From Janthinobacterium sp. 61 (GTDB taxonomy: Bacteria; Pseudomonadota; Gammaproteobacteria; Burkholderiales; Burkholderiaceae_D): 64,000 nucleotides of DNA. The notes under the pieces were generated by a model. The model was not told the DNA's origin. It saw only the letters and a program-made list of their open reading frames with translations, and ran no database searches. The stretch spans positions 4,092,001-4,156,000 of the forward strand of contig NZ_PJMQ01000001.1 of assembly GCF_002846335.1 (NCBI RefSeq), in the 5' to 3' direction. Below, piece by piece: positions 1-64,000 of the stretch. How positions within the stretch are numbered: the stretch's first letter is position 1; every line of letters begins with the position of its first letter. Both the position numbers and the translations under genes were made by a program.

Positions 1-1075
1 TTTGCAGCTTGCCGTTGTTTGCATCGATCACATAGAAGAAACCGTTGCGGTCGGCCTTGCCGCCGTAACGCTTGCCATCCATGTCGAAGGTGACGAACTC
101 GTTCGCGCCATCGAAGTCCCAGGAGTCGTTCGGCGTGTTTTGATAGGCCCATTTGATCTGGCCCGTCTTCACGTCCAACGCCACGGTGGACGAGGAATAG
201 AGGTTGTCGCCGGGACGCAAATGGCTGTTCCACGGTGCCGGGTTGCCGGTGCCAAAGTAGGCCAGCTTGGTTTGCGGATCGTAGGTTCCGCCCATCCAGG
301 TCGAGGCGCCGCCCGTTTTCCACAGGTCGCCCGGCCAGGTCTTGTTCACGGTGCCAGACACGCCGTTATCCGTCGCCTTGCCATCCTTGTCGTAGCGGTG
401 GCCCATGTGGCCCTCCACGGTCGGACGGCTCCACACCAGTTCGCCGGTCATGGGATTGCGCGCTTCGACCCGGCCCACGATGCCAAATTCCCCGCCCGAT
501 ACGCCCGTCAGCAGCAAGCCTTCGGCGATCAGCGGCGCGGCTGTCATCGAGTAACCGGCAGCGTAGTCGTCGACCTTTTCCTTCCAGACGATCTTGCCCG
601 TGTTTTGATCCAGCGCCACCAGGTAGGCGTCCAGCGTGCCGAAGATCACCAGGTTGCCGTACAGGGCGGCACCGCGGTTGACCACGTCGCAGCATGGCAT
701 GATGCCGTCTGGCAAGCGATGCTCATACTTCCACAGCTTGGCGCCCGTTTTCAAGTCGACGGCAAAGATGCGCGAATACGAGGCCGTGACAAACATCTTG
801 CCGTTATGAATCAGCGGCTGCGATTCCTGGCCCCGCTGTTTTTCACCACCAAACGAGAACGACCAGGCCGGCACCAGCTTGGCCACGGTCTTGTCATTGA
901 TCTGCGTCAACGGCGAATAGCGCTGGCCCTGCGTGCCCATGCCAAACGACAGGACGCTAGACGGATTCTTCGCCGTGCTGTCGAGCATGGCACTGGTGAC
1001 ATTGCCCACGTCGGCCGCCTGGACCAGCGAGGCGACACTCAAACCGACGACGATCCCCATGATTTTTTTCTGCAC
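1..1075 (-). CDS. PQQ-dependent alcohol dehydrogenase, N-terminal part (runs off the left edge)
   Basis: Periplasmic quinoprotein alcohol dehydrogenase that oxidises primary alcohols and passes electrons to a cytochrome c. The minus strand stays open from about 1081 to the window edge. The protein starts with a signal peptide ending VQAAD, then has beta-propeller text including the vicinal disulfide MPCCD, which is typical of the family, and [20 protein letters not shown]. The catalytic motif reads W-D-F-D-G-A-N-E: the Asp at 116-118 is the active-site base, and a second Asp two residues on (110-112) is what XoxF/PedH enzymes use to bind lanthanides, where calcium enzymes carry Ala or Ser (family knowledge). 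I favour the GTG at 1075, because GAGGGAG sits at good spacing before it; ATG at 1081 is the alternative. It is last in a leftward cluster after exaC and the DUF779 gene. Lanthanide use is inferred. Confidence 0.9.
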
Positions 1076-1113
1076 AATCATCTCCCTCTGTTATTAGTAT
1101 GTGTGTGTAACTC

Positions 1114-1509
1114 TCAGGTGCTTTTTCTGTCGTGTTCATGCGGCTGGGCATGCAACAAGGCGCACTCTTCATCGGTGAACAGGCGCGAGCGCGTCAGGAA
1201 GCGCTTGCCTGTGCCGTTGTCGAGTGAAAACATGCCGCCATTGCCATCGACCACATCGATAATCAACTGGGTATGCTCCCAGTACTCGAATTGCTCGAGT
1301 CCCATGTAAAACGGTGTGCCATTCAAATTGCCGAGATAAATGTCGGTATCGCTGACATCGAACTCGCCCAGCGCATAACACATGGGCGCACTGCCATCAC
1401 AGCAGCCGCCTGACTGGAAAAACATCAGCGGTCCGTGACGCTGGCGCAACTTGTCCATCATTTCCAGCGCCGCTACGGTGGCGACCACCCGGGCAATTGC
1501 TGCACTCAT
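1114..1509 (-). CDS. DUF779 domain protein
   Basis: Small soluble protein of 131 residues. It matches the DUF779 family, which is regularly encoded beside ExaC/AcoD-type aldehyde dehydrogenases; the biochemical role is unknown. Recognisable parts are GPLMFFQSGGCCDGSAPMCY near residues 26-45, with a Cys-Cys pair and a further Cys, and FEYWEHTQLIIDVVDGNGGMFSLD further on. It lies 53 bases downstream of the aldehyde dehydrogenase and 38 bases before the PQQ dehydrogenase, all on the minus strand, so cotranscription is likely. The Cys-rich loop could bind a metal, but that is a guess. Confidence 0.85.
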   Translation of the reverse strand: MSAAIARVVATVAALEMMDKLRQRHGPLMFFQSGGCCDGSAPMCYALGEFDVSDTDIYLGNLNGTPFYMGLEQFEYWEHTQLIIDVVDGNGGMFSLDNGTGKRFLTRSRLFTDEECALLHAQPHEHDRKST

Positions 1510-1562
1510 GGCATCCCTTTCTGCACGCCGCGCCCGGCCAGGGGCGCGGCGCGTGTGCCGGT

Positions 1563-3083
1563 TTAGAAGAAGCCCAGGGCTTTCGGGCTATAGCTCACCA
1601 GCAAGTTCTTCGTTTGCTGGTAGTGATCGAGCATCATCTTGTGGTTTTCGCGGCCAATACCCGATTGCTTGTAGCCGCCGAATGCGGCGTGGGCTGGATA
1701 CAGGTGGTAACAATTGGTCCACACGCGGCCCGCCTGGATGGCGCGCCCCATGCGGAAGGCGCGCGAACCGTCGCGCGTCCACAAGCCGGCACCCAGGCCG
1801 TACAAGGTATCGTTGGCAATCGCCAGCGCTTCGGCCTCATCCTTGAAGGTGGTCACGGACACGACGGGCCCGAAAATTTCTTCCTGGAAGATGCGCATCT
1901 TGTTGTTGCCCTTGAATACGGTCGGACGCACGTAGTAGCCACCCTCCAGGTCGCCTGCCTGCGTATTGCGCTCGCCACCGGCCAGCACTTCGGCGCCTTC
2001 CTGGCGGCCGATATCGAGGTAGGACAGAATTTTTTCCAGCTGCTCCTGCGACGCCTGGGCGCCGATCATGGTGGAAGAGTCGAGCGGGTTACCCTGCTTG
2101 ATGGCGGCCACGCGCTTCAAGGCTCGTTCGATGAATTTCTCGTAGATCGATTCCTGGATCAACACGCGCGATGGGCAGGTGCACACTTCGCCCTGATTCA
2201 GCGCAAACATCGTGAAGCCTTCCAGGCACTTGTCGAAATAATCATCGTCAGCATCCATCACATCTTCAAAGAAGATATTCGGCGACTTGCCGCCCAGCTC
2301 CAGGGTGACGGGAATCAGGTTCTGCGCGGCGTAACCCATGATCAAGCGGCCCGTACCCGTTTCACCCGTGAAGGCGATCTTGGCGATGCGCTTGCTCGAC
2401 GCCAGCGGCTTGCCCGCTTCCAGACCGAAACCGTTGATGATGTTCAACACGCCCGGTGGCAGCAAGTCGCCGATCAGCTCGATCAACACCATGATGGAGG
2501 CGGGAGTCTGCTCGGCCGGTTTCAGGACCACGCAATTGCCGGCCGCCAGGGCTGGCGCCAGTTTCCACACGGCCATCAGAATCGGGAAATTCCACGGGAT
2601 GATCTGGCCCACGACGCCCAGCGGTTCGTGGTAGTGGTAGGCATAGGTTTCCGCGTCGATTTGCGCGACGGAACCCTCCTGCGCGCGGATGCAGCCGGCG
2701 AAGTAACGGAAATGGTCGATGGCCAGCGGAATGTCGGCATTCATCGTCTCGCGGATCGGCTTGCCGTTATCGATGGTTTCCGCCGTGGCGATCAGGCTCA
2801 GGTTCTGTTCGATGCGGTCGGCGATGCGGTTCAGGATGTTGGCGCGCTCGGCAGGTGAAGTCTTGCCCCAGGCATCCTTGGCGGCATGGGCGGCGTCCAG
2901 CGCCAGCTCGACGTCTTCCGCCGTGGAACGGGCGATTTCGCAAAACGGCAAGCCCGTGATGGGCGTTATGTTAGGAAAGTATTCACCTTTTACTGGCGCA
3001 ACGAATTTGCCGCCGATGTAATTGTCATAGCGTTGCTTGAAGGGATTGGCTACGCCCAGTTTGCTGATGTCTGCGAGATTCAT
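1563..3083 (-). CDS. exaC: NAD-dependent aldehyde dehydrogenase, ExaC/AcoD type
   Basis: Oxidises the aldehyde formed by the PQQ alcohol dehydrogenase (acetaldehyde and similar) to the acid in the cytoplasm. It has 506 residues, the usual size. The family motifs are present: PWNFPILM for cofactor binding, [15 protein letters not shown] with general base Glu262, and [11 protein letters not shown] with catalytic Cys301. I chose ATG at 3083 ([10 protein letters not shown]) because AGAGGA precedes it by 6 bases; an upstream in-frame start at 3176 would add about 31 unlikely residues. A sigma-54 type promoter lies about 90 bases upstream (3172-3187), with paired TGGAACA elements further up, so an enhancer-binding activator of the AcoR/ExaE kind probably controls it. 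No such activator gene is visible nearby. Confidence 0.93.
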
Positions 3084-3171
3084 GTCGTCCTCTATCGGGT
3101 TAATTAGAATGGAATTGCTGTAATTAAAATCAAACGTCCTGGTACAGATGGGGTGAGTACACGGAGTCTTC

Positions 3172-3187
3172 CGCAAATGCCGTGCCA
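3172..3187 (-). promoter_or_regulatory. sigma-54 (-24/-12) promoter of exaC
   Basis: The minus strand reads TGGCACGGCATTTGCG, close to the RpoN consensus TGGCAC-N5-TTGCW with the exact 5-base gap. It lies about 90 bases before the exaC start. Seen directly; use by RpoN is inferred. Confidence 0.7.
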
Positions 3188-3330
3188 GCTCGCCATCCCA
3201 CTACAAACTTAGCGGGTTTTTCCCCGCTTACAAGGGCGTGGCGCCAAACCCGGCCCGCTTTTCATCGCCTGCCCCGGGCATGAAAGGCGGGCGTGGGTCT
3301 GTTTGGGTTTTGAACAAGGTGGCGGCGCCC

Positions 3331-3410
3331 TGTTCCAATCCGGGCCAGTGCTGTTGCTGCGCCCCTGCGCCGCTGCACAATGGAACAGGTGTGCCAGACT
3401 GGAACACCTG
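3331..3410. promoter_or_regulatory. probable activator (UAS) sites upstream of exaC
   Basis: Three copies of TGGAACA/TGTTCCA (3331-3337, 3381-3387, 3400-3406) lie 145-235 bases upstream of the sigma-54 promoter. Two extended copies on opposite strands share about 12 of 17 bases, ending in TGGAACA. CAGGTGT (3386-3392) and ACACCTG (3404-3410) also form an inverted repeat. Spacing and symmetry suit an enhancer for a sigma-54 activator. The remaining bases at 3188-3330 show nothing else. Confidence 0.5.
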
Positions 3411-3421
3411 CGCCTGTGCCA

Positions 3422-4378
3422 CTACCGAATCACCACGCCCCATGGCAATTCGCCCACGGCAATATCGGCCACCTTGCGCGCGCTGGCCGTATCGATGACG
3501 GAAACGCTGTTCGAGCGGCCATTGGCCACGTACAGCTTGGCACCGTCCGGCGTGATGGCCATATTCCACGGGCGCTTGCCGACGGGAATGGTGGCCGTGA
3601 CCTGATTGCTGGCCGTATCGATCACCATCACCGTGCCATCCGTGCCGTTCGAGACATACACCTGCTTGCCGCTGGGATGGACAGCGATACCGTTGGCATT
3701 CTTGCCCGCTGGAATGGTGGCAATCGCCTTGCGCGCGGCCATGTCGATCACATACACGGCATTGACCAGTTCGCACGCCACATAGGCTCGGCCCGAATCG
3801 GGGCTGAAACCAATGCCGCGCGGACGCAGGCCGACAGCGATGGAAGCGACCTGGCGGCGTTGCGCAACATCAATGACATCGACTTGCTCGGCCTCTTCCG
3901 CGCTCACCAGCAGCCAGCGCCCATCGGGGCTGAACACGGCATGTTCCGGGTTCCGCCCTTGCACCTTGATGTCGGCGAGCAAGACACCCGTCTGGCCATC
4001 GAGCAAGGCCACGCTATTGTTTTCCTCGACGGCCACAGCCACGTAACGACCGTCATGGGAAGCGCTGACGCCTTCGGGCGACTTGCCCAGCGCCACCGTG
4101 CGCAGGGGCGCGCCGACTTCATTGTCAATCAGCAATAAGGCACTGCTGGCGGCATCCGTGACAAACAATTGCCGTCCTGTGGGGTCGGCGGCGATGCCGC
4201 GCGGACGCTTGCCTGCGGCAATCTGGCGCACTACCTGGTCGGTCGCCGTGTCGATCACGCTCAGGGTGCCCGATTTTTCATTGGGCACATAGGCAAACGG
4301 AGCGGCCTGGATGGCGCTGCTGGCGAGCACAGGCAGCAGCCAGCAAACCTGGCGCAAGCGCGAGAAGAAGTTGGGCAT
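3422..4378 (-). CDS. YVTN-family beta-propeller protein (PQQ-catabolism associated)
   Basis: Secreted seven-bladed propeller of 318 residues. A signal peptide (MPNFFSRLRQVCWLLPVLASSAIQA) is followed by about seven repeats of the YVTN type: a [YF]V[ATP]N start, then VIDTAT or VIDMAA, then a GxxPxGIA turn. Examples are FAYVPNEKSGTLSVID, AYVACELVNAVYVID and LYVANGRSNSVSVID. This matches the beta-propeller proteins often found with PQQ alcohol dehydrogenases. The exact role is unknown; periplasmic scaffolding or sensing is a guess. ATG at 4378 follows AAGGTGAT, and the longer reading from 4429 would bury the signal peptide. It is transcribed leftward toward exaC, but the 338-base gap with its own sigma-54 promoter makes it a separate unit. 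Confidence 0.85.
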   Translation of the reverse strand: MPNFFSRLRQVCWLLPVLASSAIQAAPFAYVPNEKSGTLSVIDTATDQVVRQIAAGKRPRGIAADPTGRQLFVTDAASSALLLIDNEVGAPLRTVALGKSPEGVSASHDGRYVAVAVEENNSVALLDGQTGVLLADIKVQGRNPEHAVFSPDGRWLLVSAEEAEQVDVIDVAQRRQVASIAVGLRPRGIGFSPDSGRAYVACELVNAVYVIDMAARKAIATIPAGKNANGIAVHPSGKQVYVSNGTDGTVMVIDTASNQVTATIPVGKRPWNMAITPDGAKLYVANGRSNSVSVIDTASARKVADIAVGELPWGVVIR

Positions 4379-4470
4379 AATCACCTTTTCAATAGCAAAA
4401 CGAGGGGAAAGCGCGCGGTATCGGCGCATCTGAACATTGCTGCATGCAAACGCCGTGCCACTGACACGCG

Positions 4471-4476
4471 TATAAT
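4471..4476 (+). promoter_or_regulatory. possible -10 box for the TonB receptor gene
   Basis: A perfect TATAAT lies 107 bases before the receptor start in the 204-base divergent gap. I could not find a convincing -35 at 16-18 bases, so this is weak. Confidence 0.3.
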
Positions 4477-4582
4477 TTCAGCCCACCAATGGAGACATGG
4501 CAGGCATATTGCTTGATAAGACTATGCAGACCTGCGCCGCTCACGCGTCCAAGCAGGCTTTTATTCACATTGGAGAACCCGC

Positions 4583-6721
4583 ATGCAGCATCGTTTCCGC
4601 TTGAACACCATTGCCAGCCTGTTTGTCGCCGGCAGCGCCACCCTCGCCCCCCACGCTTTCGCCGCCGAGTCCGCTGACCTGGCCGCCGGACAAGTCATGG
4701 ATATGGTGGTCGTCAGCGGCAGCCGCATCGCCCACCCCAGCCAGGAAGTGCCGGCCTCGATCGATGTAGTCGATAGCGCCCGCATCCAGGAGGGCCAAAT
4801 CCGCGTCAACGCGTCGGAAGCGCTGGCCGCCGTGCCGGGCCTGGTGGTGCAAAACCGCCAGAACTACGCACAAGACTTGCAAATCTCCTCACGCGGCTTC
4901 GGCGCCCGTTCGGCCTTTGGCGTGCGCGGCGTCAAACTGATCAGCGATGGCATTCCGGCCAGCATGCCCGATGGCCAGGGCCAGGCCGCCACCTTCAACC
5001 TGGACACGGCGGAGCGCATCGAAGTGCTGCGCGGGCCATTTTCTGCCATCTACGGCAACCATTCGGGCGGCGTGATCCAGCTCTTTTCCAAGGATGGGCA
5101 AAATCCCCCATCCGTCGAATTGAATGTGACGGGCGGCAGCTACGGCACCAGCAAGGTGGACTTGTCGGCGCAAGGACAGGCAGGCGGCATCGGCTACGTG
5201 CTCGACGGCTCACGCTTCCGCACGGACGGCTTCCGCGACCACAGCGCCGCCACGCGCGAACAGGCTTTTGGCAAGATCACCGTCAAGCCCAATGCAGACA
5301 GCAAGCTGACCATCGTCGCTAACAGCCTGCATCAGGGCAATACGCAAGATCCCCTGGGCGTCACCTGGGCCACGTTTGCCGCCAACCCGCGCGCAGGCGA
5401 AACCGACACCACCGATACGCAAAACCCGAAGCGCACCTTTGCCGAGCGCTACAACACGCGCAAAAGCATCGACCACCAGCAAATCGGCGCCACCTATGAA
5501 CAGGCGTTCGGCGATGATCGCCTGCATGTGACCGTGTATGGCGGCAACCGTGACGTGATTCAATATCAGGCCTTCAACAAGGGCTTCCAGGCGCCCCCCA
5601 AGCATTCCGGCGGCGTGGTTGACTTCCAGCGCCAGTTCTATGGCATCGATACGAACTGGCTGCACGTGAACCAGCTGGCAGGCGGCAAGCTGAGCACCAC
5701 CATCGGCATCGATTACGGCCGCTCCAGCGATGACCGCACCGGCTATGAGAATTACATTGGCAATGGCTTTGGCGTAAAAGGCAAGCTGCGCCGCGACGAG
5801 CAGGATGTCGTCTCCAGCCTCGATCCGTATATCCAGGCGGAATGGCAAAGCGGCCCATGGCTGCTCAGCGCAGGTGTGCGCTACAGCAAGATGAAAGTGG
5901 CGGTCAACGACCACTTTCTCAGCAATGGCGACGACAGCGGCAGCCTGGAGTTCAGCCACACGACACCGGTGCTGGGTCTGCTGTATAAGCTGACGCCCAG
6001 CGTCAACGTCTACGCCAGCGCCGCACGCGGCTTCGAGGCGCCCACCCTGAACGAACTGTTTTACTCGGGCACGGGCGGCGGCTTCAATTACCAGCTGAAA
6101 CCGGCCACCAGCACCAACCTGGAAGCGGGCATCAAAGCCAGGATCAATAGCAACACGCATGTGAATGCAGCCTTATTCCAGATCAAGACCAGCGACGAAC
6201 TGGTGGTCGATCAATCGAGCGGCGGGCGCACCAGCTACCGCAATGGGGGCAAGACCTTGCGCCAGGGTATGGAAGTGTCGCTGGACTCCAGCCTGCCGTA
6301 TGGCTTCACGACAAAAGTGGCGCTGACCAGCCTGCACGCCGTGTATGACCAGGCCTTCGGCAGCGTGCGCGAAGGCAGCCGCTTGCCGGGCGTACCCAGC
6401 GCCAACCTGTTCGCGGAACTGGCCTGGAAAGACACGCTGGACCGTTTTGGCGCGGCACTGGAAAGCGTGGCCAGCAACCAGATCTACGCGGAAGACAGCA
6501 ACAGCGAAAAACCGGCGCCAGGCTACACGGTGTTCAATGCCAGGGTCAACGCCAAGCAAAACGCGGGCAAATGGCGCTTCAAGGAATTTGCCCGCCTGAA
6601 CAATCTTTTCGACAAGACCTATGTGGGTTCCGTCATCGTTGGCGACAGCAACAAACGCTACTATGAAGCGGCGCCGGGCCGTAACTGGCTGCTGGGCGCC
6701 AGCGCGCAATATTCGTTCTAA
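4583..6721 (+). CDS. TonB-dependent outer-membrane receptor
   Basis: Outer-membrane gated channel of 712 residues, energised by TonB-ExbBD. A signal peptide (ending PHAFA) is followed by a TonB-box-like stretch (MDMVVVSGSR), a plug domain (VDSARIQEGQIRVNASEALAAVPGLVV, then RGFGARSAFGVRGVKLISDGIP and ERIEVLRGPFSAIYGNHSGGVI) and a 22-strand type barrel ending in the terminal aromatic GASAQYSF. It lies between PQQ-dehydrogenase genes, so the cargo may be PQQ (as for E. coli PqqU/YncD) or a lanthanide chelate (as for LutH). The sequence alone does not decide, and a general siderophore receptor is also possible. It is followed directly by a strong terminator. Confidence 0.9.
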   Translation: MQHRFRLNTIASLFVAGSATLAPHAFAAESADLAAGQVMDMVVVSGSRIAHPSQEVPASIDVVDSARIQEGQIRVNASEALAAVPGLVVQNRQNYAQDLQISSRGFGARSAFGVRGVKLISDGIPASMPDGQGQAATFNLDTAERIEVLRGPFSAIYGNHSGGVIQLFSKDGQNPPSVELNVTGGSYGTSKVDLSAQGQAGGIGYVLDGSRFRTDGFRDHSAATREQAFGKITVKPNADSKLTIVANSLHQGNTQDPLGVTWATFAANPRAGETDTTDTQNPKRTFAERYNTRKSIDHQQIGATYEQAFGDDRLHVTVYGGNRDVIQYQAFNKGFQAPPKHSGGVVDFQRQFYGIDTNWLHVNQLAGGKLSTTIGIDYGRSSDDRTGYENYIGNGFGVKGKLRRDEQDVVSSLDPYIQAEWQSGPWLLSAGVRYSKMKVAVNDHFLSNGDDSGSLEFSHTTPVLGLLYKLTPSVNVYASAARGFEAPTLNELFYSGTGGGFNYQLKPATSTNLEAGIKARINSNTHVNAALFQIKTSDELVVDQSSGGRTSYRNGGKTLRQGMEVSLDSSLPYGFTTKVALTSLHAVYDQAFGSVREGSRLPGVPSANLFAELAWKDTLDRFGAALESVASNQIYAEDSNSEKPAPGYTVFNARVNAKQNAGKWRFKEFARLNNLFDKTYVGSVIVGDSNKRYYEAAPGRNWLLGASAQYSF

Positions 6722-6722
6722 G

Positions 6723-6760
6723 AAAAAAGCCCGCGCATCTTCCAATGCGCGGGCTTCTTG
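6723..6760. terminator. bidirectional rho-independent terminator
   Basis: Perfect 10-bp stem GCCCGCGCAT/ATGCGCGGGC (6729-6738 and 6745-6754) with a six-base loop. A run of A precedes it and TTCTTG follows, so it serves the TonB receptor gene from the left and the leftward xoxJ-like gene from the right. Confidence 0.9.
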
Positions 6761-6778
6761 GCATATCAACATAGCCTG

Positions 6779-7612
6779 CTACGGCCGTGCTTCCTTGACG
6801 CCATATTTCTCAAAGATGGCTTTCAATTCGCCGCTGGCCGCCATCTCGTTCATGGCCGCCTGCAGCAACTTGGCCACGTCGAGCTGCTGACGGCTGACGG
6901 CCAGACCCACGGCCCAGCCGGCACGCGGCAAGCGGGCGAACGCCACTTCGCTCAAGGGGAAAGCGGAATCGCTTTTCAGCACCGACTCGATTTCCGAACG
7001 ATTCGCCAGCACGGCGTCGAGCTGGCCCGCCTGCAATTGCTGCAAGGCTTCGGCAGCCGTGTCGAAGATACGCACGTCGTCGCGGTACTTGCCATTGTCT
7101 TCACCCAGCATCAGCATGGCGGCGATCGATACCTTTTCCACGCCGATACGCTTGCCGGCCAGCGAAGCGATGCCATCGAATTGCGGCACGGCTTGCGCGC
7201 TGCGCGCCAGACGCACGGTTTCCACGTAATACGGGGCGAAAATCTCGACCTTGTCGTTATCCGCCATCAACTTCTTGTCGACCGGGACATGCAACATGAC
7301 ATCGGCAGGACCATAGCCGAGGTAGTGGCCCTTCCACACCATATTGCGCAAATCGTCATTCAGGTTTTCACCGGCGGGAAAGGGCAGCAAGCTCAGTTTC
7401 AAACCCAGCTTTTTGGCCAGCGCTTCGGCAATGTCGATATCGATGCCCGCGCCCTTGTCGGAAAACGGCGCGAACTCGTTGTACACCGCCACTTTCAGGC
7501 TGCCCGACTGCTGCACTTTCTGCCAGTCGGCGCGCGCTGGCGCGGCTGCGCACAGCGCCAGGCAGGCGAGCGAGAGCATCGCGCGCGCGCCACGGAATTG
7601 AAATGAACGCAT
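6779..7612 (-). CDS. XoxJ/MoxJ-like periplasmic binding protein
   Basis: Periplasmic solute-binding-type protein of 277 residues, of the group associated with quinoprotein dehydrogenases (MoxJ/XoxJ). XoxJ-type proteins are thought to help mature or activate the PQQ enzyme rather than import a solute. It has a signal peptide (ending AAAPARA). The domain starts GSLKVAVYNEFAPFSDKGAGIDIDIAEALAKKLG, the usual SBP_bac_3 beginning, and includes DVMLHVPVDKKLMADNDKVEIFAPYYVETVRLA and a final IFEKYGVKE. The upstream neighbour is the PedF-like cytochrome gene, 24 bases away on the same strand, so an operon is likely. No ABC permease or ATPase is nearby, which supports the non-transport role. Confidence 0.85.
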   Translation of the reverse strand: MRSFQFRGARAMLSLACLALCAAAPARADWQKVQQSGSLKVAVYNEFAPFSDKGAGIDIDIAEALAKKLGLKLSLLPFPAGENLNDDLRNMVWKGHYLGYGPADVMLHVPVDKKLMADNDKVEIFAPYYVETVRLARSAQAVPQFDGIASLAGKRIGVEKVSIAAMLMLGEDNGKYRDDVRIFDTAAEALQQLQAGQLDAVLANRSEIESVLKSDSAFPLSEVAFARLPRAGWAVGLAVSRQQLDVAKLLQAAMNEMAASGELKAIFEKYGVKEARP

Positions 7613-7636
7613 GGGACTCCTTGGTGATCAATCGGC

Positions 7637-8122
7637 TCAGTTAGAATCGCGGCGGGTTTCCAGGTAGGTTTTGATGGCCCACATGGCTTCCTGGTTGAAG
7701 ACACCTTCAAACGGCGGCATGTACACGGCGCCATTGCGTACTTTACCGTGGCGGATGGTCGCCAGGAAATAATTGTCCGTTTCCTTGTAGCATGCCTGTT
7801 TCTTTGTCTCATTCTTGATACCAAAGCAATCGCGATCGAGCTGGCGCAAGTCCGGCGCGATGCCGCCCGAGATGGCTTCGATGCCGTGGCAGCGGGCGCA
7901 ATTCTGGTTGTAGGCGGAGGTGCCCACCGTCAGGGCCAGCTTGTTGCCACGATACGGGTTTTGTTCGAGCCACTTGTCGCCCACCTTGGGCAAGCCCGTG
8001 GTGTCGACGCCTTGCGGCGTGACATTGCCGTGCGCATAGGCATGCGGCAAGGTCAGCAGGGAAGTGAGTGCGACGGCACCGGCGGCTGCCACGCCGAGCA
8101 GGGTACGGATGGAATAGGTCAT
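7637..8122 (-). CDS. pedF: cytochrome c-550, PedF-like
   Basis: Periplasmic class I c-type cytochrome of 161 residues, the probable electron acceptor of the PQQ alcohol dehydrogenase. A signal peptide (ALTSLLTLPHAYA) is followed by one haem-binding site CARCH, then GGIAPDLRQLDRDC and a distal-ligand region GAVYMPPFEGVFNQEAMWAIKTYLETR. It resembles the PedF cytochrome c-550 family of ethanol-oxidising pseudomonads. The extra Cys residues (DCFGIKNETKKQAC) may form a disulfide. It is first in a two-gene leftward unit with the XoxJ-like gene. The 131 bases up to rtcA hold no gene. Confidence 0.88.
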   Translation of the reverse strand: MTYSIRTLLGVAAAGAVALTSLLTLPHAYAHGNVTPQGVDTTGLPKVGDKWLEQNPYRGNKLALTVGTSAYNQNCARCHGIEAISGGIAPDLRQLDRDCFGIKNETKKQACYKETDNYFLATIRHGKVRNGAVYMPPFEGVFNQEAMWAIKTYLETRRDSN

Positions 8123-8253
8123 GCTGGTCTCCTTGGTTTTTTTAGTGAATATCCAAGAAGAGCAAATGCCATGCCATGCCTACATGCCCCACATCCGGTC
8201 GCCCATGTATCAATTTGGAACAGCTGCAACAGGTAGTTGTGTCACCGCGCGCG

Positions 8254-9273
8254 TCAGACGGAGGCCACCGTGCAGATGCTGGCCCGCTCCTGCTGCTCGA
8301 AAGTGATACGCACAGGCAAAAACCGGGAAATCACCTCCGCATTCGTCAGCGCATGCTGCGAGACCTTGCTACAAGTGAAGGTGCCACCACCGGCCAGCGC
8401 CATGGGCAGCAAGAGCTGGTCGGCCAGGTGCTCGCCGACGGCCGCATCCGTCTTCAGATAGGCGCGCACCTCGTTCAGCAGGCGCTTGGCCACAGATTCC
8501 GCCAGCAAGTACTTTTCGCCAAAAGAAGTAAACACTTCCGTGACATGCTCATGCTCGAGCGTCAGCAACAAGACATTGCCCGGCCCCTGCTCCGCGGGCA
8601 AGCCGACGATACGCAGCTGCTTGCCGCTCCAGCCCATGCCGCTGGCGACACGCTCCAACTCGCGCTGCGCCACGTTCACATGCACGCCCGCCAACACGCT
8701 TTCCGCATACCCTGCTTTCCGTTCACCGCGCTGCAGCAATGCGATAGGCCGCAAGCGCGGACACGGTTGTACGGTGGCAATCACTTCGCCGCCCCCTGCG
8801 GGATGAAAGCCGTAGCGTTGCAGCGCGATCTCCACCTCGGCACCCATCTGCTGCAGGATGGGGCAATACGCGCGCTGCAGGAAATGCACGGGCGGCGCCA
8901 TGGGATTGTGCGTGCCGCCACTGATGCGCACGGTGGACGGCCCATCCGCATGCAGCAAGGCCGGCAACAGGGTTTGCAGCACCAGGGTGCAACTGCCGGC
9001 GCTGCCGATGGCAAAGCGGTAATCGCCACCGCGTATGGGGCCAGGCATGAATTCCAGGCTAGCTGCGCGCAACGCCAGCGGCGTCGTGCGCGCCCCGCAA
9101 ATGGCGGCCGCCGCCTGCACGGCCAGCAAGTGCTGGCGCAGCAAGCCGGGCTTTTCCCGCCCCGCGCGGATATTCGTCAAGCGGAATGGCCGGCCCGTGA
9201 TCATGGACAGGCTCAGCGCCGAGCGCAAAATCTGTCCGCCGCCTTCGCCTTGCGCTCCATCAATTTCTATCAT
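8254..9273 (-). CDS. rtcA: RNA 3'-terminal phosphate cyclase RtcA
   Basis: Converts RNA 3'-phosphate ends to 2',3'-cyclic phosphate with ATP through a covalent adenylyl-histidine intermediate; part of RNA repair with RtcB. The protein has 339 residues (E. coli 338). It begins MIEIDGAQGEGGGQILRSALSLSM, the family signature, and includes GGGTFTCSKVSQHALTNAEVI near the end, which contains the catalytic histidine region. I chose ATG at 9273: the longer reading from 9303 overlaps the end of rtcB and adds residues missing from the family. It starts 16 bases after rtcB and is probably cotranscribed with rsr and rtcB from the sigma-54 promoter at 12405-12421. Confidence 0.95.
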   Translation of the reverse strand: MIEIDGAQGEGGGQILRSALSLSMITGRPFRLTNIRAGREKPGLLRQHLLAVQAAAAICGARTTPLALRAASLEFMPGPIRGGDYRFAIGSAGSCTLVLQTLLPALLHADGPSTVRISGGTHNPMAPPVHFLQRAYCPILQQMGAEVEIALQRYGFHPAGGGEVIATVQPCPRLRPIALLQRGERKAGYAESVLAGVHVNVAQRELERVASGMGWSGKQLRIVGLPAEQGPGNVLLLTLEHEHVTEVFTSFGEKYLLAESVAKRLLNEVRAYLKTDAAVGEHLADQLLLPMALAGGGTFTCSKVSQHALTNAEVISRFLPVRITFEQQERASICTVASV

Positions 9274-9289
9274 TGCTTCTTTCTCTCTG

Positions 9290-10519
9290 TTAACCTTTGA
9301 CACAGACGACCTGCTTCAAGATATGCACCACATCGACCAGCTCGCGCTGCGCCAGCATCACCGCGTCGATATCCTTGTAGGCCATCGGGATTTCATCGAT
9401 CACGTTTTCATCCTTGCGGCATTCCACGCCCTCGGTGGCGCGGATCTGGTCCGCCAGATTGAAGCGCCGCTTCGCTTCCGTGCGGCTCATCGTGCGTCCC
9501 GCACCGTGGCTGCAGCTATGAAAGCTCTCCGCATTTCCTTTACCGCGCACGATAAAGCTCTTCGCCCCCATGGAGCCGGGAATGATCCCCAGTTCGCCGG
9601 CCCGGGCCGAGACGGCGCCCTTGCGCGTGACCAGTACATCCTTGCCGAAGTGGTGCTCCTTCTGCACATAGTTATGGTGGCAGTTGACGGCTTCCACATG
9701 CGTCTGGAACGGCTTATGGATGACCGTGCGCACGGCCGCGATCAGGTTCTGCATCATCACTTCGCGGTTGTTGCGGGCAAAACGCTGGGCCCAGCCCACC
9801 GCCTCCACATAATCGTCGTAATGCTGCGTTCCCTCGGCCAAATAAGCCAGGTCCTGGTCGGGCAGGTTGATGAAGTGAGTACGCATATCCTGCTTGGCCA
9901 ATTCGATGAAATGGGTGCCGATGGCATTGCCCACGCCACGCGAGCCGGAATGGAGCATGAACCACACCGAGCCCTGCTCGTCGAGGCAGACTTCGACGAA
10001 GTGGTTACCGCTGCCCAAAGTTCCCAGGTGGCGGTAGTTATTCGTGTTCTTCAGCTTGGGCGTTTTCAGGCAAATGGCATCGAATTCATCCTTCAGTTGC
10101 AGCCAGGCCGCATCGACCACCGAAGGCGGCGTATGCCAGGAACCTTCGTCGCGGCCGCGGTGGCCGCGCGTCTTCGGCGACATCCCGTGCGGAATGGCGC
10201 GCTCGATGGCGCTGCGCAGTGGCCCCAGGTTATCGGGCAAGTCGCTGGCCGTCAGCGTGGTTTTCGCCGCCATCATACCGCACCCGATATCCACGCCCAC
10301 CGCCGCCGGAATCACGGCGCCCAGCGTGGGAATCACGCTGCCGATGGTCGAACCTTTACCCAGGTGGACGTCGGGCATGACGGCGATATGCTTGTAAATG
10401 AACGGCAGGGTCGCCGTGTTGCGTAATTGTTTTTTGGCCGCTTCTTCGACAGGCACGCCACGGGTCCACATTTTCACGGGACGGCTGCCTTCGGCATGCA
10501 GGACTTCGTATTCTTTCAT
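9290..10519 (-). CDS. rtcB: RNA-splicing ligase RtcB
   Basis: GTP- and manganese-dependent ligase that joins RNA 3'-phosphate or cyclic phosphate to 5'-OH ends; it repairs cleaved tRNA and rRNA. It has 409 residues, the bacterial length. Motifs include MPDVHLGKGSTIGSVIP, VGVDIGCGM (metal-binding Asp and Cys), LGSGNHFVEV, HSGSRGVGN and SHGAGRTMSR with the guanylylated-histidine site. The start at 10519 follows AGAGAG with good spacing. The 271 bases upstream hold Y-RNA-like hairpins rather than a protein gene. Gene order rsr-hairpins-rtcB-rtcA with rtcR divergent matches the enterobacterial rtc/rsr operon. Confidence 0.96.
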   Translation of the reverse strand: MKEYEVLHAEGSRPVKMWTRGVPVEEAAKKQLRNTATLPFIYKHIAVMPDVHLGKGSTIGSVIPTLGAVIPAAVGVDIGCGMMAAKTTLTASDLPDNLGPLRSAIERAIPHGMSPKTRGHRGRDEGSWHTPPSVVDAAWLQLKDEFDAICLKTPKLKNTNNYRHLGTLGSGNHFVEVCLDEQGSVWFMLHSGSRGVGNAIGTHFIELAKQDMRTHFINLPDQDLAYLAEGTQHYDDYVEAVGWAQRFARNNREVMMQNLIAAVRTVIHKPFQTHVEAVNCHHNYVQKEHHFGKDVLVTRKGAVSARAGELGIIPGSMGAKSFIVRGKGNAESFHSCSHGAGRTMSRTEAKRRFNLADQIRATEGVECRKDENVIDEIPMAYKDIDAVMLAQRELVDVVHILKQVVCVKG

Positions 10520-10562
10520 ATGTTCTCTCTTCTCATGTTATCCGGGGGGGATGACCAGGATT

Positions 10563-10772
10563 GGTGAAACGTTGCCGACGCATCGGCCCTGGATGTAGTT
10601 CCACCGGCATTCATCCGTACGACAACCCGACAAGGTGGGACAGGATCTTCTGGCAAGCTCACTGCGCCTGCCAGGCCGGTTTGACGCGGCTAAGCTATGT
10701 AATCCTGTCGGCATTCGGGGTACTACGGCGCATGACAAGGTTGGACAGGACGTCTGTTATGTAGTCTTGTCC
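10563..10772 (-). ncRNA. Y-RNA-like hairpin RNA region between rsr and rtcB
   Basis: This gap has no plausible protein but three strong hairpins on the minus strand. Element 1 (10743-10772) pairs GGACAAGAC with GTCCTGTCC, with one mismatch. Element 2 (10639-10709) closes with a perfect GACAGGAT/ATCCTGTC and has inner stems. Element 3 (10563-10605) pairs GGTGGAAC with GTTTCACC and holds an inner CCGA/TCGG hairpin. In all three the 5' strand runs into the same motif [AG][CT]TACAT. In Salmonella the same position encodes the Y RNAs YrlA and YrlB that bind Rsr (established). I do not see a convincing tRNA-like T arm, so the class is inferred and RNA ends are unknown. Confidence 0.6.
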
Positions 10773-10790
10773 GCATTCATGCGCTTTACT

Positions 10791-12356
10791 TCAACAACTT
10801 GCAACATCGATGGCGTCGATTTCTCCCACCCAGTGCGCGGGGTCCAGCCGACCTGCAGCAAAGGCGGCGATAATCCTGAATACGTCATCGGAAAAACCAC
10901 CGATGTTCAGGATATCCTCGCGCTCCATCGCCTGCGTCGTGGCGTGCGGCGCAATATCGATGCACACCAGTTTCGCTTGCGGATTGCGCTGCTTGAAGAC
11001 AGTCCACTGTCCCATGGTCGCTGTTGCGCCGCTGCGTCTGGCGTCGATCCACGATTCGTTATCAGAGACATAAATCACCAGGTCCGCCAGCTCCTTCTTG
11101 CTGTTCATCCGCAGCAGTGGCGCACTGCAATTGGTGCCGCCACCTCCGATGGCCGCCAGCCTTGCCGCGTTCTCCATCACCGTGCCCTGCGCATCGAGCT
11201 GGCATGTCACCACGCTTTGCTCGAATGGCAGCACCATGGCGTCCGGATTCTTGCGCAGCATGGCCGCCGCCACCAGGGCCGCCACGTCGATGCAACGTAC
11301 ACTCGAGGTAGCGCTACCGCGAAAACCGCTGACGGGCGAGGACATCGAGCCGGAAACGTCGGGACACACCACCACCCTGCCCGCTATCCGCGGCACGTTC
11401 AGCAGCGATATTTCCAGCGCCTGCTCCAGCGCATTGCGCACGATGGCGGGCACGCTCTCGCTGGCGGCCATGCAGGCCGACATCAACTGGTACGGAAATA
11501 CCCGCGCCCGGTCAATCGCCTCGGAATCGCGCAGCTTCGCGGCAATCAATTCCGGCATGCCGTCGATCGCATACACGCCGTGGCGGCCAAAGGTGTTCAG
11601 ATTCATGCGCACCATCTGCCAGCTGCCCTGGCGGGCGATCTGCGCCCAGTCCCGGGCAGACAAGGGTAGCGCCGTCAGCATCTGGAACGGCACTTCCGGT
11701 ATCGCTTGCGCTGGATCAAGCTTGTAAGCCTCGAACGCGGCCAGCGCCGGCGGCAGTGCCTTGGCATCGTACTGCTTGCCGATCAGCCAGGCAAAAAACG
11801 CTGCCCGCCAGGCATCCTGCGGTTTCGGGTGCACCATATTCACCACGTCGGCCAGCGAAGGTGCATTGCCCACGGCTGCGGCCAGCAAAACCTGCTCCGA
11901 CGCGCTGTTCAACCATGCCTGCACCAGTTTTTTCGGACGCGACCCCAGCGACTTGCGGCCCACGGCGCCCGAGCGCATGATCTGCACGAAGTTGCGCAGC
12001 ATTTTGCCATTGTTGATGACGCGCTCGAAAGCTGGCGGAAATTCCGCAGCGCCCTGCGCCGCCAGCACCGCCACCAGCAAGGCCGGCATGTCTTTCATGT
12101 AGCCCCGTTCGCGGCAATACACGGCCGTTTTCGCAATGAAGGCCGGCTCCACGGCTTTGCACAGTTCCAGCACCCTCGCCAGCTGCGCTTCGGCGCTCGC
12201 ATAGAACGTCGTGTTCAGGCAGCCCGTGGCCGCATACTGGGCCAGCTGGTGGCGTGGCGTCAGCGCGTAGGCTGGCGCGCCTTCCGCGTTGAAGCCCAGT
12301 GCGGCTGGCAGCAAGCTGGTTTGTTTAGTGCTTTGGAATAGCCGCAAGTTGGCCAT
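10791..12356 (-). CDS. rsr: TROVE-domain Ro60-like RNA-binding protein
   Basis: Bacterial Ro (Rsr) protein of 521 residues. It forms a ring of HEAT-like helices that binds misfolded RNA and Y RNA, and can tether exonucleases such as PNPase (known for the family). The N-terminal TROVE domain covers about residues 20-350, with AVYCRERGYMKDMPALLVAVLAAQ and FERVINNGKMLRNFVQIMRSG. The C-terminal von Willebrand A domain has an intact MIDAS motif, DVSGSMSSP, with threonine and aspartate partners in GGGTNCSAP and YVSDNESW. The first gene of the leftward rsr-rtcB-rtcA unit, it starts 49 bases after the sigma-54 -12 element. Its link to rtc and to the hairpins downstream supports the assignment. Confidence 0.93.
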   Translation of the reverse strand: MANLRLFQSTKQTSLLPAALGFNAEGAPAYALTPRHQLAQYAATGCLNTTFYASAEAQLARVLELCKAVEPAFIAKTAVYCRERGYMKDMPALLVAVLAAQGAAEFPPAFERVINNGKMLRNFVQIMRSGAVGRKSLGSRPKKLVQAWLNSASEQVLLAAAVGNAPSLADVVNMVHPKPQDAWRAAFFAWLIGKQYDAKALPPALAAFEAYKLDPAQAIPEVPFQMLTALPLSARDWAQIARQGSWQMVRMNLNTFGRHGVYAIDGMPELIAAKLRDSEAIDRARVFPYQLMSACMAASESVPAIVRNALEQALEISLLNVPRIAGRVVVCPDVSGSMSSPVSGFRGSATSSVRCIDVAALVAAAMLRKNPDAMVLPFEQSVVTCQLDAQGTVMENAARLAAIGGGGTNCSAPLLRMNSKKELADLVIYVSDNESWIDARRSGATATMGQWTVFKQRNPQAKLVCIDIAPHATTQAMEREDILNIGGFSDDVFRIIAAFAAGRLDPAHWVGEIDAIDVASC

Positions 12357-12404
12357 GATGTGATCCTCTCTTCTACTCGTTTTATCTCGTTTGTATCCTC
12401 TCTA

Positions 12405-12421
12405 TTGCAAGCGCTGTGCCA
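12405..12421 (-). promoter_or_regulatory. sigma-54 promoter of the rsr-rtcBA operon
   Basis: The minus strand reads TGGCACAGCGCTTGCAA, matching the RpoN consensus TGGCAC-N5-TTGCA at every defined base. It lies about 50 bases before rsr and opposite rtcR, which encodes a sigma-54 activator. Confidence 0.9.
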
Positions 12422-12464
12422 GCTTTTCCGTCCTCGTCAAAAAAGATCATAAGTCATTGATTTT

Positions 12465-12482
12465 ATGAAATAATATTTTCAT
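12465..12482. promoter_or_regulatory. AT-rich inverted repeat, possible RtcR binding site
   Basis: ATGAAA-TAATAT-TTTCAT, an 18-base palindrome 44 bases upstream of the -24 box, in an AT-rich stretch between divergent rtcR and rsr. Position fits an enhancer for RtcR; binding is inferred. Confidence 0.45.
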
Positions 12483-12560
12483 CTATATTTTTCAACGGGC
12501 ATTAGCAGGCATTGCGATTTCGAATACAATTATATTTTCAGATAAATTCTTATCCAAAAT

Positions 12561-14165
12561 ATGCAAGCAAAACGCACTGTCGTCATCGGCTTTCTCGGCA
12601 CGCAACTCGACAATGGCAGGGGCGCGGCACGCTGGGAGAAGTGGCGCCCCAGCATCGCCCTGACCCAGCACGAGGACAAGATCATCGACCGTTTCGAGTT
12701 GCTGTACGCAGGCAGCCAGTTCAGCAACCTGGTGCAGCAGGTGTCGCAGGATATCGCCAGCGTCTCGCCGGAAACCGAATTAATCGCGCATGCACTCCCC
12801 ATCAGCGATGCCTGGGACTTCGAGAACGTGTACGGCGCCCTCTACGATTTCGCCAACAACTACCCCTTCGATCCGAACAAGGAAGACTATTGGATCCACA
12901 TCACCACCGGTAGCCACGTGGCGCAAATCTGCATGTTCCTGATGACGGAGGCACGCTATTTCCCAGGCCGCCTCGTGCAGACATCACCGCCCAAGCGCCA
13001 GGCTGCCGGCAATCCCGGCAGCTACGCACTGATCGACCTCGATCTGTCCCGCTATGATCAGATCGCCCAGCGTTTTACGCGCGAACAGGCCGAAGGCGTG
13101 GCATTCCTGAAGTCCGGCATCGCCACGCGCAATGCGAAGTTCAACGCCATGATCGAGGAAATCGAGCGCGTCGCCATCAAGTCCCGCGCCCCCATGCTGC
13201 TGATGGGACCTACGGGCGCCGGCAAATCCTTTCTCGCGCGCCGCGTGTATGAACTGAAAAAATCGCGCCACCAGATCGATGGCAAATTCATCGATCTCAA
13301 TTGCGCCACCCTGCATGGCGACGGCGCCGCGTCCACCCTGTTCGGCCATATCAAGGGTTCATTCACTGGCGCCGGCGTGGACCGGCCAGGCTTGCTGCGC
13401 AGCGCACACAAGGGATTGCTGTTTCTCGATGAAATCGGTGAGCTAGGGCTAGACGAACAGGCGATGCTGCTGAAAGCCATCGAAGAAAAACGCTTTTTCC
13501 CTGTAGGTGCGGACACGGAAGTGCAGAGCGACTTCCAGCTGATCGCCGGCACCAACCGCGACCTGGGCAAGGAGGTAGCCGCCGGCCGCTTCCGCGAAGA
13601 CCTGTATGCGCGCATCAACCTGTGGACCTATGAATTGCCTGGCCTGGTGCAGCGTCCGGAAGACATCGAGCCGAACCTGGAATATCTGCTGGCGCAATAT
13701 GGCGCCGAAACGGGCGAAAGAGTGCGCTTCAACAAGGAGGCCCGCGAACGCTTCATGCGTTTCGCCACCTTGCCCACCTCAGCATGGAATGGCAATTTCC
13801 GCGATCTGTCGGCCGCTGTCACGCGCCTGGCGACTCTATCGGAAGCGGGTCGCATCACGGATGGTGTGGTCGACGAAGAGATCAAGCGCCTGCAGCGGAT
13901 GTGGCAGCATCATGGTGGGCGTAGCGCTCATCCGGAAGTGGACCTGGCAGCGATCATGGGAGAGCAGGCTGCTGCGCAACTCGACCTGTTCGATGCGTTG
14001 CAGCTGCAAGCAGTCATCAAGGTATGCCGGCAATCGAACAGCCTGTCCGATGCGGGCCGCACGCTGTATGCCGTCTCGCGTGCCGTGAAAACCAAGCCGA
14101 ATGATGCGGACAGGCTCAAGAAATTCCTGGCCCGCTTTGACCTGGAATGGCACAGGGTATGTTGA
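12561..14165 (+). CDS. rtcR: RtcR, sigma-54-dependent activator with CARF domain
   Basis: Activator of the divergent rsr-rtcBA operon, 534 residues. The N-terminal 180 residues form the RtcR-type CARF domain (VVIGFLGTQLD and HITTGSHVAQICMFLMTEARYFPG), which in family members senses RNA-derived ligands. The AAA+ domain has Walker A GPTGAGKS (216-223), the sigma-54 contact loop at 266-271 reading GSFTGA instead of the usual GAFTGA, and Walker B LLFLDE (286-291). The C-terminus (about 480-534) is a Fis-like DNA-binding helix region. A hairpin terminator follows 15 bases after the stop. Confidence 0.95.
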   Translation: MQAKRTVVIGFLGTQLDNGRGAARWEKWRPSIALTQHEDKIIDRFELLYAGSQFSNLVQQVSQDIASVSPETELIAHALPISDAWDFENVYGALYDFANNYPFDPNKEDYWIHITTGSHVAQICMFLMTEARYFPGRLVQTSPPKRQAAGNPGSYALIDLDLSRYDQIAQRFTREQAEGVAFLKSGIATRNAKFNAMIEEIERVAIKSRAPMLLMGPTGAGKSFLARRVYELKKSRHQIDGKFIDLNCATLHGDGAASTLFGHIKGSFTGAGVDRPGLLRSAHKGLLFLDEIGELGLDEQAMLLKAIEEKRFFPVGADTEVQSDFQLIAGTNRDLGKEVAAGRFREDLYARINLWTYELPGLVQRPEDIEPNLEYLLAQYGAETGERVRFNKEARERFMRFATLPTSAWNGNFRDLSAAVTRLATLSEAGRITDGVVDEEIKRLQRMWQHHGGRSAHPEVDLAAIMGEQAAAQLDLFDALQLQAVIKVCRQSNSLSDAGRTLYAVSRAVKTKPNDADRLKKFLARFDLEWHRVC

Positions 14166-14179
14166 CTTAATTAAACGAC

Positions 14180-14207
14180 AAAGGCAGCGCGCAGCGCTGC
14201 CTTTTTT
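14180..14207 (+). terminator. terminator of rtcR
   Basis: Perfect stem AGGCAGCGC/GCGCTGCCT with loop GCA, followed by six T. Confidence 0.92.
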
Positions 14208-14242
14208 GTATCCAACCGTCTTGCAACACAAAGCAGCAGACG

Positions 14243-14276
14243 AAAAAAAACCCCACCGGAGTCCGGTGGGGTTTTC
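14243..14276 (-). terminator. terminator of the rRNA operon
   Basis: Stem TCCGGTGGGG/CCCCACCGGA (10 bp) just after the 5S gene in the leftward direction. On the minus strand it is followed by eight T. Confidence 0.92.
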
Positions 14277-14294
14277 TTCTACTACGAATAACAA

Positions 14295-14409
14295 GCCTGA
14301 CGATAACCTACTTTCACACTGGTTGCAGCACTATCATCGGCGCAAAGTTGTTTCACGGTCCTGTTCGGGATGGGAAGGGGTGGGACCAACTTGCTATGGT
14401 CATCAGGCA
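14295..14409 (-). rRNA. rrf: 5S ribosomal RNA
   Basis: Minus strand starts TGCCTGATGACC and contains the conserved 5S core GTTGGTCCCACCCC and GAACAGGACCGTG. Ends are placed by comparison with known 5S and may be off by a few bases. It is last in the operon, after a spacer of about 135 bases with no gene. Confidence 0.9.
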
Positions 14410-14546
14410 TAACTTGTACTGGCATTTGTCCTCAATTGAGCGACAAAGCCTGAATCTGGAAGAAGCAAAGATTGGGGTAATGAATAGTAGTATCAACAAA
14501 CTCACAACGTTGTACCGTCTTATCCTCTGTACCTGCTAAGGTTATA

Positions 14547-17437
<2,891 letters not shown>

Positions 17438-17592
17438 ATAACGTTAGCCTCTCATCATTTGCATAATGAAAGAGCGCTACAGGGATAAGAAAGTACAACG
17501 TTGTTGCTTGTTTGTTGATACATACAATCATTACCCATCGATTTGCTTGTTACAGCAAACCAATCAATAAATAATCTTTACTTCTTCCAGAT

Positions 17593-17603
17593 TGTTAAAG
17601 AAC
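17593..17603 (-). promoter_or_regulatory. boxA antitermination site, 16S-23S spacer side
   Basis: Minus strand GTTCTTTAACA matches rrn boxA, which NusB/NusE bind. It lies about 155 bases before 23S. The surrounding spacer 17438-17678 has no gene. Confidence 0.7.
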
Positions 17604-17678
17604 ATACAGCACTTGATCTCGAAAAGACCAAACCTAAATCCCGGTGCATTAATCAGCACTGATTTACGTTTGAACTTT

Positions 17679-17754
17679 TGGTGGAGGATGACGGGATCGA
17701 ACCGACGACCCCCTGCTTGCAAAGCAGGTGCTCTCCCAGCTGAGCTAATCCCCC
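17679..17754 (-). tRNA. tRNA-Ala (anticodon TGC)
   Basis: 76-base cloverleaf with acceptor GGGGGAT, D arm AGCTCAGCTGGGAGAGC, anticodon loop CTTTGCAAG, T arm GGTTCGATCCC and encoded CCA. Standard spacer tRNA. Confidence 0.97.
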
Positions 17755-17779
17755 TAGGGTATTTCCAGACTGCAGAAAC

Positions 17780-17856
17780 TGGTAGGGCTGGTTGGACTCG
17801 AACCAACGACCCCCGCGTTATCAACACGGTGCTCTAACCAGCTGAGCTACAGCCCC
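17780..17856 (-). tRNA. tRNA-Ile (anticodon GAT)
   Basis: 77-base cloverleaf with acceptor GGGGCTG, D arm AGCTCAGCTGGTTAGAGC, anticodon loop TTGATAA, T arm GGTTCGAGTCC and encoded CCA. It sits between 16S and tRNA-Ala. Confidence 0.97.
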
Positions 17857-17932
17857 AAATGCTGTTCTTTATATTAACAGCCGATAAGTGTGAACATTTG
17901 ATGCGTGAATCATTACTGATTCGTGCAAACTC

Positions 17933-19467
<1,535 letters not shown>

Positions 19468-19657
19468 ATCTCTGTTACTTTGCCATTTTATTGGCACCGT
19501 CTTGCGACGGGTCGCTCACTCAAAAAACTGACAGGCTACTTCCGAAGAAGTATCCTATTTCATTATTTCTTGTGAACATTTGATATTTTAAGTTAGACGC
19601 CAATCCGAAGATTGACGCTGCACTTACATCAAATGCCCACACTTATCGACTGTTAAT

Positions 19658-19669
19658 TGTTAAAGAACT
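19658..19669 (-). promoter_or_regulatory. boxA antitermination site in the 16S leader
   Basis: Minus strand AGTTCTTTAACA, about 190 bases upstream of 16S, matches the leader boxA of rRNA operons. Confidence 0.7.
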
Positions 19670-19732
19670 GTAATCGGTACTGCTTTCGCGCTATCGACAA
19701 AGCGTTGTGTTTGTCAGCTGCGAAGAAGGAAG

Positions 19733-19761
19733 AGTATGAAGCGTTTCGGCCATTTCGTCAA
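19733..19761 (-). promoter_or_regulatory. rRNA operon promoter P2
   Basis: TTGACG, 17 bases, then CATACT on the minus strand, about 265 bases upstream of 16S. Confidence 0.7.
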
Positions 19762-19862
19762 CCCCGTTTTTCAGCGCATTGCGCTTAAAAACTTTTTACT
19801 ACCCAGCCCCGGAAGGCTGTCCCTTTTGTGCCGCAAACTAGTGCGTCTCATTGGGGAGGCGA

Positions 19863-19891
19863 ACTATAGCCAAATCCGTGCTACTAAGCAA
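19863..19891 (-). promoter_or_regulatory. rRNA operon promoter P1
   Basis: TTGCTT, 17 bases, then TATAGT on the minus strand. It is followed by a GC-rich discriminator (TCGCCTCCCC), as in stringently controlled rrn promoters. It stands 130 bases upstream of P2. Confidence 0.65.
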
Positions 19892-19955
19892 GCTTTATCC
19901 GGATAAATCGTCGTGTGCAGCGTAAAATGGCTGTTTTCCCCGAATCGCACCCGTC

Positions 19956-21476
19956 ATGACCATCCTGCTCTCCACCTTGAACGCCCGCTATACCCACGCT
20001 TCGCTGGGCTTGCGCTATTTGCTGGCCAATATGGGGCCGCTGCAGGCACAAACGCGACTGCAGGAATTCGTCATTGGCGCCAAGACTACAGAACTGGTCG
20101 AGCGCATCCTGACGAACAAGCCGCGCATCATCGGTTTTGGCGTGTATATATGGAACGTCGAGGAAACGACGAAACTGGTGGCCATGCTCAAGCGCGTGGC
20201 GCCCGAGGTCATCATCGTGCTGGGCGGGCCGGAAGTGTCGCATGAGGCGGGCGAGCAAGAGATCGTCAAGCTGGCCGATTACCTGATCACGGGCTGGGGC
20301 GACGTCACCTTCCCCAAACTGTGCGGCGAGATTCTCAACGGGCCGAAACCACTGATGAAGATCCATGCCGGCGTGCAAGCCCCGCTGGCCGAACTGCAAC
20401 TGCCCTACTCCTTATATACAGACGACGATATCCGCCACCGCACGATTTACGTGGAGGCGTCGCGCGGCTGCCCGTTCAAATGCGAGTTTTGCCTGTCGGC
20501 GCTGGACAAGACGGCCTGGCCCTTCGCCCTGGAAAACTTCCTGGCCGAGATGGAATCACTGCACGCGCGCGGTGCCCGCCTGTTCAAGTTCGTCGACCGC
20601 ACCTTCAACCTGAACATCAAGACCAGCTTGAAGATCATGCAGTTCTTTCTGGACAAGATCGAAGCCAATCCGGACGATCCGATCTACGCCCACTTCGAAC
20701 TGGTGCCCGACCATTTGCCCGATGCCTTGAAAGAAGGCATCAGCAAGTTCCCGCCCGGCGCCTTGCAGTTCGAAATCGGTATCCAGAGTTTCAATCCGGA
20801 CGTGCAATCGCTGGTCAGCCGCAAGCAGGATAATCAAAAAGCGGCCGATAACATCCGCTGGCTTTGCGAAGAATCAAACGCCCACTTGCACGTGGACTTG
20901 ATTGCCGGCTTGCCGGGCGAGGATGAAGCGAGCTTTGCGGCCGGCTTCAACAAGCTGGTGGCCTTGAAACCGCATGAAATCCAGTTCGGCATCTTGAAAC
21001 GGCTGCGCGGCACGCCCATCATCCGCCATACGGAAAACTACGGCATGGTGTTCGACCCGCACCCGCCCTACACTATCCTGGCAAACAAACAGCTCGACTT
21101 CATGAGCATGCAGCGCCTCGTGCGCTTCGCCCGCTACTGGGACCTGGTGGCCAACTCGGGCCGCTTCGCCAATACGGTGCAGTGGATGCTGGGCGATGCG
21201 CCATTTGACAACTTCATGGACTTTTCGAACTGGCTGTACGCCCATACGGACGCCACCCACCGCATCGCCATGGAGCGCCTGGCCAAGCTGGTGGCGCAAT
21301 GGCTGCAGACGCGCGGCATGAGCGCGGTCGAGGCCAATGCCCTCGTGGCCAGCGACTATGCGGGCGGCGCGCAGGCGCCCACGCATGCCAAACCAAGCGA
21401 AGTGAGCGCTAGCAGCACCAAGGTACGCCCGGACGTCGCCTTGCCGCTGCGCCAGGCGCGCCACCTGGCGTCCTGA
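19956..21476 (+). CDS. B12-binding-domain radical SAM protein
   Basis: Cytoplasmic radical SAM enzyme of 506 residues; the substrate is unknown. The N-terminal B12-binding fold covers about residues 1-130 (NARYTHASLGLRYLLANM, then IIGFGVYIWNVEET and VLGGPEVSHE). The SAM iron-sulfur motif is GCPFKCEFC (CxxxCxxC), near residue 170, followed by FKFVDRTFNLN and QFEIGIQSFN, and a C-terminal DUF4080-like part. It lies alone between the rRNA promoters and the MCE operon. No Shine-Dalgarno sequence is obvious at this ATG. Confidence 0.88.
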   Translation: MTILLSTLNARYTHASLGLRYLLANMGPLQAQTRLQEFVIGAKTTELVERILTNKPRIIGFGVYIWNVEETTKLVAMLKRVAPEVIIVLGGPEVSHEAGEQEIVKLADYLITGWGDVTFPKLCGEILNGPKPLMKIHAGVQAPLAELQLPYSLYTDDDIRHRTIYVEASRGCPFKCEFCLSALDKTAWPFALENFLAEMESLHARGARLFKFVDRTFNLNIKTSLKIMQFFLDKIEANPDDPIYAHFELVPDHLPDALKEGISKFPPGALQFEIGIQSFNPDVQSLVSRKQDNQKAADNIRWLCEESNAHLHVDLIAGLPGEDEASFAAGFNKLVALKPHEIQFGILKRLRGTPIIRHTENYGMVFDPHPPYTILANKQLDFMSMQRLVRFARYWDLVANSGRFANTVQWMLGDAPFDNFMDFSNWLYAHTDATHRIAMERLAKLVAQWLQTRGMSAVEANALVASDYAGGAQAPTHAKPSEVSASSTKVRPDVALPLRQARHLAS

Positions 21477-21533
21477 GACGGCGGCGATTGAACATCGGTG
21501 GCGGTCCGCGCCATTCTCCCTTAAACTGGCACG

Positions 21534-22667
21534 ATGCCGACTGTACAATCGCCGAAACTGACCCTCTCCCAGACCAGCTCCCAACAGGGAGCCCTAGTCA
21601 CTGCCAGCGGCACCTGGCAGGTGCATGCGCTGGCGCATGACAATGCCATCAAGGCCATCGACGCCCAGCTCAAGCCCCTGCAGGACGACGCCAATGCGCA
21701 CTGGGACCTGTCGCAGATCGACAGCATGGACCATATCGGCGCCCAGCTGTTCTGGAATGCCTGGGGCAAGCGGCGCCCCGCGCAGCTGACCCTGGCGCCA
21801 TCGCTGGAAGAGTTTTTCCGGCGCATCGAAGAGACGGGCCCCCTGGAAACACCGCCATCGCGCGCCAACCGCCTCACGCCCGTGATGAAGCTGGGCATGG
21901 CCATTTTGCTATTTTTCGAACATTTGAAGGGGTTTATTGCCCTCGTGGGGCAGGTAACGCAGGATATCGGCCGCTTTGCGCGCCATCCCATGCGTGGACC
22001 ATGGCGTGAAATTTCCGCCAACATCTTCCATGCGGGCTTCCAGGCGCTGGGTATCACGGCGCTCGTGGGCTTTCTGATCGGCGTGGTGCTGTCCTATCTG
22101 TCGGCGCAGCAGCTGCGCGCCTTTGGCGGCGACATTTATCTGGTCAACCTGCTGGGCATGAGCGTCATCCGCGAACTGGGGCCCTTGTTGGCCGCCATTC
22201 TCGTGGCGGGCCGCTCGGGCTCATCCATCACGGCCCAGCTGGGCGTCATGCGCGTCACGGAAGAGCTCGACGCCATGCTGGTGATGGGCATTTCGCACGG
22301 TTTTCGCCTGATCATGCCGAAAGTGCTGGCCCTGGCCATTTCCATGCCCCTGCTCGTCATCTGGACGGACACGGCCGCGCTGATCGGCGGCATGGTGGCG
22401 GCCAAGGTGGAATTAAACTTGTCGGCGCGCTACTTCATCCAGAAGCTGCCGGATGCCGTGCCGCTGGCCAATTACATGATCGGCCTGGGCAAGGGCGTCA
22501 TCTTCGGCATGCTGATCGCCCTCGTCTCATGCCATTTCGGCCTGCGCATCAAGGCCAATACGGAAAGCCTGGGGCATGGCACTACCACCGCCGTCGTCAC
22601 GGCCATCACCGTGGTGATCCTGGCTGACGCCGTGTTTGCCATCGTCTTCAATGGAGTGGGATATTGA
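21534..22667 (+). CDS. MlaE-type ABC permease with N-terminal STAS domain
   Basis: Inner-membrane permease of an MCE lipid transporter, 377 residues. About residues 1-100 form a STAS/MlaB-like domain (DAQLKPLQDDANAHWDLSQIDSMDHIGAQLFWNAWG). The rest is the MlaE fold, with GFLIGVVLSYLSAQQLRAFG, the signature VRELGPLLAAILVAGRSGSSITAQLGVM (here IRELGPL) and several membrane segments. It is the first gene of a tight operon: the next ATG overlaps its stop by 4 bases. The fused STAS replaces a separate MlaB. It moves lipid between inner and outer membranes by family; the direction is not known. Confidence 0.92.
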   Translation: MPTVQSPKLTLSQTSSQQGALVTASGTWQVHALAHDNAIKAIDAQLKPLQDDANAHWDLSQIDSMDHIGAQLFWNAWGKRRPAQLTLAPSLEEFFRRIEETGPLETPPSRANRLTPVMKLGMAILLFFEHLKGFIALVGQVTQDIGRFARHPMRGPWREISANIFHAGFQALGITALVGFLIGVVLSYLSAQQLRAFGGDIYLVNLLGMSVIRELGPLLAAILVAGRSGSSITAQLGVMRVTEELDAMLVMGISHGFRLIMPKVLALAISMPLLVIWTDTAALIGGMVAAKVELNLSARYFIQKLPDAVPLANYMIGLGKGVIFGMLIALVSCHFGLRIKANTESLGHGTTTAVVTAITVVILADAVFAIVFNGVGY

Positions 22668-23566
22668 TGGCGGACAACGATAACGCTTGCAAGGCGAGCG
22701 AGGGCAACGAGGGCCAGTTCAACCTGCACGGCAGCGCTCCCGTGGTGGAAATCACCAACTTGTGGACCAAGTTCGGCCGCACCGTCGTGCACCAGGACTT
22801 GAACCTGGAAATCGAACGGGGCGAAATCCTCTCCATCGTGGGCGGCTCCGGCACGGGCAAGACGGTGCTGTTGCGCCAGATGCTGGGCCTGGAACATCCA
22901 GCACGGGGATGCGTCAAAGTCTTTGGCGAGGATATCAACAAGGCCAGCTCGGACCAGCTGCAGCAATTGCGCAACCACTGGGGCATGCTGTTCCAGCAAG
23001 GCGCGCTGTATTCGGCCCTGACCGTGTTCGACAACGTGGCGCAGCCCATGCGCGAATTGCGCGTGCTGCCCGAAGCGCTGGTGCGCGACGCGGTACTATT
23101 AAAGATGAATATGGTGGGCCTGGGCCCGGAACATGCGCTGAAAATGCCATCGGATCTCTCGGGCGGCATGATCAAGCGCGTGGCCCTGGCGCGCGCCCTG
23201 GCGCTGGAGCCAAAGCTGCTGTTCCTCGACGAACCGACGGCGGGCCTGGACCCGGACTTGTCGGAAAGTTTTGTATCCCTGATCCAGTCGCTGCACCGCG
23301 AACTGGGTTTGACGGTGGTGATGGTCACGCATGACCTCGATACCCTGTTTGCCCTGTCCACGCGCATCGCCGTGCTGGCGGAAAAACACGTGATTGCCAT
23401 CGGCCCCACGCGCGAGGTAATCGAAGTCGACCATCCGTTCATCAAGCAATTTTTCCTCGGCGACCGCGGCAAGCGCGCACTGGCCGTCCTCGATGAAAAA
23501 CAGGCGGCGGACAAGGCGGCGCAGCCAGGCGCTGACGCCGGCACAGACAAGAAAGCGGAGAAGTAA
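22664..23566 (+). CDS. MlaF-type ABC transporter ATP-binding protein
   Basis: ATPase of the same MCE transporter, 300 residues. Walker A is GGSGTGKT, the signature LSGGMIKRVALARAL, and Walker B LLFLDEPTAGLD with H-loop VTHDLDTL. The first 20 residues and the last 30 (DEKQAADKAAQPGADAGTDKKAEK) are charged or low-complexity extensions. The start overlaps the permease stop, and the stop overlaps the MlaD start, so translation is coupled. Confidence 0.93.
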   Translation: MMADNDNACKASEGNEGQFNLHGSAPVVEITNLWTKFGRTVVHQDLNLEIERGEILSIVGGSGTGKTVLLRQMLGLEHPARGCVKVFGEDINKASSDQLQQLRNHWGMLFQQGALYSALTVFDNVAQPMRELRVLPEALVRDAVLLKMNMVGLGPEHALKMPSDLSGGMIKRVALARALALEPKLLFLDEPTAGLDPDLSESFVSLIQSLHRELGLTVVMVTHDLDTLFALSTRIAVLAEKHVIAIGPTREVIEVDHPFIKQFFLGDRGKRALAVLDEKQAADKAAQPGADAGTDKKAEK

Positions 23567-24525
23567 TGGAAAACAGATCACATGCCCTGATGACGGGATT
23601 TTTTACACTGACCTTGCTGGTGGCCGCCATTTTGTTCGGCGTCTGGTTCAACCGCGACCGCGTGGAGCGCGTCCCCTACCTGCTCGCCACCACACTGTCC
23701 GTGCCGGGCCTCAACCCACAGGCGACCGTACGCTACCGGGGCCTGGAGGTGGGCAAGGTCGACGCCATCGATTTCGACACGCAAAAGGCGGGGCAAATCC
23801 TCGTGCACATCAGCGTGGCGCCCGACACCCCCGTCACCAACACCACCTTTGCCAGCCTGGGATACCAGGGCGTGACGGGCATCGCCTACATCCAGCTCGA
23901 CGATGAACACGTGGGTTCTACACTGCTGGGCACCAGCAAGGACAAGCCTTCGCTGATTCCCTTGCGCGCCGGCTTGCTCGACCAGCTGGAAAAGCGCGGC
24001 AAGCGCATCCTCGACCAGGCCGAGCAGATCACCAACAAGGTCAACAACCTGCTCAGCCCCGACAACCAGGCGGCCATGCTGGGCGCCTTCAATGAAGTGG
24101 GCAAGGCGGCCAAGGCCTTTGGCGCCATTCCGCAGCAACTGGAGCCGACCCTGACGCAATTGCCGCAGCTGACGGAACAAACACGCCAGACCTTGACGGC
24201 CGTCAGTACGGCTAGCAAGAACGTGTCGGACTTGACTGCCACCTGGAAAAAACTCGGTCACGACATCCAGGCGCCCGGCGGCGTGCTCGACAAGGTCAAT
24301 GGCACGGTCGATCGGGTTGGCAATTCGGTGGAAACGGTGGCCAATGGCGTATCGCTGGAAGTGCTGCCGCAGGTAATCGAGTTGAGCGGCGAGGCGCGCT
24401 CCTCGATGCGCGCCCTGAAAACCACCATGAGCACGCTCAATGAACAGCCGCAGAGCATCTTGTTCGGCGCCCCAGATATCCCGCCCGGCCCGGGCGAGCC
24501 CGGTTTTTCGGCACCGGGCAAATAA
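23566..24525 (+). CDS. MlaD-family MCE protein
   Basis: Membrane-anchored, periplasmic MCE-domain protein of 319 residues. It has one N-terminal membrane helix (ALMTGFFTLTLLVAAILFGVWF) and the MCE domain at about 40-120 (LSVPGLNPQATVRYRGLEVGKVDAIDFD, YQGVTGIAYIQL). A long helical region follows (LEKRGKRILDQAEQITNKVNNLL onward), of the kind that forms a tunnel or needle. It ends in a Pro/Gly-rich tail. It binds lipid in hexamers in known members. Confidence 0.92.
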   Translation: MENRSHALMTGFFTLTLLVAAILFGVWFNRDRVERVPYLLATTLSVPGLNPQATVRYRGLEVGKVDAIDFDTQKAGQILVHISVAPDTPVTNTTFASLGYQGVTGIAYIQLDDEHVGSTLLGTSKDKPSLIPLRAGLLDQLEKRGKRILDQAEQITNKVNNLLSPDNQAAMLGAFNEVGKAAKAFGAIPQQLEPTLTQLPQLTEQTRQTLTAVSTASKNVSDLTATWKKLGHDIQAPGGVLDKVNGTVDRVGNSVETVANGVSLEVLPQVIELSGEARSSMRALKTTMSTLNEQPQSILFGAPDIPPGPGEPGFSAPGK

Positions 24526-24537
24526 GGAGAACACAGC

Positions 24538-25152
24538 ATGCATATCCCACGCAATGTCACCGCGCTAGCCCTGGCGGCCGTATTCCTGCTGGGCGGTTGC
24601 GCCAGCCGCGGCCCCGTCCCCACGTTCTACGATTTCGGCCCGGCAGCGCCGCTGGCGGCCGCGCAAGCGGCTGCGCCAGCCATACCCGTCCTGGTGATCG
24701 CCGACGCCAACGGCCCCTCCTGGCTGGACAGCCAGCGCATGTATTACCGCTTGCTGTACGCCGATGCGCAACAATCGCGTCCGTACGCCTACAACCGCTG
24801 GAACACGCCGCCGTTGCAACTGCTGAGCCAGCGCCTGAAAACCCGCGTGGCGCAAAGCGGCGTGAAAGTGCTGTCGACCACGGACGCGGCCGCCGGCATG
24901 CCCCTGCTGCGCATCGATGTCGATGATTTTTCGCAAAACTTCGATACGCAAACGCAAAGCAGCGGCCACGTCTCGCTGCGCGCCTCGCTATTCCGCGGCC
25001 ACCGCCTGATCGACCAGAAGACCTTCAGCCGCAGCGGCCCGGCCGGCAGTGCCGACGCGCAAGGCGGCGCGCAGGCGCTGGCGGCAGCATCGGACGCCAT
25101 CGCCTCCGACCTGCTGGTCTGGCTGGGCACGCTGACCATCCCGAAAGAATGA
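24538..25152 (+). CDS. PqiC/DUF330-like auxiliary lipoprotein of the MCE transporter
   Basis: Outer-membrane lipoprotein of 204 residues with lipobox LLGGC and the processed start CASRGPVPTFYDFG. Members of this ABC-type auxiliary family (PqiC/YmbA) pair with MCE proteins and probably help deliver lipid at the outer membrane. Typical text is DSQRMYYRLLYADAQQSRPYAYNRWNTPP and RIDVDDFSQNFDT. AAGGAG precedes the ATG by 8 bases. It is the fourth gene of the operon. Confidence 0.85.
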   Translation: MHIPRNVTALALAAVFLLGGCASRGPVPTFYDFGPAAPLAAAQAAAPAIPVLVIADANGPSWLDSQRMYYRLLYADAQQSRPYAYNRWNTPPLQLLSQRLKTRVAQSGVKVLSTTDAAAGMPLLRIDVDDFSQNFDTQTQSSGHVSLRASLFRGHRLIDQKTFSRSGPAGSADAQGGAQALAAASDAIASDLLVWLGTLTIPKE

Positions 25153-25162
25153 CCGTAACAGA

Positions 25163-26350
25163 ATGACCGCCTCCGCAGCCCCTGCCAGCCCGCCAGCGCC
25201 ACTGCCGCCCGTACGCTCGTCGCCCGTCTCGCGCGCGACCCTGCTCGCCTACGTCTTCCTGATCGTCTACGCCAGCTGGTTCCCGTTCACGGGCTGGCAC
25301 AGCAATGGCCTGTCACCGCTAACCTTCCTGGAAAACACGCGCATGCCCCGTTACTGGACGGGCTTTGACGTGGGCGTCAACGTCGTCGGCTACATCCCGC
25401 TGGGCGCCCTGATCGTGTATTCGCTGTTTCCAAGGATGACTGGTTTCTTTGCCGTCGTCATCGCCAGCCTGTGCGGCATGTTGATTTCCGGCAGCATGGA
25501 AGCCGTGCAAACCTATTTGCCCAGCCGCGTGTCGTCGAATCTCGATTTTTATACGAACTCGGCCGGCTGCCTTGTCGGTTCCATCATCGGCGCCTTGACG
25601 GCGCGCAAACTGCTCGACCATAGCCATTTGCTGCGCCTGCGCCAGCGCTGGTTTGCCCAGCACGCCAGCCAGGGCCTGGTGCTGGTGGCCCTGTGGCCGC
25701 TGGCGCAAATCTACCCGCAAGGCTATCTGTTCGGCCTGGGCCAGCTGCTGCCCATCCTGTCGGACTGGCTTTCCAGCCTGATTGGCATGGAGATCGACCT
25801 GGCATCCTACCTGCGTCCCGACGTAATATTGACGGTTGAGCAATATTGGCTATCGGAAACCATCATCACGGCTTGCGGCATGACGGGCGCCGTGCTCACC
25901 TTGCTGTGCCTGCTGCGCCGCGCCGCGCCCCGTGCCGTGCTGATGCTGACCCTGATCACCGCCGCATTGATCGTGCGCTCGATGGCCAGCGCGCTGCTGT
26001 TTTCGCCGGAAAACGCCTTCGTCTGGATCACGCCGGGTGCCCAGGGTGGCTTTTTGATCGGCCTGATCATGCTGGGCGGCCTGGCGTTCGCTCCCCACGT
26101 GGCGCAGCGCCGCATCGCGGCCGCCACCTTGCTGCTGAGCCTGGTGATGGTGAACACGACACCGATCAACCCGTATTTCATGTCCACATTGCAGGGCTGG
26201 GTACAAGGAAAATTCCTGAACTTTAATGGTGCGGCGCAATTCCTGGCCCTGCTGTGGCCTTTCATGGCCCTGTGGTTCCTGTGTCTGCCCTCGCACCGCC
26301 TGAACCGGCAGGACGATGCGCAGCGCCACCGTCGCGAAGACCACCCATAA
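25163..26350 (+). CDS. VanZ-like membrane protein
   Basis: Integral membrane protein of 395 residues with about 9-10 membrane helices. The N-terminal part is VanZ-like: YASWFPFTGWH, then GVNVVGYIPLGALIVYSLFP, SGSMEAVQTYLPSRVSSNLDFYTNSAGCLVGSIIGAL with the conserved E..Q...R..S..D...N..G pattern. VanZ domains are of unclear function (lipid or glycopeptide related). The start lies 10 bases after the lipoprotein gene, so it may belong to the same operon. Confidence 0.85.
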   Translation: MTASAAPASPPAPLPPVRSSPVSRATLLAYVFLIVYASWFPFTGWHSNGLSPLTFLENTRMPRYWTGFDVGVNVVGYIPLGALIVYSLFPRMTGFFAVVIASLCGMLISGSMEAVQTYLPSRVSSNLDFYTNSAGCLVGSIIGALTARKLLDHSHLLRLRQRWFAQHASQGLVLVALWPLAQIYPQGYLFGLGQLLPILSDWLSSLIGMEIDLASYLRPDVILTVEQYWLSETIITACGMTGAVLTLLCLLRRAAPRAVLMLTLITAALIVRSMASALLFSPENAFVWITPGAQGGFLIGLIMLGGLAFAPHVAQRRIAAATLLLSLVMVNTTPINPYFMSTLQGWVQGKFLNFNGAAQFLALLWPFMALWFLCLPSHRLNRQDDAQRHRREDHP

Positions 26351-26390
26351 GCGCTATCATGGCGCATTGATGAATCAGCAGGAGCATAGT

Positions 26391-26708
26391 ATGAGCGACG
26401 CACCGTATTTTGAACGCCACGTTTTTTTCTGCATGAACAAACGTGAAGACGGCCGCAACAGTTGCGGCGACCATGGCGCGGAAGCGGCACAAAAGCATTG
26501 CAAGCGCCGCATCAAGGAACTCGACATGAATGGCGCGGGCAAGATCCGCATCAACCAGGCCGGCTGCATGGACCGCTGCGAAGAAGGCCCGGTGCTGGTC
26601 ATCTACCCGGAAGCGACCTGGTACACCTATGTCGACACCAGCGATATCGACGAAATCATCGATACGCACCTGGTGGGCGGCAAGATCGTCGATCGCCTCA
26701 AGATTTAA
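26391..26708 (+). CDS. thioredoxin-like [2Fe-2S] ferredoxin
   Basis: Small ferredoxin of 105 residues with the thioredoxin-like fold. Cluster ligands are seen as FFCMNKREDGRNSC and, later, GCMDRCEEGPVLVIYPEATWY. The pattern Cys-x9-11-Cys ... Cys-x3-Cys matches the family. I chose ATG at 26391, where GGAG stands 8 bases before; longer in-frame starts (26316, 26370) lack a site and overlap vanZ. The redox partner is unknown. Confidence 0.88.
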   Translation: MSDAPYFERHVFFCMNKREDGRNSCGDHGAEAAQKHCKRRIKELDMNGAGKIRINQAGCMDRCEEGPVLVIYPEATWYTYVDTSDIDEIIDTHLVGGKIVDRLKI

Positions 26709-26734
26709 TGCCAATTTAAGAGAATGCCACCAGT

Positions 26735-27397
26735 ATGAGCATCATGAACAGAAACTCGGAAAAATTTACCCTCGCCGGCCATGCAGGCAGCATGGAAGGC
26801 TTGCTCGATTTCCCGGCAGACACCCCGCGCGGCATCGCCCTCGTTGCCCATCCGCATCCGCTGTACGGCGGCACGATGGATAACAAGGTTACGCAAACCC
26901 TGGCGCGCGCCTTTGTCGCCCTCGGTTACGTGGTGGCGCGCATCAACTTCCGCGGTGTGGGCGCATCGGAAGGCGTACACGACCATGGCGTGGGCGAAAC
27001 GGACGACATGCAATTGCTGTATGAACACATGCGCAGCCTGTACCCGGGCTTGCCCGTGGCCTTGTCCGGCTTTTCCTTCGGCACCTTCGTGCAATCGAAA
27101 CTGCAGGAACGCCTGGCCGCCGCCGGAACGCCCGTCGAGCGCCTGGCGCTGATCGGTAGCGCAGCCGGCAAGTGGGCCATGGCCGACATTCCCGCCGACA
27201 CGATTTTGATCCACGGCGAACTGGACGACACGATTCCCCTGTCCGCCGTCTTCGACTGGGCCCGTCCACAAGACATTCCCGTGATCGTGATCCCCGGCGC
27301 AGACCACTTTTTCCACCGCAAGCTCAATCACATCAAGAGCCTCGTGATTGCCCTGTGGCATGGTGACAAACCCGCAATCGCAGCAGATGATCATTGA
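26735..27397 (+). CDS. alpha/beta hydrolase
   Basis: Cytoplasmic serine hydrolase of 220 residues, similar to the dienelactone-hydrolase-like YtfP/COG2945 group. The oxyanion region is HPHPLYGGTMDNKVTQTLARAF, the nucleophile elbow GFSFG, the acid in HGELDDTIPL and the histidine in PGADHFFHRKLN. Substrate unknown. It lies 26 bases after the ferredoxin gene and may be cotranscribed. Confidence 0.85.
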   Translation: MSIMNRNSEKFTLAGHAGSMEGLLDFPADTPRGIALVAHPHPLYGGTMDNKVTQTLARAFVALGYVVARINFRGVGASEGVHDHGVGETDDMQLLYEHMRSLYPGLPVALSGFSFGTFVQSKLQERLAAAGTPVERLALIGSAAGKWAMADIPADTILIHGELDDTIPLSAVFDWARPQDIPVIVIPGADHFFHRKLNHIKSLVIALWHGDKPAIAADDH

Positions 27398-27510
27398 AGT
27401 GTGGGCTTACTACCGTCTCCACGGCTATAATTGATCCGTTTTTTCCACGCGGCCATGTGAGCAGCAACAACATGGCCCCCAGCCTTCATCTTTTTCGCAG
27501 ACCAGCCTCC

Positions 27511-28656
27511 ATGAAAAAACTCTTAGCGGCACTGGCCTCCAGTGTACTTTTCCTATCCGCCGCCTTCGCGCAAACCGTTCCAGCCCCGACCATTGCCGCC
27601 AAGTCCTGGCTGTTGCTTGACGCCACCAGTGGCCAGATCATTGCTTCGCAAGATCCGGACGCCCGCATCGAGCCGGCGTCGTTGACCAAGATCATGACGG
27701 CTTACCTGACCTTTGCCGCCATCCGCGAAAAGAAACTGGCGCTGGACCAAAAAGTGAATGTCTCCGTGCGCGCCTGGAAAGTCGATTCGAGCAGCTCGAA
27801 GATGTTCATCGACCCGGCCACGCCCGTATCGATCGACGACTTGCTGCATGGCCTGATGATTCAATCGGGTAACGACGCCGCCGTGGCGCTGGCCGAAGCC
27901 GTTGCCGGCGATGAAGGCACCTTCGTAGTGCTGATGAACCGCGAAGCCCAGCGCATGGGCCTGAAAAACACGCGTTTTGCCAATCCGCATGGCTTGCCTA
28001 GCCCGGAAAACTATTCCACGGCGCAAGACCTGTCCGTGCTGGCCCAGCGCGTGATCGCCGACTATCCGGAATTCTACAAGATCGATTCCGTAAAAAGCTT
28101 TACCTACAACAAGATCACCCAGCCTAACCGCAACCGCCTGCTGTGGCTGGACCCAACCGTGGACGGCATGAAGACGGGCCACACGGAAGCGGCCGGCTAT
28201 TGCATGATCGCTTCGGCCCGCCGTCCAGGCGGCACCGGCGAGCGCCGCCTGATCTCCGTGGTGCTGGGCACCACGTCCGACCAGTCGCGTACACAGGAAA
28301 GCCAGAAGCTGCTGAACTGGGGCTTCCAGAACTTCGATACGGTCAAGCTGTACTCGAAGGGCCAGGCCGTAGCCACGCCGGAAGTGTGGAAGGGCTCGAA
28401 AGGCACCGTGAAAATCGGTTTCGCCCGCGACGTGCTCGTCACCGTGCCAAAAGGCATGGCTGCCAAGATGAAACCTGTGCTGGAACGCAAGGACCCGCTG
28501 GTCGCGCCACTGGCTGAAAACGCCCCGGTCGGCAAGCTGAAAATGATGGTTGAGGACAAGGTCCTGCTGGAACTGCCTGTCGTGGCACTGGAAACCATCA
28601 ACCAGGCCACGATCTTCGGCCGCGCCTGGGATTCGATGCGTCTCTGGATGAAATAA
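27511..28656 (+). CDS. dacC: D-alanyl-D-alanine carboxypeptidase (PBP5/6 family)
   Basis: Periplasmic penicillin-binding protein that trims the terminal D-Ala from peptidoglycan stems. It has 381 residues from ATG 27511, which begins a good signal peptide (MKKLLAALASSVLFLSAAFA). Catalytic motifs are SLTK (in PASLTKIMTAY), SGN (IQSGNDAAVALAE) and KTG (GMKTGHTEAAGYC). A beta-rich C-terminal PBP5 domain and an amphipathic membrane-anchor end (IFGRAWDSMRLWMK) follow. An earlier in-frame start exists at 27394 but spoils the signal peptide. A clear terminator follows. The symbol dacC is the usual one in this group; dacA is also used. Confidence 0.92.
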   Translation: MKKLLAALASSVLFLSAAFAQTVPAPTIAAKSWLLLDATSGQIIASQDPDARIEPASLTKIMTAYLTFAAIREKKLALDQKVNVSVRAWKVDSSSSKMFIDPATPVSIDDLLHGLMIQSGNDAAVALAEAVAGDEGTFVVLMNREAQRMGLKNTRFANPHGLPSPENYSTAQDLSVLAQRVIADYPEFYKIDSVKSFTYNKITQPNRNRLLWLDPTVDGMKTGHTEAAGYCMIASARRPGGTGERRLISVVLGTTSDQSRTQESQKLLNWGFQNFDTVKLYSKGQAVATPEVWKGSKGTVKIGFARDVLVTVPKGMAAKMKPVLERKDPLVAPLAENAPVGKLKMMVEDKVLLELPVVALETINQATIFGRAWDSMRLWMK

Positions 28657-28674
28657 GTCATTCTCCAGCCCATG

Positions 28675-28707
28675 AAAAATGCCCGCAGGTTCTGCGGGCA
28701 TTTTTTT
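28675..28707 (+). terminator. terminator of dacC
   Basis: Perfect 10-bp stem ATGCCCGCAG/CTGCGGGCAT with loop GTT, then seven T. Bases 28708-28970 hold no gene that I can see, only a TATAAT at 28925-28930 that may serve the next gene. Confidence 0.93.
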
Positions 28708-28970
28708 CGTCCATTAACTGTACGCGATGCCCGTCGGCTTCAGGAGCAGGCTTGATGCGCTCAAAACGCAAGCCATACCGAGTGGGCGCCCGTGCAAGGC
28801 GAGCATGGGACAGCAGATGCGCTACCGGCGCTGGCGTAGCAGATGCAACTGAGCGGCCAGCTCGACCTTGCCCTGCAGGAGCGTTGCGGTCGCTTCATCC
28901 GCAGCATGCTATAGATTAGCTGGCTATAATCGTGGCGAGTCCTTCAACGCCACCATCAGAAAGTCAGCCC

Positions 28971-29900
28971 ATGAGCCAAGTTTTTTCCCCCGCCAGCATG
29001 CAAGCACCGCGCAGCCGTTTAAGCAGCAACGGTCCCGAACTGTCGCGCATCGTCGCCGGCATGTGGCGCATCGGCGAGTGGAATATGTCGGCGCAGCAGC
29101 GCCTGGCCTTCATCGAGCAATGCCTGGACCTGGGCGTGTCGAGTTTCGACCACGCCGATATCTATGGCGATTACAGCGCCGAAGGCTTGTTTGGCGAGGC
29201 GCTGGCCCTGCAGCCAGGCTTGCGTGACAAAATGGAGCTGGTCAGCAAGTGCGGCATCAAGCTGCTCTCGCCGCATCGTCCCGGTCACGCCATCCAGCAT
29301 TACGACACGAGCGCGGCCCACATCGCCAGTTCCGTGGAACACAGCTTGCGCCAGTTGCAGACGGACCGCCTGGACTTGCTGCTGATCCACCGTCCCGATC
29401 CGCTGATGGATTTCGACGAGATCGCCGGCGCGTTCACCCAGCTACGGCAGGCAGGCAAGGTGCTGCACTTTGGCGTGTCGAACTTCAGCCGCCACCAGTT
29501 CGAGTGCCTGCACCGGCGCTTCCCGCTGGTGACGAACCAGGTGGAATTTTCACCGCTGCACGTGGCGCCCCTGTTCGACGAAACCTTCGATGGCTTGCAG
29601 GACGTGGGAGTGGCGCCGATGATCTGGTCGCCGCTGGCCGGCGGGCGTTTGTTCCAGAGTGGCGATGCGAATGTGGAGAACTTGCGCAATGTCATCAAGC
29701 AGATCGCCGACCAGCTGCAGCGTCCGTTTGCCAGCGTGGTGTTTGCCTGGATCATGCAACTGCCATGCCGCCCCCTGCCGCTGACGGGCTCGGGCCGCAT
29801 CGAAGCCGTGGGCGTGGCCGTGGAAGGCACGCAGTTCACGCTCAGCCGCAGCGACTGGTTCGCCATCCTGCGTGCCGCGCGCGGACACGAGGTTGCCTAA
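28971..29900 (+). CDS. aldo/keto reductase
   Basis: NADPH-dependent oxidoreductase of 309 residues, of the YdhF-like group, with a TIM barrel. Motifs are DLGVSSFDHADIYGDYSAEGLFGEAL (catalytic Asp and Tyr), KCGIKL (catalytic Lys), LLLIHRPDPLMDF (His) and the cofactor region PLTGSGRIEAV. I chose ATG at 28971; the in-frame ATG at 28932 overlaps the likely transcription start set by the TATAAT at 28925. Tail-to-tail with the next gene, 3 bases apart. Substrate unknown. Confidence 0.88.
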   Translation: MSQVFSPASMQAPRSRLSSNGPELSRIVAGMWRIGEWNMSAQQRLAFIEQCLDLGVSSFDHADIYGDYSAEGLFGEALALQPGLRDKMELVSKCGIKLLSPHRPGHAIQHYDTSAAHIASSVEHSLRQLQTDRLDLLLIHRPDPLMDFDEIAGAFTQLRQAGKVLHFGVSNFSRHQFECLHRRFPLVTNQVEFSPLHVAPLFDETFDGLQDVGVAPMIWSPLAGGRLFQSGDANVENLRNVIKQIADQLQRPFASVVFAWIMQLPCRPLPLTGSGRIEAVGVAVEGTQFTLSRSDWFAILRAARGHEVA

Positions 29901-29903
29901 AAT

Positions 29904-30761
29904 TTAGTCAATTTCATCGGGATCATTAAAGACTTGCGGCAACGCAATGCCGCGCCAGCCCAAGTACCACGCCAGGTTCAGGGCCAGGGTGGCGGCGATG
30001 TAGACGGCGAAGAACAGCGCGAAGAAGCTAGTCTTCAGCCACACCAGCAGGGCGATGGCGACGATCAGCACCAGCAGCGCGGCCAGGCTTTTCTTTTGCT
30101 TGGAGCTGGGGAAACGCAAGGTCGACACCATCAGGCTGCCCACGCCCACCAGCAGCAGCATCAGCAGATAGCTGTGCAGCATGGAATCGATGGGTGCCGG
30201 CCAGGCCACCACCACGGCCGCCACGCAGGCGGCACCGGCCGTGATCGGCATGCCGACAAAATACAGGGGGTCGGTACGCCCGACATTCACATTGAACCGC
30301 GCCAGGCGCATGGCCCCGCAGGCAACAAAGAAGAAGCTGGCCATGCCGCCAAAGCGCAGCAGCAGCGGGTCGTGCACGCCCATCTGCACAAAGCCATAGC
30401 AGTACAACAAGACGGCCGGGGCGCAGCCGAAATTCATCACGTCGGCGATCGAATCGAGCTGCACGCCAAACTGCGAACTGGTGTTTGTCAGGCGCGCCAC
30501 ATAGCCGTCGAGGGCATCAAACACGCCGGCCAGCACCAGCAGCGCCGCAGCCAGGCGGTAGGCATCCGCGTCGCCCACCGGGGCGTTATCGACGGAAATG
30601 ACGATGCTGGCAAAGCCGCAGGCTATCGACAGCAAAGTCACCATGCTGGGCAAGGCGTATTTGGCGCGCTGCAGGCGCGACTTGGGCAAGGTGTTCAAAT
30701 TATGGGCAATCAAAGTAGCGGGAATGAGGCAATGCAGCGGCAAACGCTGCGCTGCGCTCAT
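29904..30761 (-). CDS. pssA: CDP-alcohol phosphatidyltransferase (phosphatidylserine synthase-like)
   Basis: Inner-membrane enzyme making phospholipid from CDP-diacylglycerol, probably with serine. The family motif D-x2-DG-x2-AR-x8-G-x3-D-x3-D is seen as DALDGYVARLTNTSSQFGVQLDSIAD. Around it are about 7-8 membrane helices (SMVTLLSIACGFASIVIS, GMASFFFVACGAMRLARFN, SYLLMLLLVGVGSLMVS, FFALFFAVYIAATLALNLAWYL). The start is uncertain: I give ATG 30761 (GGG nearby), but 30839 and 30818 are also in frame. Serine specificity is inferred, and a phosphatidylcholine or phosphatidylglycerol role is possible. Confidence 0.8.
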   Translation of the reverse strand: MSAAQRLPLHCLIPATLIAHNLNTLPKSRLQRAKYALPSMVTLLSIACGFASIVISVDNAPVGDADAYRLAAALLVLAGVFDALDGYVARLTNTSSQFGVQLDSIADVMNFGCAPAVLLYCYGFVQMGVHDPLLLRFGGMASFFFVACGAMRLARFNVNVGRTDPLYFVGMPITAGAACVAAVVVAWPAPIDSMLHSYLLMLLLVGVGSLMVSTLRFPSSKQKKSLAALLVLIVAIALLVWLKTSFFALFFAVYIAATLALNLAWYLGWRGIALPQVFNDPDEID

Positions 30762-30912
30762 TCTACCCTGCGCAGCCGCGGGAGCGTCCCCGCACGAGCG
30801 CGCGACATATCTTTTCATGGATGCTCTACGGCGTATCAAAATGCCTTAGAATCGTTTCACAGGGCAGCACGCCGGCCCCCACCTCTATCCGCCTACCTAT
30901 ACAGGAGTCAAC

Positions 30913-31863
30913 TTGATTGTCTCGTCACTGCGTTGGAAACACTGGATACCCGCCCTGCTGAGCGCAGCCCTGTTGAGCGCCTGCGGCGGAGGCGATAGCG
31001 GCGGAAATACGTCACTGAGCACCTCGACCGCAGCCGGACAGCTGGTACAGGAGCCGGGCGCTCCCGCCCTCAGCAACAATATTGCCACCGATGGCTTCAA
31101 CTGGTTCAACTACCGGCGCAGCCAGATCGGCCTGTCACCACTGGTGCGCAATGGCTTGATCGACAGCGCCGCCCAGGGCCATTCCAACTACCTCAATCTC
31201 AACAATACGGTGGCGCACGAGCAAGTGCAGGGCAAGCCAGGCTTTACCGGCGTCACACTGGGCAATCGCCTGGCCAAGGCTGGCTACGTCGTCACGTTGC
31301 TGCAGGGCGAAGTCATCGCTGGCGCGAGCAACACGTCCGGGTTTTATCTGGCCGAAGAACTGGTGACGGCCATCTATCACCGCTTCGTCATTTTCGAACC
31401 GCTCTTCCGGGAAGGCGGCGCGGGTGCGGCTGTCAGTGGCGCCGGTTACGCGTATTTCACCACCGACCTGGCAAGCAACCGCAACTATGGCGCCGGGCTG
31501 GCGGCGACGCAAATCGTCACCTATCCATTTGACCGGCAGCAAAAGGTGGCCGTCAGTTTTTCCAGCGATAACGAGGAGCCCGATCCCGTACCGAACCAGG
31601 ATGTGGTCGGCTACCCGATCAGCGTGCACGCCAATTACGGCACGCCCGTCAGCGTGACGGCGTTCAGCGTGCGCCAGCGCGGTGCCGGCACGGACCTGGC
31701 GGTGCGCCAGCTCACGAGCGGCAGCGACGCGCATACACCGGTCTCGGCCGCATCCATCATTCCGCTGGCACCCTTGGCCGGGAACACCACCTATGACGTG
31801 AGTTTCATCGGCAAAGTCAATGGCGCGGACGTCACGTACAACTGGTCATTCAGCACGCGCTAG
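30913..31863 (+). CDS. CAP/SCP-domain lipoprotein
   Basis: Exported lipoprotein of 316 residues. The start is TTG at 30913, fixed by AGGAG 5 bases upstream; no ATG fits. A signal sequence leads to lipobox LLSAC (Cys24), then Gly/Ser-rich linker. The CAP (cysteine-rich secretory/PR-1) domain covers about 55-210 (GFNWFNYRRSQIGLSPLVRNGLIDSAAQGHSNYLNLNNTVAHEQ, EVIAGAS, IYHRFVIFEP). A C-terminal Ig-like segment (TTYDVSFIGKVNGADVTYNWSFSTR) follows. Function in bacteria is unknown. Confidence 0.85.
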   Translation: MIVSSLRWKHWIPALLSAALLSACGGGDSGGNTSLSTSTAAGQLVQEPGAPALSNNIATDGFNWFNYRRSQIGLSPLVRNGLIDSAAQGHSNYLNLNNTVAHEQVQGKPGFTGVTLGNRLAKAGYVVTLLQGEVIAGASNTSGFYLAEELVTAIYHRFVIFEPLFREGGAGAAVSGAGYAYFTTDLASNRNYGAGLAATQIVTYPFDRQQKVAVSFSSDNEEPDPVPNQDVVGYPISVHANYGTPVSVTAFSVRQRGAGTDLAVRQLTSGSDAHTPVSAASIIPLAPLAGNTTYDVSFIGKVNGADVTYNWSFSTR

Positions 31864-31971
31864 CCTGGCATCGCATGGCAAGCGGGCGCAGTGTTGAGCA
31901 CGACAGGATGTAAAATAGCGGCTCCTGCTCTACTGACAGTGAATAGTTTTAGGGCTCTCTGCACACCAGGC

Positions 31972-32607
31972 ATGCTGAAACCACACGCCACTTGCGATGA
32001 TGATGCCGCCGTAGCGGCATCCGACATGGTTCGTATTCTCGACGTCGAGAACGGACTGGGTCGCATCATGGGCGACCGCATCCTGTATTTGAAAATCCTG
32101 CGCCGCTTCCTGCATGACCACGGCACCACGCCGTGCCAGATCCGCGCCGAATTCGACACCGGAAACTATGCCTCCGCGCGCCTGAAGGCGCATACCCTGA
32201 AAGGCGCCGCCGGCATGATCGGTGCGCGCCACGTGCACGGCCTGGCGACAAACCTGGAGTCGGCACTACGTGCCCAGGCGCCCGACCTGGCCCAGCAGAT
32301 GCAGCAGCTGGAACTGGCGCAAGATCAATTGCTCGGTGCCGTCAGCAGCATGCTGGGCACGCCGGAGACAACCCACACGGCTGCGCAGGACGTGGCGCCC
32401 GACCCGGCCGCGCCCGCCATCCAGCTGCTGCTGGCGCGCCTTGCCAGCCATCTGCGTGAAGGCGATGGCGCGGCCATCGACATCCTGGAAAACTCGGCCA
32501 GCCTGCTGGCTGCCAGCCTGGGCGTGCACGTCTATCAGGAAGTGGCGGCCGCTGCGCATGAGTTCGACTTCGATGGCGCCCTGGCGGCGCTGCTGAGGCG
32601 CCGCTAG
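31972..32607 (+). CDS. Hpt-domain phosphotransfer protein
   Basis: Probable histidine phosphotransfer protein. The Hpt domain lies in the first 110 residues, with the phospho-accepting histidine in LKAHTLKGAAGMIGARHVH. A Pro/Ala-rich linker and a second helical part follow (about 145-211). No histidine kinase is next to it, so it probably works as a free phosphorelay module. The start is uncertain: MLKPHATCDDD at 31972, with no clear ribosome site; an in-frame ATG at 32026 (MVRILDVENG) is nearly as likely, and the longest reading begins at 31891. Confidence 0.75.
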   Translation: MLKPHATCDDDAAVAASDMVRILDVENGLGRIMGDRILYLKILRRFLHDHGTTPCQIRAEFDTGNYASARLKAHTLKGAAGMIGARHVHGLATNLESALRAQAPDLAQQMQQLELAQDQLLGAVSSMLGTPETTHTAAQDVAPDPAAPAIQLLLARLASHLREGDGAAIDILENSASLLAASLGVHVYQEVAAAAHEFDFDGALAALLRRR

Positions 32608-32616
32608 CCTCCACGC

Positions 32617-32814
32617 TCAAGGGTGACATTGCGCCTCTTCCGCGTAAGCCATGCCGCAATGCTTGCCGCAAAAGCGGCGCACGGCATCGAGCGGCTTGTC
32701 GCAGTACCAGCAAGCGCCTTTTGGCGGCAAGGTGGCGATCAATTCCGGCATGGCAGGCAGCGCCACCATCACCTCCCCCTCGCGTTCCACGACGTCCGGC
32801 TGTTTGCTGTCCAT
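32617..32814 (-). CDS. small cysteine-rich (zinc-binding-like) protein
   Basis: Protein of 65 residues, family not recognised. It has an acidic N-terminus and a Cys-rich C-terminal half (CWYCDKPLDAVRRFCGKHC), a CxxC...CxxxC arrangement that suits one zinc ion. Start ATG 32814 follows AGGAAAGGAAG, a good site. Tail-to-tail with the Hpt gene, 9 bases apart. Confidence 0.7.
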   Translation of the reverse strand: MDSKQPDVVEREGEVMVALPAMPELIATLPPKGACWYCDKPLDAVRRFCGKHCGMAYAEEAQCHP

Positions 32815-32906
32815 GGCGCTTCCTTTCCTGGCGGCACTTCAAGGCCGCTCAGCAAGATTACGTCAGCGCAGTTTGGACTTCATGATAATTCTCAACGGGG
32901 CAGATG

Positions 32907-33212
32907 CTAGCTAGACTTTCGGAAACTGCGCACCGCGTCATTGGCATTGTCGGCAATGACTTTTTGCAGCTTCGGCTGTCCCGCATACTTGGCAGACAGC
33001 CGTTTCCACTGTCGCTGCGCCTGGCCGCACGATTGCTCGATGGCTTGCGTGATCTCGCGTTGGCGCGCCTTGTCGTTATCATCCCATTCGCCGGCAAAGT
33101 GCTCGCACATCTGGGCGTTTTCGACGAATTGCGCCACGTCCTTCGGCAACTTTTCCTGCGCACCAGCCAGCAGGGGCAGACAACTGAACAGCAGAACCAG
33201 CAGCAGCTTCAT
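32907..33212 (-). CDS. small exported protein, unknown function
   Basis: Protein of 101 residues with a signal peptide (MKLLLVLLFSCLPLLAGA) and a helical, charged body with two Cys (MCEHFAGEW, IEQSCGQA), possibly joined. Family not recognised. It starts 9 bases downstream of mnmE on the same strand, so it is likely cotranscribed with it. Confidence 0.75.
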   Translation of the reverse strand: MKLLLVLLFSCLPLLAGAQEKLPKDVAQFVENAQMCEHFAGEWDDNDKARQREITQAIEQSCGQAQRQWKRLSAKYAGQPKLQKVIADNANDAVRSFRKSS

Positions 33213-33221
33213 CGAACCTCC

Positions 33222-34601
33222 TTATTTGCCGATGCAGAAACGGCTGAAGATCACGCCCAGCAAATCGTCAGGTGAAAACTCGCCCGTGATGCTCGACAGC
33301 TGCACCTGCGCCAGGCGCAGCTCTTCGGCAAACAAATCCAGCGACTGGTCATCCTGCGCCGCGTGCGCGGCAGCGATGTTCAAGTGCTTGCCGGCCGACT
33401 TGAGCGCGATCAAATGGCGTTCACGCGCCAGATACAGCGATTCGCCCGTCTGCTGCCAGCCGGCGATGCGCAGCAGCTCGGCGCGCAGCAAGTCGATACC
33501 GATGTGTTCGTGTGCCGACAGATACACGTGCGTGGCATCCGGCAAGGCATCGACGCTGGGCTTGTGGCCGGACAGGTCAATCTTGTTCCACACGCGCACC
33601 ACGGGCACGCCTTCTGGGAAGGCGGCGACGATGGTTTCATCTGCCTGGGTGGGGCCGTGATCTGCGTCCAGCAGGTGCAAAATCACGTCGGCCTTGCCGA
33701 TCTCGCCCCAGGTGCGCTCGATGCCGATGCGCTCGACGGCGTCGATGGTGTCGCCCGCGCTGCGGATGCCGGCCGTGTCGATGATGTTGAGCGGAATGCC
33801 TTCGATCTGGATGGTTTCGCTGACCTTGTCGCGCGTGGTGCCGGCAATCGGCGTCACAATCGCCACGTCGGCGCCCGCCAGCGCGTTCAACAGCGATGAC
33901 TTGCCCACGTTGGGCTGGCCCGCCAGCACGACATTGAGACCTTCGCGCAGTAGCGCGCCCTGCGCCGCCTGCGCAAACACTTTATTCAGCGCTTCGATGA
34001 CGGCTTTCAACTGACCGCGCGCATTCGATTTTTCCAGGAAATCGATCTCTTCTTCCGGGAAATCCAGGGTCGCCTCGACCAGCATGCGCAAGCCCGTCAC
34101 CTGTTCCACCAGCGCGTGTATCGTATTCGAGAATGCGCCCGACAGCGATTGCGAGGCGGACTTGGCGGCCGCTTCCGTGGAAGCGTCGATCAGATCGGCC
34201 ACGGCTTCGGCTTGCGCCAGATCAAGCTTGTCATTCAAAAAGGCGCGGCGCGTGAATTCGCCGGGTTCGGCCAGGCGCAAGCCGTTGTCCCGGCCCGCCT
34301 CCAGCACGCGCGCCAGCAGCAGCTGCAACACGATTGGGCCGCCATGGCCCTGCAATTCCAGCACATCTTCGCCCGTGTAGGAGTGCGGGCCCTTGAAGTG
34401 GATGGCGATGCCCTGGTCAATGATGCTGCCGTCGCTTTCCGTAAATGGCAGGTAGGTGGCATGGCGCGGTTTCAGTTGCTGCGCGCCGAACAGGGCCGTC
34501 ATCAAAGGAGCGAGGTTTTTGCCGGAGGCGCGTACCACGCCGATGCCGCCGCGTCCTGGTGCGGTGGCGATGGCGGCGATAGGGGAAGAGTCAAGTTTCA
34601 T
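33222..34601 (-). CDS. mnmE: tRNA modification GTPase MnmE
   Basis: With MnmG it makes the 5-carboxymethylaminomethyl group on wobble U34 of certain tRNAs. Protein of 459 residues. The N-terminal folate-binding domain begins [20 protein letters not shown]; the G domain inserted in the helical part has [14 protein letters not shown] (G1), a TTRD loop (G2), DTAGIR (G3) and NKID (G4). It ends in the essential FCIGK, with the cysteine needed for catalysis. Standard neighbour of yidC. Confidence 0.98.
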
Positions 34602-34693
34602 GGGGATATTGTAGATTATTCGGGGAAGCTGTACGCAAAGGAATAATGGCGAAGCGACGACGCTTGTGGCGCCGATTCCTCAGCGGAGGGCTG

Positions 34694-34718
34694 GGGTCTG
34701 ACCCAAAGGGTCTGACCC
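34694..34718. repeat. GGGTCTGACCC direct repeat pair
   Basis: The near-palindrome GGGTCTGACCC occurs twice with three bases between copies, between mnmE and the yidC terminator. No function known to me. Confidence 0.6.
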
Positions 34719-34744
34719 CAAAAAAAAGCCCGCGCGAGGCGGGC
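34718..34744 (-). terminator. terminator of the rpmH-yidC operon
   Basis: Stem GCCCGC/GCGGGC read leftward after yidC, followed by nine T on the minus strand. Confidence 0.88.
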
Positions 34745-34764
34745 TTTCTGTTCGCTGGCCGGAA

Positions 34765-36501
34765 TTACTTGGCGGCAGGCGCGTATTTCTTGGTGATCAC
34801 CCATTGCTGGCCAATCGACAGGACGTTGTTGACGACCCAGTAGAGTACCAAGCCCGACGGGAAGAAGAAGAACATCACCGAGAATGCCAGTGGCATGAAC
34901 AACATCATCTTCGCTTGCATCGGATCGGCCGGGGCCGGGTTCAGCTTGGTCGTGATGAACATCGAGATCGCGTACAGCACGGGCAGGATGCACCATGGGT
35001 CATGCTGGGCCAGGTCGGTGATCCAGCCGATCCATGGCGCGCCGCGGATTTCCACGGACGCGTTCAGTACCCAGTACAGAGCGATAAAGACGGGCATCTG
35101 GATCAGGATCGGCAGGCAGCCGCCCAGCGGATTGATTTTTTCCGTCTTGTACAGCTCCATCGTGGCCTGGTTCATCTTTTGCGGATCGCCTTTGAAGCGT
35201 TCGCGGATGGCTTGCATCTTCGGCGTGACCAGTTTCATCTTCGCCATGCTGCGATAGCCGGCAGCCGACAGCGGGAAGAACAGCAGCTTGATCAGGATCG
35301 TGAAGGCGATGATGGTCCAGCCCCAGTTGCCCAGCACGCTGTGGATCTGTTCCATGACCCAGAACATCGGCTTGGCGATGATGGTCAGCCAGCCGTAATC
35401 CTTGACCAGCTCCAGGCCAGGCGAGACGTTTTCCAGCAGGTGCGCGATTTGCGGACCCGAGTACAGCTTGCTGTCCATGCTGGCCGAAGCGCCTGGCGCC
35501 AGGGTAGGCAGGGGCAGCACGTTGCCGATGGCGTACAGGTTGGGGCCGACCTTCTTCGTGAAGATGTCGCGCTTGGCGTTCTCAGGCGGAACGAAAGCGG
35601 ACACGAAGAAGTGTTGCGAAATCGCAAACCAGCCGCCAGTCGCCGTGGCCGGATGCAGGCCCTTCATGGCATTGTCGTTGCCCTTCTTCTCGTCTTCCAC
35701 GGCCGCTTTTTCGATTTTCTCGAACGTCAGCTTCTGGTACTTGTCTTGCGGCGTGTACAGGGTCGGACCCGTGAAGCTGCTGTTGAAGAACGAGTCACCG
35801 ACCGGCTTGTTGCCGTCATGCGTCAGTTGCAGATACAGCTGCGGCGTGACAGGTGCCGCGCCCACGTTGGACACGTCGTGGCGCACGTCGATGACGTAGT
35901 CGCCGCGCTTGAAGGTAAACGTCTTGGTCAGCTTGACGCCGCCTTCGACCGCTTCCATTACCAGTTGCACTTGCTTGCCGTCACCGATGGTGCGCACGCC
36001 AGGCTGCACGGTGAAACCGCTCGCATGGGTAGGGAAAGGACCGCCGACCAGGCCCGATTGCGCCAGGTAGGTATGGTTCGCGCCTTCGTCGAACAGCACT
36101 TCGTTTTGCTTGCCGTCATCGGGCTGGCACCATTTGAACAGGCCGAAGCAGCCGCCAAACCAGCCCGGATTGCCCGCGCCCTTGAATTTCAGCAATTCCA
36201 GACGCTTGACCTGGCCGCCCAGGGTGTCGATGTCGACCTTGATGACGTCGGTGGTGATGCTAATCACTTCGCGCTTGAACGCGGCGGGATCGACAGCCTC
36301 ACCCGACAGGGCAGGCACGCCTGCGGCAGCCGATGCAGCCAGGGCATCCGTCTTGGCAGGGGTCGCAGGCGCCTTGGCGGTTTGTTCCGTGTTCGCGGAG
36401 AACATCGACGGCTTGCCGTTCGAGATCATCCATTCGTTCCAGAGAATTACCAGCGAGACGGAAAACACGATCCACAGGATGGTACGTTTATTGATATCCA
36501 T
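34765..36501 (-). CDS. yidC: membrane protein insertase YidC
   Basis: Inserts and folds inner-membrane proteins, alone or with SecYEG. Protein of 578 residues from ATG 36501 (MDINKRTILWIVFSVSLVILWNEW), the standard beginning; the reading from 36558 adds an unlikely extension. After the first helix, a large periplasmic beta domain covers about 60-340, then five core helices (FPLSAAGYRSMAKMKLVTPKMQAIRERFKGDPQKMN loop, CLPILIQMPVFIALYWVL, LPLAFSVMFFFFPSGLVLYWVVNNVLSIGQQW). Gene order with yidD, rnpA and rpmH is the standard one. Confidence 0.97.
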   Translation of the reverse strand: MDINKRTILWIVFSVSLVILWNEWMISNGKPSMFSANTEQTAKAPATPAKTDALAASAAAGVPALSGEAVDPAAFKREVISITTDVIKVDIDTLGGQVKRLELLKFKGAGNPGWFGGCFGLFKWCQPDDGKQNEVLFDEGANHTYLAQSGLVGGPFPTHASGFTVQPGVRTIGDGKQVQLVMEAVEGGVKLTKTFTFKRGDYVIDVRHDVSNVGAAPVTPQLYLQLTHDGNKPVGDSFFNSSFTGPTLYTPQDKYQKLTFEKIEKAAVEDEKKGNDNAMKGLHPATATGGWFAISQHFFVSAFVPPENAKRDIFTKKVGPNLYAIGNVLPLPTLAPGASASMDSKLYSGPQIAHLLENVSPGLELVKDYGWLTIIAKPMFWVMEQIHSVLGNWGWTIIAFTILIKLLFFPLSAAGYRSMAKMKLVTPKMQAIRERFKGDPQKMNQATMELYKTEKINPLGGCLPILIQMPVFIALYWVLNASVEIRGAPWIGWITDLAQHDPWCILPVLYAISMFITTKLNPAPADPMQAKMMLFMPLAFSVMFFFFPSGLVLYWVVNNVLSIGQQWVITKKYAPAAK

Positions 36502-36512
36502 TAGGGTATTTG

Positions 36513-36773
36513 TCAGGAGTGGTTGCAACCGCAAGCGGTCGTTGAAGATTGTTTGCAATCGGCCGGCGGCACCGGGTCGACGCCCCCATCATTCCAGGGG
36601 TGGCAACGGCACAGGCGCTTGGCAGCCAGCAGGCTGCCCTTGGCCGTACCGTGCACGCGCAGCGCTTCCATCGCGTAATGCGAACAACTTGGATAGAAAC
36701 GGCAATTCTGTCCCAGCATGGGGCTGATCAGCAACTGATAAGCGCGCAGCAGGAACAGCAGCAGGGTTTTCAT
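36513..36773 (-). CDS. yidD: membrane protein insertion efficiency factor YidD
   Basis: Small protein of 86 residues that assists YidC. The family signature is complete: [29 protein letters not shown], with further Cys in LCRCHPW and a C-terminal CGC. Its start overlaps the rnpA stop by 4 bases. Confidence 0.95.
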
Positions 36774-37228
36774 GGCGCGGATGGTGGTGGCGCAGCAACA
36801 GAACGGGCCTGGGCGGCGATTTGCGCCGCAAACAGGCGGCTCAATTCCTCACGCAGCTCGGCTTTGAGCTGGCTCGTGGTGGCCGGGCCATCCTTGCTGT
36901 TGACGGCGCGCGACAAACGCACCACGCAGTCGACTGGCGGCATCGCGCTGTTGCGAAACAGCTCGCGCGTGACGCGTTTGATCGTGTTGCGGGTCGCCGC
37001 GCGTGGTGCGAAACGCTTCGCCACAACGACGCCCAGCCGCGCATGCGGCAATTGATTGTGTCGGGTGTACAGCACAAAATGCGCTGTTTTTTGCGAAGGG
37101 CGCAAACGAAAAACGGATGAAAATTCATCCGTTTTAACGATACGCCGAAAGCGCGCGAAGTCGTGTGAACCTTCGCGTTGATTGCCGACTGGAGTACAGC
37201 TAGCCACGCGATCAGCTGTCAACGACAA
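36770..37228 (-). CDS. rnpA: ribonuclease P protein component
   Basis: Protein subunit of RNase P, which matures tRNA 5' ends. The core is plain: [17 protein letters not shown] at the front and [29 protein letters not shown], with the RNR-like basic signature. The open frame of 152 residues starts at TTG 37228, just after rpmH; the start is uncertain because the first 25 residues are unlike the family and a GTG at 37206 is also in frame. The Ala/Pro-rich tail overlaps yidD. Confidence 0.93.
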
Positions 37229-37230
37229 GC

Positions 37231-37365
37231 CTAGACGGCCAGACGTTTGCGGCCCTTTGCGCGACGTGCGTTGAGCACATCACGGCCACCACGGGTAGCC
37301 ATACGAGCGCGGAAGCCGTGCGTACGCTTGCGGCGAACGACGGAAGGTTGGTAAGTACGTTTCAT
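37231..37365 (-). CDS. rpmH: 50S ribosomal protein L34
   Basis: 44 residues, [20 protein letters not shown]..., the standard L34 sequence. ATG 37365 chosen over the longer frame to 37446. First gene of the leftward rpmH-rnpA-yidD-yidC unit, reading away from the origin. Confidence 0.98.
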
Positions 37366-37819
37366 GTTGGTCTCGCTAAAAACAAAAAAAATGCAAAATC
37401 GGGTCTGACGTCCCGTCAGTTTTTGGTGCCAATGACAATCGCGCACTTATGCCAAGGCACAAGCTGGCCAATCTCATCGCCCGCTTGAACGCGCACCAAA
37501 TCTACTACGCGGAGCGATTTGCGGCCTCCGGTGCTCACTGTGCCTTCGCACAGTTGCGCGCCTCAGCCACAACTCATCACCGCTCGCTACGATTTGGTAC
37601 TGCGTCGTTAATCCACGCTTAGTCCATATTGTCGTTCCAAATGAATAAACACGGAATACGGGCGGGGAACCCTGAATTATTCAGCATATGCCCCCCTCTT
37701 GTCAAGGATTGCCGTGATCGCCCGAAAATTTACGCGCCGCGCCCCATCTTCCGGCAAGGCCCCGCCACAGGCCGCGCCAGCACTGCCTGAGACGGGATAA
37801 CCGGGGGATAAGTCGCCTC

Positions 37820-37828
37820 TTATGCACA
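37820..37828 (+). promoter_or_regulatory. DnaA box
   Basis: TTATGCACA, a match to TTATNCACA, 174 bases before dnaA. Confidence 0.7.
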
Positions 37829-37867
37829 CGGCGCCCCACCCCGCCACAGAAAAATAACAGCCGTGCC

Positions 37868-37876
37868 TGTGGATAA
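37868..37876 (-). promoter_or_regulatory. DnaA box
   Basis: TTATCCACA on the minus strand, the strongest consensus form, 126 bases before dnaA. Confidence 0.75.
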
Positions 37877-38001
37877 CTTTGGCAGTCGGGAGTAGAATAG
37901 CGCGTTACGTGTGGCGAGCCCTCGCGCGACGCCGGCCTTGCAACACGGTGAACGCAGGGCAGAATCGATACGCCCTCCCACACCTTTTCACATAGACATA
38001 C

Positions 38002-39396
38002 ATGGATAATTTCTGGCAGGCCTGTTCCGCGCAGTTGGAACTGGAGCTGACACCGCAACAATTCAGTGCGTGGATCAAACCGCTTATCCCTCTCGATTAC
38101 GAAGAGGGCAAGCTGCGCATTGCTGCGCCCAATCGCTTCAAGCTCGATTGGGTCAAGACCCAGTTCGCCAGCCGCATCACTGCGCTGGCCATACAGTACT
38201 TCGAAGCGCCCACGGAAGTGCAGTTCGTGCTCGACCCGCGCCTGGCCCTGCCGAAGAAGCCCGTCACCGCCAGCACTCCGGCCAGCGATCCGAATGGCGG
38301 CGCGCCCAGCGCGCGCGCCGCGGAGCCGCAGCCCAGCGTGCCGGAACTGAGCATCGGCGCGGCGCCGCGCCGCGAGCAGAGCCGCATCAACACCGACCTG
38401 ACCTTCGACAGCTTCGTGACCGGCAAGGCCAACCAGCTGGCGCGCGCCGCCGCCATCCAGGTGGCGAACAATCCGGGCGTGTCCTATAACCCGCTGTTCT
38501 TCTACGGCGGCGTCGGTCTGGGTAAAACCCACTTGATCCACGCTATCGGCAACCAGGTGATGGCCGACAATCCTGGCGCGAAGATACGCTACATCCACGC
38601 GGAACAGTACGTTCGCGACGTAGTGACCGCTTACCAGCGCAAGGGTTTCGACGACTTCAAGCACTACTATCACTCGCTCGACATGCTGCTGATCGATGAT
38701 ATTCAATTCTTTGGCGGCAAGAGCCGCACGCAGGAAGAGTTTTTCTATGCGTTCGAGGCATTAATTGCCGCAAAGAAACAGATCATCATCACCTCGGATA
38801 CCTATCCGAAGGAAATCACGGGCATGGACGATCGCCTGATCTCGCGCTTCGACTCGGGCCTGACGGTGGCTATCGAACCGCCGGAACTGGAAATGCGCGT
38901 GGCGATTTTGCTGAAAAAAGCCAAGCAGGAAGGCGTGACCTTCTCCGACGACGTGGCCTTCTTTGTCGCCAAGCACCTGCGCTCGAACGTGCGCGAGCTC
39001 GAAGGCGCGCTGCGCAAAATTCTTGCGTACTCGCGTTTCCATGGCAAGGACATCACGATCGATATCGTCAAGGAAGCCCTGAAGGACTTGCTGTCGGTGC
39101 AGAACCGCCAGATTTCCGTGGAAAACATCCAGAAAACAGTGGCCGACTTCTTCAATATCAAGGTCGCCGACATGTATTCGAAGCGCCGGCCCGCAAATAT
39201 CGCCCGGCCGCGCCAGATCGCCATGTACCTGGCCAAGGAATTGACACAGAAGAGCCTGCCGGAAATCGGCGAACTGTTCGGCGGCCGCGACCACACCACG
39301 GTGCTGCATGCCGTGCGCAAGATCGCGCTGGACCGCACCAAAAACCCGGAATGCAACCACGAATTGCATGTGCTGGAGCAAACGTTGAAGGGCTAA
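38002..39396 (+). CDS. dnaA: chromosomal replication initiator DnaA
   Basis: Binds origin DnaA boxes and melts DNA, 464 residues. Domain I ([28 protein letters not shown]) is followed by a short Pro/Ala-rich linker at about 85-125. The AAA+ domain has [22 protein letters not shown] (Walker A) and [12 protein letters not shown] (Walker B). Domain IV ends with the helix-turn-helix signature [19 protein letters not shown]. Confidence 0.98.
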
Positions 39397-39545
39397 GCAC
39401 CATTTGGCAAGACTGGCTCAAAACGTGCTTTACCCTTATTATCTGGGAGGGCACCGCAGCCGGTCTGTCGGGGCTCCTTATGGCAACAATTGTTAAATTA
39501 ATACGTTAAACGTCGTACTGTTCAACCTATACATTGAGGATAAAT

Positions 39546-40652
39546 ATGCAATTGGTCAAAACCACCCGAGATACCCTTCTCCGGCCACTGCAGATCGTGA
39601 GCGGTATTGTCGAGCGTCGGCACACTATGCCGATTCTGGCCAATATCCTCATCCGCAAAGACGGTGAAAATGTCTCCTTCCTGTCGACCGACACCGAAGT
39701 GCAGATCACCACGCACGCGGAAATCGGTTCCGGTGCGGACGTTACCGGCACCACTGTGGCCGCGCGCAAGCTGCTGGACATTTTGCGCGCCCTGCCCGAA
39801 TCGGGCGACGTCACGATGACCCTGCTGAACAAGCGCCTGACCGTGCAAACGGGCAAGTCGCGCTTCGCCCTGCAAACCCTGGCGGCGGAAGAGTTTCCAA
39901 CCGTGCAACAGGCGGAAAGCTATAACGCCTCCGTCACCCTGCCCCAGAAAACGCTGAAGCACCTGTTCAATATGGTGCATTTCTCGATGGCGCAGCAAGA
40001 CATCCGCTATTACCTGAACGGCTTGCTGCTGGTTCTGGATGGCAATAATGTCATCGCCGTCGCCACCGATGGCCACCGCCTGGCGTTTTGCCAGGTCGCC
40101 ACCGAGCAGACGTTTGCGCGCCAGGAAGTGATTATTCCGCGCAAGACCATCATCGAACTGCAGCGCCTGCTGGAAGAGAACGATGAGCCGGTGCAGCTGG
40201 ACATCGCCGCCAACCAGGTGAAACTGACCTTTGCCGACATCGAGCTGATCTCGAAGCTGGTGGAAGGCAAGTTCCCCGACTACACGCGCGTGATTCCAAA
40301 AGGCTACAAAAACGACTTCACCATCGGCCGCGATGAACTGCTGCGTTCGCTGCAGCGTGCCGCCATCATGACCAGCGACAAGTTCAAGGGCGTGCGCTGC
40401 ATCATCACCCCGGGCAGCATGAAGATCAGCTCGACCAATGCGGACCAGGAAGAAGCCGTCGAAGAGCTGGAAATCGACTACGGCGGCGACTCCGTCGACA
40501 TCGGCTTCAACGTGACGTACCTGCTGGACGTGTTGAACAACCTGAAATGCGAATACGTCAACATCGCGCTGGGCGACTCGAACTCGTCCGCCCTGATCTC
40601 CATCCCGGACAATGCCGACTTCAAGTATGTCGTCATGCCGATGCGGATCTAA
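39546..40652 (+). CDS. dnaN: DNA polymerase III sliding clamp
   Basis: Beta clamp, 368 residues. It has the standard start MQLVKTTRDTLLRPLQIVSGIVERRHTMPILANIL and the standard end YVVMPMRI. ATG 39546 is chosen because AGGA stands 6 bases before it; a TTG in frame at 39534 is inside that site. The gap 39397-39545 carries the promoter region, with no gene. Confidence 0.98.
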   Translation: MQLVKTTRDTLLRPLQIVSGIVERRHTMPILANILIRKDGENVSFLSTDTEVQITTHAEIGSGADVTGTTVAARKLLDILRALPESGDVTMTLLNKRLTVQTGKSRFALQTLAAEEFPTVQQAESYNASVTLPQKTLKHLFNMVHFSMAQQDIRYYLNGLLLVLDGNNVIAVATDGHRLAFCQVATEQTFARQEVIIPRKTIIELQRLLEENDEPVQLDIAANQVKLTFADIELISKLVEGKFPDYTRVIPKGYKNDFTIGRDELLRSLQRAAIMTSDKFKGVRCIITPGSMKISSTNADQEEAVEELEIDYGGDSVDIGFNVTYLLDVLNNLKCEYVNIALGDSNSSALISIPDNADFKYVVMPMRI

Positions 40653-40667
40653 AGACCACAGCCGTGA

Positions 40668-43304
<2,637 letters not shown>

Positions 43305-43306
43305 GC

Positions 43307-43319
43307 TGTCGGGTGACAC
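43307..43319 (+). repeat. left terminal inverted repeat
   Basis: TGTCGGGTGACAC, beginning with the TGT usual for this class. It pairs with 61116-61128. Confidence 0.88.
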
Positions 43320-43383
43320 AGAAAGTGAAAACCGTGCCAGGTAAGTGAAAAAGCCAAGTCACGGATAGTGAGAAAAAGCCAAC
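43314..43383 (+). promoter_or_regulatory. left-end transposase (TnsB) binding array
   Basis: Site L1 is TGACAC-AGAAAG-TGAAAA (43314-43331). Two further copies of its second half follow: AAGTGAAAAAGCCAAG near 43344-43359 and TAGTGAGAAAAAGCCAA near 43366-43382. Repeats of about 20 bases are typical of TnsB arrays; binding is inferred. Confidence 0.7.
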
Positions 43384-43405
43384 TGATCCAAGTTGGCTTT
43401 TTTTT
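43373..43405 (+). terminator. terminator inside the transposon left end
   Basis: Perfect 12-bp stem AAAAAGCCAACT/AGTTGGCTTTTT with loop GATCCA and a run of eight T. It ends gyrB transcription in place of the displaced native terminator, and its left arm is also part of the last TnsB-like repeat. Bases 43406-43494 hold no other gene. Confidence 0.88.
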
Positions 43406-43494
43406 GCGATATCCGATTCTGCCGACGACGACCGTTCTTCGGTATTATCTAAGCAACAATTCCCATTTGAGCAAGAAAACCGTGTAGGAGTGCT

Positions 43495-46400
43495 ATGGCT
43501 GGCGGACATGCAACAGCAGCAGGCGTGATGTTCCAACTCAATGTCGCTTCGTGGCTCGGGGTTCACGCGCTTTGCGAAAAACCAATACCTCAGTTGTCGG
43601 GCCTTCAGAATAGTTCGCCCCAATCGCTACATCTAGAATCGGAGGCACCAGTTGACGACCTCCGAATTACAACGGTGGCAGGCGGCAATATCTTCTTCAA
43701 TGTGAAGACAACTGTATCGCTCAGTTCATTGTTAAGGTCCCCATTGGGATCCGTTGTGGATCAATTCGTACGCCAACTCCTAGCGTGCCGCCAAGGGGAT
43801 GGCAATTTGGGTTGGGATCGACCACTTGACCAATCCAAAGACTGCCTCGTTCTCGCAGTCAGTTCCGCCAGAACACTTGGATTTGTAGACGCGACAAGGC
43901 CAATACTTGAGCGTATACGAAATAAAAAATCAATTCTTCCAATTGATCAGATCGCTACAACTCAAAAACAGAAGGTCGCCTACGAGGCATGGATTGATCT
44001 GGTTCAACAATGTTGGGCTCGCCATACCGGTATTGCACCCACTGATGGCGAAGTCTGCGATTTGCTCTCATGTGTTCGGTTAATCCAACTGGATTTTGAC
44101 GGCGCCACTGCAACCGAAATTAGTAGTCTCTTAACAGCCACAGTAGTCGAAAATCCTAACGATGCGTCAGCCGCTTGGAACGTAATCGTGAGCGAATGCG
44201 CGCGCCTCGCGCAGCTACGCAGCGGGGCAGATTCGCAGAAATTTAGGGACTGCTTACGTACTGAGGGAATATCGCTAAAAGAAAAGCCTGCATTCGCGTG
44301 CGATATTGAGCGCCTAAAACAGATCACGAAACGAACGCTTGAAACACTTTCACGATATTCGCGGCTCTCTGTTCCAACGGAAAGCGGGACGATAAGAGTC
44401 GAGATTGATAGAAACTGCGTGCAAGAGATTGTGATGTCTGCCACTACGAGTTCTTTCCTGCTCGTTGGGGCACCTGGAGCAGGGAAATCCGGCGCGATCT
44501 ACTCCGTTGCGAACTCTCTGATCAAATTGGGACACCCTGTGGTCGTGCTGGCTGTTGATGAGTGGTCCGCCACATCAAGAGAGGCGTTGCGGCAGGAACT
44601 TGAGCTGAAATATCCGCTAAGCGAAGTGCTTGACGCATGGAACGGAAAGAAGTCAGGAATTCTAATTATCGATGCACTTGATGCAAGTAGGGGCAACTCT
44701 TCAGACGAAGTGTTTTTCGAAGTTATTGCATCAATTCTTGATCGCACAAGCGGATGGAATGTCCTCGCATCAATTAGGAAGTTCGACCTTCGATATGGAG
44801 TCAAGTATCAAGACCTCTTCCGTGGCTCACCCGCTTCAAACCTGTTCAGAGACGTAAATTTTTCCAACGTAAGGCATTTCGATATTCCCCGCCTAAGCGA
44901 ACAAGAACTGGCGCAGGTTTGGGATAAATCCCCGCGAATGGCGGTCGCTTTTGATTCGGGAACTATAGCGTTCCGCGACCTGCTCACATCCCCCTTCAAC
45001 TTATTTCTCTTATCGACTGTTCTTCCCCCAACTGGGGACTCACGCGAACTACGGAGTATCGGCACCCAAGTCGAATTATTGGAAAGATATTGGGCTTATA
45101 GAGTTGAGAGTCCTGCTGACAATCACCGCATCAATCGTGTACGTTTATTGCGATCAGCAACCGAAGTCATGGTCAAGAAGCGGCAACTTTTTGTGAAAGG
45201 CTTCGATCTGGCCGGGCATGATGGTAGTCACCTCGAACAGCTGATGCAAAGCGGAATTTTGCTCGACCACCACTCGCAGGGCCGCATCTCGTTTTCCCAT
45301 CACATGTTATTTGACTACGCTGTAGCCAGGACGATCATGATGGACGATGATGATAATGCATTGATTGAACGGCTGGCCCTTTCCGACGATCAGGCGTTAT
45401 TGCTTGCCCCCGCCGCAATGATAGCCCTTCGAATAGTGTGGGGAGAACAGTTAAATAGGCATCCCTACTGGGAATTGGCTCTAGGTGTAGCGGCGCAGGA
45501 ATCGGCGGGTTCGTTTTCCCGCATGCTTCCCGCGAGGGTCGCTGCCGAGCTCATCGCCCTTCCAGATGATATCTCTCCGTTAACCGAAGCTATCTCTATA
45601 AATTACGTGCGCAAAGGTGCTGCGCTGTTTCTTGTACGGCACGTATTTGGAACCTTGCTCGCAAACGTAATTCTAGACCGGCCAATGTGGGGAAACGACG
45701 CTGACCCATGGTGCGGCATTGTTAGAAAACTCTGCGAGACGGATATGGCAAGCCTAGTTTGGCCAATGAAGGCAGTAATCGGGCATTGGACCGATACTCC
45801 GGCCGCACTTAGCTCGCAGCAGAGGAAGGACTTAGGGGCGGCCGCTCGCCTACTATTGAGAAGCGCTACGCGAGATTGGAAAAATCAAAGTACCTATGAC
45901 CAAGGCGCTGTCGTCAGTGGTATTCAAGCGATTGTTCGAACCTTCGACACAGAAAATTCTGAGTCTGAAGCAGCATTGGAAGCGCTATTGGAGCCAGACC
46001 GCGTCGCCGTTTATGGACACATTGAGCTATTCCGTTTCGCGATTGAAACCAAGCATTTAATTGCATCGGCGCCTCAACTTGTCCGTAAGTTGTATTTAGC
46101 AGCGTACTGTGCCCCCCTCCCTTCGCGAGAGGAAATTTCTCACATCGGGTCGAGTAAGATTCTTTCGCTTACTTCAAATAAACGGCAGGACATTGAAGGC
46201 GTGCAATATCAGCTAGAAGGTCATCTTGGCGAGTACCTGCAGACTGCTCCGGCGATTGCGATTAAGACCATCATTGACATTCTTGACTACCGCATTCCGA
46301 CAGAGCATCGGATAAAGGATGAAACTCCAATTGAGACCTTTGAATTTCTGAACTGCACTGCACAGTTTAGAGAGGACCTATCGGCAATCTGGTGGACGCC

Positions 46401-48423
46401 ATCCGGATCACACAATCGTGGCGAAGAAAAGCTACTTGATGTCGTTTTGCGAACTCTCTTGGAATTAGACGAAGTCGGCAGCACGAGCGCGGTTGAGAGC
46501 ATTATCATAAATGTAGTGCAGTTCAATGTGTGGGCATCGCTGTGGTCCGTATTGCTCATTGCAGGACAATCCCGGCCTGCGACAATTGGTAGGTCCGTGC
46601 TCCCCCTTCTATGGGTCCCCTCTGTACTAGCTGCCCACTCCACGGCGTACCCTGCCGGGGAACTATTGCGCATTCTTGCTCCTCGCTTGGAGCGACAGGA
46701 GCAAGGGCAAATTGAGACCGCCATTTGGCAGATTGAGAGTGAGCATCAAAGAGATGTCCTGATCGGCTGTTTATCACGCGATAACGTCACACTTGCCAAA
46801 ACAAATTCTCGTCTGGTGCAACTCGAGACGGAAGGGAATTTGATAGAAAACCGACCACCGTTCAGTCTCGAAAGCGGTTGGAGTGGCGATGAAAACTGGT
46901 GGTATCGGGAAGGTGGTATCGATATCTCAAAGGAACCCTTTGCATCAATTCACAACGCAGTTGAAGCCGTAAAGGTGCTCGCATCATCTAATGAACAATC
47001 GGCCGGCCCCAATGACGCGTGGATTAAGAATTGGCCAACTGTTCTCGCGTTGCATGAGGTTCTACTAAGAAATGATTCGATTCCTGAGCGTCTAGAGCAG
47101 CAAGCATGGGATCAACTCGCGGAAGCCGCAGAAAAAGCCGCGTTGAGCTGTAAAAGCGCCTCTGAGTTGGAGAAATTTCAGAGTTTGCATGCGATAGTCC
47201 GCTCAGCATCGAACCATAAATTCCCGCCCACTCCTCAACACGATCCGGCGCGAGAACATGAGTTCGCAAAACATCCATCCTGGGGTCGTCCGGCTCCTAG
47301 AATTGAAGCTGCGGCTGCTACTATGGCCCTAGCACGTGCGCATGGAGAGCCGTCACCAACGTACCGTGCCGATATTCTCCGTCTGATACGTGACCCGGCT
47401 GTAGAAATCAGACACACAATCGCATCGCGTCTGAACATGCTGTGTGAAGCGGACCCAGAATTAATGCAGACACTTATAGACGTGGTGTTTGATGAGGAGA
47501 ACAATCTAGGCATCCTTAGTTTCTTTCTTGGAGCTTTACACCGAGTCATTGGACGTGTGGACGCAGGTACGGCGGCGAAGCTTCTATCGTTAGATAGCAG
47601 GATTTCTTCGGATGAAGAAGAAGATCAACGAGATCTTCGTAGGCAACTTGTGACATCTATTGTTCGACTATGGATGGTCAACGATCTCACCGAAGCTAGT
47701 AGTCGAATCGAAGAGTGGATTGGCAGCCCTTCGATCTTTTCTTCGCATATACAGACAATGCTCAGTTCTCTTCGAGATACACTCTTGATGGGGAAAATTG
47801 ATGCCCCCGAGAGCCGTGACAGCACGATTAGGACACGAGCAATCCAAATTTTTAGCCGGAGTGTGACGAAAGCTGCCGAAGAGTTTAAACGGCTGGCACT
47901 TGTTCGCGAAAGAACTACCTTAGAACAAAAGCATCTAGAAAATACGTTTCGTGTCCTGGATACTGCCACACACGAAATCTACTTTGGCTCCGGTGCTTAC
48001 GAACGGGGCAAAGGACACCAAAGCATAGGTGAGCCAGATTCCGATTTATTGCAAATCAGGCGCAGATTCCTAAGCGAGATAAATAGCACGCTAGAGTGCC
48101 TCGCTGATGTGCCATACCCATCTATTACCCACTACCTTCTAGAAACGTTAGAGGCTTTCATTCCAGAGGCCCCTCAGCAGTGTCTCTCCTTGATGATACG
48201 GAGTGTTCACAATGGAGGTGCAAATGGCGGCTACCAATTGGAAAGCATGGGTGCAGATTTGCTCGTTCGCCTCGTTCGCAGGTTCCTCGCCGACTATGCT
48301 CCCATGATTTCGGGCCGCGAAGAATTCAGAACTGGACTAGTCAAGGCGCTGGATTATTTCGCAGAAGCTGGTTGGCCAGAAGCGCGCCAGCTCGTCTACC
48401 AGCTGCCGGAGATGCTGAGGTGA
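43495..48423 (+). CDS. Cap4-like nuclease / STAND-type NTPase, candidate anti-phage protein
   Basis: Protein of 1642 residues. The N-terminal 150 residues resemble Cap4/DUF4297-type endonucleases: GVMFQLNVASWLGVHAL, then E48...DD (54-55)...NVK71, the E-DD-(Q)xK layout with Asn replacing the usual Gln. A P-loop NTPase follows, with Walker A GAPGAGKS (325-332) and Walker B GILIIDALD (Asp393), then a winged or helical arm (SFSHHMLFDYAVARTIM near 600). The last 900 residues are helical, repeat-like, with HEAT-like stretches (ILRLIRDPAVEIRHTIASRLN). Nuclease-NTPase-repeat order is that of Avs/STAND defence proteins; I cannot assign a type. AGGAG precedes the ATG by 6 bases. Its stop overlaps the next gene. 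Activity and trigger are inferred. Confidence 0.72.
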   Translation: MAGGHATAAGVMFQLNVASWLGVHALCEKPIPQLSGLQNSSPQSLHLESEAPVDDLRITTVAGGNIFFNVKTTVSLSSLLRSPLGSVVDQFVRQLLACRQGDGNLGWDRPLDQSKDCLVLAVSSARTLGFVDATRPILERIRNKKSILPIDQIATTQKQKVAYEAWIDLVQQCWARHTGIAPTDGEVCDLLSCVRLIQLDFDGATATEISSLLTATVVENPNDASAAWNVIVSECARLAQLRSGADSQKFRDCLRTEGISLKEKPAFACDIERLKQITKRTLETLSRYSRLSVPTESGTIRVEIDRNCVQEIVMSATTSSFLLVGAPGAGKSGAIYSVANSLIKLGHPVVVLAVDEWSATSREALRQELELKYPLSEVLDAWNGKKSGILIIDALDASRGNSSDEVFFEVIASILDRTSGWNVLASIRKFDLRYGVKYQDLFRGSPASNLFRDVNFSNVRHFDIPRLSEQELAQVWDKSPRMAVAFDSGTIAFRDLLTSPFNLFLLSTVLPPTGDSRELRSIGTQVELLERYWAYRVESPADNHRINRVRLLRSATEVMVKKRQLFVKGFDLAGHDGSHLEQLMQSGILLDHHSQGRISFSHHMLFDYAVARTIMMDDDDNALIERLALSDDQALLLAPAAMIALRIVWGEQLNRHPYWELALGVAAQESAGSFSRMLPARVAAELIALPDDISPLTEAISINYVRKGAALFLVRHVFGTLLANVILDRPMWGNDADPWCGIVRKLCETDMASLVWPMKAVIGHWTDTPAALSSQQRKDLGAAARLLLRSATRDWKNQSTYDQGAVVSGIQAIVRTFDTENSESEAALEALLEPDRVAVYGHIELFRFAIETKHLIASAPQLVRKLYLAAYCAPLPSREEISHIGSSKILSLTSNKRQDIEGVQYQLEGHLGEYLQTAPAIAIKTIIDILDYRIPTEHRIKDETPIETFEFLNCTAQFREDLSAIWWTPSGSHNRGEEKLLDVVLRTLLELDEVGSTSAVESIIINVVQFNVWASLWSVLLIAGQSRPATIGRSVLPLLWVPSVLAAHSTAYPAGELLRILAPRLERQEQGQIETAIWQIESEHQRDVLIGCLSRDNVTLAKTNSRLVQLETEGNLIENRPPFSLESGWSGDENWWYREGGIDISKEPFASIHNAVEAVKVLASSNEQSAGPNDAWIKNWPTVLALHEVLLRNDSIPERLEQQAWDQLAEAAEKAALSCKSASELEKFQSLHAIVRSASNHKFPPTPQHDPAREHEFAKHPSWGRPAPRIEAAAATMALARAHGEPSPTYRADILRLIRDPAVEIRHTIASRLNMLCEADPELMQTLIDVVFDEENNLGILSFFLGALHRVIGRVDAGTAAKLLSLDSRISSDEEEDQRDLRRQLVTSIVRLWMVNDLTEASSRIEEWIGSPSIFSSHIQTMLSSLRDTLLMGKIDAPESRDSTIRTRAIQIFSRSVTKAAEEFKRLALVRERTTLEQKHLENTFRVLDTATHEIYFGSGAYERGKGHQSIGEPDSDLLQIRRRFLSEINSTLECLADVPYPSITHYLLETLEAFIPEAPQQCLSLMIRSVHNGGANGGYQLESMGADLLVRLVRRFLADYAPMISGREEFRTGLVKALDYFAEAGWPEARQLVYQLPEMLR

Positions 48424-49862
48424 GTACCGGTCGATTCTTTGAATTCAGGCGGCAAATCGCCAATCTAAAGACGAATTACGAGACGATCCACTTGCCGGAG
48501 ATTGAACGGGCTACGGCGGCAGTGCAAAAAAAATCGGCGGATGCATTGAAAGGGCAAGGGCGAGCGATTGTACGTGAAGCGCAGGTGCGTCAGTACCTGC
48601 TAGATCCAACGCTAACTTTCCTTGGATGGGATCTCGCAAATCCAAGTGCCATATTGGTTGAAGATGCTGTTGACGCGGCCAAAGACGGCGAACATCGTCG
48701 CTTCATGGATTATCATGGCAGAGAGATAAAGCCCAGCGGCGTCGATAGCTCGCTATTAATTGTTGAGGCAAAGCGCCCCAGTGTTCTACTACCAGGCCCA
48801 TCGATCACCTCCTCTGAAAATTTGGCCCTTGAAATAGTAAACGCTTTTGCGGCTATCCGATCAGGTAAGTCAAGGTGCAAGCATTTCACCGCAGATTGGT
48901 TCGATAGACTAAACACATTAGCCGACTATGCCGCTCGAGCAAAACAGCTTAGTGGCGACGCTCCCAGCAGGGTCGTCATTACGAATGGCGAATGGTTCAT
49001 CGTTTTCTTGAATCCTGAAAGCGCACTCATAGGCAAAAGCCCTTCAGCGGACGAAGTCCTTGTATTCCAGAATTTGGGCGAGGTCGGTGAGCGGGCGAAT
49101 GAATTCTGCGAGTCTCTAGAGTATGCCAGTCTGAGCGCTAAAGTCCCGACACAGCATCCGGCGAATTTGCAGAAATTTGTGTCTATAGGAGAAGATGTAA
49201 GAGCCGCCCTCGCCGTTGAACTTAGCTTCAATGTCATCGGGAACATTCAACCTTCGATGGCCGTGCGTGTCTACGCTCGCGTGAGAACCATGAAGGGAGT
49301 GTGGCTCAATTTTTGCAAGGATTACGAACCACCTTACGAGATCATGCCAGGAAAACAGGAGGCGTTTATCGAGCGCATAGGCCTTCTGCAAGAATTTGCA
49401 AACGACATAATTGCCGAACTACGAAAACATGCCAATGTAATTGTTATGACCCCAACTGAAGCTGAGGCCATAGCGGCAGATGATGGCGTGGTTTCCGGAT
49501 GGCATTCATCGCCACTAAGTTCGAGCCCGTCGCCAGAACTTCATTATTTGACCTTAGGTGACGGGGCATTCTACGTTACAAGTCGCGACGACTTCGATGA
49601 CTGTAGCTTCCACTCGTTTGGCCCCTGCTTGAACGCTGGAAGTGCAGCTACAACTCTACCCATCATTCGGCAGAGCCGGATGCCCCCAGTTTATTTTCCA
49701 TCGGGATCAAAAATGCATTGCGCACACAAGAGTGTCCACGCGGGCCGCGAAGGCAAATGCATTTTGAAATCATTCGAGACGCATATGTGCTGTCAACGCT
49801 GCATCTATCTAACGAGGTGCTGGCCGACTGGAACAGATGCGCTGCCGTGCTCGAAGGAATAA
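48420..49862 (+). CDS. HsdR N-terminal-like PD-(D/E)xK nuclease
   Basis: Start is GTG 48420, which overlaps the stop of the large NTPase gene (GTGA) and has GGAG before it; the longer frame from 48180 lies inside that gene. The 480-residue product matches the N-terminal domain of type I restriction R subunits: EAQVRQYLLDPTLTFLGWD, then the catalytic motif GVDSSLLIVEAKRPS with Asp109, Glu116 and Lys118. A region typical of these proteins (WFIVFLNPES) follows. It lacks the helicase motors of HsdR, so it may be the effector or partner of the NTPase. The last 50-60 residues look out of frame (see 49718-49972). Confidence 0.75.
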   Translation: MSTGRFFEFRRQIANLKTNYETIHLPEIERATAAVQKKSADALKGQGRAIVREAQVRQYLLDPTLTFLGWDLANPSAILVEDAVDAAKDGEHRRFMDYHGREIKPSGVDSSLLIVEAKRPSVLLPGPSITSSENLALEIVNAFAAIRSGKSRCKHFTADWFDRLNTLADYAARAKQLSGDAPSRVVITNGEWFIVFLNPESALIGKSPSADEVLVFQNLGEVGERANEFCESLEYASLSAKVPTQHPANLQKFVSIGEDVRAALAVELSFNVIGNIQPSMAVRVYARVRTMKGVWLNFCKDYEPPYEIMPGKQEAFIERIGLLQEFANDIIAELRKHANVIVMTPTEAEAIAADDGVVSGWHSSPLSSSPSPELHYLTLGDGAFYVTSRDDFDDCSFHSFGPCLNAGSAATTLPIIRQSRMPPVYFPSGSKMHCAHKSVHAGREGKCILKSFETHMCCQRCIYLTRCWPTGTDALPCSKE

Positions 49863-49972
49863 GAGGAGAGCACTGCCCTGTCCCGCTCCGCGAGAGTCGG
49901 GGGAAGAAAATTTCGGAAGACAATTTCTTGCCGCATGCCATCAAATCAAAAAATAGTGTGGCGCCGCAGTAG
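49718..49972 (+). pseudogene. frame-shifted C-terminal piece of the HsdR-like nuclease gene
   Basis: In another frame, text such as MHFEIIRDAYVLSTLHLSNEVLADWNR looks like genuine protein, while the same stretch in the frame of the preceding gene (HCAHKSVHAGREGKC...) does not. Both frames are open across 49610-49715, so a one- or two-base indel there would give a product of about 517 residues. It could also be a separate small gene with a TTG start, but no ribosome site is visible. Bases 49973-50213 hold no protein gene, only the operator-like repeats. Confidence 0.5.
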
Positions 49973-50062
49973 GTCGGCAGCCTCAAAAAAGGGGCCCTGG
50001 AACGAAATTTTATTGGTTGCTTTTCCGTGATAAATGTAGGAAAGCAAACGGTTAATTTCGAG

Positions 50063-50104
50063 GTCTCTCATAGGAGACTTCAATACCAAAGTGGTATGCT
50101 TTGG
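50063..50104. promoter_or_regulatory. operator-like inverted repeats before the XRE gene
   Basis: GTCTC-TCATAG-GAGAC at 50063-50078 and CCAAAG-TGGTATG-CTTTGG at 50086-50104. They lie 110-150 bases upstream of the regulator and suit autoregulation by it. Confidence 0.5.
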
Positions 50105-50213
50105 AAACCAAAATAACCTATTTTATTCAATGACTTACACACTCCACCAGGATTGACAGGCCGGCACTTTTTACATGCGCTTGGACACATGTGAATTGCA
50201 AGATTCAGTAAAC

Positions 50214-50636
50214 ATGAGCCCTTTTTCTCACTTCCTTTATGAGCTGCGCCTGCGTCACCAAATCCGTCAATCAGAATTGGCCGAATTGCTTGGTTACGAG
50301 CAAAGCTATATCTCTGCGCTGGAGGTTGGCATCAAAGGACCTCCAACCGAAGAGTTCATCACGAAGCTCATTGGGACGATGGCGTTGCCGCCGAGTGTGC
50401 AGTTAGAGTTAAGAGACATTGTCGCGGCGTCCGATCGCAAGTTGTCGCTGCCGGCAGACAGCCCACAACCACTCTACTGGATGCTAAAAGGGCTCCGTGA
50501 ACAGCTCGACAATCTGCATCCATTGCAGGTGAAATTGATTCAGGATGCGTTGGCGATGCGCGGATCGCTCGTCGACCCACAACCGGAACCAGTTCGGCGC
50601 ATCAAGCGCCGACGACGCGAGGAGGCCACAATGTAA
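50214..50636 (+). CDS. XRE-family helix-turn-helix regulator
   Basis: DNA-binding protein of 140 residues. Helix-turn-helix at about 5-60 (FLYELRLRHQIRQSELAELLGYEQSYISALEVG). The rest is helical, ending in a basic tail RRIKRRRREEATM. I chose ATG 50214; the frame to 50175 adds 13 residues unlike the family. It precedes tnsA in the same direction and sits next to operator-like palindromes, so it probably controls transposition genes. Confidence 0.8.
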   Translation: MSPFSHFLYELRLRHQIRQSELAELLGYEQSYISALEVGIKGPPTEEFITKLIGTMALPPSVQLELRDIVAASDRKLSLPADSPQPLYWMLKGLREQLDNLHPLQVKLIQDALAMRGSLVDPQPEPVRRIKRRRREEATM

Positions 50637-50870
50637 AAACGGGACAATCCTTTCGGCTTGCCCCGTTGGCCAGAGCATCAAAGATACCCCGGACTGACAT
50701 CTTCAGTATCTCCAAAGCTCCCGCCAACGTCAAGCCCCAAAACCAAACACGTCTGTATTTCGTCGCACGCATATCAAGTGGCGCGGGTGTTCGTACGTCC
50801 AAAAACAGGCGTATCCAACCATCAAAAAGGTACTGGACAGCGCATTGCGCCGGCGCCAGGGGAGACGTGC
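50637..50870 (+). other. gap before tnsA with a hairpin
   Basis: 234 bases with no separate gene. An imperfect stem AACGGG...CCCGTT (50638-50667) lies at the end of the regulator gene but lacks a T run, so it is a weak terminator or a leader structure. The tnsA frame stays open upstream to 50658, but those residues do not look like the family. Confidence 0.5.
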
Positions 50871-51593
50871 ATGTCCAACCATCTATGGCAGGGCACTTGG
50901 CAGGGTCAATCACCGCTTGGCGATGTTCATGACCGGGCACGAACAATCGTCCGGCCGACTGGCGGCATCGTACGCGGAAAATTCCCAAGCAGGAAAAATG
51001 GTCGCATGGTCCATCACGAGGGCCTGCTAGAGCTCGATGCCATTTACCTGTTTGAGGCCTCACCGCTCATCGCGCAATACAGAGAGCAACCAATTACGAT
51101 TCGGTACCCCGACGGCAATCGCTTGCGCCGCTACACACCAGATTTCGAATTGCGGCTAACCACTGGCGAAATCGTCCTGGTCGAAGTCAAGCCGCTACGC
51201 CGGCTTTGCGCCGATGAGGTTAAGCACACGTTCGACCGTATTGCGGATCACATGGCGCGAAACGGCACTCCATTCGTCATCCTCACTGACCTAATGATCC
51301 GCGAAGAGCCTAAACTGGCCAACTTGAAATGGATCTATCACCGCGCCGCACGAATCCCTCCAACACCTAGTGCCTTAACCACGGCGTTGGATAAGCACGA
51401 GCACGACTTTCCGATCCCTATCAGCACCGCGAACCATCTATTCGATGGGACGGGTACGGATACTTACAGCTTTCTCCTAGCTGGAAGATTGAAATGCGAT
51501 CTAACCATGCCTGTCGCGCTCAGCACAACATTGACGATAACGAAGGAGACGAATCATGACTGGTTTCGGATTACGCAAGAACATGGTTTTTGA
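50871..51593 (+). CDS. tnsA: TnsA-like endonuclease subunit of the transposase
   Basis: Cuts the 5' ends of the element so that, with TnsB, movement is cut-and-paste. It has 240 residues from ATG 50871, with GGGGAGA before it. The N-terminal nuclease domain reads HHEGLLELDAIYLFEASPLIAQYREQP, then RRYTPDFELRL and VLVEVKPLR, giving the restriction-enzyme-like residues Glu54 (or Glu50), Asp91 and Lys107. The C-terminal part, which in Tn7 contacts TnsC, is KLANLKWIYHRAAR. Its last 38 bases overlap the start of tnsB. Confidence 0.9.
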   Translation: MSNHLWQGTWQGQSPLGDVHDRARTIVRPTGGIVRGKFPSRKNGRMVHHEGLLELDAIYLFEASPLIAQYREQPITIRYPDGNRLRRYTPDFELRLTTGEIVLVEVKPLRRLCADEVKHTFDRIADHMARNGTPFVILTDLMIREEPKLANLKWIYHRAARIPPTPSALTTALDKHEHDFPIPISTANHLFDGTGTDTYSFLLAGRLKCDLTMPVALSTTLTITKETNHDWFRITQEHGF

Positions 51594-53574
51594 TTGGTCC
51601 GGCTCAAAATTTCGAATCGAACGCCTACATGAAAACGACGACGTAGTGCTAGAACGCCTCGCGGATGGATCAATCTCTGTGCTTAAGCGTCAAGCCCTGC
51701 TAATGGAATATCGCGAAGGAAAAATAGCCGCCATCTCTGAAAGAGAAGCCAGCGCAACGCCAGCGATTAAGGTTTTCTCGCGCCCGCTCGATGAGCTATC
51801 CGAGGTTGTACAACTGGAAGTGACCCGCCGACACCACTATCTCCAAGCCATCTGCAATGCCGGTAGGGTAGTGTTCACGAAAGCCCATATCGAGCCCTTG
51901 ATACAGCGCGTAGCGGCCGAGATCGACGACCCTAAGCCCCCAAGCACGACTAGCATCTATCGTTGGCACCTTCGCTATCGCAGCGAGAAGGACTCGCGCG
52001 CATTGATCCCTAGGACTGATCGGCGCGGCTCGCACGCAATGAAGCAGGACGAAACCGTTCTAAGGCTCGCATCCGATTCTATCAGCGAAGCCTTCAAGGT
52101 GTCGCCTATGGCGAGTGGTCCGAGTATCTACGCGAGACTGCTCGCAAAGATCGAAATCGAAAATCGATACCTAATCCCCAAAGAGCAGCTCAAGGCGCCA
52201 TCGCTACGAACAGTCTATCGGATGCTGTTGCGTCTCGACGCTTATGACCGGGCTGTTCTCAAGGAAGGGAAGATCGCGGCGGACAAGCGATTCACAGTGG
52301 TAAAGGCTGGAGTACGGAGCGCGCAAATTCTAGAGCGCGTCGAAATAGACCACACACCACTTGATCTATTTTTGATTGACGAGAAAAGTCGGCTTCCGCT
52401 CGGACGCCCTACGTTGACTGTGGTCGTCGATCACTACAGCAGGATGCTTTTGGGATTTCACCTCAGCTTCGGCAATCCATCCACAGCGGCAGTAATGGGA
52501 GCGCTTCGACATGCTATTTTGCCGAAGGAAGGGGCATTAGCGCAAGTGAATCCGGAGCTGAATCCAAAGCATACATGGCCATGTTATGGCAGGCCGGATG
52601 TGATGGTGGTAGATAACGGTATGGAGTTCCATGGAAAGGACCTCGAAAGCGTTGCATACGACTTGGGGATCCGAATTCAGTTCTGCCCCAAGCACCAGCC
52701 TCGTTTCAAGGGTGTCGTGGAACGCTATCTGGGAACATGCAACCGATTCTTTGCCCACCAGCTTCCCGGAACGAGCCTCTCTCGTTGGCATCTACGTGGC
52801 GACTATGACCCGTTGAAGCACGCAGTGTTGACCCTCTCCGATTTTCAAATGATCTTCCATAAGTGGGTCCTTGATGTATATGCGCAAACGGTACATCGAG
52901 GGACAGGCGAAACTCCATGGGCAAGGTGGCATGAAGGACTACAACGGCGGGAGCCGGAACTCCCCGAAAGTGTCCACGCGTTAAAGCAGCGCATCGGCCA
53001 GATTGAGGAGCGAACATTACGTGCTGATGGAATTCTGCTTCATGGGATTCGCTACAACGGCGAATCTCTCGCACCGATACTTCGCGCATACGGGCCTGGC
53101 ACCAAGGTGCGGGTACTTTTCGATTCGGAAGACCTGGGGGACATTCAGGTTTGGGGGCCGAATAGTCCGGAACCGGTCATTGTCTCCGCCCTCGATCAAA
53201 ATCATGCACGCGGGCTAACGGCCTTGCAAAACGACCTTATCCGTACCGCAGTTCGCGAAAAAGGCGCCTCTCAGCAGGATCGTGCAGCTCTTGAAGTCGC
53301 ACGGCAGAGCATCATTAGCACTGTCGAAAACCTCATGAGTAGCAGGAAGCAAAAGGACCGTCGACGCGCCGCAGACATTCTCGGAGCAAGCACAAGCAAG
53401 CCGGCCGCCGAAACATCTCCTCCCCTGTTTTCAGCGATGTCTCAGCGCGACGGAGAGGCACATTCCATGTCCATCCAGCAGCTGCCCCAAAAATTCGCCC
53501 ACATCGACGCCCCGCCGCCGGCATATGCGTTCTTTCGATCCAAACGCAAATCGAATGAGGAAGCCATCAAATGA
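51556..53574 (+). CDS. tnsB: TnsB-like DDE transposase
   Basis: Binds the ends and joins 3' ends to target DNA. It has 672 residues. The start at ATG 51556 has a strong AAGGAGA site. The N-terminal domains bind DNA (helix-turn-helix text near 130-240). The RNase H-like core has the triad Asp265 (VEIDHT), Asp353 (VVDNG) and Glu389 (KGVVERY), the last two 35 residues apart as in DD35E enzymes. A Mu-type beta-barrel domain follows (GIRYNGESLAPILRAYGPGTKVRVLFDSEDLGDIQVWGP). The tail (FAHIDAPPPAYAFFRSKRK) may contact TnsC. Its stop overlaps tnsC (ATGA). Confidence 0.93.
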   Translation: MTGFGLRKNMVFDWSGSKFRIERLHENDDVVLERLADGSISVLKRQALLMEYREGKIAAISEREASATPAIKVFSRPLDELSEVVQLEVTRRHHYLQAICNAGRVVFTKAHIEPLIQRVAAEIDDPKPPSTTSIYRWHLRYRSEKDSRALIPRTDRRGSHAMKQDETVLRLASDSISEAFKVSPMASGPSIYARLLAKIEIENRYLIPKEQLKAPSLRTVYRMLLRLDAYDRAVLKEGKIAADKRFTVVKAGVRSAQILERVEIDHTPLDLFLIDEKSRLPLGRPTLTVVVDHYSRMLLGFHLSFGNPSTAAVMGALRHAILPKEGALAQVNPELNPKHTWPCYGRPDVMVVDNGMEFHGKDLESVAYDLGIRIQFCPKHQPRFKGVVERYLGTCNRFFAHQLPGTSLSRWHLRGDYDPLKHAVLTLSDFQMIFHKWVLDVYAQTVHRGTGETPWARWHEGLQRREPELPESVHALKQRIGQIEERTLRADGILLHGIRYNGESLAPILRAYGPGTKVRVLFDSEDLGDIQVWGPNSPEPVIVSALDQNHARGLTALQNDLIRTAVREKGASQQDRAALEVARQSIISTVENLMSSRKQKDRRRAADILGASTSKPAAETSPPLFSAMSQRDGEAHSMSIQQLPQKFAHIDAPPPAYAFFRSKRKSNEEAIK

Positions 53575-54533
53575 ACTTGCCCTTCTTTGACGCGATCAAA
53601 CAGCTTCAAGACGAATGCCTTATGTTTCCGGCTTTTGAAACCGCCTACCAACAAATTGAGGCGAACCTCAATTTGTTCAGGGCGACAGGTGTCGCGCAGA
53701 ATCTACTGATTCTTGGTGAAAGCGGGGCTGGGAAAACTAGCCTGGCGACGATCTTTACCAGGGAATATCCCAAGGTGTCATTGCCTGAGCGTGACCTAAT
53801 CCCCGTGCTCCATGTGACCGTTCCAGCCGCCGCAACAATCGCGGGCACGGTCGAAGCCGTGCTAGCACAGCTTGGCGATCATCATCCTGAGAAAGGAACC
53901 GTCTCGGTCAAAACGGCGCGCGCAGTCAAGATCGCGCGCGCCTGTGGCGTTGAAATGCTTTTGTTCGACGAAGCCCAGCACATTCAGGATCGTGGCCGTG
54001 CGCACTCCCAATACTTCGTGGGCGACTGGCTCAAGTCATTCATGGATGCTCTTGGTGCCCCAGTTACATTACTTGGCCTTCCCCGTACACAAGTTCTATT
54101 GCAGGTGAATGAGCAACTTCGCCGGCGCTTCACGCATCGCCTTTTTCTGTCAGTTCAACAAAGGGCCGAGGCCGATGAGGCGGATAGCTTGCGACTGTTC
54201 ACGTCTTTGGCCAACGCACTTCCACTGCCTCTAGACCCTAGGCCATATGAATGGGGAGAACTCGCCAAGAGATTGCACTTCGCAACCGATGGCCGCGTTG
54301 CATACGTCAAAAAGATTCTGGTGGGCTCGTATTCCAATGCAGTATCGGAGGCATGCACAAGCATTACCGTCAGTGATCTTTCACGCGCCTTCTCAACGAC
54401 GATATGGCCATCAGGAGTAGGCGCGCTCAATCCATTTCATCCGTCATTTCCATTTCGGCCACTAGACCGCGCCGGCGAGCCATTCCAGACTGGCGAAATG
54501 AGCGGTAGTTCCCCATCAAGGAGGCGTCAATGA
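53571..54533 (+). CDS. tnsC: TnsC/TniB-like AAA+ regulator of transposition
   Basis: ATPase that links the target selector to the transposase, 320 residues. Walker A GESGAGKT (49-56), Walker B MLLFDEAQH (Asp133, Glu134), sensor region LGLPRTQVLLQVNEQLRRRFTHRL with the arginine finger. Short TniB length, without the extensions of Tn7 TnsC (about 555 residues). Start and stop overlap tnsB and tniQ. Confidence 0.92.
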   Translation: MNLPFFDAIKQLQDECLMFPAFETAYQQIEANLNLFRATGVAQNLLILGESGAGKTSLATIFTREYPKVSLPERDLIPVLHVTVPAAATIAGTVEAVLAQLGDHHPEKGTVSVKTARAVKIARACGVEMLLFDEAQHIQDRGRAHSQYFVGDWLKSFMDALGAPVTLLGLPRTQVLLQVNEQLRRRFTHRLFLSVQQRAEADEADSLRLFTSLANALPLPLDPRPYEWGELAKRLHFATDGRVAYVKKILVGSYSNAVSEACTSITVSDLSRAFSTTIWPSGVGALNPFHPSFPFRPLDRAGEPFQTGEMSGSSPSRRRQ

Positions 54534-56338
54534 GACCACTACCCGTGCGGCCGCTACCGGTACCGACCGAACCAATTATGGATTACCTGGAACGATTGGC
54601 AAACTCGAACGGCTACAACCTTAGAGAATTTCAGACTTGGTTCGGGAGCGATCAAGGCATTTGTACTTCGACTCTGACCGAATTTCTAAGTGGGCATAAG
54701 CTGCCACCGTTCTCCGGACCAGCAAGCCAACAAGTCAAAATACCGGTGAATTTGTTCGGCCTACAGGTTGCTGACTTTACACACATGTACCGTCGGTGGT
54801 GCCCGGCCTGCGTTGCCCTCGAAAGCTGGATGCGCCCTGTTTGGCGCTTGAAGACCGCGACAGTCTGTGCCACACATCGCATCTGCCTTCTCCAGTCCTG
54901 CCCAAGGTGCCATTCTTATCCGGATTTGCAATCAATCCTGAACGGCACGTGCGTATGCGGCGTCAATTTTATCGAAGTTCTTTCACAAGCAACGCGTGCA
55001 GAGATCCAAATTTCGCAAGCGCTGGAAAAGTCGTTGGCACAGCCCATCACATTCAATTTGGGAGAGACCGAGGTTAAACTCGACACTCCTAAAATCGTAC
55101 GCCTTATCTGCTACGCAGGCCAGTTTTCAAAAGGGCCACTGTTACATCGGCCCGGGAAGATTCGCGATCTTGAAAGCATCAATGTCGCATCGCACATAGT
55201 CGCTGGAACGGCCACGCTCTTGGCAGACTGGCCGTCATGCTTCTGGCATTGCCTTGAACGCTTTGTAAAAGCAGCCCCTGATGATGCAAGCATCAGACGT
55301 GTCTTCGGCCCGCTATACCATGTCCTGTATCAAGATCTTCATGATGAAGCGTTTCATTTCCTTCGGAGCTCGTTCGAGCTATTTCTTCTTGAGCATTGGC
55401 GTGGCGAGCTCTGCGGCCGGCATCGCCTGTTTAGCGAGGAAACGATCAACGGACATCGACATCAGGGACTTTCCCGCGTTGCACGATCTGCGGGACTTGG
55501 AAGCAAGAGACTTCGAAGAATGGTGCATCAGGATCGCTTCCCAGCGAATACTTTCAATCCCAAGTCTACCAAACACCTGATCACGGTGGACAAGGAAGTG
55601 CTTGCGCGCCTTCTTCCCAATCTCAATGACTACCTTGATTTACGCGCAACAGCTCGACTCCTGGGCTTCAAGCGCACCAGACTTAGACAGCCCGTCGCCC
55701 GTGGCGTGCTCTTGGCCGATGCAAAACCGGATTTCGGCATAAGCAATCGCTGGCATTTTCGGCGCACTGAGATCGAAGCCTACCTGACGGATATTCGTCA
55801 AAGAGCGACTCAAACAGTAGCCGGCGAATCGGCGACTCTAGGCCATGCGCTTCGATATTGGCGCGTTGAATCGACAGAATTGGGGGAGCTCATGAAGGCT
55901 CTCAAACGTGGAGAAATCAATTTTTCAATGCCTCACAGATTTCGCCTTTGCGATTTGACGTTTCCAGCCGATGAACTACGCTCTTGGCTCGCGACACAAC
56001 GTTTGGCCACTGTGTCTTGGATCTCCGCATCGAAGGCATCAGAACTACTTTCCCTGAAAGAGCAAGTCGTGTACGAACTAATTTCCAAGAACCTGCTTGT
56101 CGCCGAAGTGGTGACTAAGAATGGCCATGCCATGCGGCGGATCTCTCTCCCTAGCCTCCAAGAATTCAAGGAAACATACGTATCGGCTGCGGCACTGGCT
56201 CGGCAACACGAAATATCTGTTTCAACAATGCTCAGAAAAATCAAGGCAACGCCAATAACCGGCCCCAGGATTGACGGCGGCCGACAATACTTCTTCAAGC
56301 GTAGCGAGATCGAGTTTGAATTTACTGATCGAGAATGA
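54530..56338 (+). CDS. tniQ: TniQ/TnsD-like target-selection protein
   Basis: Probable selector that binds the gyrB 3' end. It has 602 residues, near TnsD length (508) and longer than plain TniQ. The N-terminal TniQ domain is followed by a zinc ribbon: Cys91/94, Cys113-His116, Cys124/127 and Cys141/143. The C-terminal half has several helix-turn-helix-like segments, such as WISASKASELLSLKEQVVYELISKNLL and VSAAALARQHEISVSTMLRKI, enough to read a long DNA site. It is the only TniQ in the element, and no guide-RNA partner is seen, so fixed-site targeting is the natural inference. Confidence 0.9.
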   Translation: MRPLPVRPLPVPTEPIMDYLERLANSNGYNLREFQTWFGSDQGICTSTLTEFLSGHKLPPFSGPASQQVKIPVNLFGLQVADFTHMYRRWCPACVALESWMRPVWRLKTATVCATHRICLLQSCPRCHSYPDLQSILNGTCVCGVNFIEVLSQATRAEIQISQALEKSLAQPITFNLGETEVKLDTPKIVRLICYAGQFSKGPLLHRPGKIRDLESINVASHIVAGTATLLADWPSCFWHCLERFVKAAPDDASIRRVFGPLYHVLYQDLHDEAFHFLRSSFELFLLEHWRGELCGRHRLFSEETINGHRHQGLSRVARSAGLGSKRLRRMVHQDRFPANTFNPKSTKHLITVDKEVLARLLPNLNDYLDLRATARLLGFKRTRLRQPVARGVLLADAKPDFGISNRWHFRRTEIEAYLTDIRQRATQTVAGESATLGHALRYWRVESTELGELMKALKRGEINFSMPHRFRLCDLTFPADELRSWLATQRLATVSWISASKASELLSLKEQVVYELISKNLLVAEVVTKNGHAMRRISLPSLQEFKETYVSAAALARQHEISVSTMLRKIKATPITGPRIDGGRQYFFKRSEIEFEFTDRE

Positions 56339-56393
56339 CCAGCGACGAGCCCGTGTTAAATTACGTGCATACATTCTATGTTTGACAGGAAAT

Positions 56394-57272
56394 ATGAAAT
56401 CGACTTCATACGACATCGTAAAATGGCCTGGCCTAATCCGGGACTTCTTGCTGGGCTCCATGGGCCTACTTTGTATTGGATTTGCGATCCATTCCGCCGT
56501 TAACGAGAAGCTTCAAGCTGCCGGAACCCTCTTCACGGCAGGCCTTCTTCTTTGCCTCTTTTCCAGCCTCGCGCGATTCGAGTCGATAAAGGGGTTGGGT
56601 ATCGAAGCCAAAATGGTCGCGTTGAGTGAGAAGCTGAATGAGGCAGATCAGCTCCTAGGGCACATGCGAAACATGGTGGGATTGATGGCGGACACTTCCT
56701 TTCAGATTATTGGTAATCTGGGTCGATGGGACGCCGAAATTCCAAAAGCCGCAATGCTCAAGATCGTCGGAAATTTCCATGAGCTTCTGACTTCATTGGG
56801 GGAACCGGCGGAGGTCATTGAAAAGAAGTTGGAACCCTGGCACTTGAGCAACGAGAGAGACCTCGTTTACCCAATTCATGGCGCGCTACACAAGTTCGTT
56901 CAATTTCAAAACCAAGTCCTCACTGAACAAGCAAGAGAAGCACCGCAAGGTGATGCCACAATTCGCGGACAGAGTGTCAGCGACCTTTTCGACCGAAACG
57001 TTGATTTTCTTCGGCGCGTCGACAAACTTATAAACTCTGAGATTGATGAGTTCCCCGAGGGAGTAGACCGCCTCATCCGCGACTCTGATGTTGGAACCAA
57101 TGAAGACCTCCTTTGGCTTCGCCGCCAGTTGGAAGGTCCCCTTGAAGAGTTACGTTACTACCTGAAGCACAAGAGCTTCAAGGACAAGGGTGCGTGGCTG
57201 GCCCGCCCCTATGCCTGGGAAATCGCCATGGACTTCACGAGTCTTTCCCATCCAATTGCCAAGTTGCGATGA
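56394..57272 (+). CDS. membrane protein of unknown function (cargo)
   Basis: Protein of 292 residues; I do not recognise the family. ATG 56394 has AGGA before it. Two N-terminal membrane helices (LLGSMGLLCIGFAIHSAV and AAGTLFTAGLLLCLFSSLA) are followed by a soluble, mostly helical region of about 220 residues rich in charged residues (MVALSEKLNEADQLLGHMRNMVGLM). Such a two-helix anchor with a cytoplasmic helical domain is common in membrane-acting defence effectors, but no motif proves that here. It follows tniQ by 55 bases. Confidence 0.75.
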   Translation: MKSTSYDIVKWPGLIRDFLLGSMGLLCIGFAIHSAVNEKLQAAGTLFTAGLLLCLFSSLARFESIKGLGIEAKMVALSEKLNEADQLLGHMRNMVGLMADTSFQIIGNLGRWDAEIPKAAMLKIVGNFHELLTSLGEPAEVIEKKLEPWHLSNERDLVYPIHGALHKFVQFQNQVLTEQAREAPQGDATIRGQSVSDLFDRNVDFLRRVDKLINSEIDEFPEGVDRLIRDSDVGTNEDLLWLRRQLEGPLEELRYYLKHKSFKDKGAWLARPYAWEIAMDFTSLSHPIAKLR

Positions 57273-57437
57273 CGTACGCGCTTTTATTAACTTTGGGCAG
57301 CCGAACTTCAAGAATCAATGGCGGATAGCGCATCATGCAGTAGATTTCCGATGAGATCGCGGGCGTCGTAGCGCTTGAGTTCGCATGATTAGGTGATACC
57401 TAATTCAATAGAAAACGATAAACAGCCAGGGAACTTC

Positions 57438-58427
57438 ATGTCAGAGCGAAAGTACCGATTTCATAGACCAAACAACCCGGACCAGCATTTAGAGGCAATC
57501 TACGAAGAGCTGTCGCTCTCCCCACATGAACATGACCGGCGGCCAACACAGACACTAAAAGACCATGTGGTCGCATTGCTCAAACATGCGAGAGAAATCG
57601 AGTCAAAGCGCGAATCGAAGGATTTAGATCGGTCGTATTCCATCAACTGGGCGCTTGGCGCGCTTGCGTTTCTAGCGTGTTTATTTCTCTGGCACGGCCT
57701 AACAAAGGCGGACGATACTGACTGGTTGTACCAACATCATTTTGCAATCCGGCTGTGGGGGATTGCGTTCGCAGCAGTCTTTCTCGGGGTCTCAATTGAA
57801 CGCAGTTCATTCTTCAAAAGCCTCTGGCTGTTCGGATTTACCAAAATCGTCGCCTCAATAGCATTGTCGTCTCTGATTATTTTCAGCACAGGCAAGGCAT
57901 CTTCATTGATCAATGCAGTCTTTCCTGTAGACGCATCGGCGCTACCACTAACAAGAGCTATCGTAGCTGGACTCCTTGCATTTCAATATTTGACGCCATT
58001 GCTGGGTGTTGTTGCTCTATTTGCTGTCTTTCACGCGCTAAACGCGGCAGGCTGGATCACCGCAAAATGGTCTCGCAAAAACACCTATGAGAGTCCCCCA
58101 TTCCAGTCCGTCGCGTTTCTGCTTTTGTCGATTGTTGTGCTCTTGTTCACTACACGCTGGGTTAACGACGATTTTTCGGAAGTTGCTTGGCCAGCAAAAA
58201 TATATAGGCTCGCACATGCACTGGATTTCAATTCCAAGTATGAATGTAAGAACCTTAGGAAAGGCCTGTCGGTCGTGTTTTTGGGACCAGATCAGGCTCG
58301 CGTGCTTGTCGATACGCGAGCGGCAAAAACCGACGATTTAGAATCGTTCGTCGACCAAAAACTCAGCAGCCAAATCGAAGTCACTAAGCAGTTTTATGTC
58401 CTGCCCTGTGACCTGGGAGAGCATTGA
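57438..58427 (+). CDS. multi-pass membrane protein of unknown function (cargo)
   Basis: Protein of 329 residues, family not recognised. ATG 57438 follows CAGGGAAC. After a charged N-terminal region of about 70 residues there are 5-6 membrane segments (INWALGALAFLACLFLW, LWGIAFAAVFLGVSIE, KIVASIALSSLIIFST, LLGVVALFAVFHAL, SVAFLLLSIVVLLF). A soluble C-terminal domain of about 80 residues follows (KNLRKGLSVVFLGPDQARVLVDTRA). The 165-base gap before it has no gene. Confidence 0.75.
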   Translation: MSERKYRFHRPNNPDQHLEAIYEELSLSPHEHDRRPTQTLKDHVVALLKHAREIESKRESKDLDRSYSINWALGALAFLACLFLWHGLTKADDTDWLYQHHFAIRLWGIAFAAVFLGVSIERSSFFKSLWLFGFTKIVASIALSSLIIFSTGKASSLINAVFPVDASALPLTRAIVAGLLAFQYLTPLLGVVALFAVFHALNAAGWITAKWSRKNTYESPPFQSVAFLLLSIVVLLFTTRWVNDDFSEVAWPAKIYRLAHALDFNSKYECKNLRKGLSVVFLGPDQARVLVDTRAAKTDDLESFVDQKLSSQIEVTKQFYVLPCDLGEH

Positions 58428-58460
58428 ACAAATTCGCGCACTTACGCGGGATTTCATCAG

Positions 58461-58470
58461 CCCCCCCCCC
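58461..58470 (+). repeat. ten-base C tract
   Basis: Ten C in a row, 36 bases before the broken gene that follows. Such a tract slips easily in replication. Confidence 0.8.
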
Positions 58471-58505
58471 GACGAACCCTTTTTTAAAAAGTAGCCGCGA
58501 CTTCA

Positions 58506-60235
58506 ATGCGGCATCATATTCACGTTCTGACTGGAAGCGCCATGAGTATCGCGGAAATAGAACTTCTCATCGATGAAAAGTATCAGAGCACGCCGCTACC
58601 TCATCCGAATCGGAGTTTGGCAATTTGGCACTTTCTTACGGCTGCTGAGGATGCTCTGCGCCACAAGTTGACACGTCGCGACATCCCTACTGGCTCGATT
58701 GAGTATTTTGTCGATAGAGCAAAATATTCGCTGAAATACGGCCTCGATCGCATTGAAAAGGAAAGTCGGAATTTCTCAGCGGAACAGTTTCCTCGTCGTG
58801 CAGTTGCCTCTTGCTACGAACGCGGATTTCGTCTTCTGGACGCCGGGCTGGACTATTCTGTCGGGTGCCAAATTTGCTCCTCAGTGCACAACAAGACCAA
58901 TGGAGCTGCAAGAGTCAGAAGGCCTGATTACCACTGAAAGTGGACGAAAAATATCATGCGACGGGATACGCCGTGCTGGAAATGTTGGGGCACCAACCTG
59001 ACGGCAGCTCTTCCTTCATGCAGATTATTTTTTGGCTACTGCGCCACAATGAAGACTTGCCATTCATCATTGGACAAATTGCTAGCACCGTCAAGGTAAA
59101 AGTCAAGCTAATTTCCTACGAATATGATTCATATTTAGCGGCTGACTTAGGCTTGCTTTTCGCCCAGTCACCCCAGTTGATACCTGATGACTGGCAGTTC
59201 TCTTGGGGCGGGAGGTACGAAACTACACTGCTGCTAAATGCGCTGAGTATTCGTTGCGCCTATCATTTCATTGCAATTCACTTTGGTGCAACTGCAAAAG
59301 GGCTAAGCGGAGCAGGGGGTGATGATCTTGTTCTGGTGGTGTGAATCGAAGCACTTTGTTTGGAATTAGAAATGCTCTCGTCGTTGCCTGCCTCAACCAT
59401 TCGCAAATTCGTTGACGAGCTTATTTATGGAAAGGACGTGAAGTCTCCCGACCCTGCACTTCAGCCGTTCTGCCAGCTGTCCAAGGGGTTGCTGGCCATC
59501 CCACCGCTCCATGTCCTCTCTTGCCATATGGAGCGAAATCTACTCGCATTGCAAGCCCGCACCCAAGCATCAAAATTCGATGCAATGAGCTAGGCGTTTG
59601 AACGCGATATGATCGCCTCCATAGTGAGGAAGCTTTCACCGCACTGGCCGCAGATGCGGCCCAATTTCACATGGAAATTCAATGATGAGAAAGAGGAGTT
59701 CGATCTAATCGTTGCAGATCCACGCACCCACAGCTTATTGATCTGCGAAATGCGATGGACAATTCAGCCAGGCGACCCCAGGGAAGTGGCACAACGCAAA
59801 AAAAACTGCTTCGAAAAAGTCTCCCAGCTTGAGAGAAAAGTTGAATGGCTGCGACCGCGTCTACACACTGCGGTGACGGAAATCTTCGGAATTGAAACGA
59901 CTCTTGAAAATCCATGGGAGATCGTTGGTCTCGTTGTAGTCGATGGATTTGGTGGAGTAATGAGCCCGAACGGCGACCTACCGATCATGCCGGCAAGGAT
60001 CTTCGAGCGGGCTATGCCACAGGTCGAGTCATTACAAGTACTAAAGAATTGGAGCAAATCTCTGGCCTGGCTTCCTCAAGAAGACGTCTTTTTTGAGATG
60101 AAATGGCGAGAACTTGAGCTTGAAGGAAAACGCATAAACTATCAGGGAATGATCCCACTACAAGAACGCCCTGACTTTCTTCAGCATATTGACCGCACAA
60201 TAATGGCAGCGAAGACACAAACTTCGCGCGGATGA
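58506..60235 (+). pseudogene. decayed gene, nuclease-like C-terminus
   Basis: Protein-like text runs for about 1.7 kb but is broken. The first frame (58542 start MSIAEIELLIDEKYQSTPLPHPNRS) ends at 58937; a second frame carries MELQESEGLITTES; a third begins near 58940 (DEKYHATGYAVLEMLGHQPDG). The third then continues in one frame to 60235 through two stop codons, at 59342-59344 and 59591-59593. The last 200 residues contain FDLIVADPRTHSLLICEMRW, which resembles a PD-(D/E)xK core with Arg for Lys. Sequencing errors, or several short genes, are the alternatives. Intact, it would be about 570 residues. Family not recognised. Confidence 0.6.
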
Positions 60236-60257
60236 GCCTACGATAAATGGAAAGATC

Positions 60258-60821
60258 ATGCCACCGCCACCGCTGACCTCAACCTTCATACGTAGAATCG
60301 CACTATTGTGCTGTCACTTCACGCGGAACGTCGCGTACTACCGCCTCGGGTACGTTGACGAGAACGGCATCGGGAGACTCAAGCAAGCGACAGAATTTGG
60401 TGCCACTATCAACGGCAACATGGTCGACATAGCCGTGCTGGAGTGGTGCAAGCTGTTTGCCGACAGAAAGGGACACCATCATTGGCACAAGCTTGTGCGA
60501 TCTGACGTGGAACAGCGTCAGTTTCTTGCGGAACTACTTCATATCCTTGAGGTCAATGACGCCGCCTGGCGTAAGTACCTAGATGAATTTCGGGTCTATC
60601 GTGATAAGTTTGTTGCACACTTGGATACGGAGGACTTGGCTCGAATCCCGCAACTTGACATGGCCTTGCAAAGCACCTATTTTCTTTACTCACGTCTACT
60701 CGCTGACGCGCCAGCTGGTACCTTCGACATGCCAGGACGTGCCAACCTTCCTCGCGATCTGCCGACCTATTTCGCTTCATGCCAAGCAGATGCTCGAGCG
60801 GCATATGCTCAGATAACGTAG
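60258..60821 (+). CDS. AbiU2/HEPN-like protein (cargo)
   Basis: Helical protein of 187 residues. The motif RDKFVAHLD gives Arg115-x5-His121, the Rx4-6H signature of HEPN-type ribonucleases, in the form seen in AbiU2-like proteins. An N-terminal stretch (FTRNVAYYRLGYV) and LEWCKLFADRKGHHHWHKLV fit that fold. No partner antitoxin is next to it. The role is inferred as RNA cutting in phage defence. It is the last gene before the right end. Confidence 0.65.
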   Translation: MPPPPLTSTFIRRIALLCCHFTRNVAYYRLGYVDENGIGRLKQATEFGATINGNMVDIAVLEWCKLFADRKGHHHWHKLVRSDVEQRQFLAELLHILEVNDAAWRKYLDEFRVYRDKFVAHLDTEDLARIPQLDMALQSTYFLYSRLLADAPAGTFDMPGRANLPRDLPTYFASCQADARAAYAQIT

Positions 60822-61128
60822 TCGCGTCGCCCACTGTTCCATGCGCTAGCGCGACAAACCAATTTTGCCACCGTGGACTCGATGAGTCCGCAAAGCGTGT
60901 GTGAAAACACGAGCCGCCTTCTTGAAGAAGCCCACTGCTCGATAGTTCTAGATCCTTAAGAGTTGTTCATCACGTGGCGCGCGTCGCCATGAAATTTTTC
61001 ATTTATGAGGTCACGACTCATGGCTTTTTTCACATTCTGTGTCAGACTCAGAATGTGTCCGTGACGGAGAATCTGAAAAATGCGCTTGTAATCAAGGCTC
61101 AACTTTTCAAGATTGGTGTCACACGATA
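60822..61128. other. right end of the transposon
   Basis: 307 bases with no gene. It holds R1, TGACAC-CAATCT-TGAAAA (61104-61121, minus), and R3, TGACAC-AGAATG-TGAAAA (61027-61044, minus), plus a weaker TGAAAA-type site near 60990-61005. The right array spans about 140 bases. Confidence 0.75.
61116..61128 (-). repeat. right terminal inverted repeat
   Basis: TATCGTGTGACAC read inward. It has TAT where the left end has TGT. Its first TnsB-like site begins 7 bases inside, exactly as on the left. Confidence 0.85.
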
Positions 61129-61133
61129 TAAGC
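61129..61133. repeat. target-site duplication, right copy (TAAGC)
   Basis: TAAGC, directly after the right end, followed by the original sequence downstream of gyrB. Confidence 0.88.
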
Positions 61134-61162
61134 CAGCTTGCCTGGTTTCCGTGACTGCCAAG

Positions 61163-61189
61163 GCGGCCCCTTTCAGGGCCGCTTTTTTT
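61163..61189 (+). terminator. original gyrB terminator, displaced by the transposon
   Basis: Stem GCGGCCC/GGGCCGC with seven T. Removing the transposon and one TAAGC places it about 30 bases after the gyrB stop. Confidence 0.88.
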
Positions 61190-61215
61190 ATGCGCGCCAG
61201 CATCCTGCCGCCACA

Positions 61216-61260
61216 TTGACATACTTGCTAAAAGCAAGCAATAATCTGCCATAAGCAAGT
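61216..61260 (+). promoter_or_regulatory. promoter and MarR operator
   Basis: TTGACA (61216), 18 bases, then AATAAT (61240). Overlapping it is CTTGCT-AAA-AGCAAG (61224-61238), with a second half-site AAGCAAGT at 61253-61260. This fits repression of the gene by its own MarR domain. Confidence 0.65.
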
Positions 61261-61276
61261 AAATGGGAGGTGTCAC

Positions 61277-62197
61277 ATGCAGGCGGATCAACTCGACGAG
61301 CGCACGGAGATCGTGCGTCGTTTCAACCGTTTCTATACACGCCAGATTGGCGTACTGCATGAACACTTGCTGGACAGCGCGTTTTCGCTGACGGAGGTGC
61401 GCATCCTGTATGAACTGGCGCATCGTGAGCAACTGACCAGCGCGGACTTGTGCCGCGAGCTGGGCTTGAACGCCGGCTATCTGAGCCGGGTCATTGCCGG
61501 ATTCGAAAAGCAGGGGCTGATCGCCAAGACGCGCTCGCCCACGGATGCGCGTGCGGTGCAATTACAGCTGACCGAACAGGGACAACACACGCTCGCCCCC
61601 CTGGTCGACGCCTCGCGGCGCGAAGTGGCCGCCATGCTGGAACGCTTGCCAGCGACGGCACAGCAGGAGCTGGTCGCTGCCATGGTACAAATCCAGGGCT
61701 TGCTGGGGGAGCCATCGCCCGCTTATATCCTGCGCAATCCCCAGCCGGGCGACATGGGCTGGATCATCCACCGGCAAGCCGTGCTCTATGCGCAGGAATA
61801 TGGCTGGAACAACGAGTACGAGGCACTCGCCGCCGACATCGTCGCCAAATTCGTGCGGGAATTCGACCCGGCCCATGAACGCTGCTGGATCGCCGAGAAG
61901 GACGGCAAGGTGATCGGTTCCGTCTTCATCGTGCGCCAGGACGACACGACTGCCAAGCTGCGCCTGCTGTACGTCGATCCCTGCGCGCGCGGTCTGGGCA
62001 TCGGCAGCCGCCTGGTCGATGAATGCCTGCGCTTCAGCCGCCAAGCGGGCTACACGCACATGGTGTTGTGGACCAACAGCATCCTCACCGGTGCGCGGCG
62101 CATCTACGACAAGGCTGGCTTCCAGTTGCTCGAAGAAGAGGCGCATCACAGCTTTGGCAAGGATTTGCTCGGCCAGGTGCTGGCGCGCGAGTTGTAA
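61277..62197 (+). CDS. MarR-GNAT fusion: regulator with acetyltransferase domain
   Basis: Protein of 306 residues. The MarR-type winged helix covers residues 1-145 (LTEVRILYELAHREQLTSADLCRELGLNAGYLSRVIAGFEKQGLIAKTRSPTDARAVQLQLTEQG). The GNAT domain covers about 150-306, with acetyl-CoA loop VDPCARGLGIGSRLVDECLRFSRQAGY and IYDKAGFQLLEEE. GGAGG lies before the ATG. This is the gene that ancestrally followed gyrB. Substrate unknown. Confidence 0.9.
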   Translation: MQADQLDERTEIVRRFNRFYTRQIGVLHEHLLDSAFSLTEVRILYELAHREQLTSADLCRELGLNAGYLSRVIAGFEKQGLIAKTRSPTDARAVQLQLTEQGQHTLAPLVDASRREVAAMLERLPATAQQELVAAMVQIQGLLGEPSPAYILRNPQPGDMGWIIHRQAVLYAQEYGWNNEYEALAADIVAKFVREFDPAHERCWIAEKDGKVIGSVFIVRQDDTTAKLRLLYVDPCARGLGIGSRLVDECLRFSRQAGYTHMVLWTNSILTGARRIYDKAGFQLLEEEAHHSFGKDLLGQVLAREL

Positions 62198-62403
62198 GCA
62201 GGCGCTTGCCGGCCCTTTGCATGAAAGCAACTGTGGCGGCGCCAGGACAGTGGCTGCCAATTTCATCGCCCGTATCACCAATCCCCCCAAGAAAACAGTA
62301 CACTAGTTCCTGAGCGTAACTACTTTTGTACGCGCTCCAAGCCGCCTGCCGTTGCCGGGAGGCGTCCCTGCCGCAAGGCGTGTTGTCTGCCTGGACAAAT
62401 GCA

Positions 62404-63465
62404 ATGTTCACTTCGCGCAGCCTGTCTCCTGCCTTCTATTACCTGTTCTTTTCAGGAGAACCGGAGCAGCAGCAGCGCTTTTTCAAGGAACTGCATTTCA
62501 TTTCGATAGCCATCCTGACGTTTGGCCTGGCTTGCTGGCTGGTCACGTTCAGCCTGACCTTGCCGCGCGCTTCGCTCGATCATGCGCAAGCGGCGCTGGG
62601 CGTGACGGGCATGGTGATCGGGCTGGTGTTGACCAAGTATGCGAAGTCGCTGCAAGCGATCATCGTCAGCGGCACCATCAGCGTGCTATTCATCGCTTTC
62701 AGCTTTCGCGTGCTGATGCTGGGTACGGAAGATCCCGCTTTCTGGGTATTGCCGCTGGGCGTGATGATCACCCTGACGACGGCGCCCATCTTCAGCGGCA
62801 TCGCGTATTACCTGGGCGTGTCGCTGTGCGTGTGGGCCATCCTGGGGCTTGGACAGTTTCCCGTGCATGCGGGCCAGGCCGACCAGCATTGGCCGGTGCT
62901 GGCCGTCACCATCAGCGTGATCATCGGCCTGGCGCTGAATATTTATTTTCTCGTCTTGCGCATTCACAACTACCGTTCCCAGCGCGAGCTGGCGACGATG
63001 GCCTACAAGGATGGATTGACCGGGCTCAACAACCGGCGCATGTTTACGCAAAGCGCCCGCGTCCTGCAGCGCACGGCGCACACGCCCGCGTATTTCCTGA
63101 TGATCGACATCGACGACTTCAAGCAAATCAACGACGTGTACGGCCATGACGTGGGCGACGAGGTGCTGAAAAAGATCGCCGATGTCATCGCCGGGCTGTC
63201 TGGCGAGCACCTGTGCGGCCGCCTGGGCGGCGAGGAATTCGCCATTATTTACCTGGGCGAAAAAAGCGCGGCCTGCGCCTTTGCCGCGCAACTGGTCGAC
63301 AGCGTCGAGGTGGCTTTCGTGCCGGAACGCAAGGTGTCCGTCAGCATCGGCATGGCGGAACTGATCAAGGAAGCGGACTTGTCGCACAGCTACCGGCGTG
63401 CCGATGAATCTTTATACCAGGCCAAGAAAAGCGGCAAGAACCGCTACGTGCTCAACGCCGCCTGA
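62404..63465 (+). CDS. membrane diguanylate cyclase (GGDEF)
   Basis: Makes cyclic di-GMP. It has 353 residues from ATG 62404 (the frame stays open to 62326). Six membrane helices fill residues 30-190, without a known sensor domain. The cyclase domain covers about 200-353: LTGLNNRRMF, DIDDFKQINDVYGHDVGDEVLKKIA and the active-site loop GGEEF, which is a competent variant. No EAL domain is present. Confidence 0.9.
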   Translation: MFTSRSLSPAFYYLFFSGEPEQQQRFFKELHFISIAILTFGLACWLVTFSLTLPRASLDHAQAALGVTGMVIGLVLTKYAKSLQAIIVSGTISVLFIAFSFRVLMLGTEDPAFWVLPLGVMITLTTAPIFSGIAYYLGVSLCVWAILGLGQFPVHAGQADQHWPVLAVTISVIIGLALNIYFLVLRIHNYRSQRELATMAYKDGLTGLNNRRMFTQSARVLQRTAHTPAYFLMIDIDDFKQINDVYGHDVGDEVLKKIADVIAGLSGEHLCGRLGGEEFAIIYLGEKSAACAFAAQLVDSVEVAFVPERKVSVSIGMAELIKEADLSHSYRRADESLYQAKKSGKNRYVLNAA

Positions 63466-63815
63466 TTGTGCGGGGCTGACGGCCTTGCATCGAGCAGCGC
63501 CAGCAAAGCTTGTGGCGAAATCTTCCAGGGGTCGCGCTGCTCGGGGTCTACCTCATCCCAGCTGTCCTGGGCGCCGATCTTTAGGATGGTCAAGGGAATG
63601 TCCTTGCTTTCAAAGAAGGCCAGCATGCGCCGCATCAAACGGCTCACCTTGGCGTGGTCGTCCATATACAAGGAGCAGGTATAGAAACAGCCCTTCTCTC
63701 CCATGCTCAATTTCCTGGCCGCGCCGACACGGGAGTGGAGCACGTACTTGTGCAGGAACTCGGTCACTACCTCATCGTCGACGGGAATACTGCAGGAAAT
63801 GGTGAGCTTGGCCAT
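63444..63815 (-). CDS. small conserved-looking protein, unknown function
   Basis: Protein of 123 residues, family not recognised. Mixed alpha/beta pattern (LTISCSIPVDDEVVTEFLHKYVLHS, CFYTCSLYMDDHAKVSRLMRRMLAFFESKDIPLTILKIG), with no signal peptide or membrane helix. Its end overlaps the cyclase gene end by 22 bases, tail-to-tail. No clear ribosome site. Confidence 0.65.
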   Translation of the reverse strand: MAKLTISCSIPVDDEVVTEFLHKYVLHSRVGAARKLSMGEKGCFYTCSLYMDDHAKVSRLMRRMLAFFESKDIPLTILKIGAQDSWDEVDPEQRDPWKISPQALLALLDARPSAPHNQAALST

Positions 63816-63938
63816 GATAAGGGGGACAGTGATTCAATAGCCAAGCTTAGCAGAAAGCGTTTCATTCCTGAAATGCTAAGATCGCGGCGCGCGCATGCCG
63901 GCAAGTGGTCCGGCATGGCGTCTCGACAAGGATTGCCA

Positions 63939-64000
63939 TTGAATACCCCAGGAAAAATCACTTTCCGCATGCTGTCGCTGTGCGCCGCTCTGTGCTTGCC
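63939..64000 (+). CDS. start of an exported protein (runs off the right edge)
   Basis: TTG at 63939 with AAGGA 6 bases before it opens a frame reading MNTPGKITFRMLSLCAALCL, a signal peptide. Too short to identify. Confidence 0.55.
   Translation, partial: MNTPGKITFRMLSLCAALCL

Follow-up and report, generated by a model that had tools for sequence, protein, structure and literature searches.

The 64,000-nucleotide stretch of DNA analyzed here (hereafter the window) carries a transposon of 17,822 bp (43307-61128) directly behind gyrB, in a genome assembled as a single contig of 6.0 Mb. This location raises the question of whether the element merely came to rest next to gyrB or belongs to a lineage that recognizes this gene. 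Our analysis indicates that it is very probably a Tn7-like cut-and-paste transposon from a lineage whose chromosomal attachment site is the 3′ end of gyrB. What can be read from the sequences comprises the ends, the 5-bp duplication, empty sites, the TnsABC-TniQ genes and insertions that recur in many species a few nucleotides past the gyrB stop, oriented so that the tnsA-proximal end is the one next to gyrB. The features of the locus are listed in Table 1.

Table 1. Coordinates of the window element, its ends, its genes and its flanks.
Feature	Position in the window	Strand	Basis or remark
gyrB, intact; 3′ end is the presumed target	40791..43304	+	
Target duplication TAAGC, left copy, includes the gyrB stop	43302..43306	.	
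Left terminus TGTCGGGTGACAC	43307..43319	+	
TnsB-type site, 26.0 bits	43314..43330	+	matrix scan
TnsB-type site, 21.1 bits	43334..43350	+	matrix scan
TnsB-type site, 13.2 bits	43357..43373	+	matrix scan
Terminator-like hairpin followed by a T run, within the left end	43373..43405	+	folding
Cargo, PADLOC candidate PDC-M54A, 1642 aa	43495..48423	+	weak ATPase-type Pfam matches
Cargo, PADLOC candidate PDC-M54B, start approximate	48393..49862	+	
Helix-turn-helix regulator adjoining tnsA, start uncertain	50217..50636	+	Pfam; kept in relatives
tnsA, start uncertain	50658..51593	+	Pfam
tnsB	51556..53574	+	Pfam, solved-chain match
tnsC (TniB family)	53571..54533	+	Pfam
tniQ, TnsD-like: TniQ core and winged-helix tail	54530..56338	+	Pfam, solved-chain match, predicted structure
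Six cargo ORFs	56403-57272, 57393-58427, 58506-58937, 58940-59344, 59609-60235, 60258-60821	+	
TnsB-type site, 12.1 bits	60997..61013	-	matrix scan
TnsB-type site, 21.1 bits	61028..61044	-	matrix scan
Terminal-most right-end TnsB-type site, weak, 6.1 bits	61105..61121	-	matrix scan
Right terminus, TATCGTGTGACAC read inward	61116..61128	-	
Target duplication TAAGC, right copy	61129..61133	.	
Native terminator downstream of gyrB, displaced by the insertion	61160..61185	+	

An initial sequence-only reading of this DNA had proposed a complete Tn7-like transposon flanked by two copies of TAAGC, with imperfect 13-bp inverted ends and TnsA-TnsB-TnsC-TniQ homologues inside, and most of this description was borne out; it had noted neither the recurrence of gyrB as an attachment site in this TniQ lineage, nor the terminator in the end facing gyrB, nor the unusual right terminus. 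Both copies of the duplication were found, the first three bases of the left one being the gyrB stop codon, and the inverted termini TGTCGGGTGACAC (left) and TATCGTGTGACAC (right, reverse complement) are identical at 11 of 13 positions. TnsB-type repeats occur at both ends, on either side of open tnsA, tnsB, tnsC and tniQ genes; the three sites of the left end are arranged head-to-tail. The matrix used to detect these sites was derived from 44 units contained in 15 left ends, all from other genomes, and its five top scores in the 64-kb window all fall at the two ends of the element. The 5-bp duplication and the TGT...ACA ends with arrays of TnsB sites are those of Tn7-like elements, with one exception: the right terminus of the window copy is ...ATA, whereas most other ends are ...ACA. 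Read inward, this terminus gives TATCG in the window and TGTCG in G005, G075, G021 and G163; deviating right termini were also found in G090 (AGTCG) and G154 (TCTCG, with an exact duplication). Since a terminal CA matters for this class of transposases, the unusual right terminus may have immobilized the window copy, whose present mobility is uncertain; a sequencing error is another possible source of the ATA. This terminus qualifies the description of the element as complete.

The TnsB-type DDE transposase, the TnsC/TniB ATPase and the TniQ-domain protein are encoded together, as in other Tn7-like elements. TnsA (PF08722, 34 bits for a cut-off of 26.5), TniB, Mu-transpos_C and HTH_17 exceeded the Pfam cut-offs, and rve (31.9 for a cut-off of 32.6) and TniQ (26.8 for a cut-off of 27) fell barely below theirs; furthermore, TniQ and TnsB match solved TniQ and TnsB chains by sequence. 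No recombinase-type ORF was recognized by Pfam in the element, and no Cas protein was found among its scanned ORFs. In its predicted structure, TniQ shows the TniQ core fold followed by a tail of winged-helix domains that resemble those of MerR and excisionases (VIA-align is reliable on this protein only for residues 2-301 and 492-590). It is predicted to be a target selector of the TnsD type, consisting of a core and its own C-terminal DNA-binding region. The helix-turn-helix gene upstream of tnsA perhaps encodes a regulator of transposition.

Removal of 43307-61133 rejoins gyrB to its native terminator, as anticipated from the sequence alone, and the element lies close to dnaA/gyrB, in keeping with the position near the origin that had been claimed. 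The expected empty site was searched for by joining the window flanks at the duplication (400 + 400 bp) and comparing them with the 29 gyrB loci recovered from 39 other genomes of the genus. This site, GTGTAAGCCAGC, is present in nine of the 29 loci. Nine of the 29 also align across the junction, seven of them without interruption over all 800 bp (88.9-93.5% identity) and two partially. Another shared sequence, TAGGGCGCCA..., occurs behind gyrB in several members of the genus (L009, L017 and L030), once directly after a 13-bp transposon end.

The prevalence of this location was then assessed on relatives of TniQ selected by protein similarity, not by position, in genomes of the family, of the order and of named species (50 rows, spanning 59% to about 20% identity). 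The family set comprises 22 of 44 matching genomes, the rest being short or fragmentary matches; the order set comprises 18 rows from 16 genomes (that of the window excluded) among 57 matching genomes, with a search profile that included TniQ proteins already known at gyrB; and the named-species set comprises 10 of 18 loci, five others being records of genomes already used and three being fragments. Eight rows could not be tested because the contig is broken or gyrB lies on another contig (G021, G164, G284, G296, G279, G769, G771 and G774). Among the 42 testable rows, 36 share the strand of gyrB and lie at most 50 kb downstream of it, a placement for which a random site in a 4.5-Mb genome has an estimated chance of about 0.6%; this count includes G381, despite a distance of 42 kb and another TniQ match in between. 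Rows with a broken tniQ were left out of it (G545, at gyrB; G538 and G610, not at gyrB). In 35 of these 36 rows, the gyrB stop is followed after 2-13 nt by a TGT(A/C)G end, the exception being the alphaproteobacterial G775, located at gyrB on the same contig at about 10 kb. The same test was positive for six of the 29 loci of the genus, four of which (L006, L010, L011 and L017) are recognizable transposon ends. Such ends were also found behind gyrB in Methylomonas methanica (a gammaproteobacterium) and in a second alphaproteobacterial MAG, where TniQ and gyrB are on separate contigs. Insertion beside a conserved gene, in a constant position and orientation, is another trait that the window element shares with Tn7-like transposons.

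The six remaining testable rows include two located behind lysS (G747a and G666a, where the flanking gene is a lysine-tRNA ligase according to NCBIfam), three located elsewhere (G417a, G747b and G461) and one, G278, which lies on the other strand at 35 kb from gyrB and was counted as a miss. We interpret the lysS elements as a target switch within the TniQ clade. Two sister elements (L228 and L230) lie about 30 nt behind the lysS stop and also carry a hairpin inside this end. In the tree of the 50 rows, labelled as 35 gyrB, five other and 10 untestable (labels since corrected to 36, six and eight), the gyrB label was not clustered (161 of 500 shuffles were as low); this result belongs to the earlier labels, before G775 was assigned to gyrB and G278 to the misses, and is given no weight here. 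Since TnsD proteins targeting parE are known, parE was also considered as the target and was set aside: the flanking genes are full-length best matches to GyrB, and the ParE-like paralogues are elsewhere. In related elements at seven loci (L175, L177, L178, L180, L181, L222 and L227), tnsC is followed by two tniQ-like genes, of which the second encodes a long protein of the window type.

Searching other genomes for the element ends, as the sequence-only reading had suggested, also led back to gyrB. The pattern TGTCGGRTGACAYNNNNNRTGMAA, with one mismatch allowed, matched 59 of the 392 genomes of the family (two for the reversed control), and at least 20 of the 392 genomes carry it as a left end located 2-8 nt behind the gyrB stop; this number is a lower bound, about 18 matched places being known only by their 24 matched bases. 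This recurrence and the clustering of the best TnsB-matrix scores at both ends show that the ends of the window element are not due to chance. Matches to TGTCGGGTTACACCGA.GATGAAA, recurrent in many genomes, were discarded, as the three seen in context (L165, L169 and L170) look like a conserved coding stretch rather than ends. The tnsABC and tniQ genes adjoin gyrB in three of the 20 genomes with window-type left ends (the window, G075 and G329, the last with tnsA/tnsB partly duplicated) and are on a contig other than that of gyrB in G021; G005 and G090 retain tnsA and part of tnsB, and G176 retains a fragment of tniQ. No tns gene was found in the other 13 loci within the sequence examined (some of these are short, 1.5 kb in one case), and many of these left ends may be relics or non-autonomous elements. 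The G005 element (L062:108-10892), a shortened relative inserted at the same nucleotide as the window element, has two left ends 76 bp apart and a tnsB cut off against the right end, and has neither tnsC nor tniQ. Short elements with both ends and devoid of tns genes were found away from gyrB in G060 (1.07 kb, duplication ACTAA) and G154 (1.13 kb, duplication GCTCG). Elements of this kind, 1.07-4.1 kb long, with window-like ends and in which no tns genes were found, lie away from gyrB at four loci (L140, L142, L146 and L138), two of them with exact 5-bp duplications.

Of 33 gyrB rows checked, seven show a whole element at gyrB, with both of its ends flanked by an exact 5-bp duplication: the window (17,822 bp, TAAGC), G005 (10,785 bp, TAAGC), G075 (11,960 bp, AGGTG), G291 (14,945 bp, AATGC), G172 (16,066 bp, GGTAT), G661 (13,933 bp, GATGT) and G637 (12,833 bp, TAAGC). 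No convincing duplication-matched right end was found for the other 26 within the sequence examined; a 1.8-kb match in G050 was discarded, since internally it does not look like a right end. In G291, an element of TGTAGG type lies between gyrB and an older left end of TGTCGG type, at the same position. Two diverged families are thus stacked at one nucleotide, suggesting that it is the gyrB side that is recognized.

The end facing gyrB may also serve the target gene. In the left end of the window element, 66 bp inside, a perfect inverted repeat of 12 bp precedes a T run; this hairpin folds at -19.3 kcal/mol (0 of 200 shuffles as good) and was detected by folding but missed by a consensus terminator scan. 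A simple test for terminator-like hairpins was positive for 14 of the 20 window-type left ends in their first 250 bp, compared to 12 of 70 windows from the interior and 33 of 400 shuffled sequences; among the 36 TniQ-selected rows, 29 show such a hairpin no more than 250 nt from the gyrB stop. The gyrB-facing end often carries a terminator, which we infer to replace the displaced native one. This proposal is weakened by the six window-type left ends in which no hairpin was detected in the first 250 bp and by the weak hairpin of G098.

The element had also been described as a defence-type island, and this holds at the candidate level. The PADLOC models PDC-M54A and PDC-M54B match the two largest cargo genes almost from end to end, and homologues of both (88% identity) are carried by G005; PDC-M54 is itself only a candidate system. 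The six other cargo ORFs have no Pfam match above cut-off and no PADLOC match. In the five other duplication-bounded gyrB elements whose cargo was scanned (17 of the 18 ORFs, other than tns genes, that reach 230 aa, the one left out overlapping tnsB on the other strand), PADLOC matches were found in three: SduA and PDC-M36A in G075, a defence-type reverse transcriptase, a TIR protein (PDC-S35) and a capP match in G172, and a DNA methylase and a helicase in G661. None was found among the scanned cargo ORFs of at least 230 aa of G291 and G637. The cargo of the window element, known from candidate models only, is probably anti-phage.

We propose that the winged-helix tail of TniQ would bind the conserved last ~60 bp of gyrB, which encode EPRRxFIExNAL..NIDV, and that TnsC would be loaded towards the gyrB stop codon, where TnsA and TnsB bound to the ends would insert the element behind the stop. 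Such an insertion would leave gyrB intact, and the terminator of the left end would take the place of the native one, so that transcription of gyrB would end at the junction and the cargo would be insulated. An alternative is that the landing site is set not by TniQ reading gyrB but by features lying behind this gene, such as AT-rich intergenic DNA, a terminator hairpin or a safe spot close to the origin. The region behind gyrB does tolerate insertions, since it varies strongly among members of the genus and holds other inserts. However, the regular 2-13 nt spacing of the TniQ-selected ends is maintained despite differing downstream sequences, the newer element of G291 was inserted where the native downstream sequence was already gone, and sister TniQ proteins are found at the end of another gene, lysS. 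This explanation is consequently improbable. Guidance by RNA, as in CRISPR-associated Tn7-like elements, could be considered because the TnsB and TniQ core of the window are, among solved chains, nearest to type I-F CAST proteins, but we regard it as extremely improbable: besides the lack of Cas proteins among the scanned ORFs, the element contains no repeat array, no Rfam match and no guide-like match to gyrB. The longest match without mismatch between the element and the target region is 10 nt, and a 23-nt match with four mismatches, slightly longer than those of shuffles (19-21), is located in the downstream flank and not in gyrB.

It could also be argued that the element reached gyrB only once and is now an immobile fossil, its relatives reflecting chromosomal descent more than repeated homing. 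The ATA of the right terminus, the shortened G005 relative lacking tnsC and tniQ at the same nucleotide and the many left ends devoid of tns genes would fit such a history. Against it, empty sites occur in the genus, the duplications differ in sequence (TAAGC, AGGTG, AATGC, GGTAT and GATGT), and the ends and cargo differ between genera. These observations show repeated arrivals, although the window copy itself may be dead, and the fossil reading as a whole seems unlikely. Returning to TniQ-directed insertion at gyrB, we lean slightly towards a broader proposal. The 3′ end of gyrB would be an ancient home site, in effect a second "glmS", for an entire TniQ lineage found across Proteobacteria; the tandem winged-helix tail that reads it would have been re-aimed at least once (to lysS), and the end facing the gene would include, as a standard part, a terminator protecting the regulation of gyrB.

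The attachment sites tabulated for Tn7-like elements are glmS, yhiN, comM, parE and tRNA genes, in the portions of these sources that were available (PMC11406308 Table 1; PMC10201428), and the word gyrB is absent from the main text of PMC10293859, PMC8649781 and PMC11406308. No description of a gyrB attachment site was found in the open literature; supplements and most subscription papers are outside this scope, and an earlier report is possible. Within the limits of the literature covered, the gyrB attachment site thus looks unreported, the element being otherwise of a known Tn7-like kind. It would add an essential, near-universal and origin-proximal gene to the short list of home sites that Tn7-like elements read by a protein. 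It also offers a simple rule for locating such elements behind gyrB and marks this stretch as a place to seek defence cargo. Furthermore, gyrB readers and closely related lysS readers form a natural series for working out the DNA code of TniQ/TnsD tails.

Among known systems, the Tn5053/Tn402 family is devoid of TnsA, and the window element differs from it by the presence of this protein. It also differs from CRISPR-associated transposons in that neither Cas effectors nor a guide to the attachment site were found in it. Like the window element, I-F3 CASTs of the Tn7017 type possess a TniQ/TnsD that homes to the gene of a type II topoisomerase B subunit, parE (PMC11406308, in part), and the proximity of TnsB and of the TniQ core to I-F chains, mentioned above, is a further likeness; the window element nevertheless lies at gyrB, shows no Cascade or CRISPR and has a single target selector. 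Tn6022 (comM; TniQ and TnsF) is likewise a TnsABC-TniQ element with a chromosomal home site, but it requires TnsF with TniQ and sits inside comM (PMC10293859, in part). By contrast, the window element has a long TniQ and no recombinase-type ORF according to Pfam, and leaves its target gene intact. Tn7 inserts farther from the glmS stop than the 2-13 nt of the gyrB elements. The window element differs from Tn7 proper by its target, gyrB instead of glmS, and by the predicted MerR/excisionase-like winged helices of its tail; no tnsE was recognized with the models used, none of which was specific to tnsE. It shares with Tn7 (glmS; TnsABC and TnsD) the TnsA, TnsB and TnsC proteins, a target protein that combines a TniQ domain and a DNA-binding tail, the 5-bp duplication and a single orientation of insertion downstream of a conserved gene, past its 3′ end (PMC11406308, in part).
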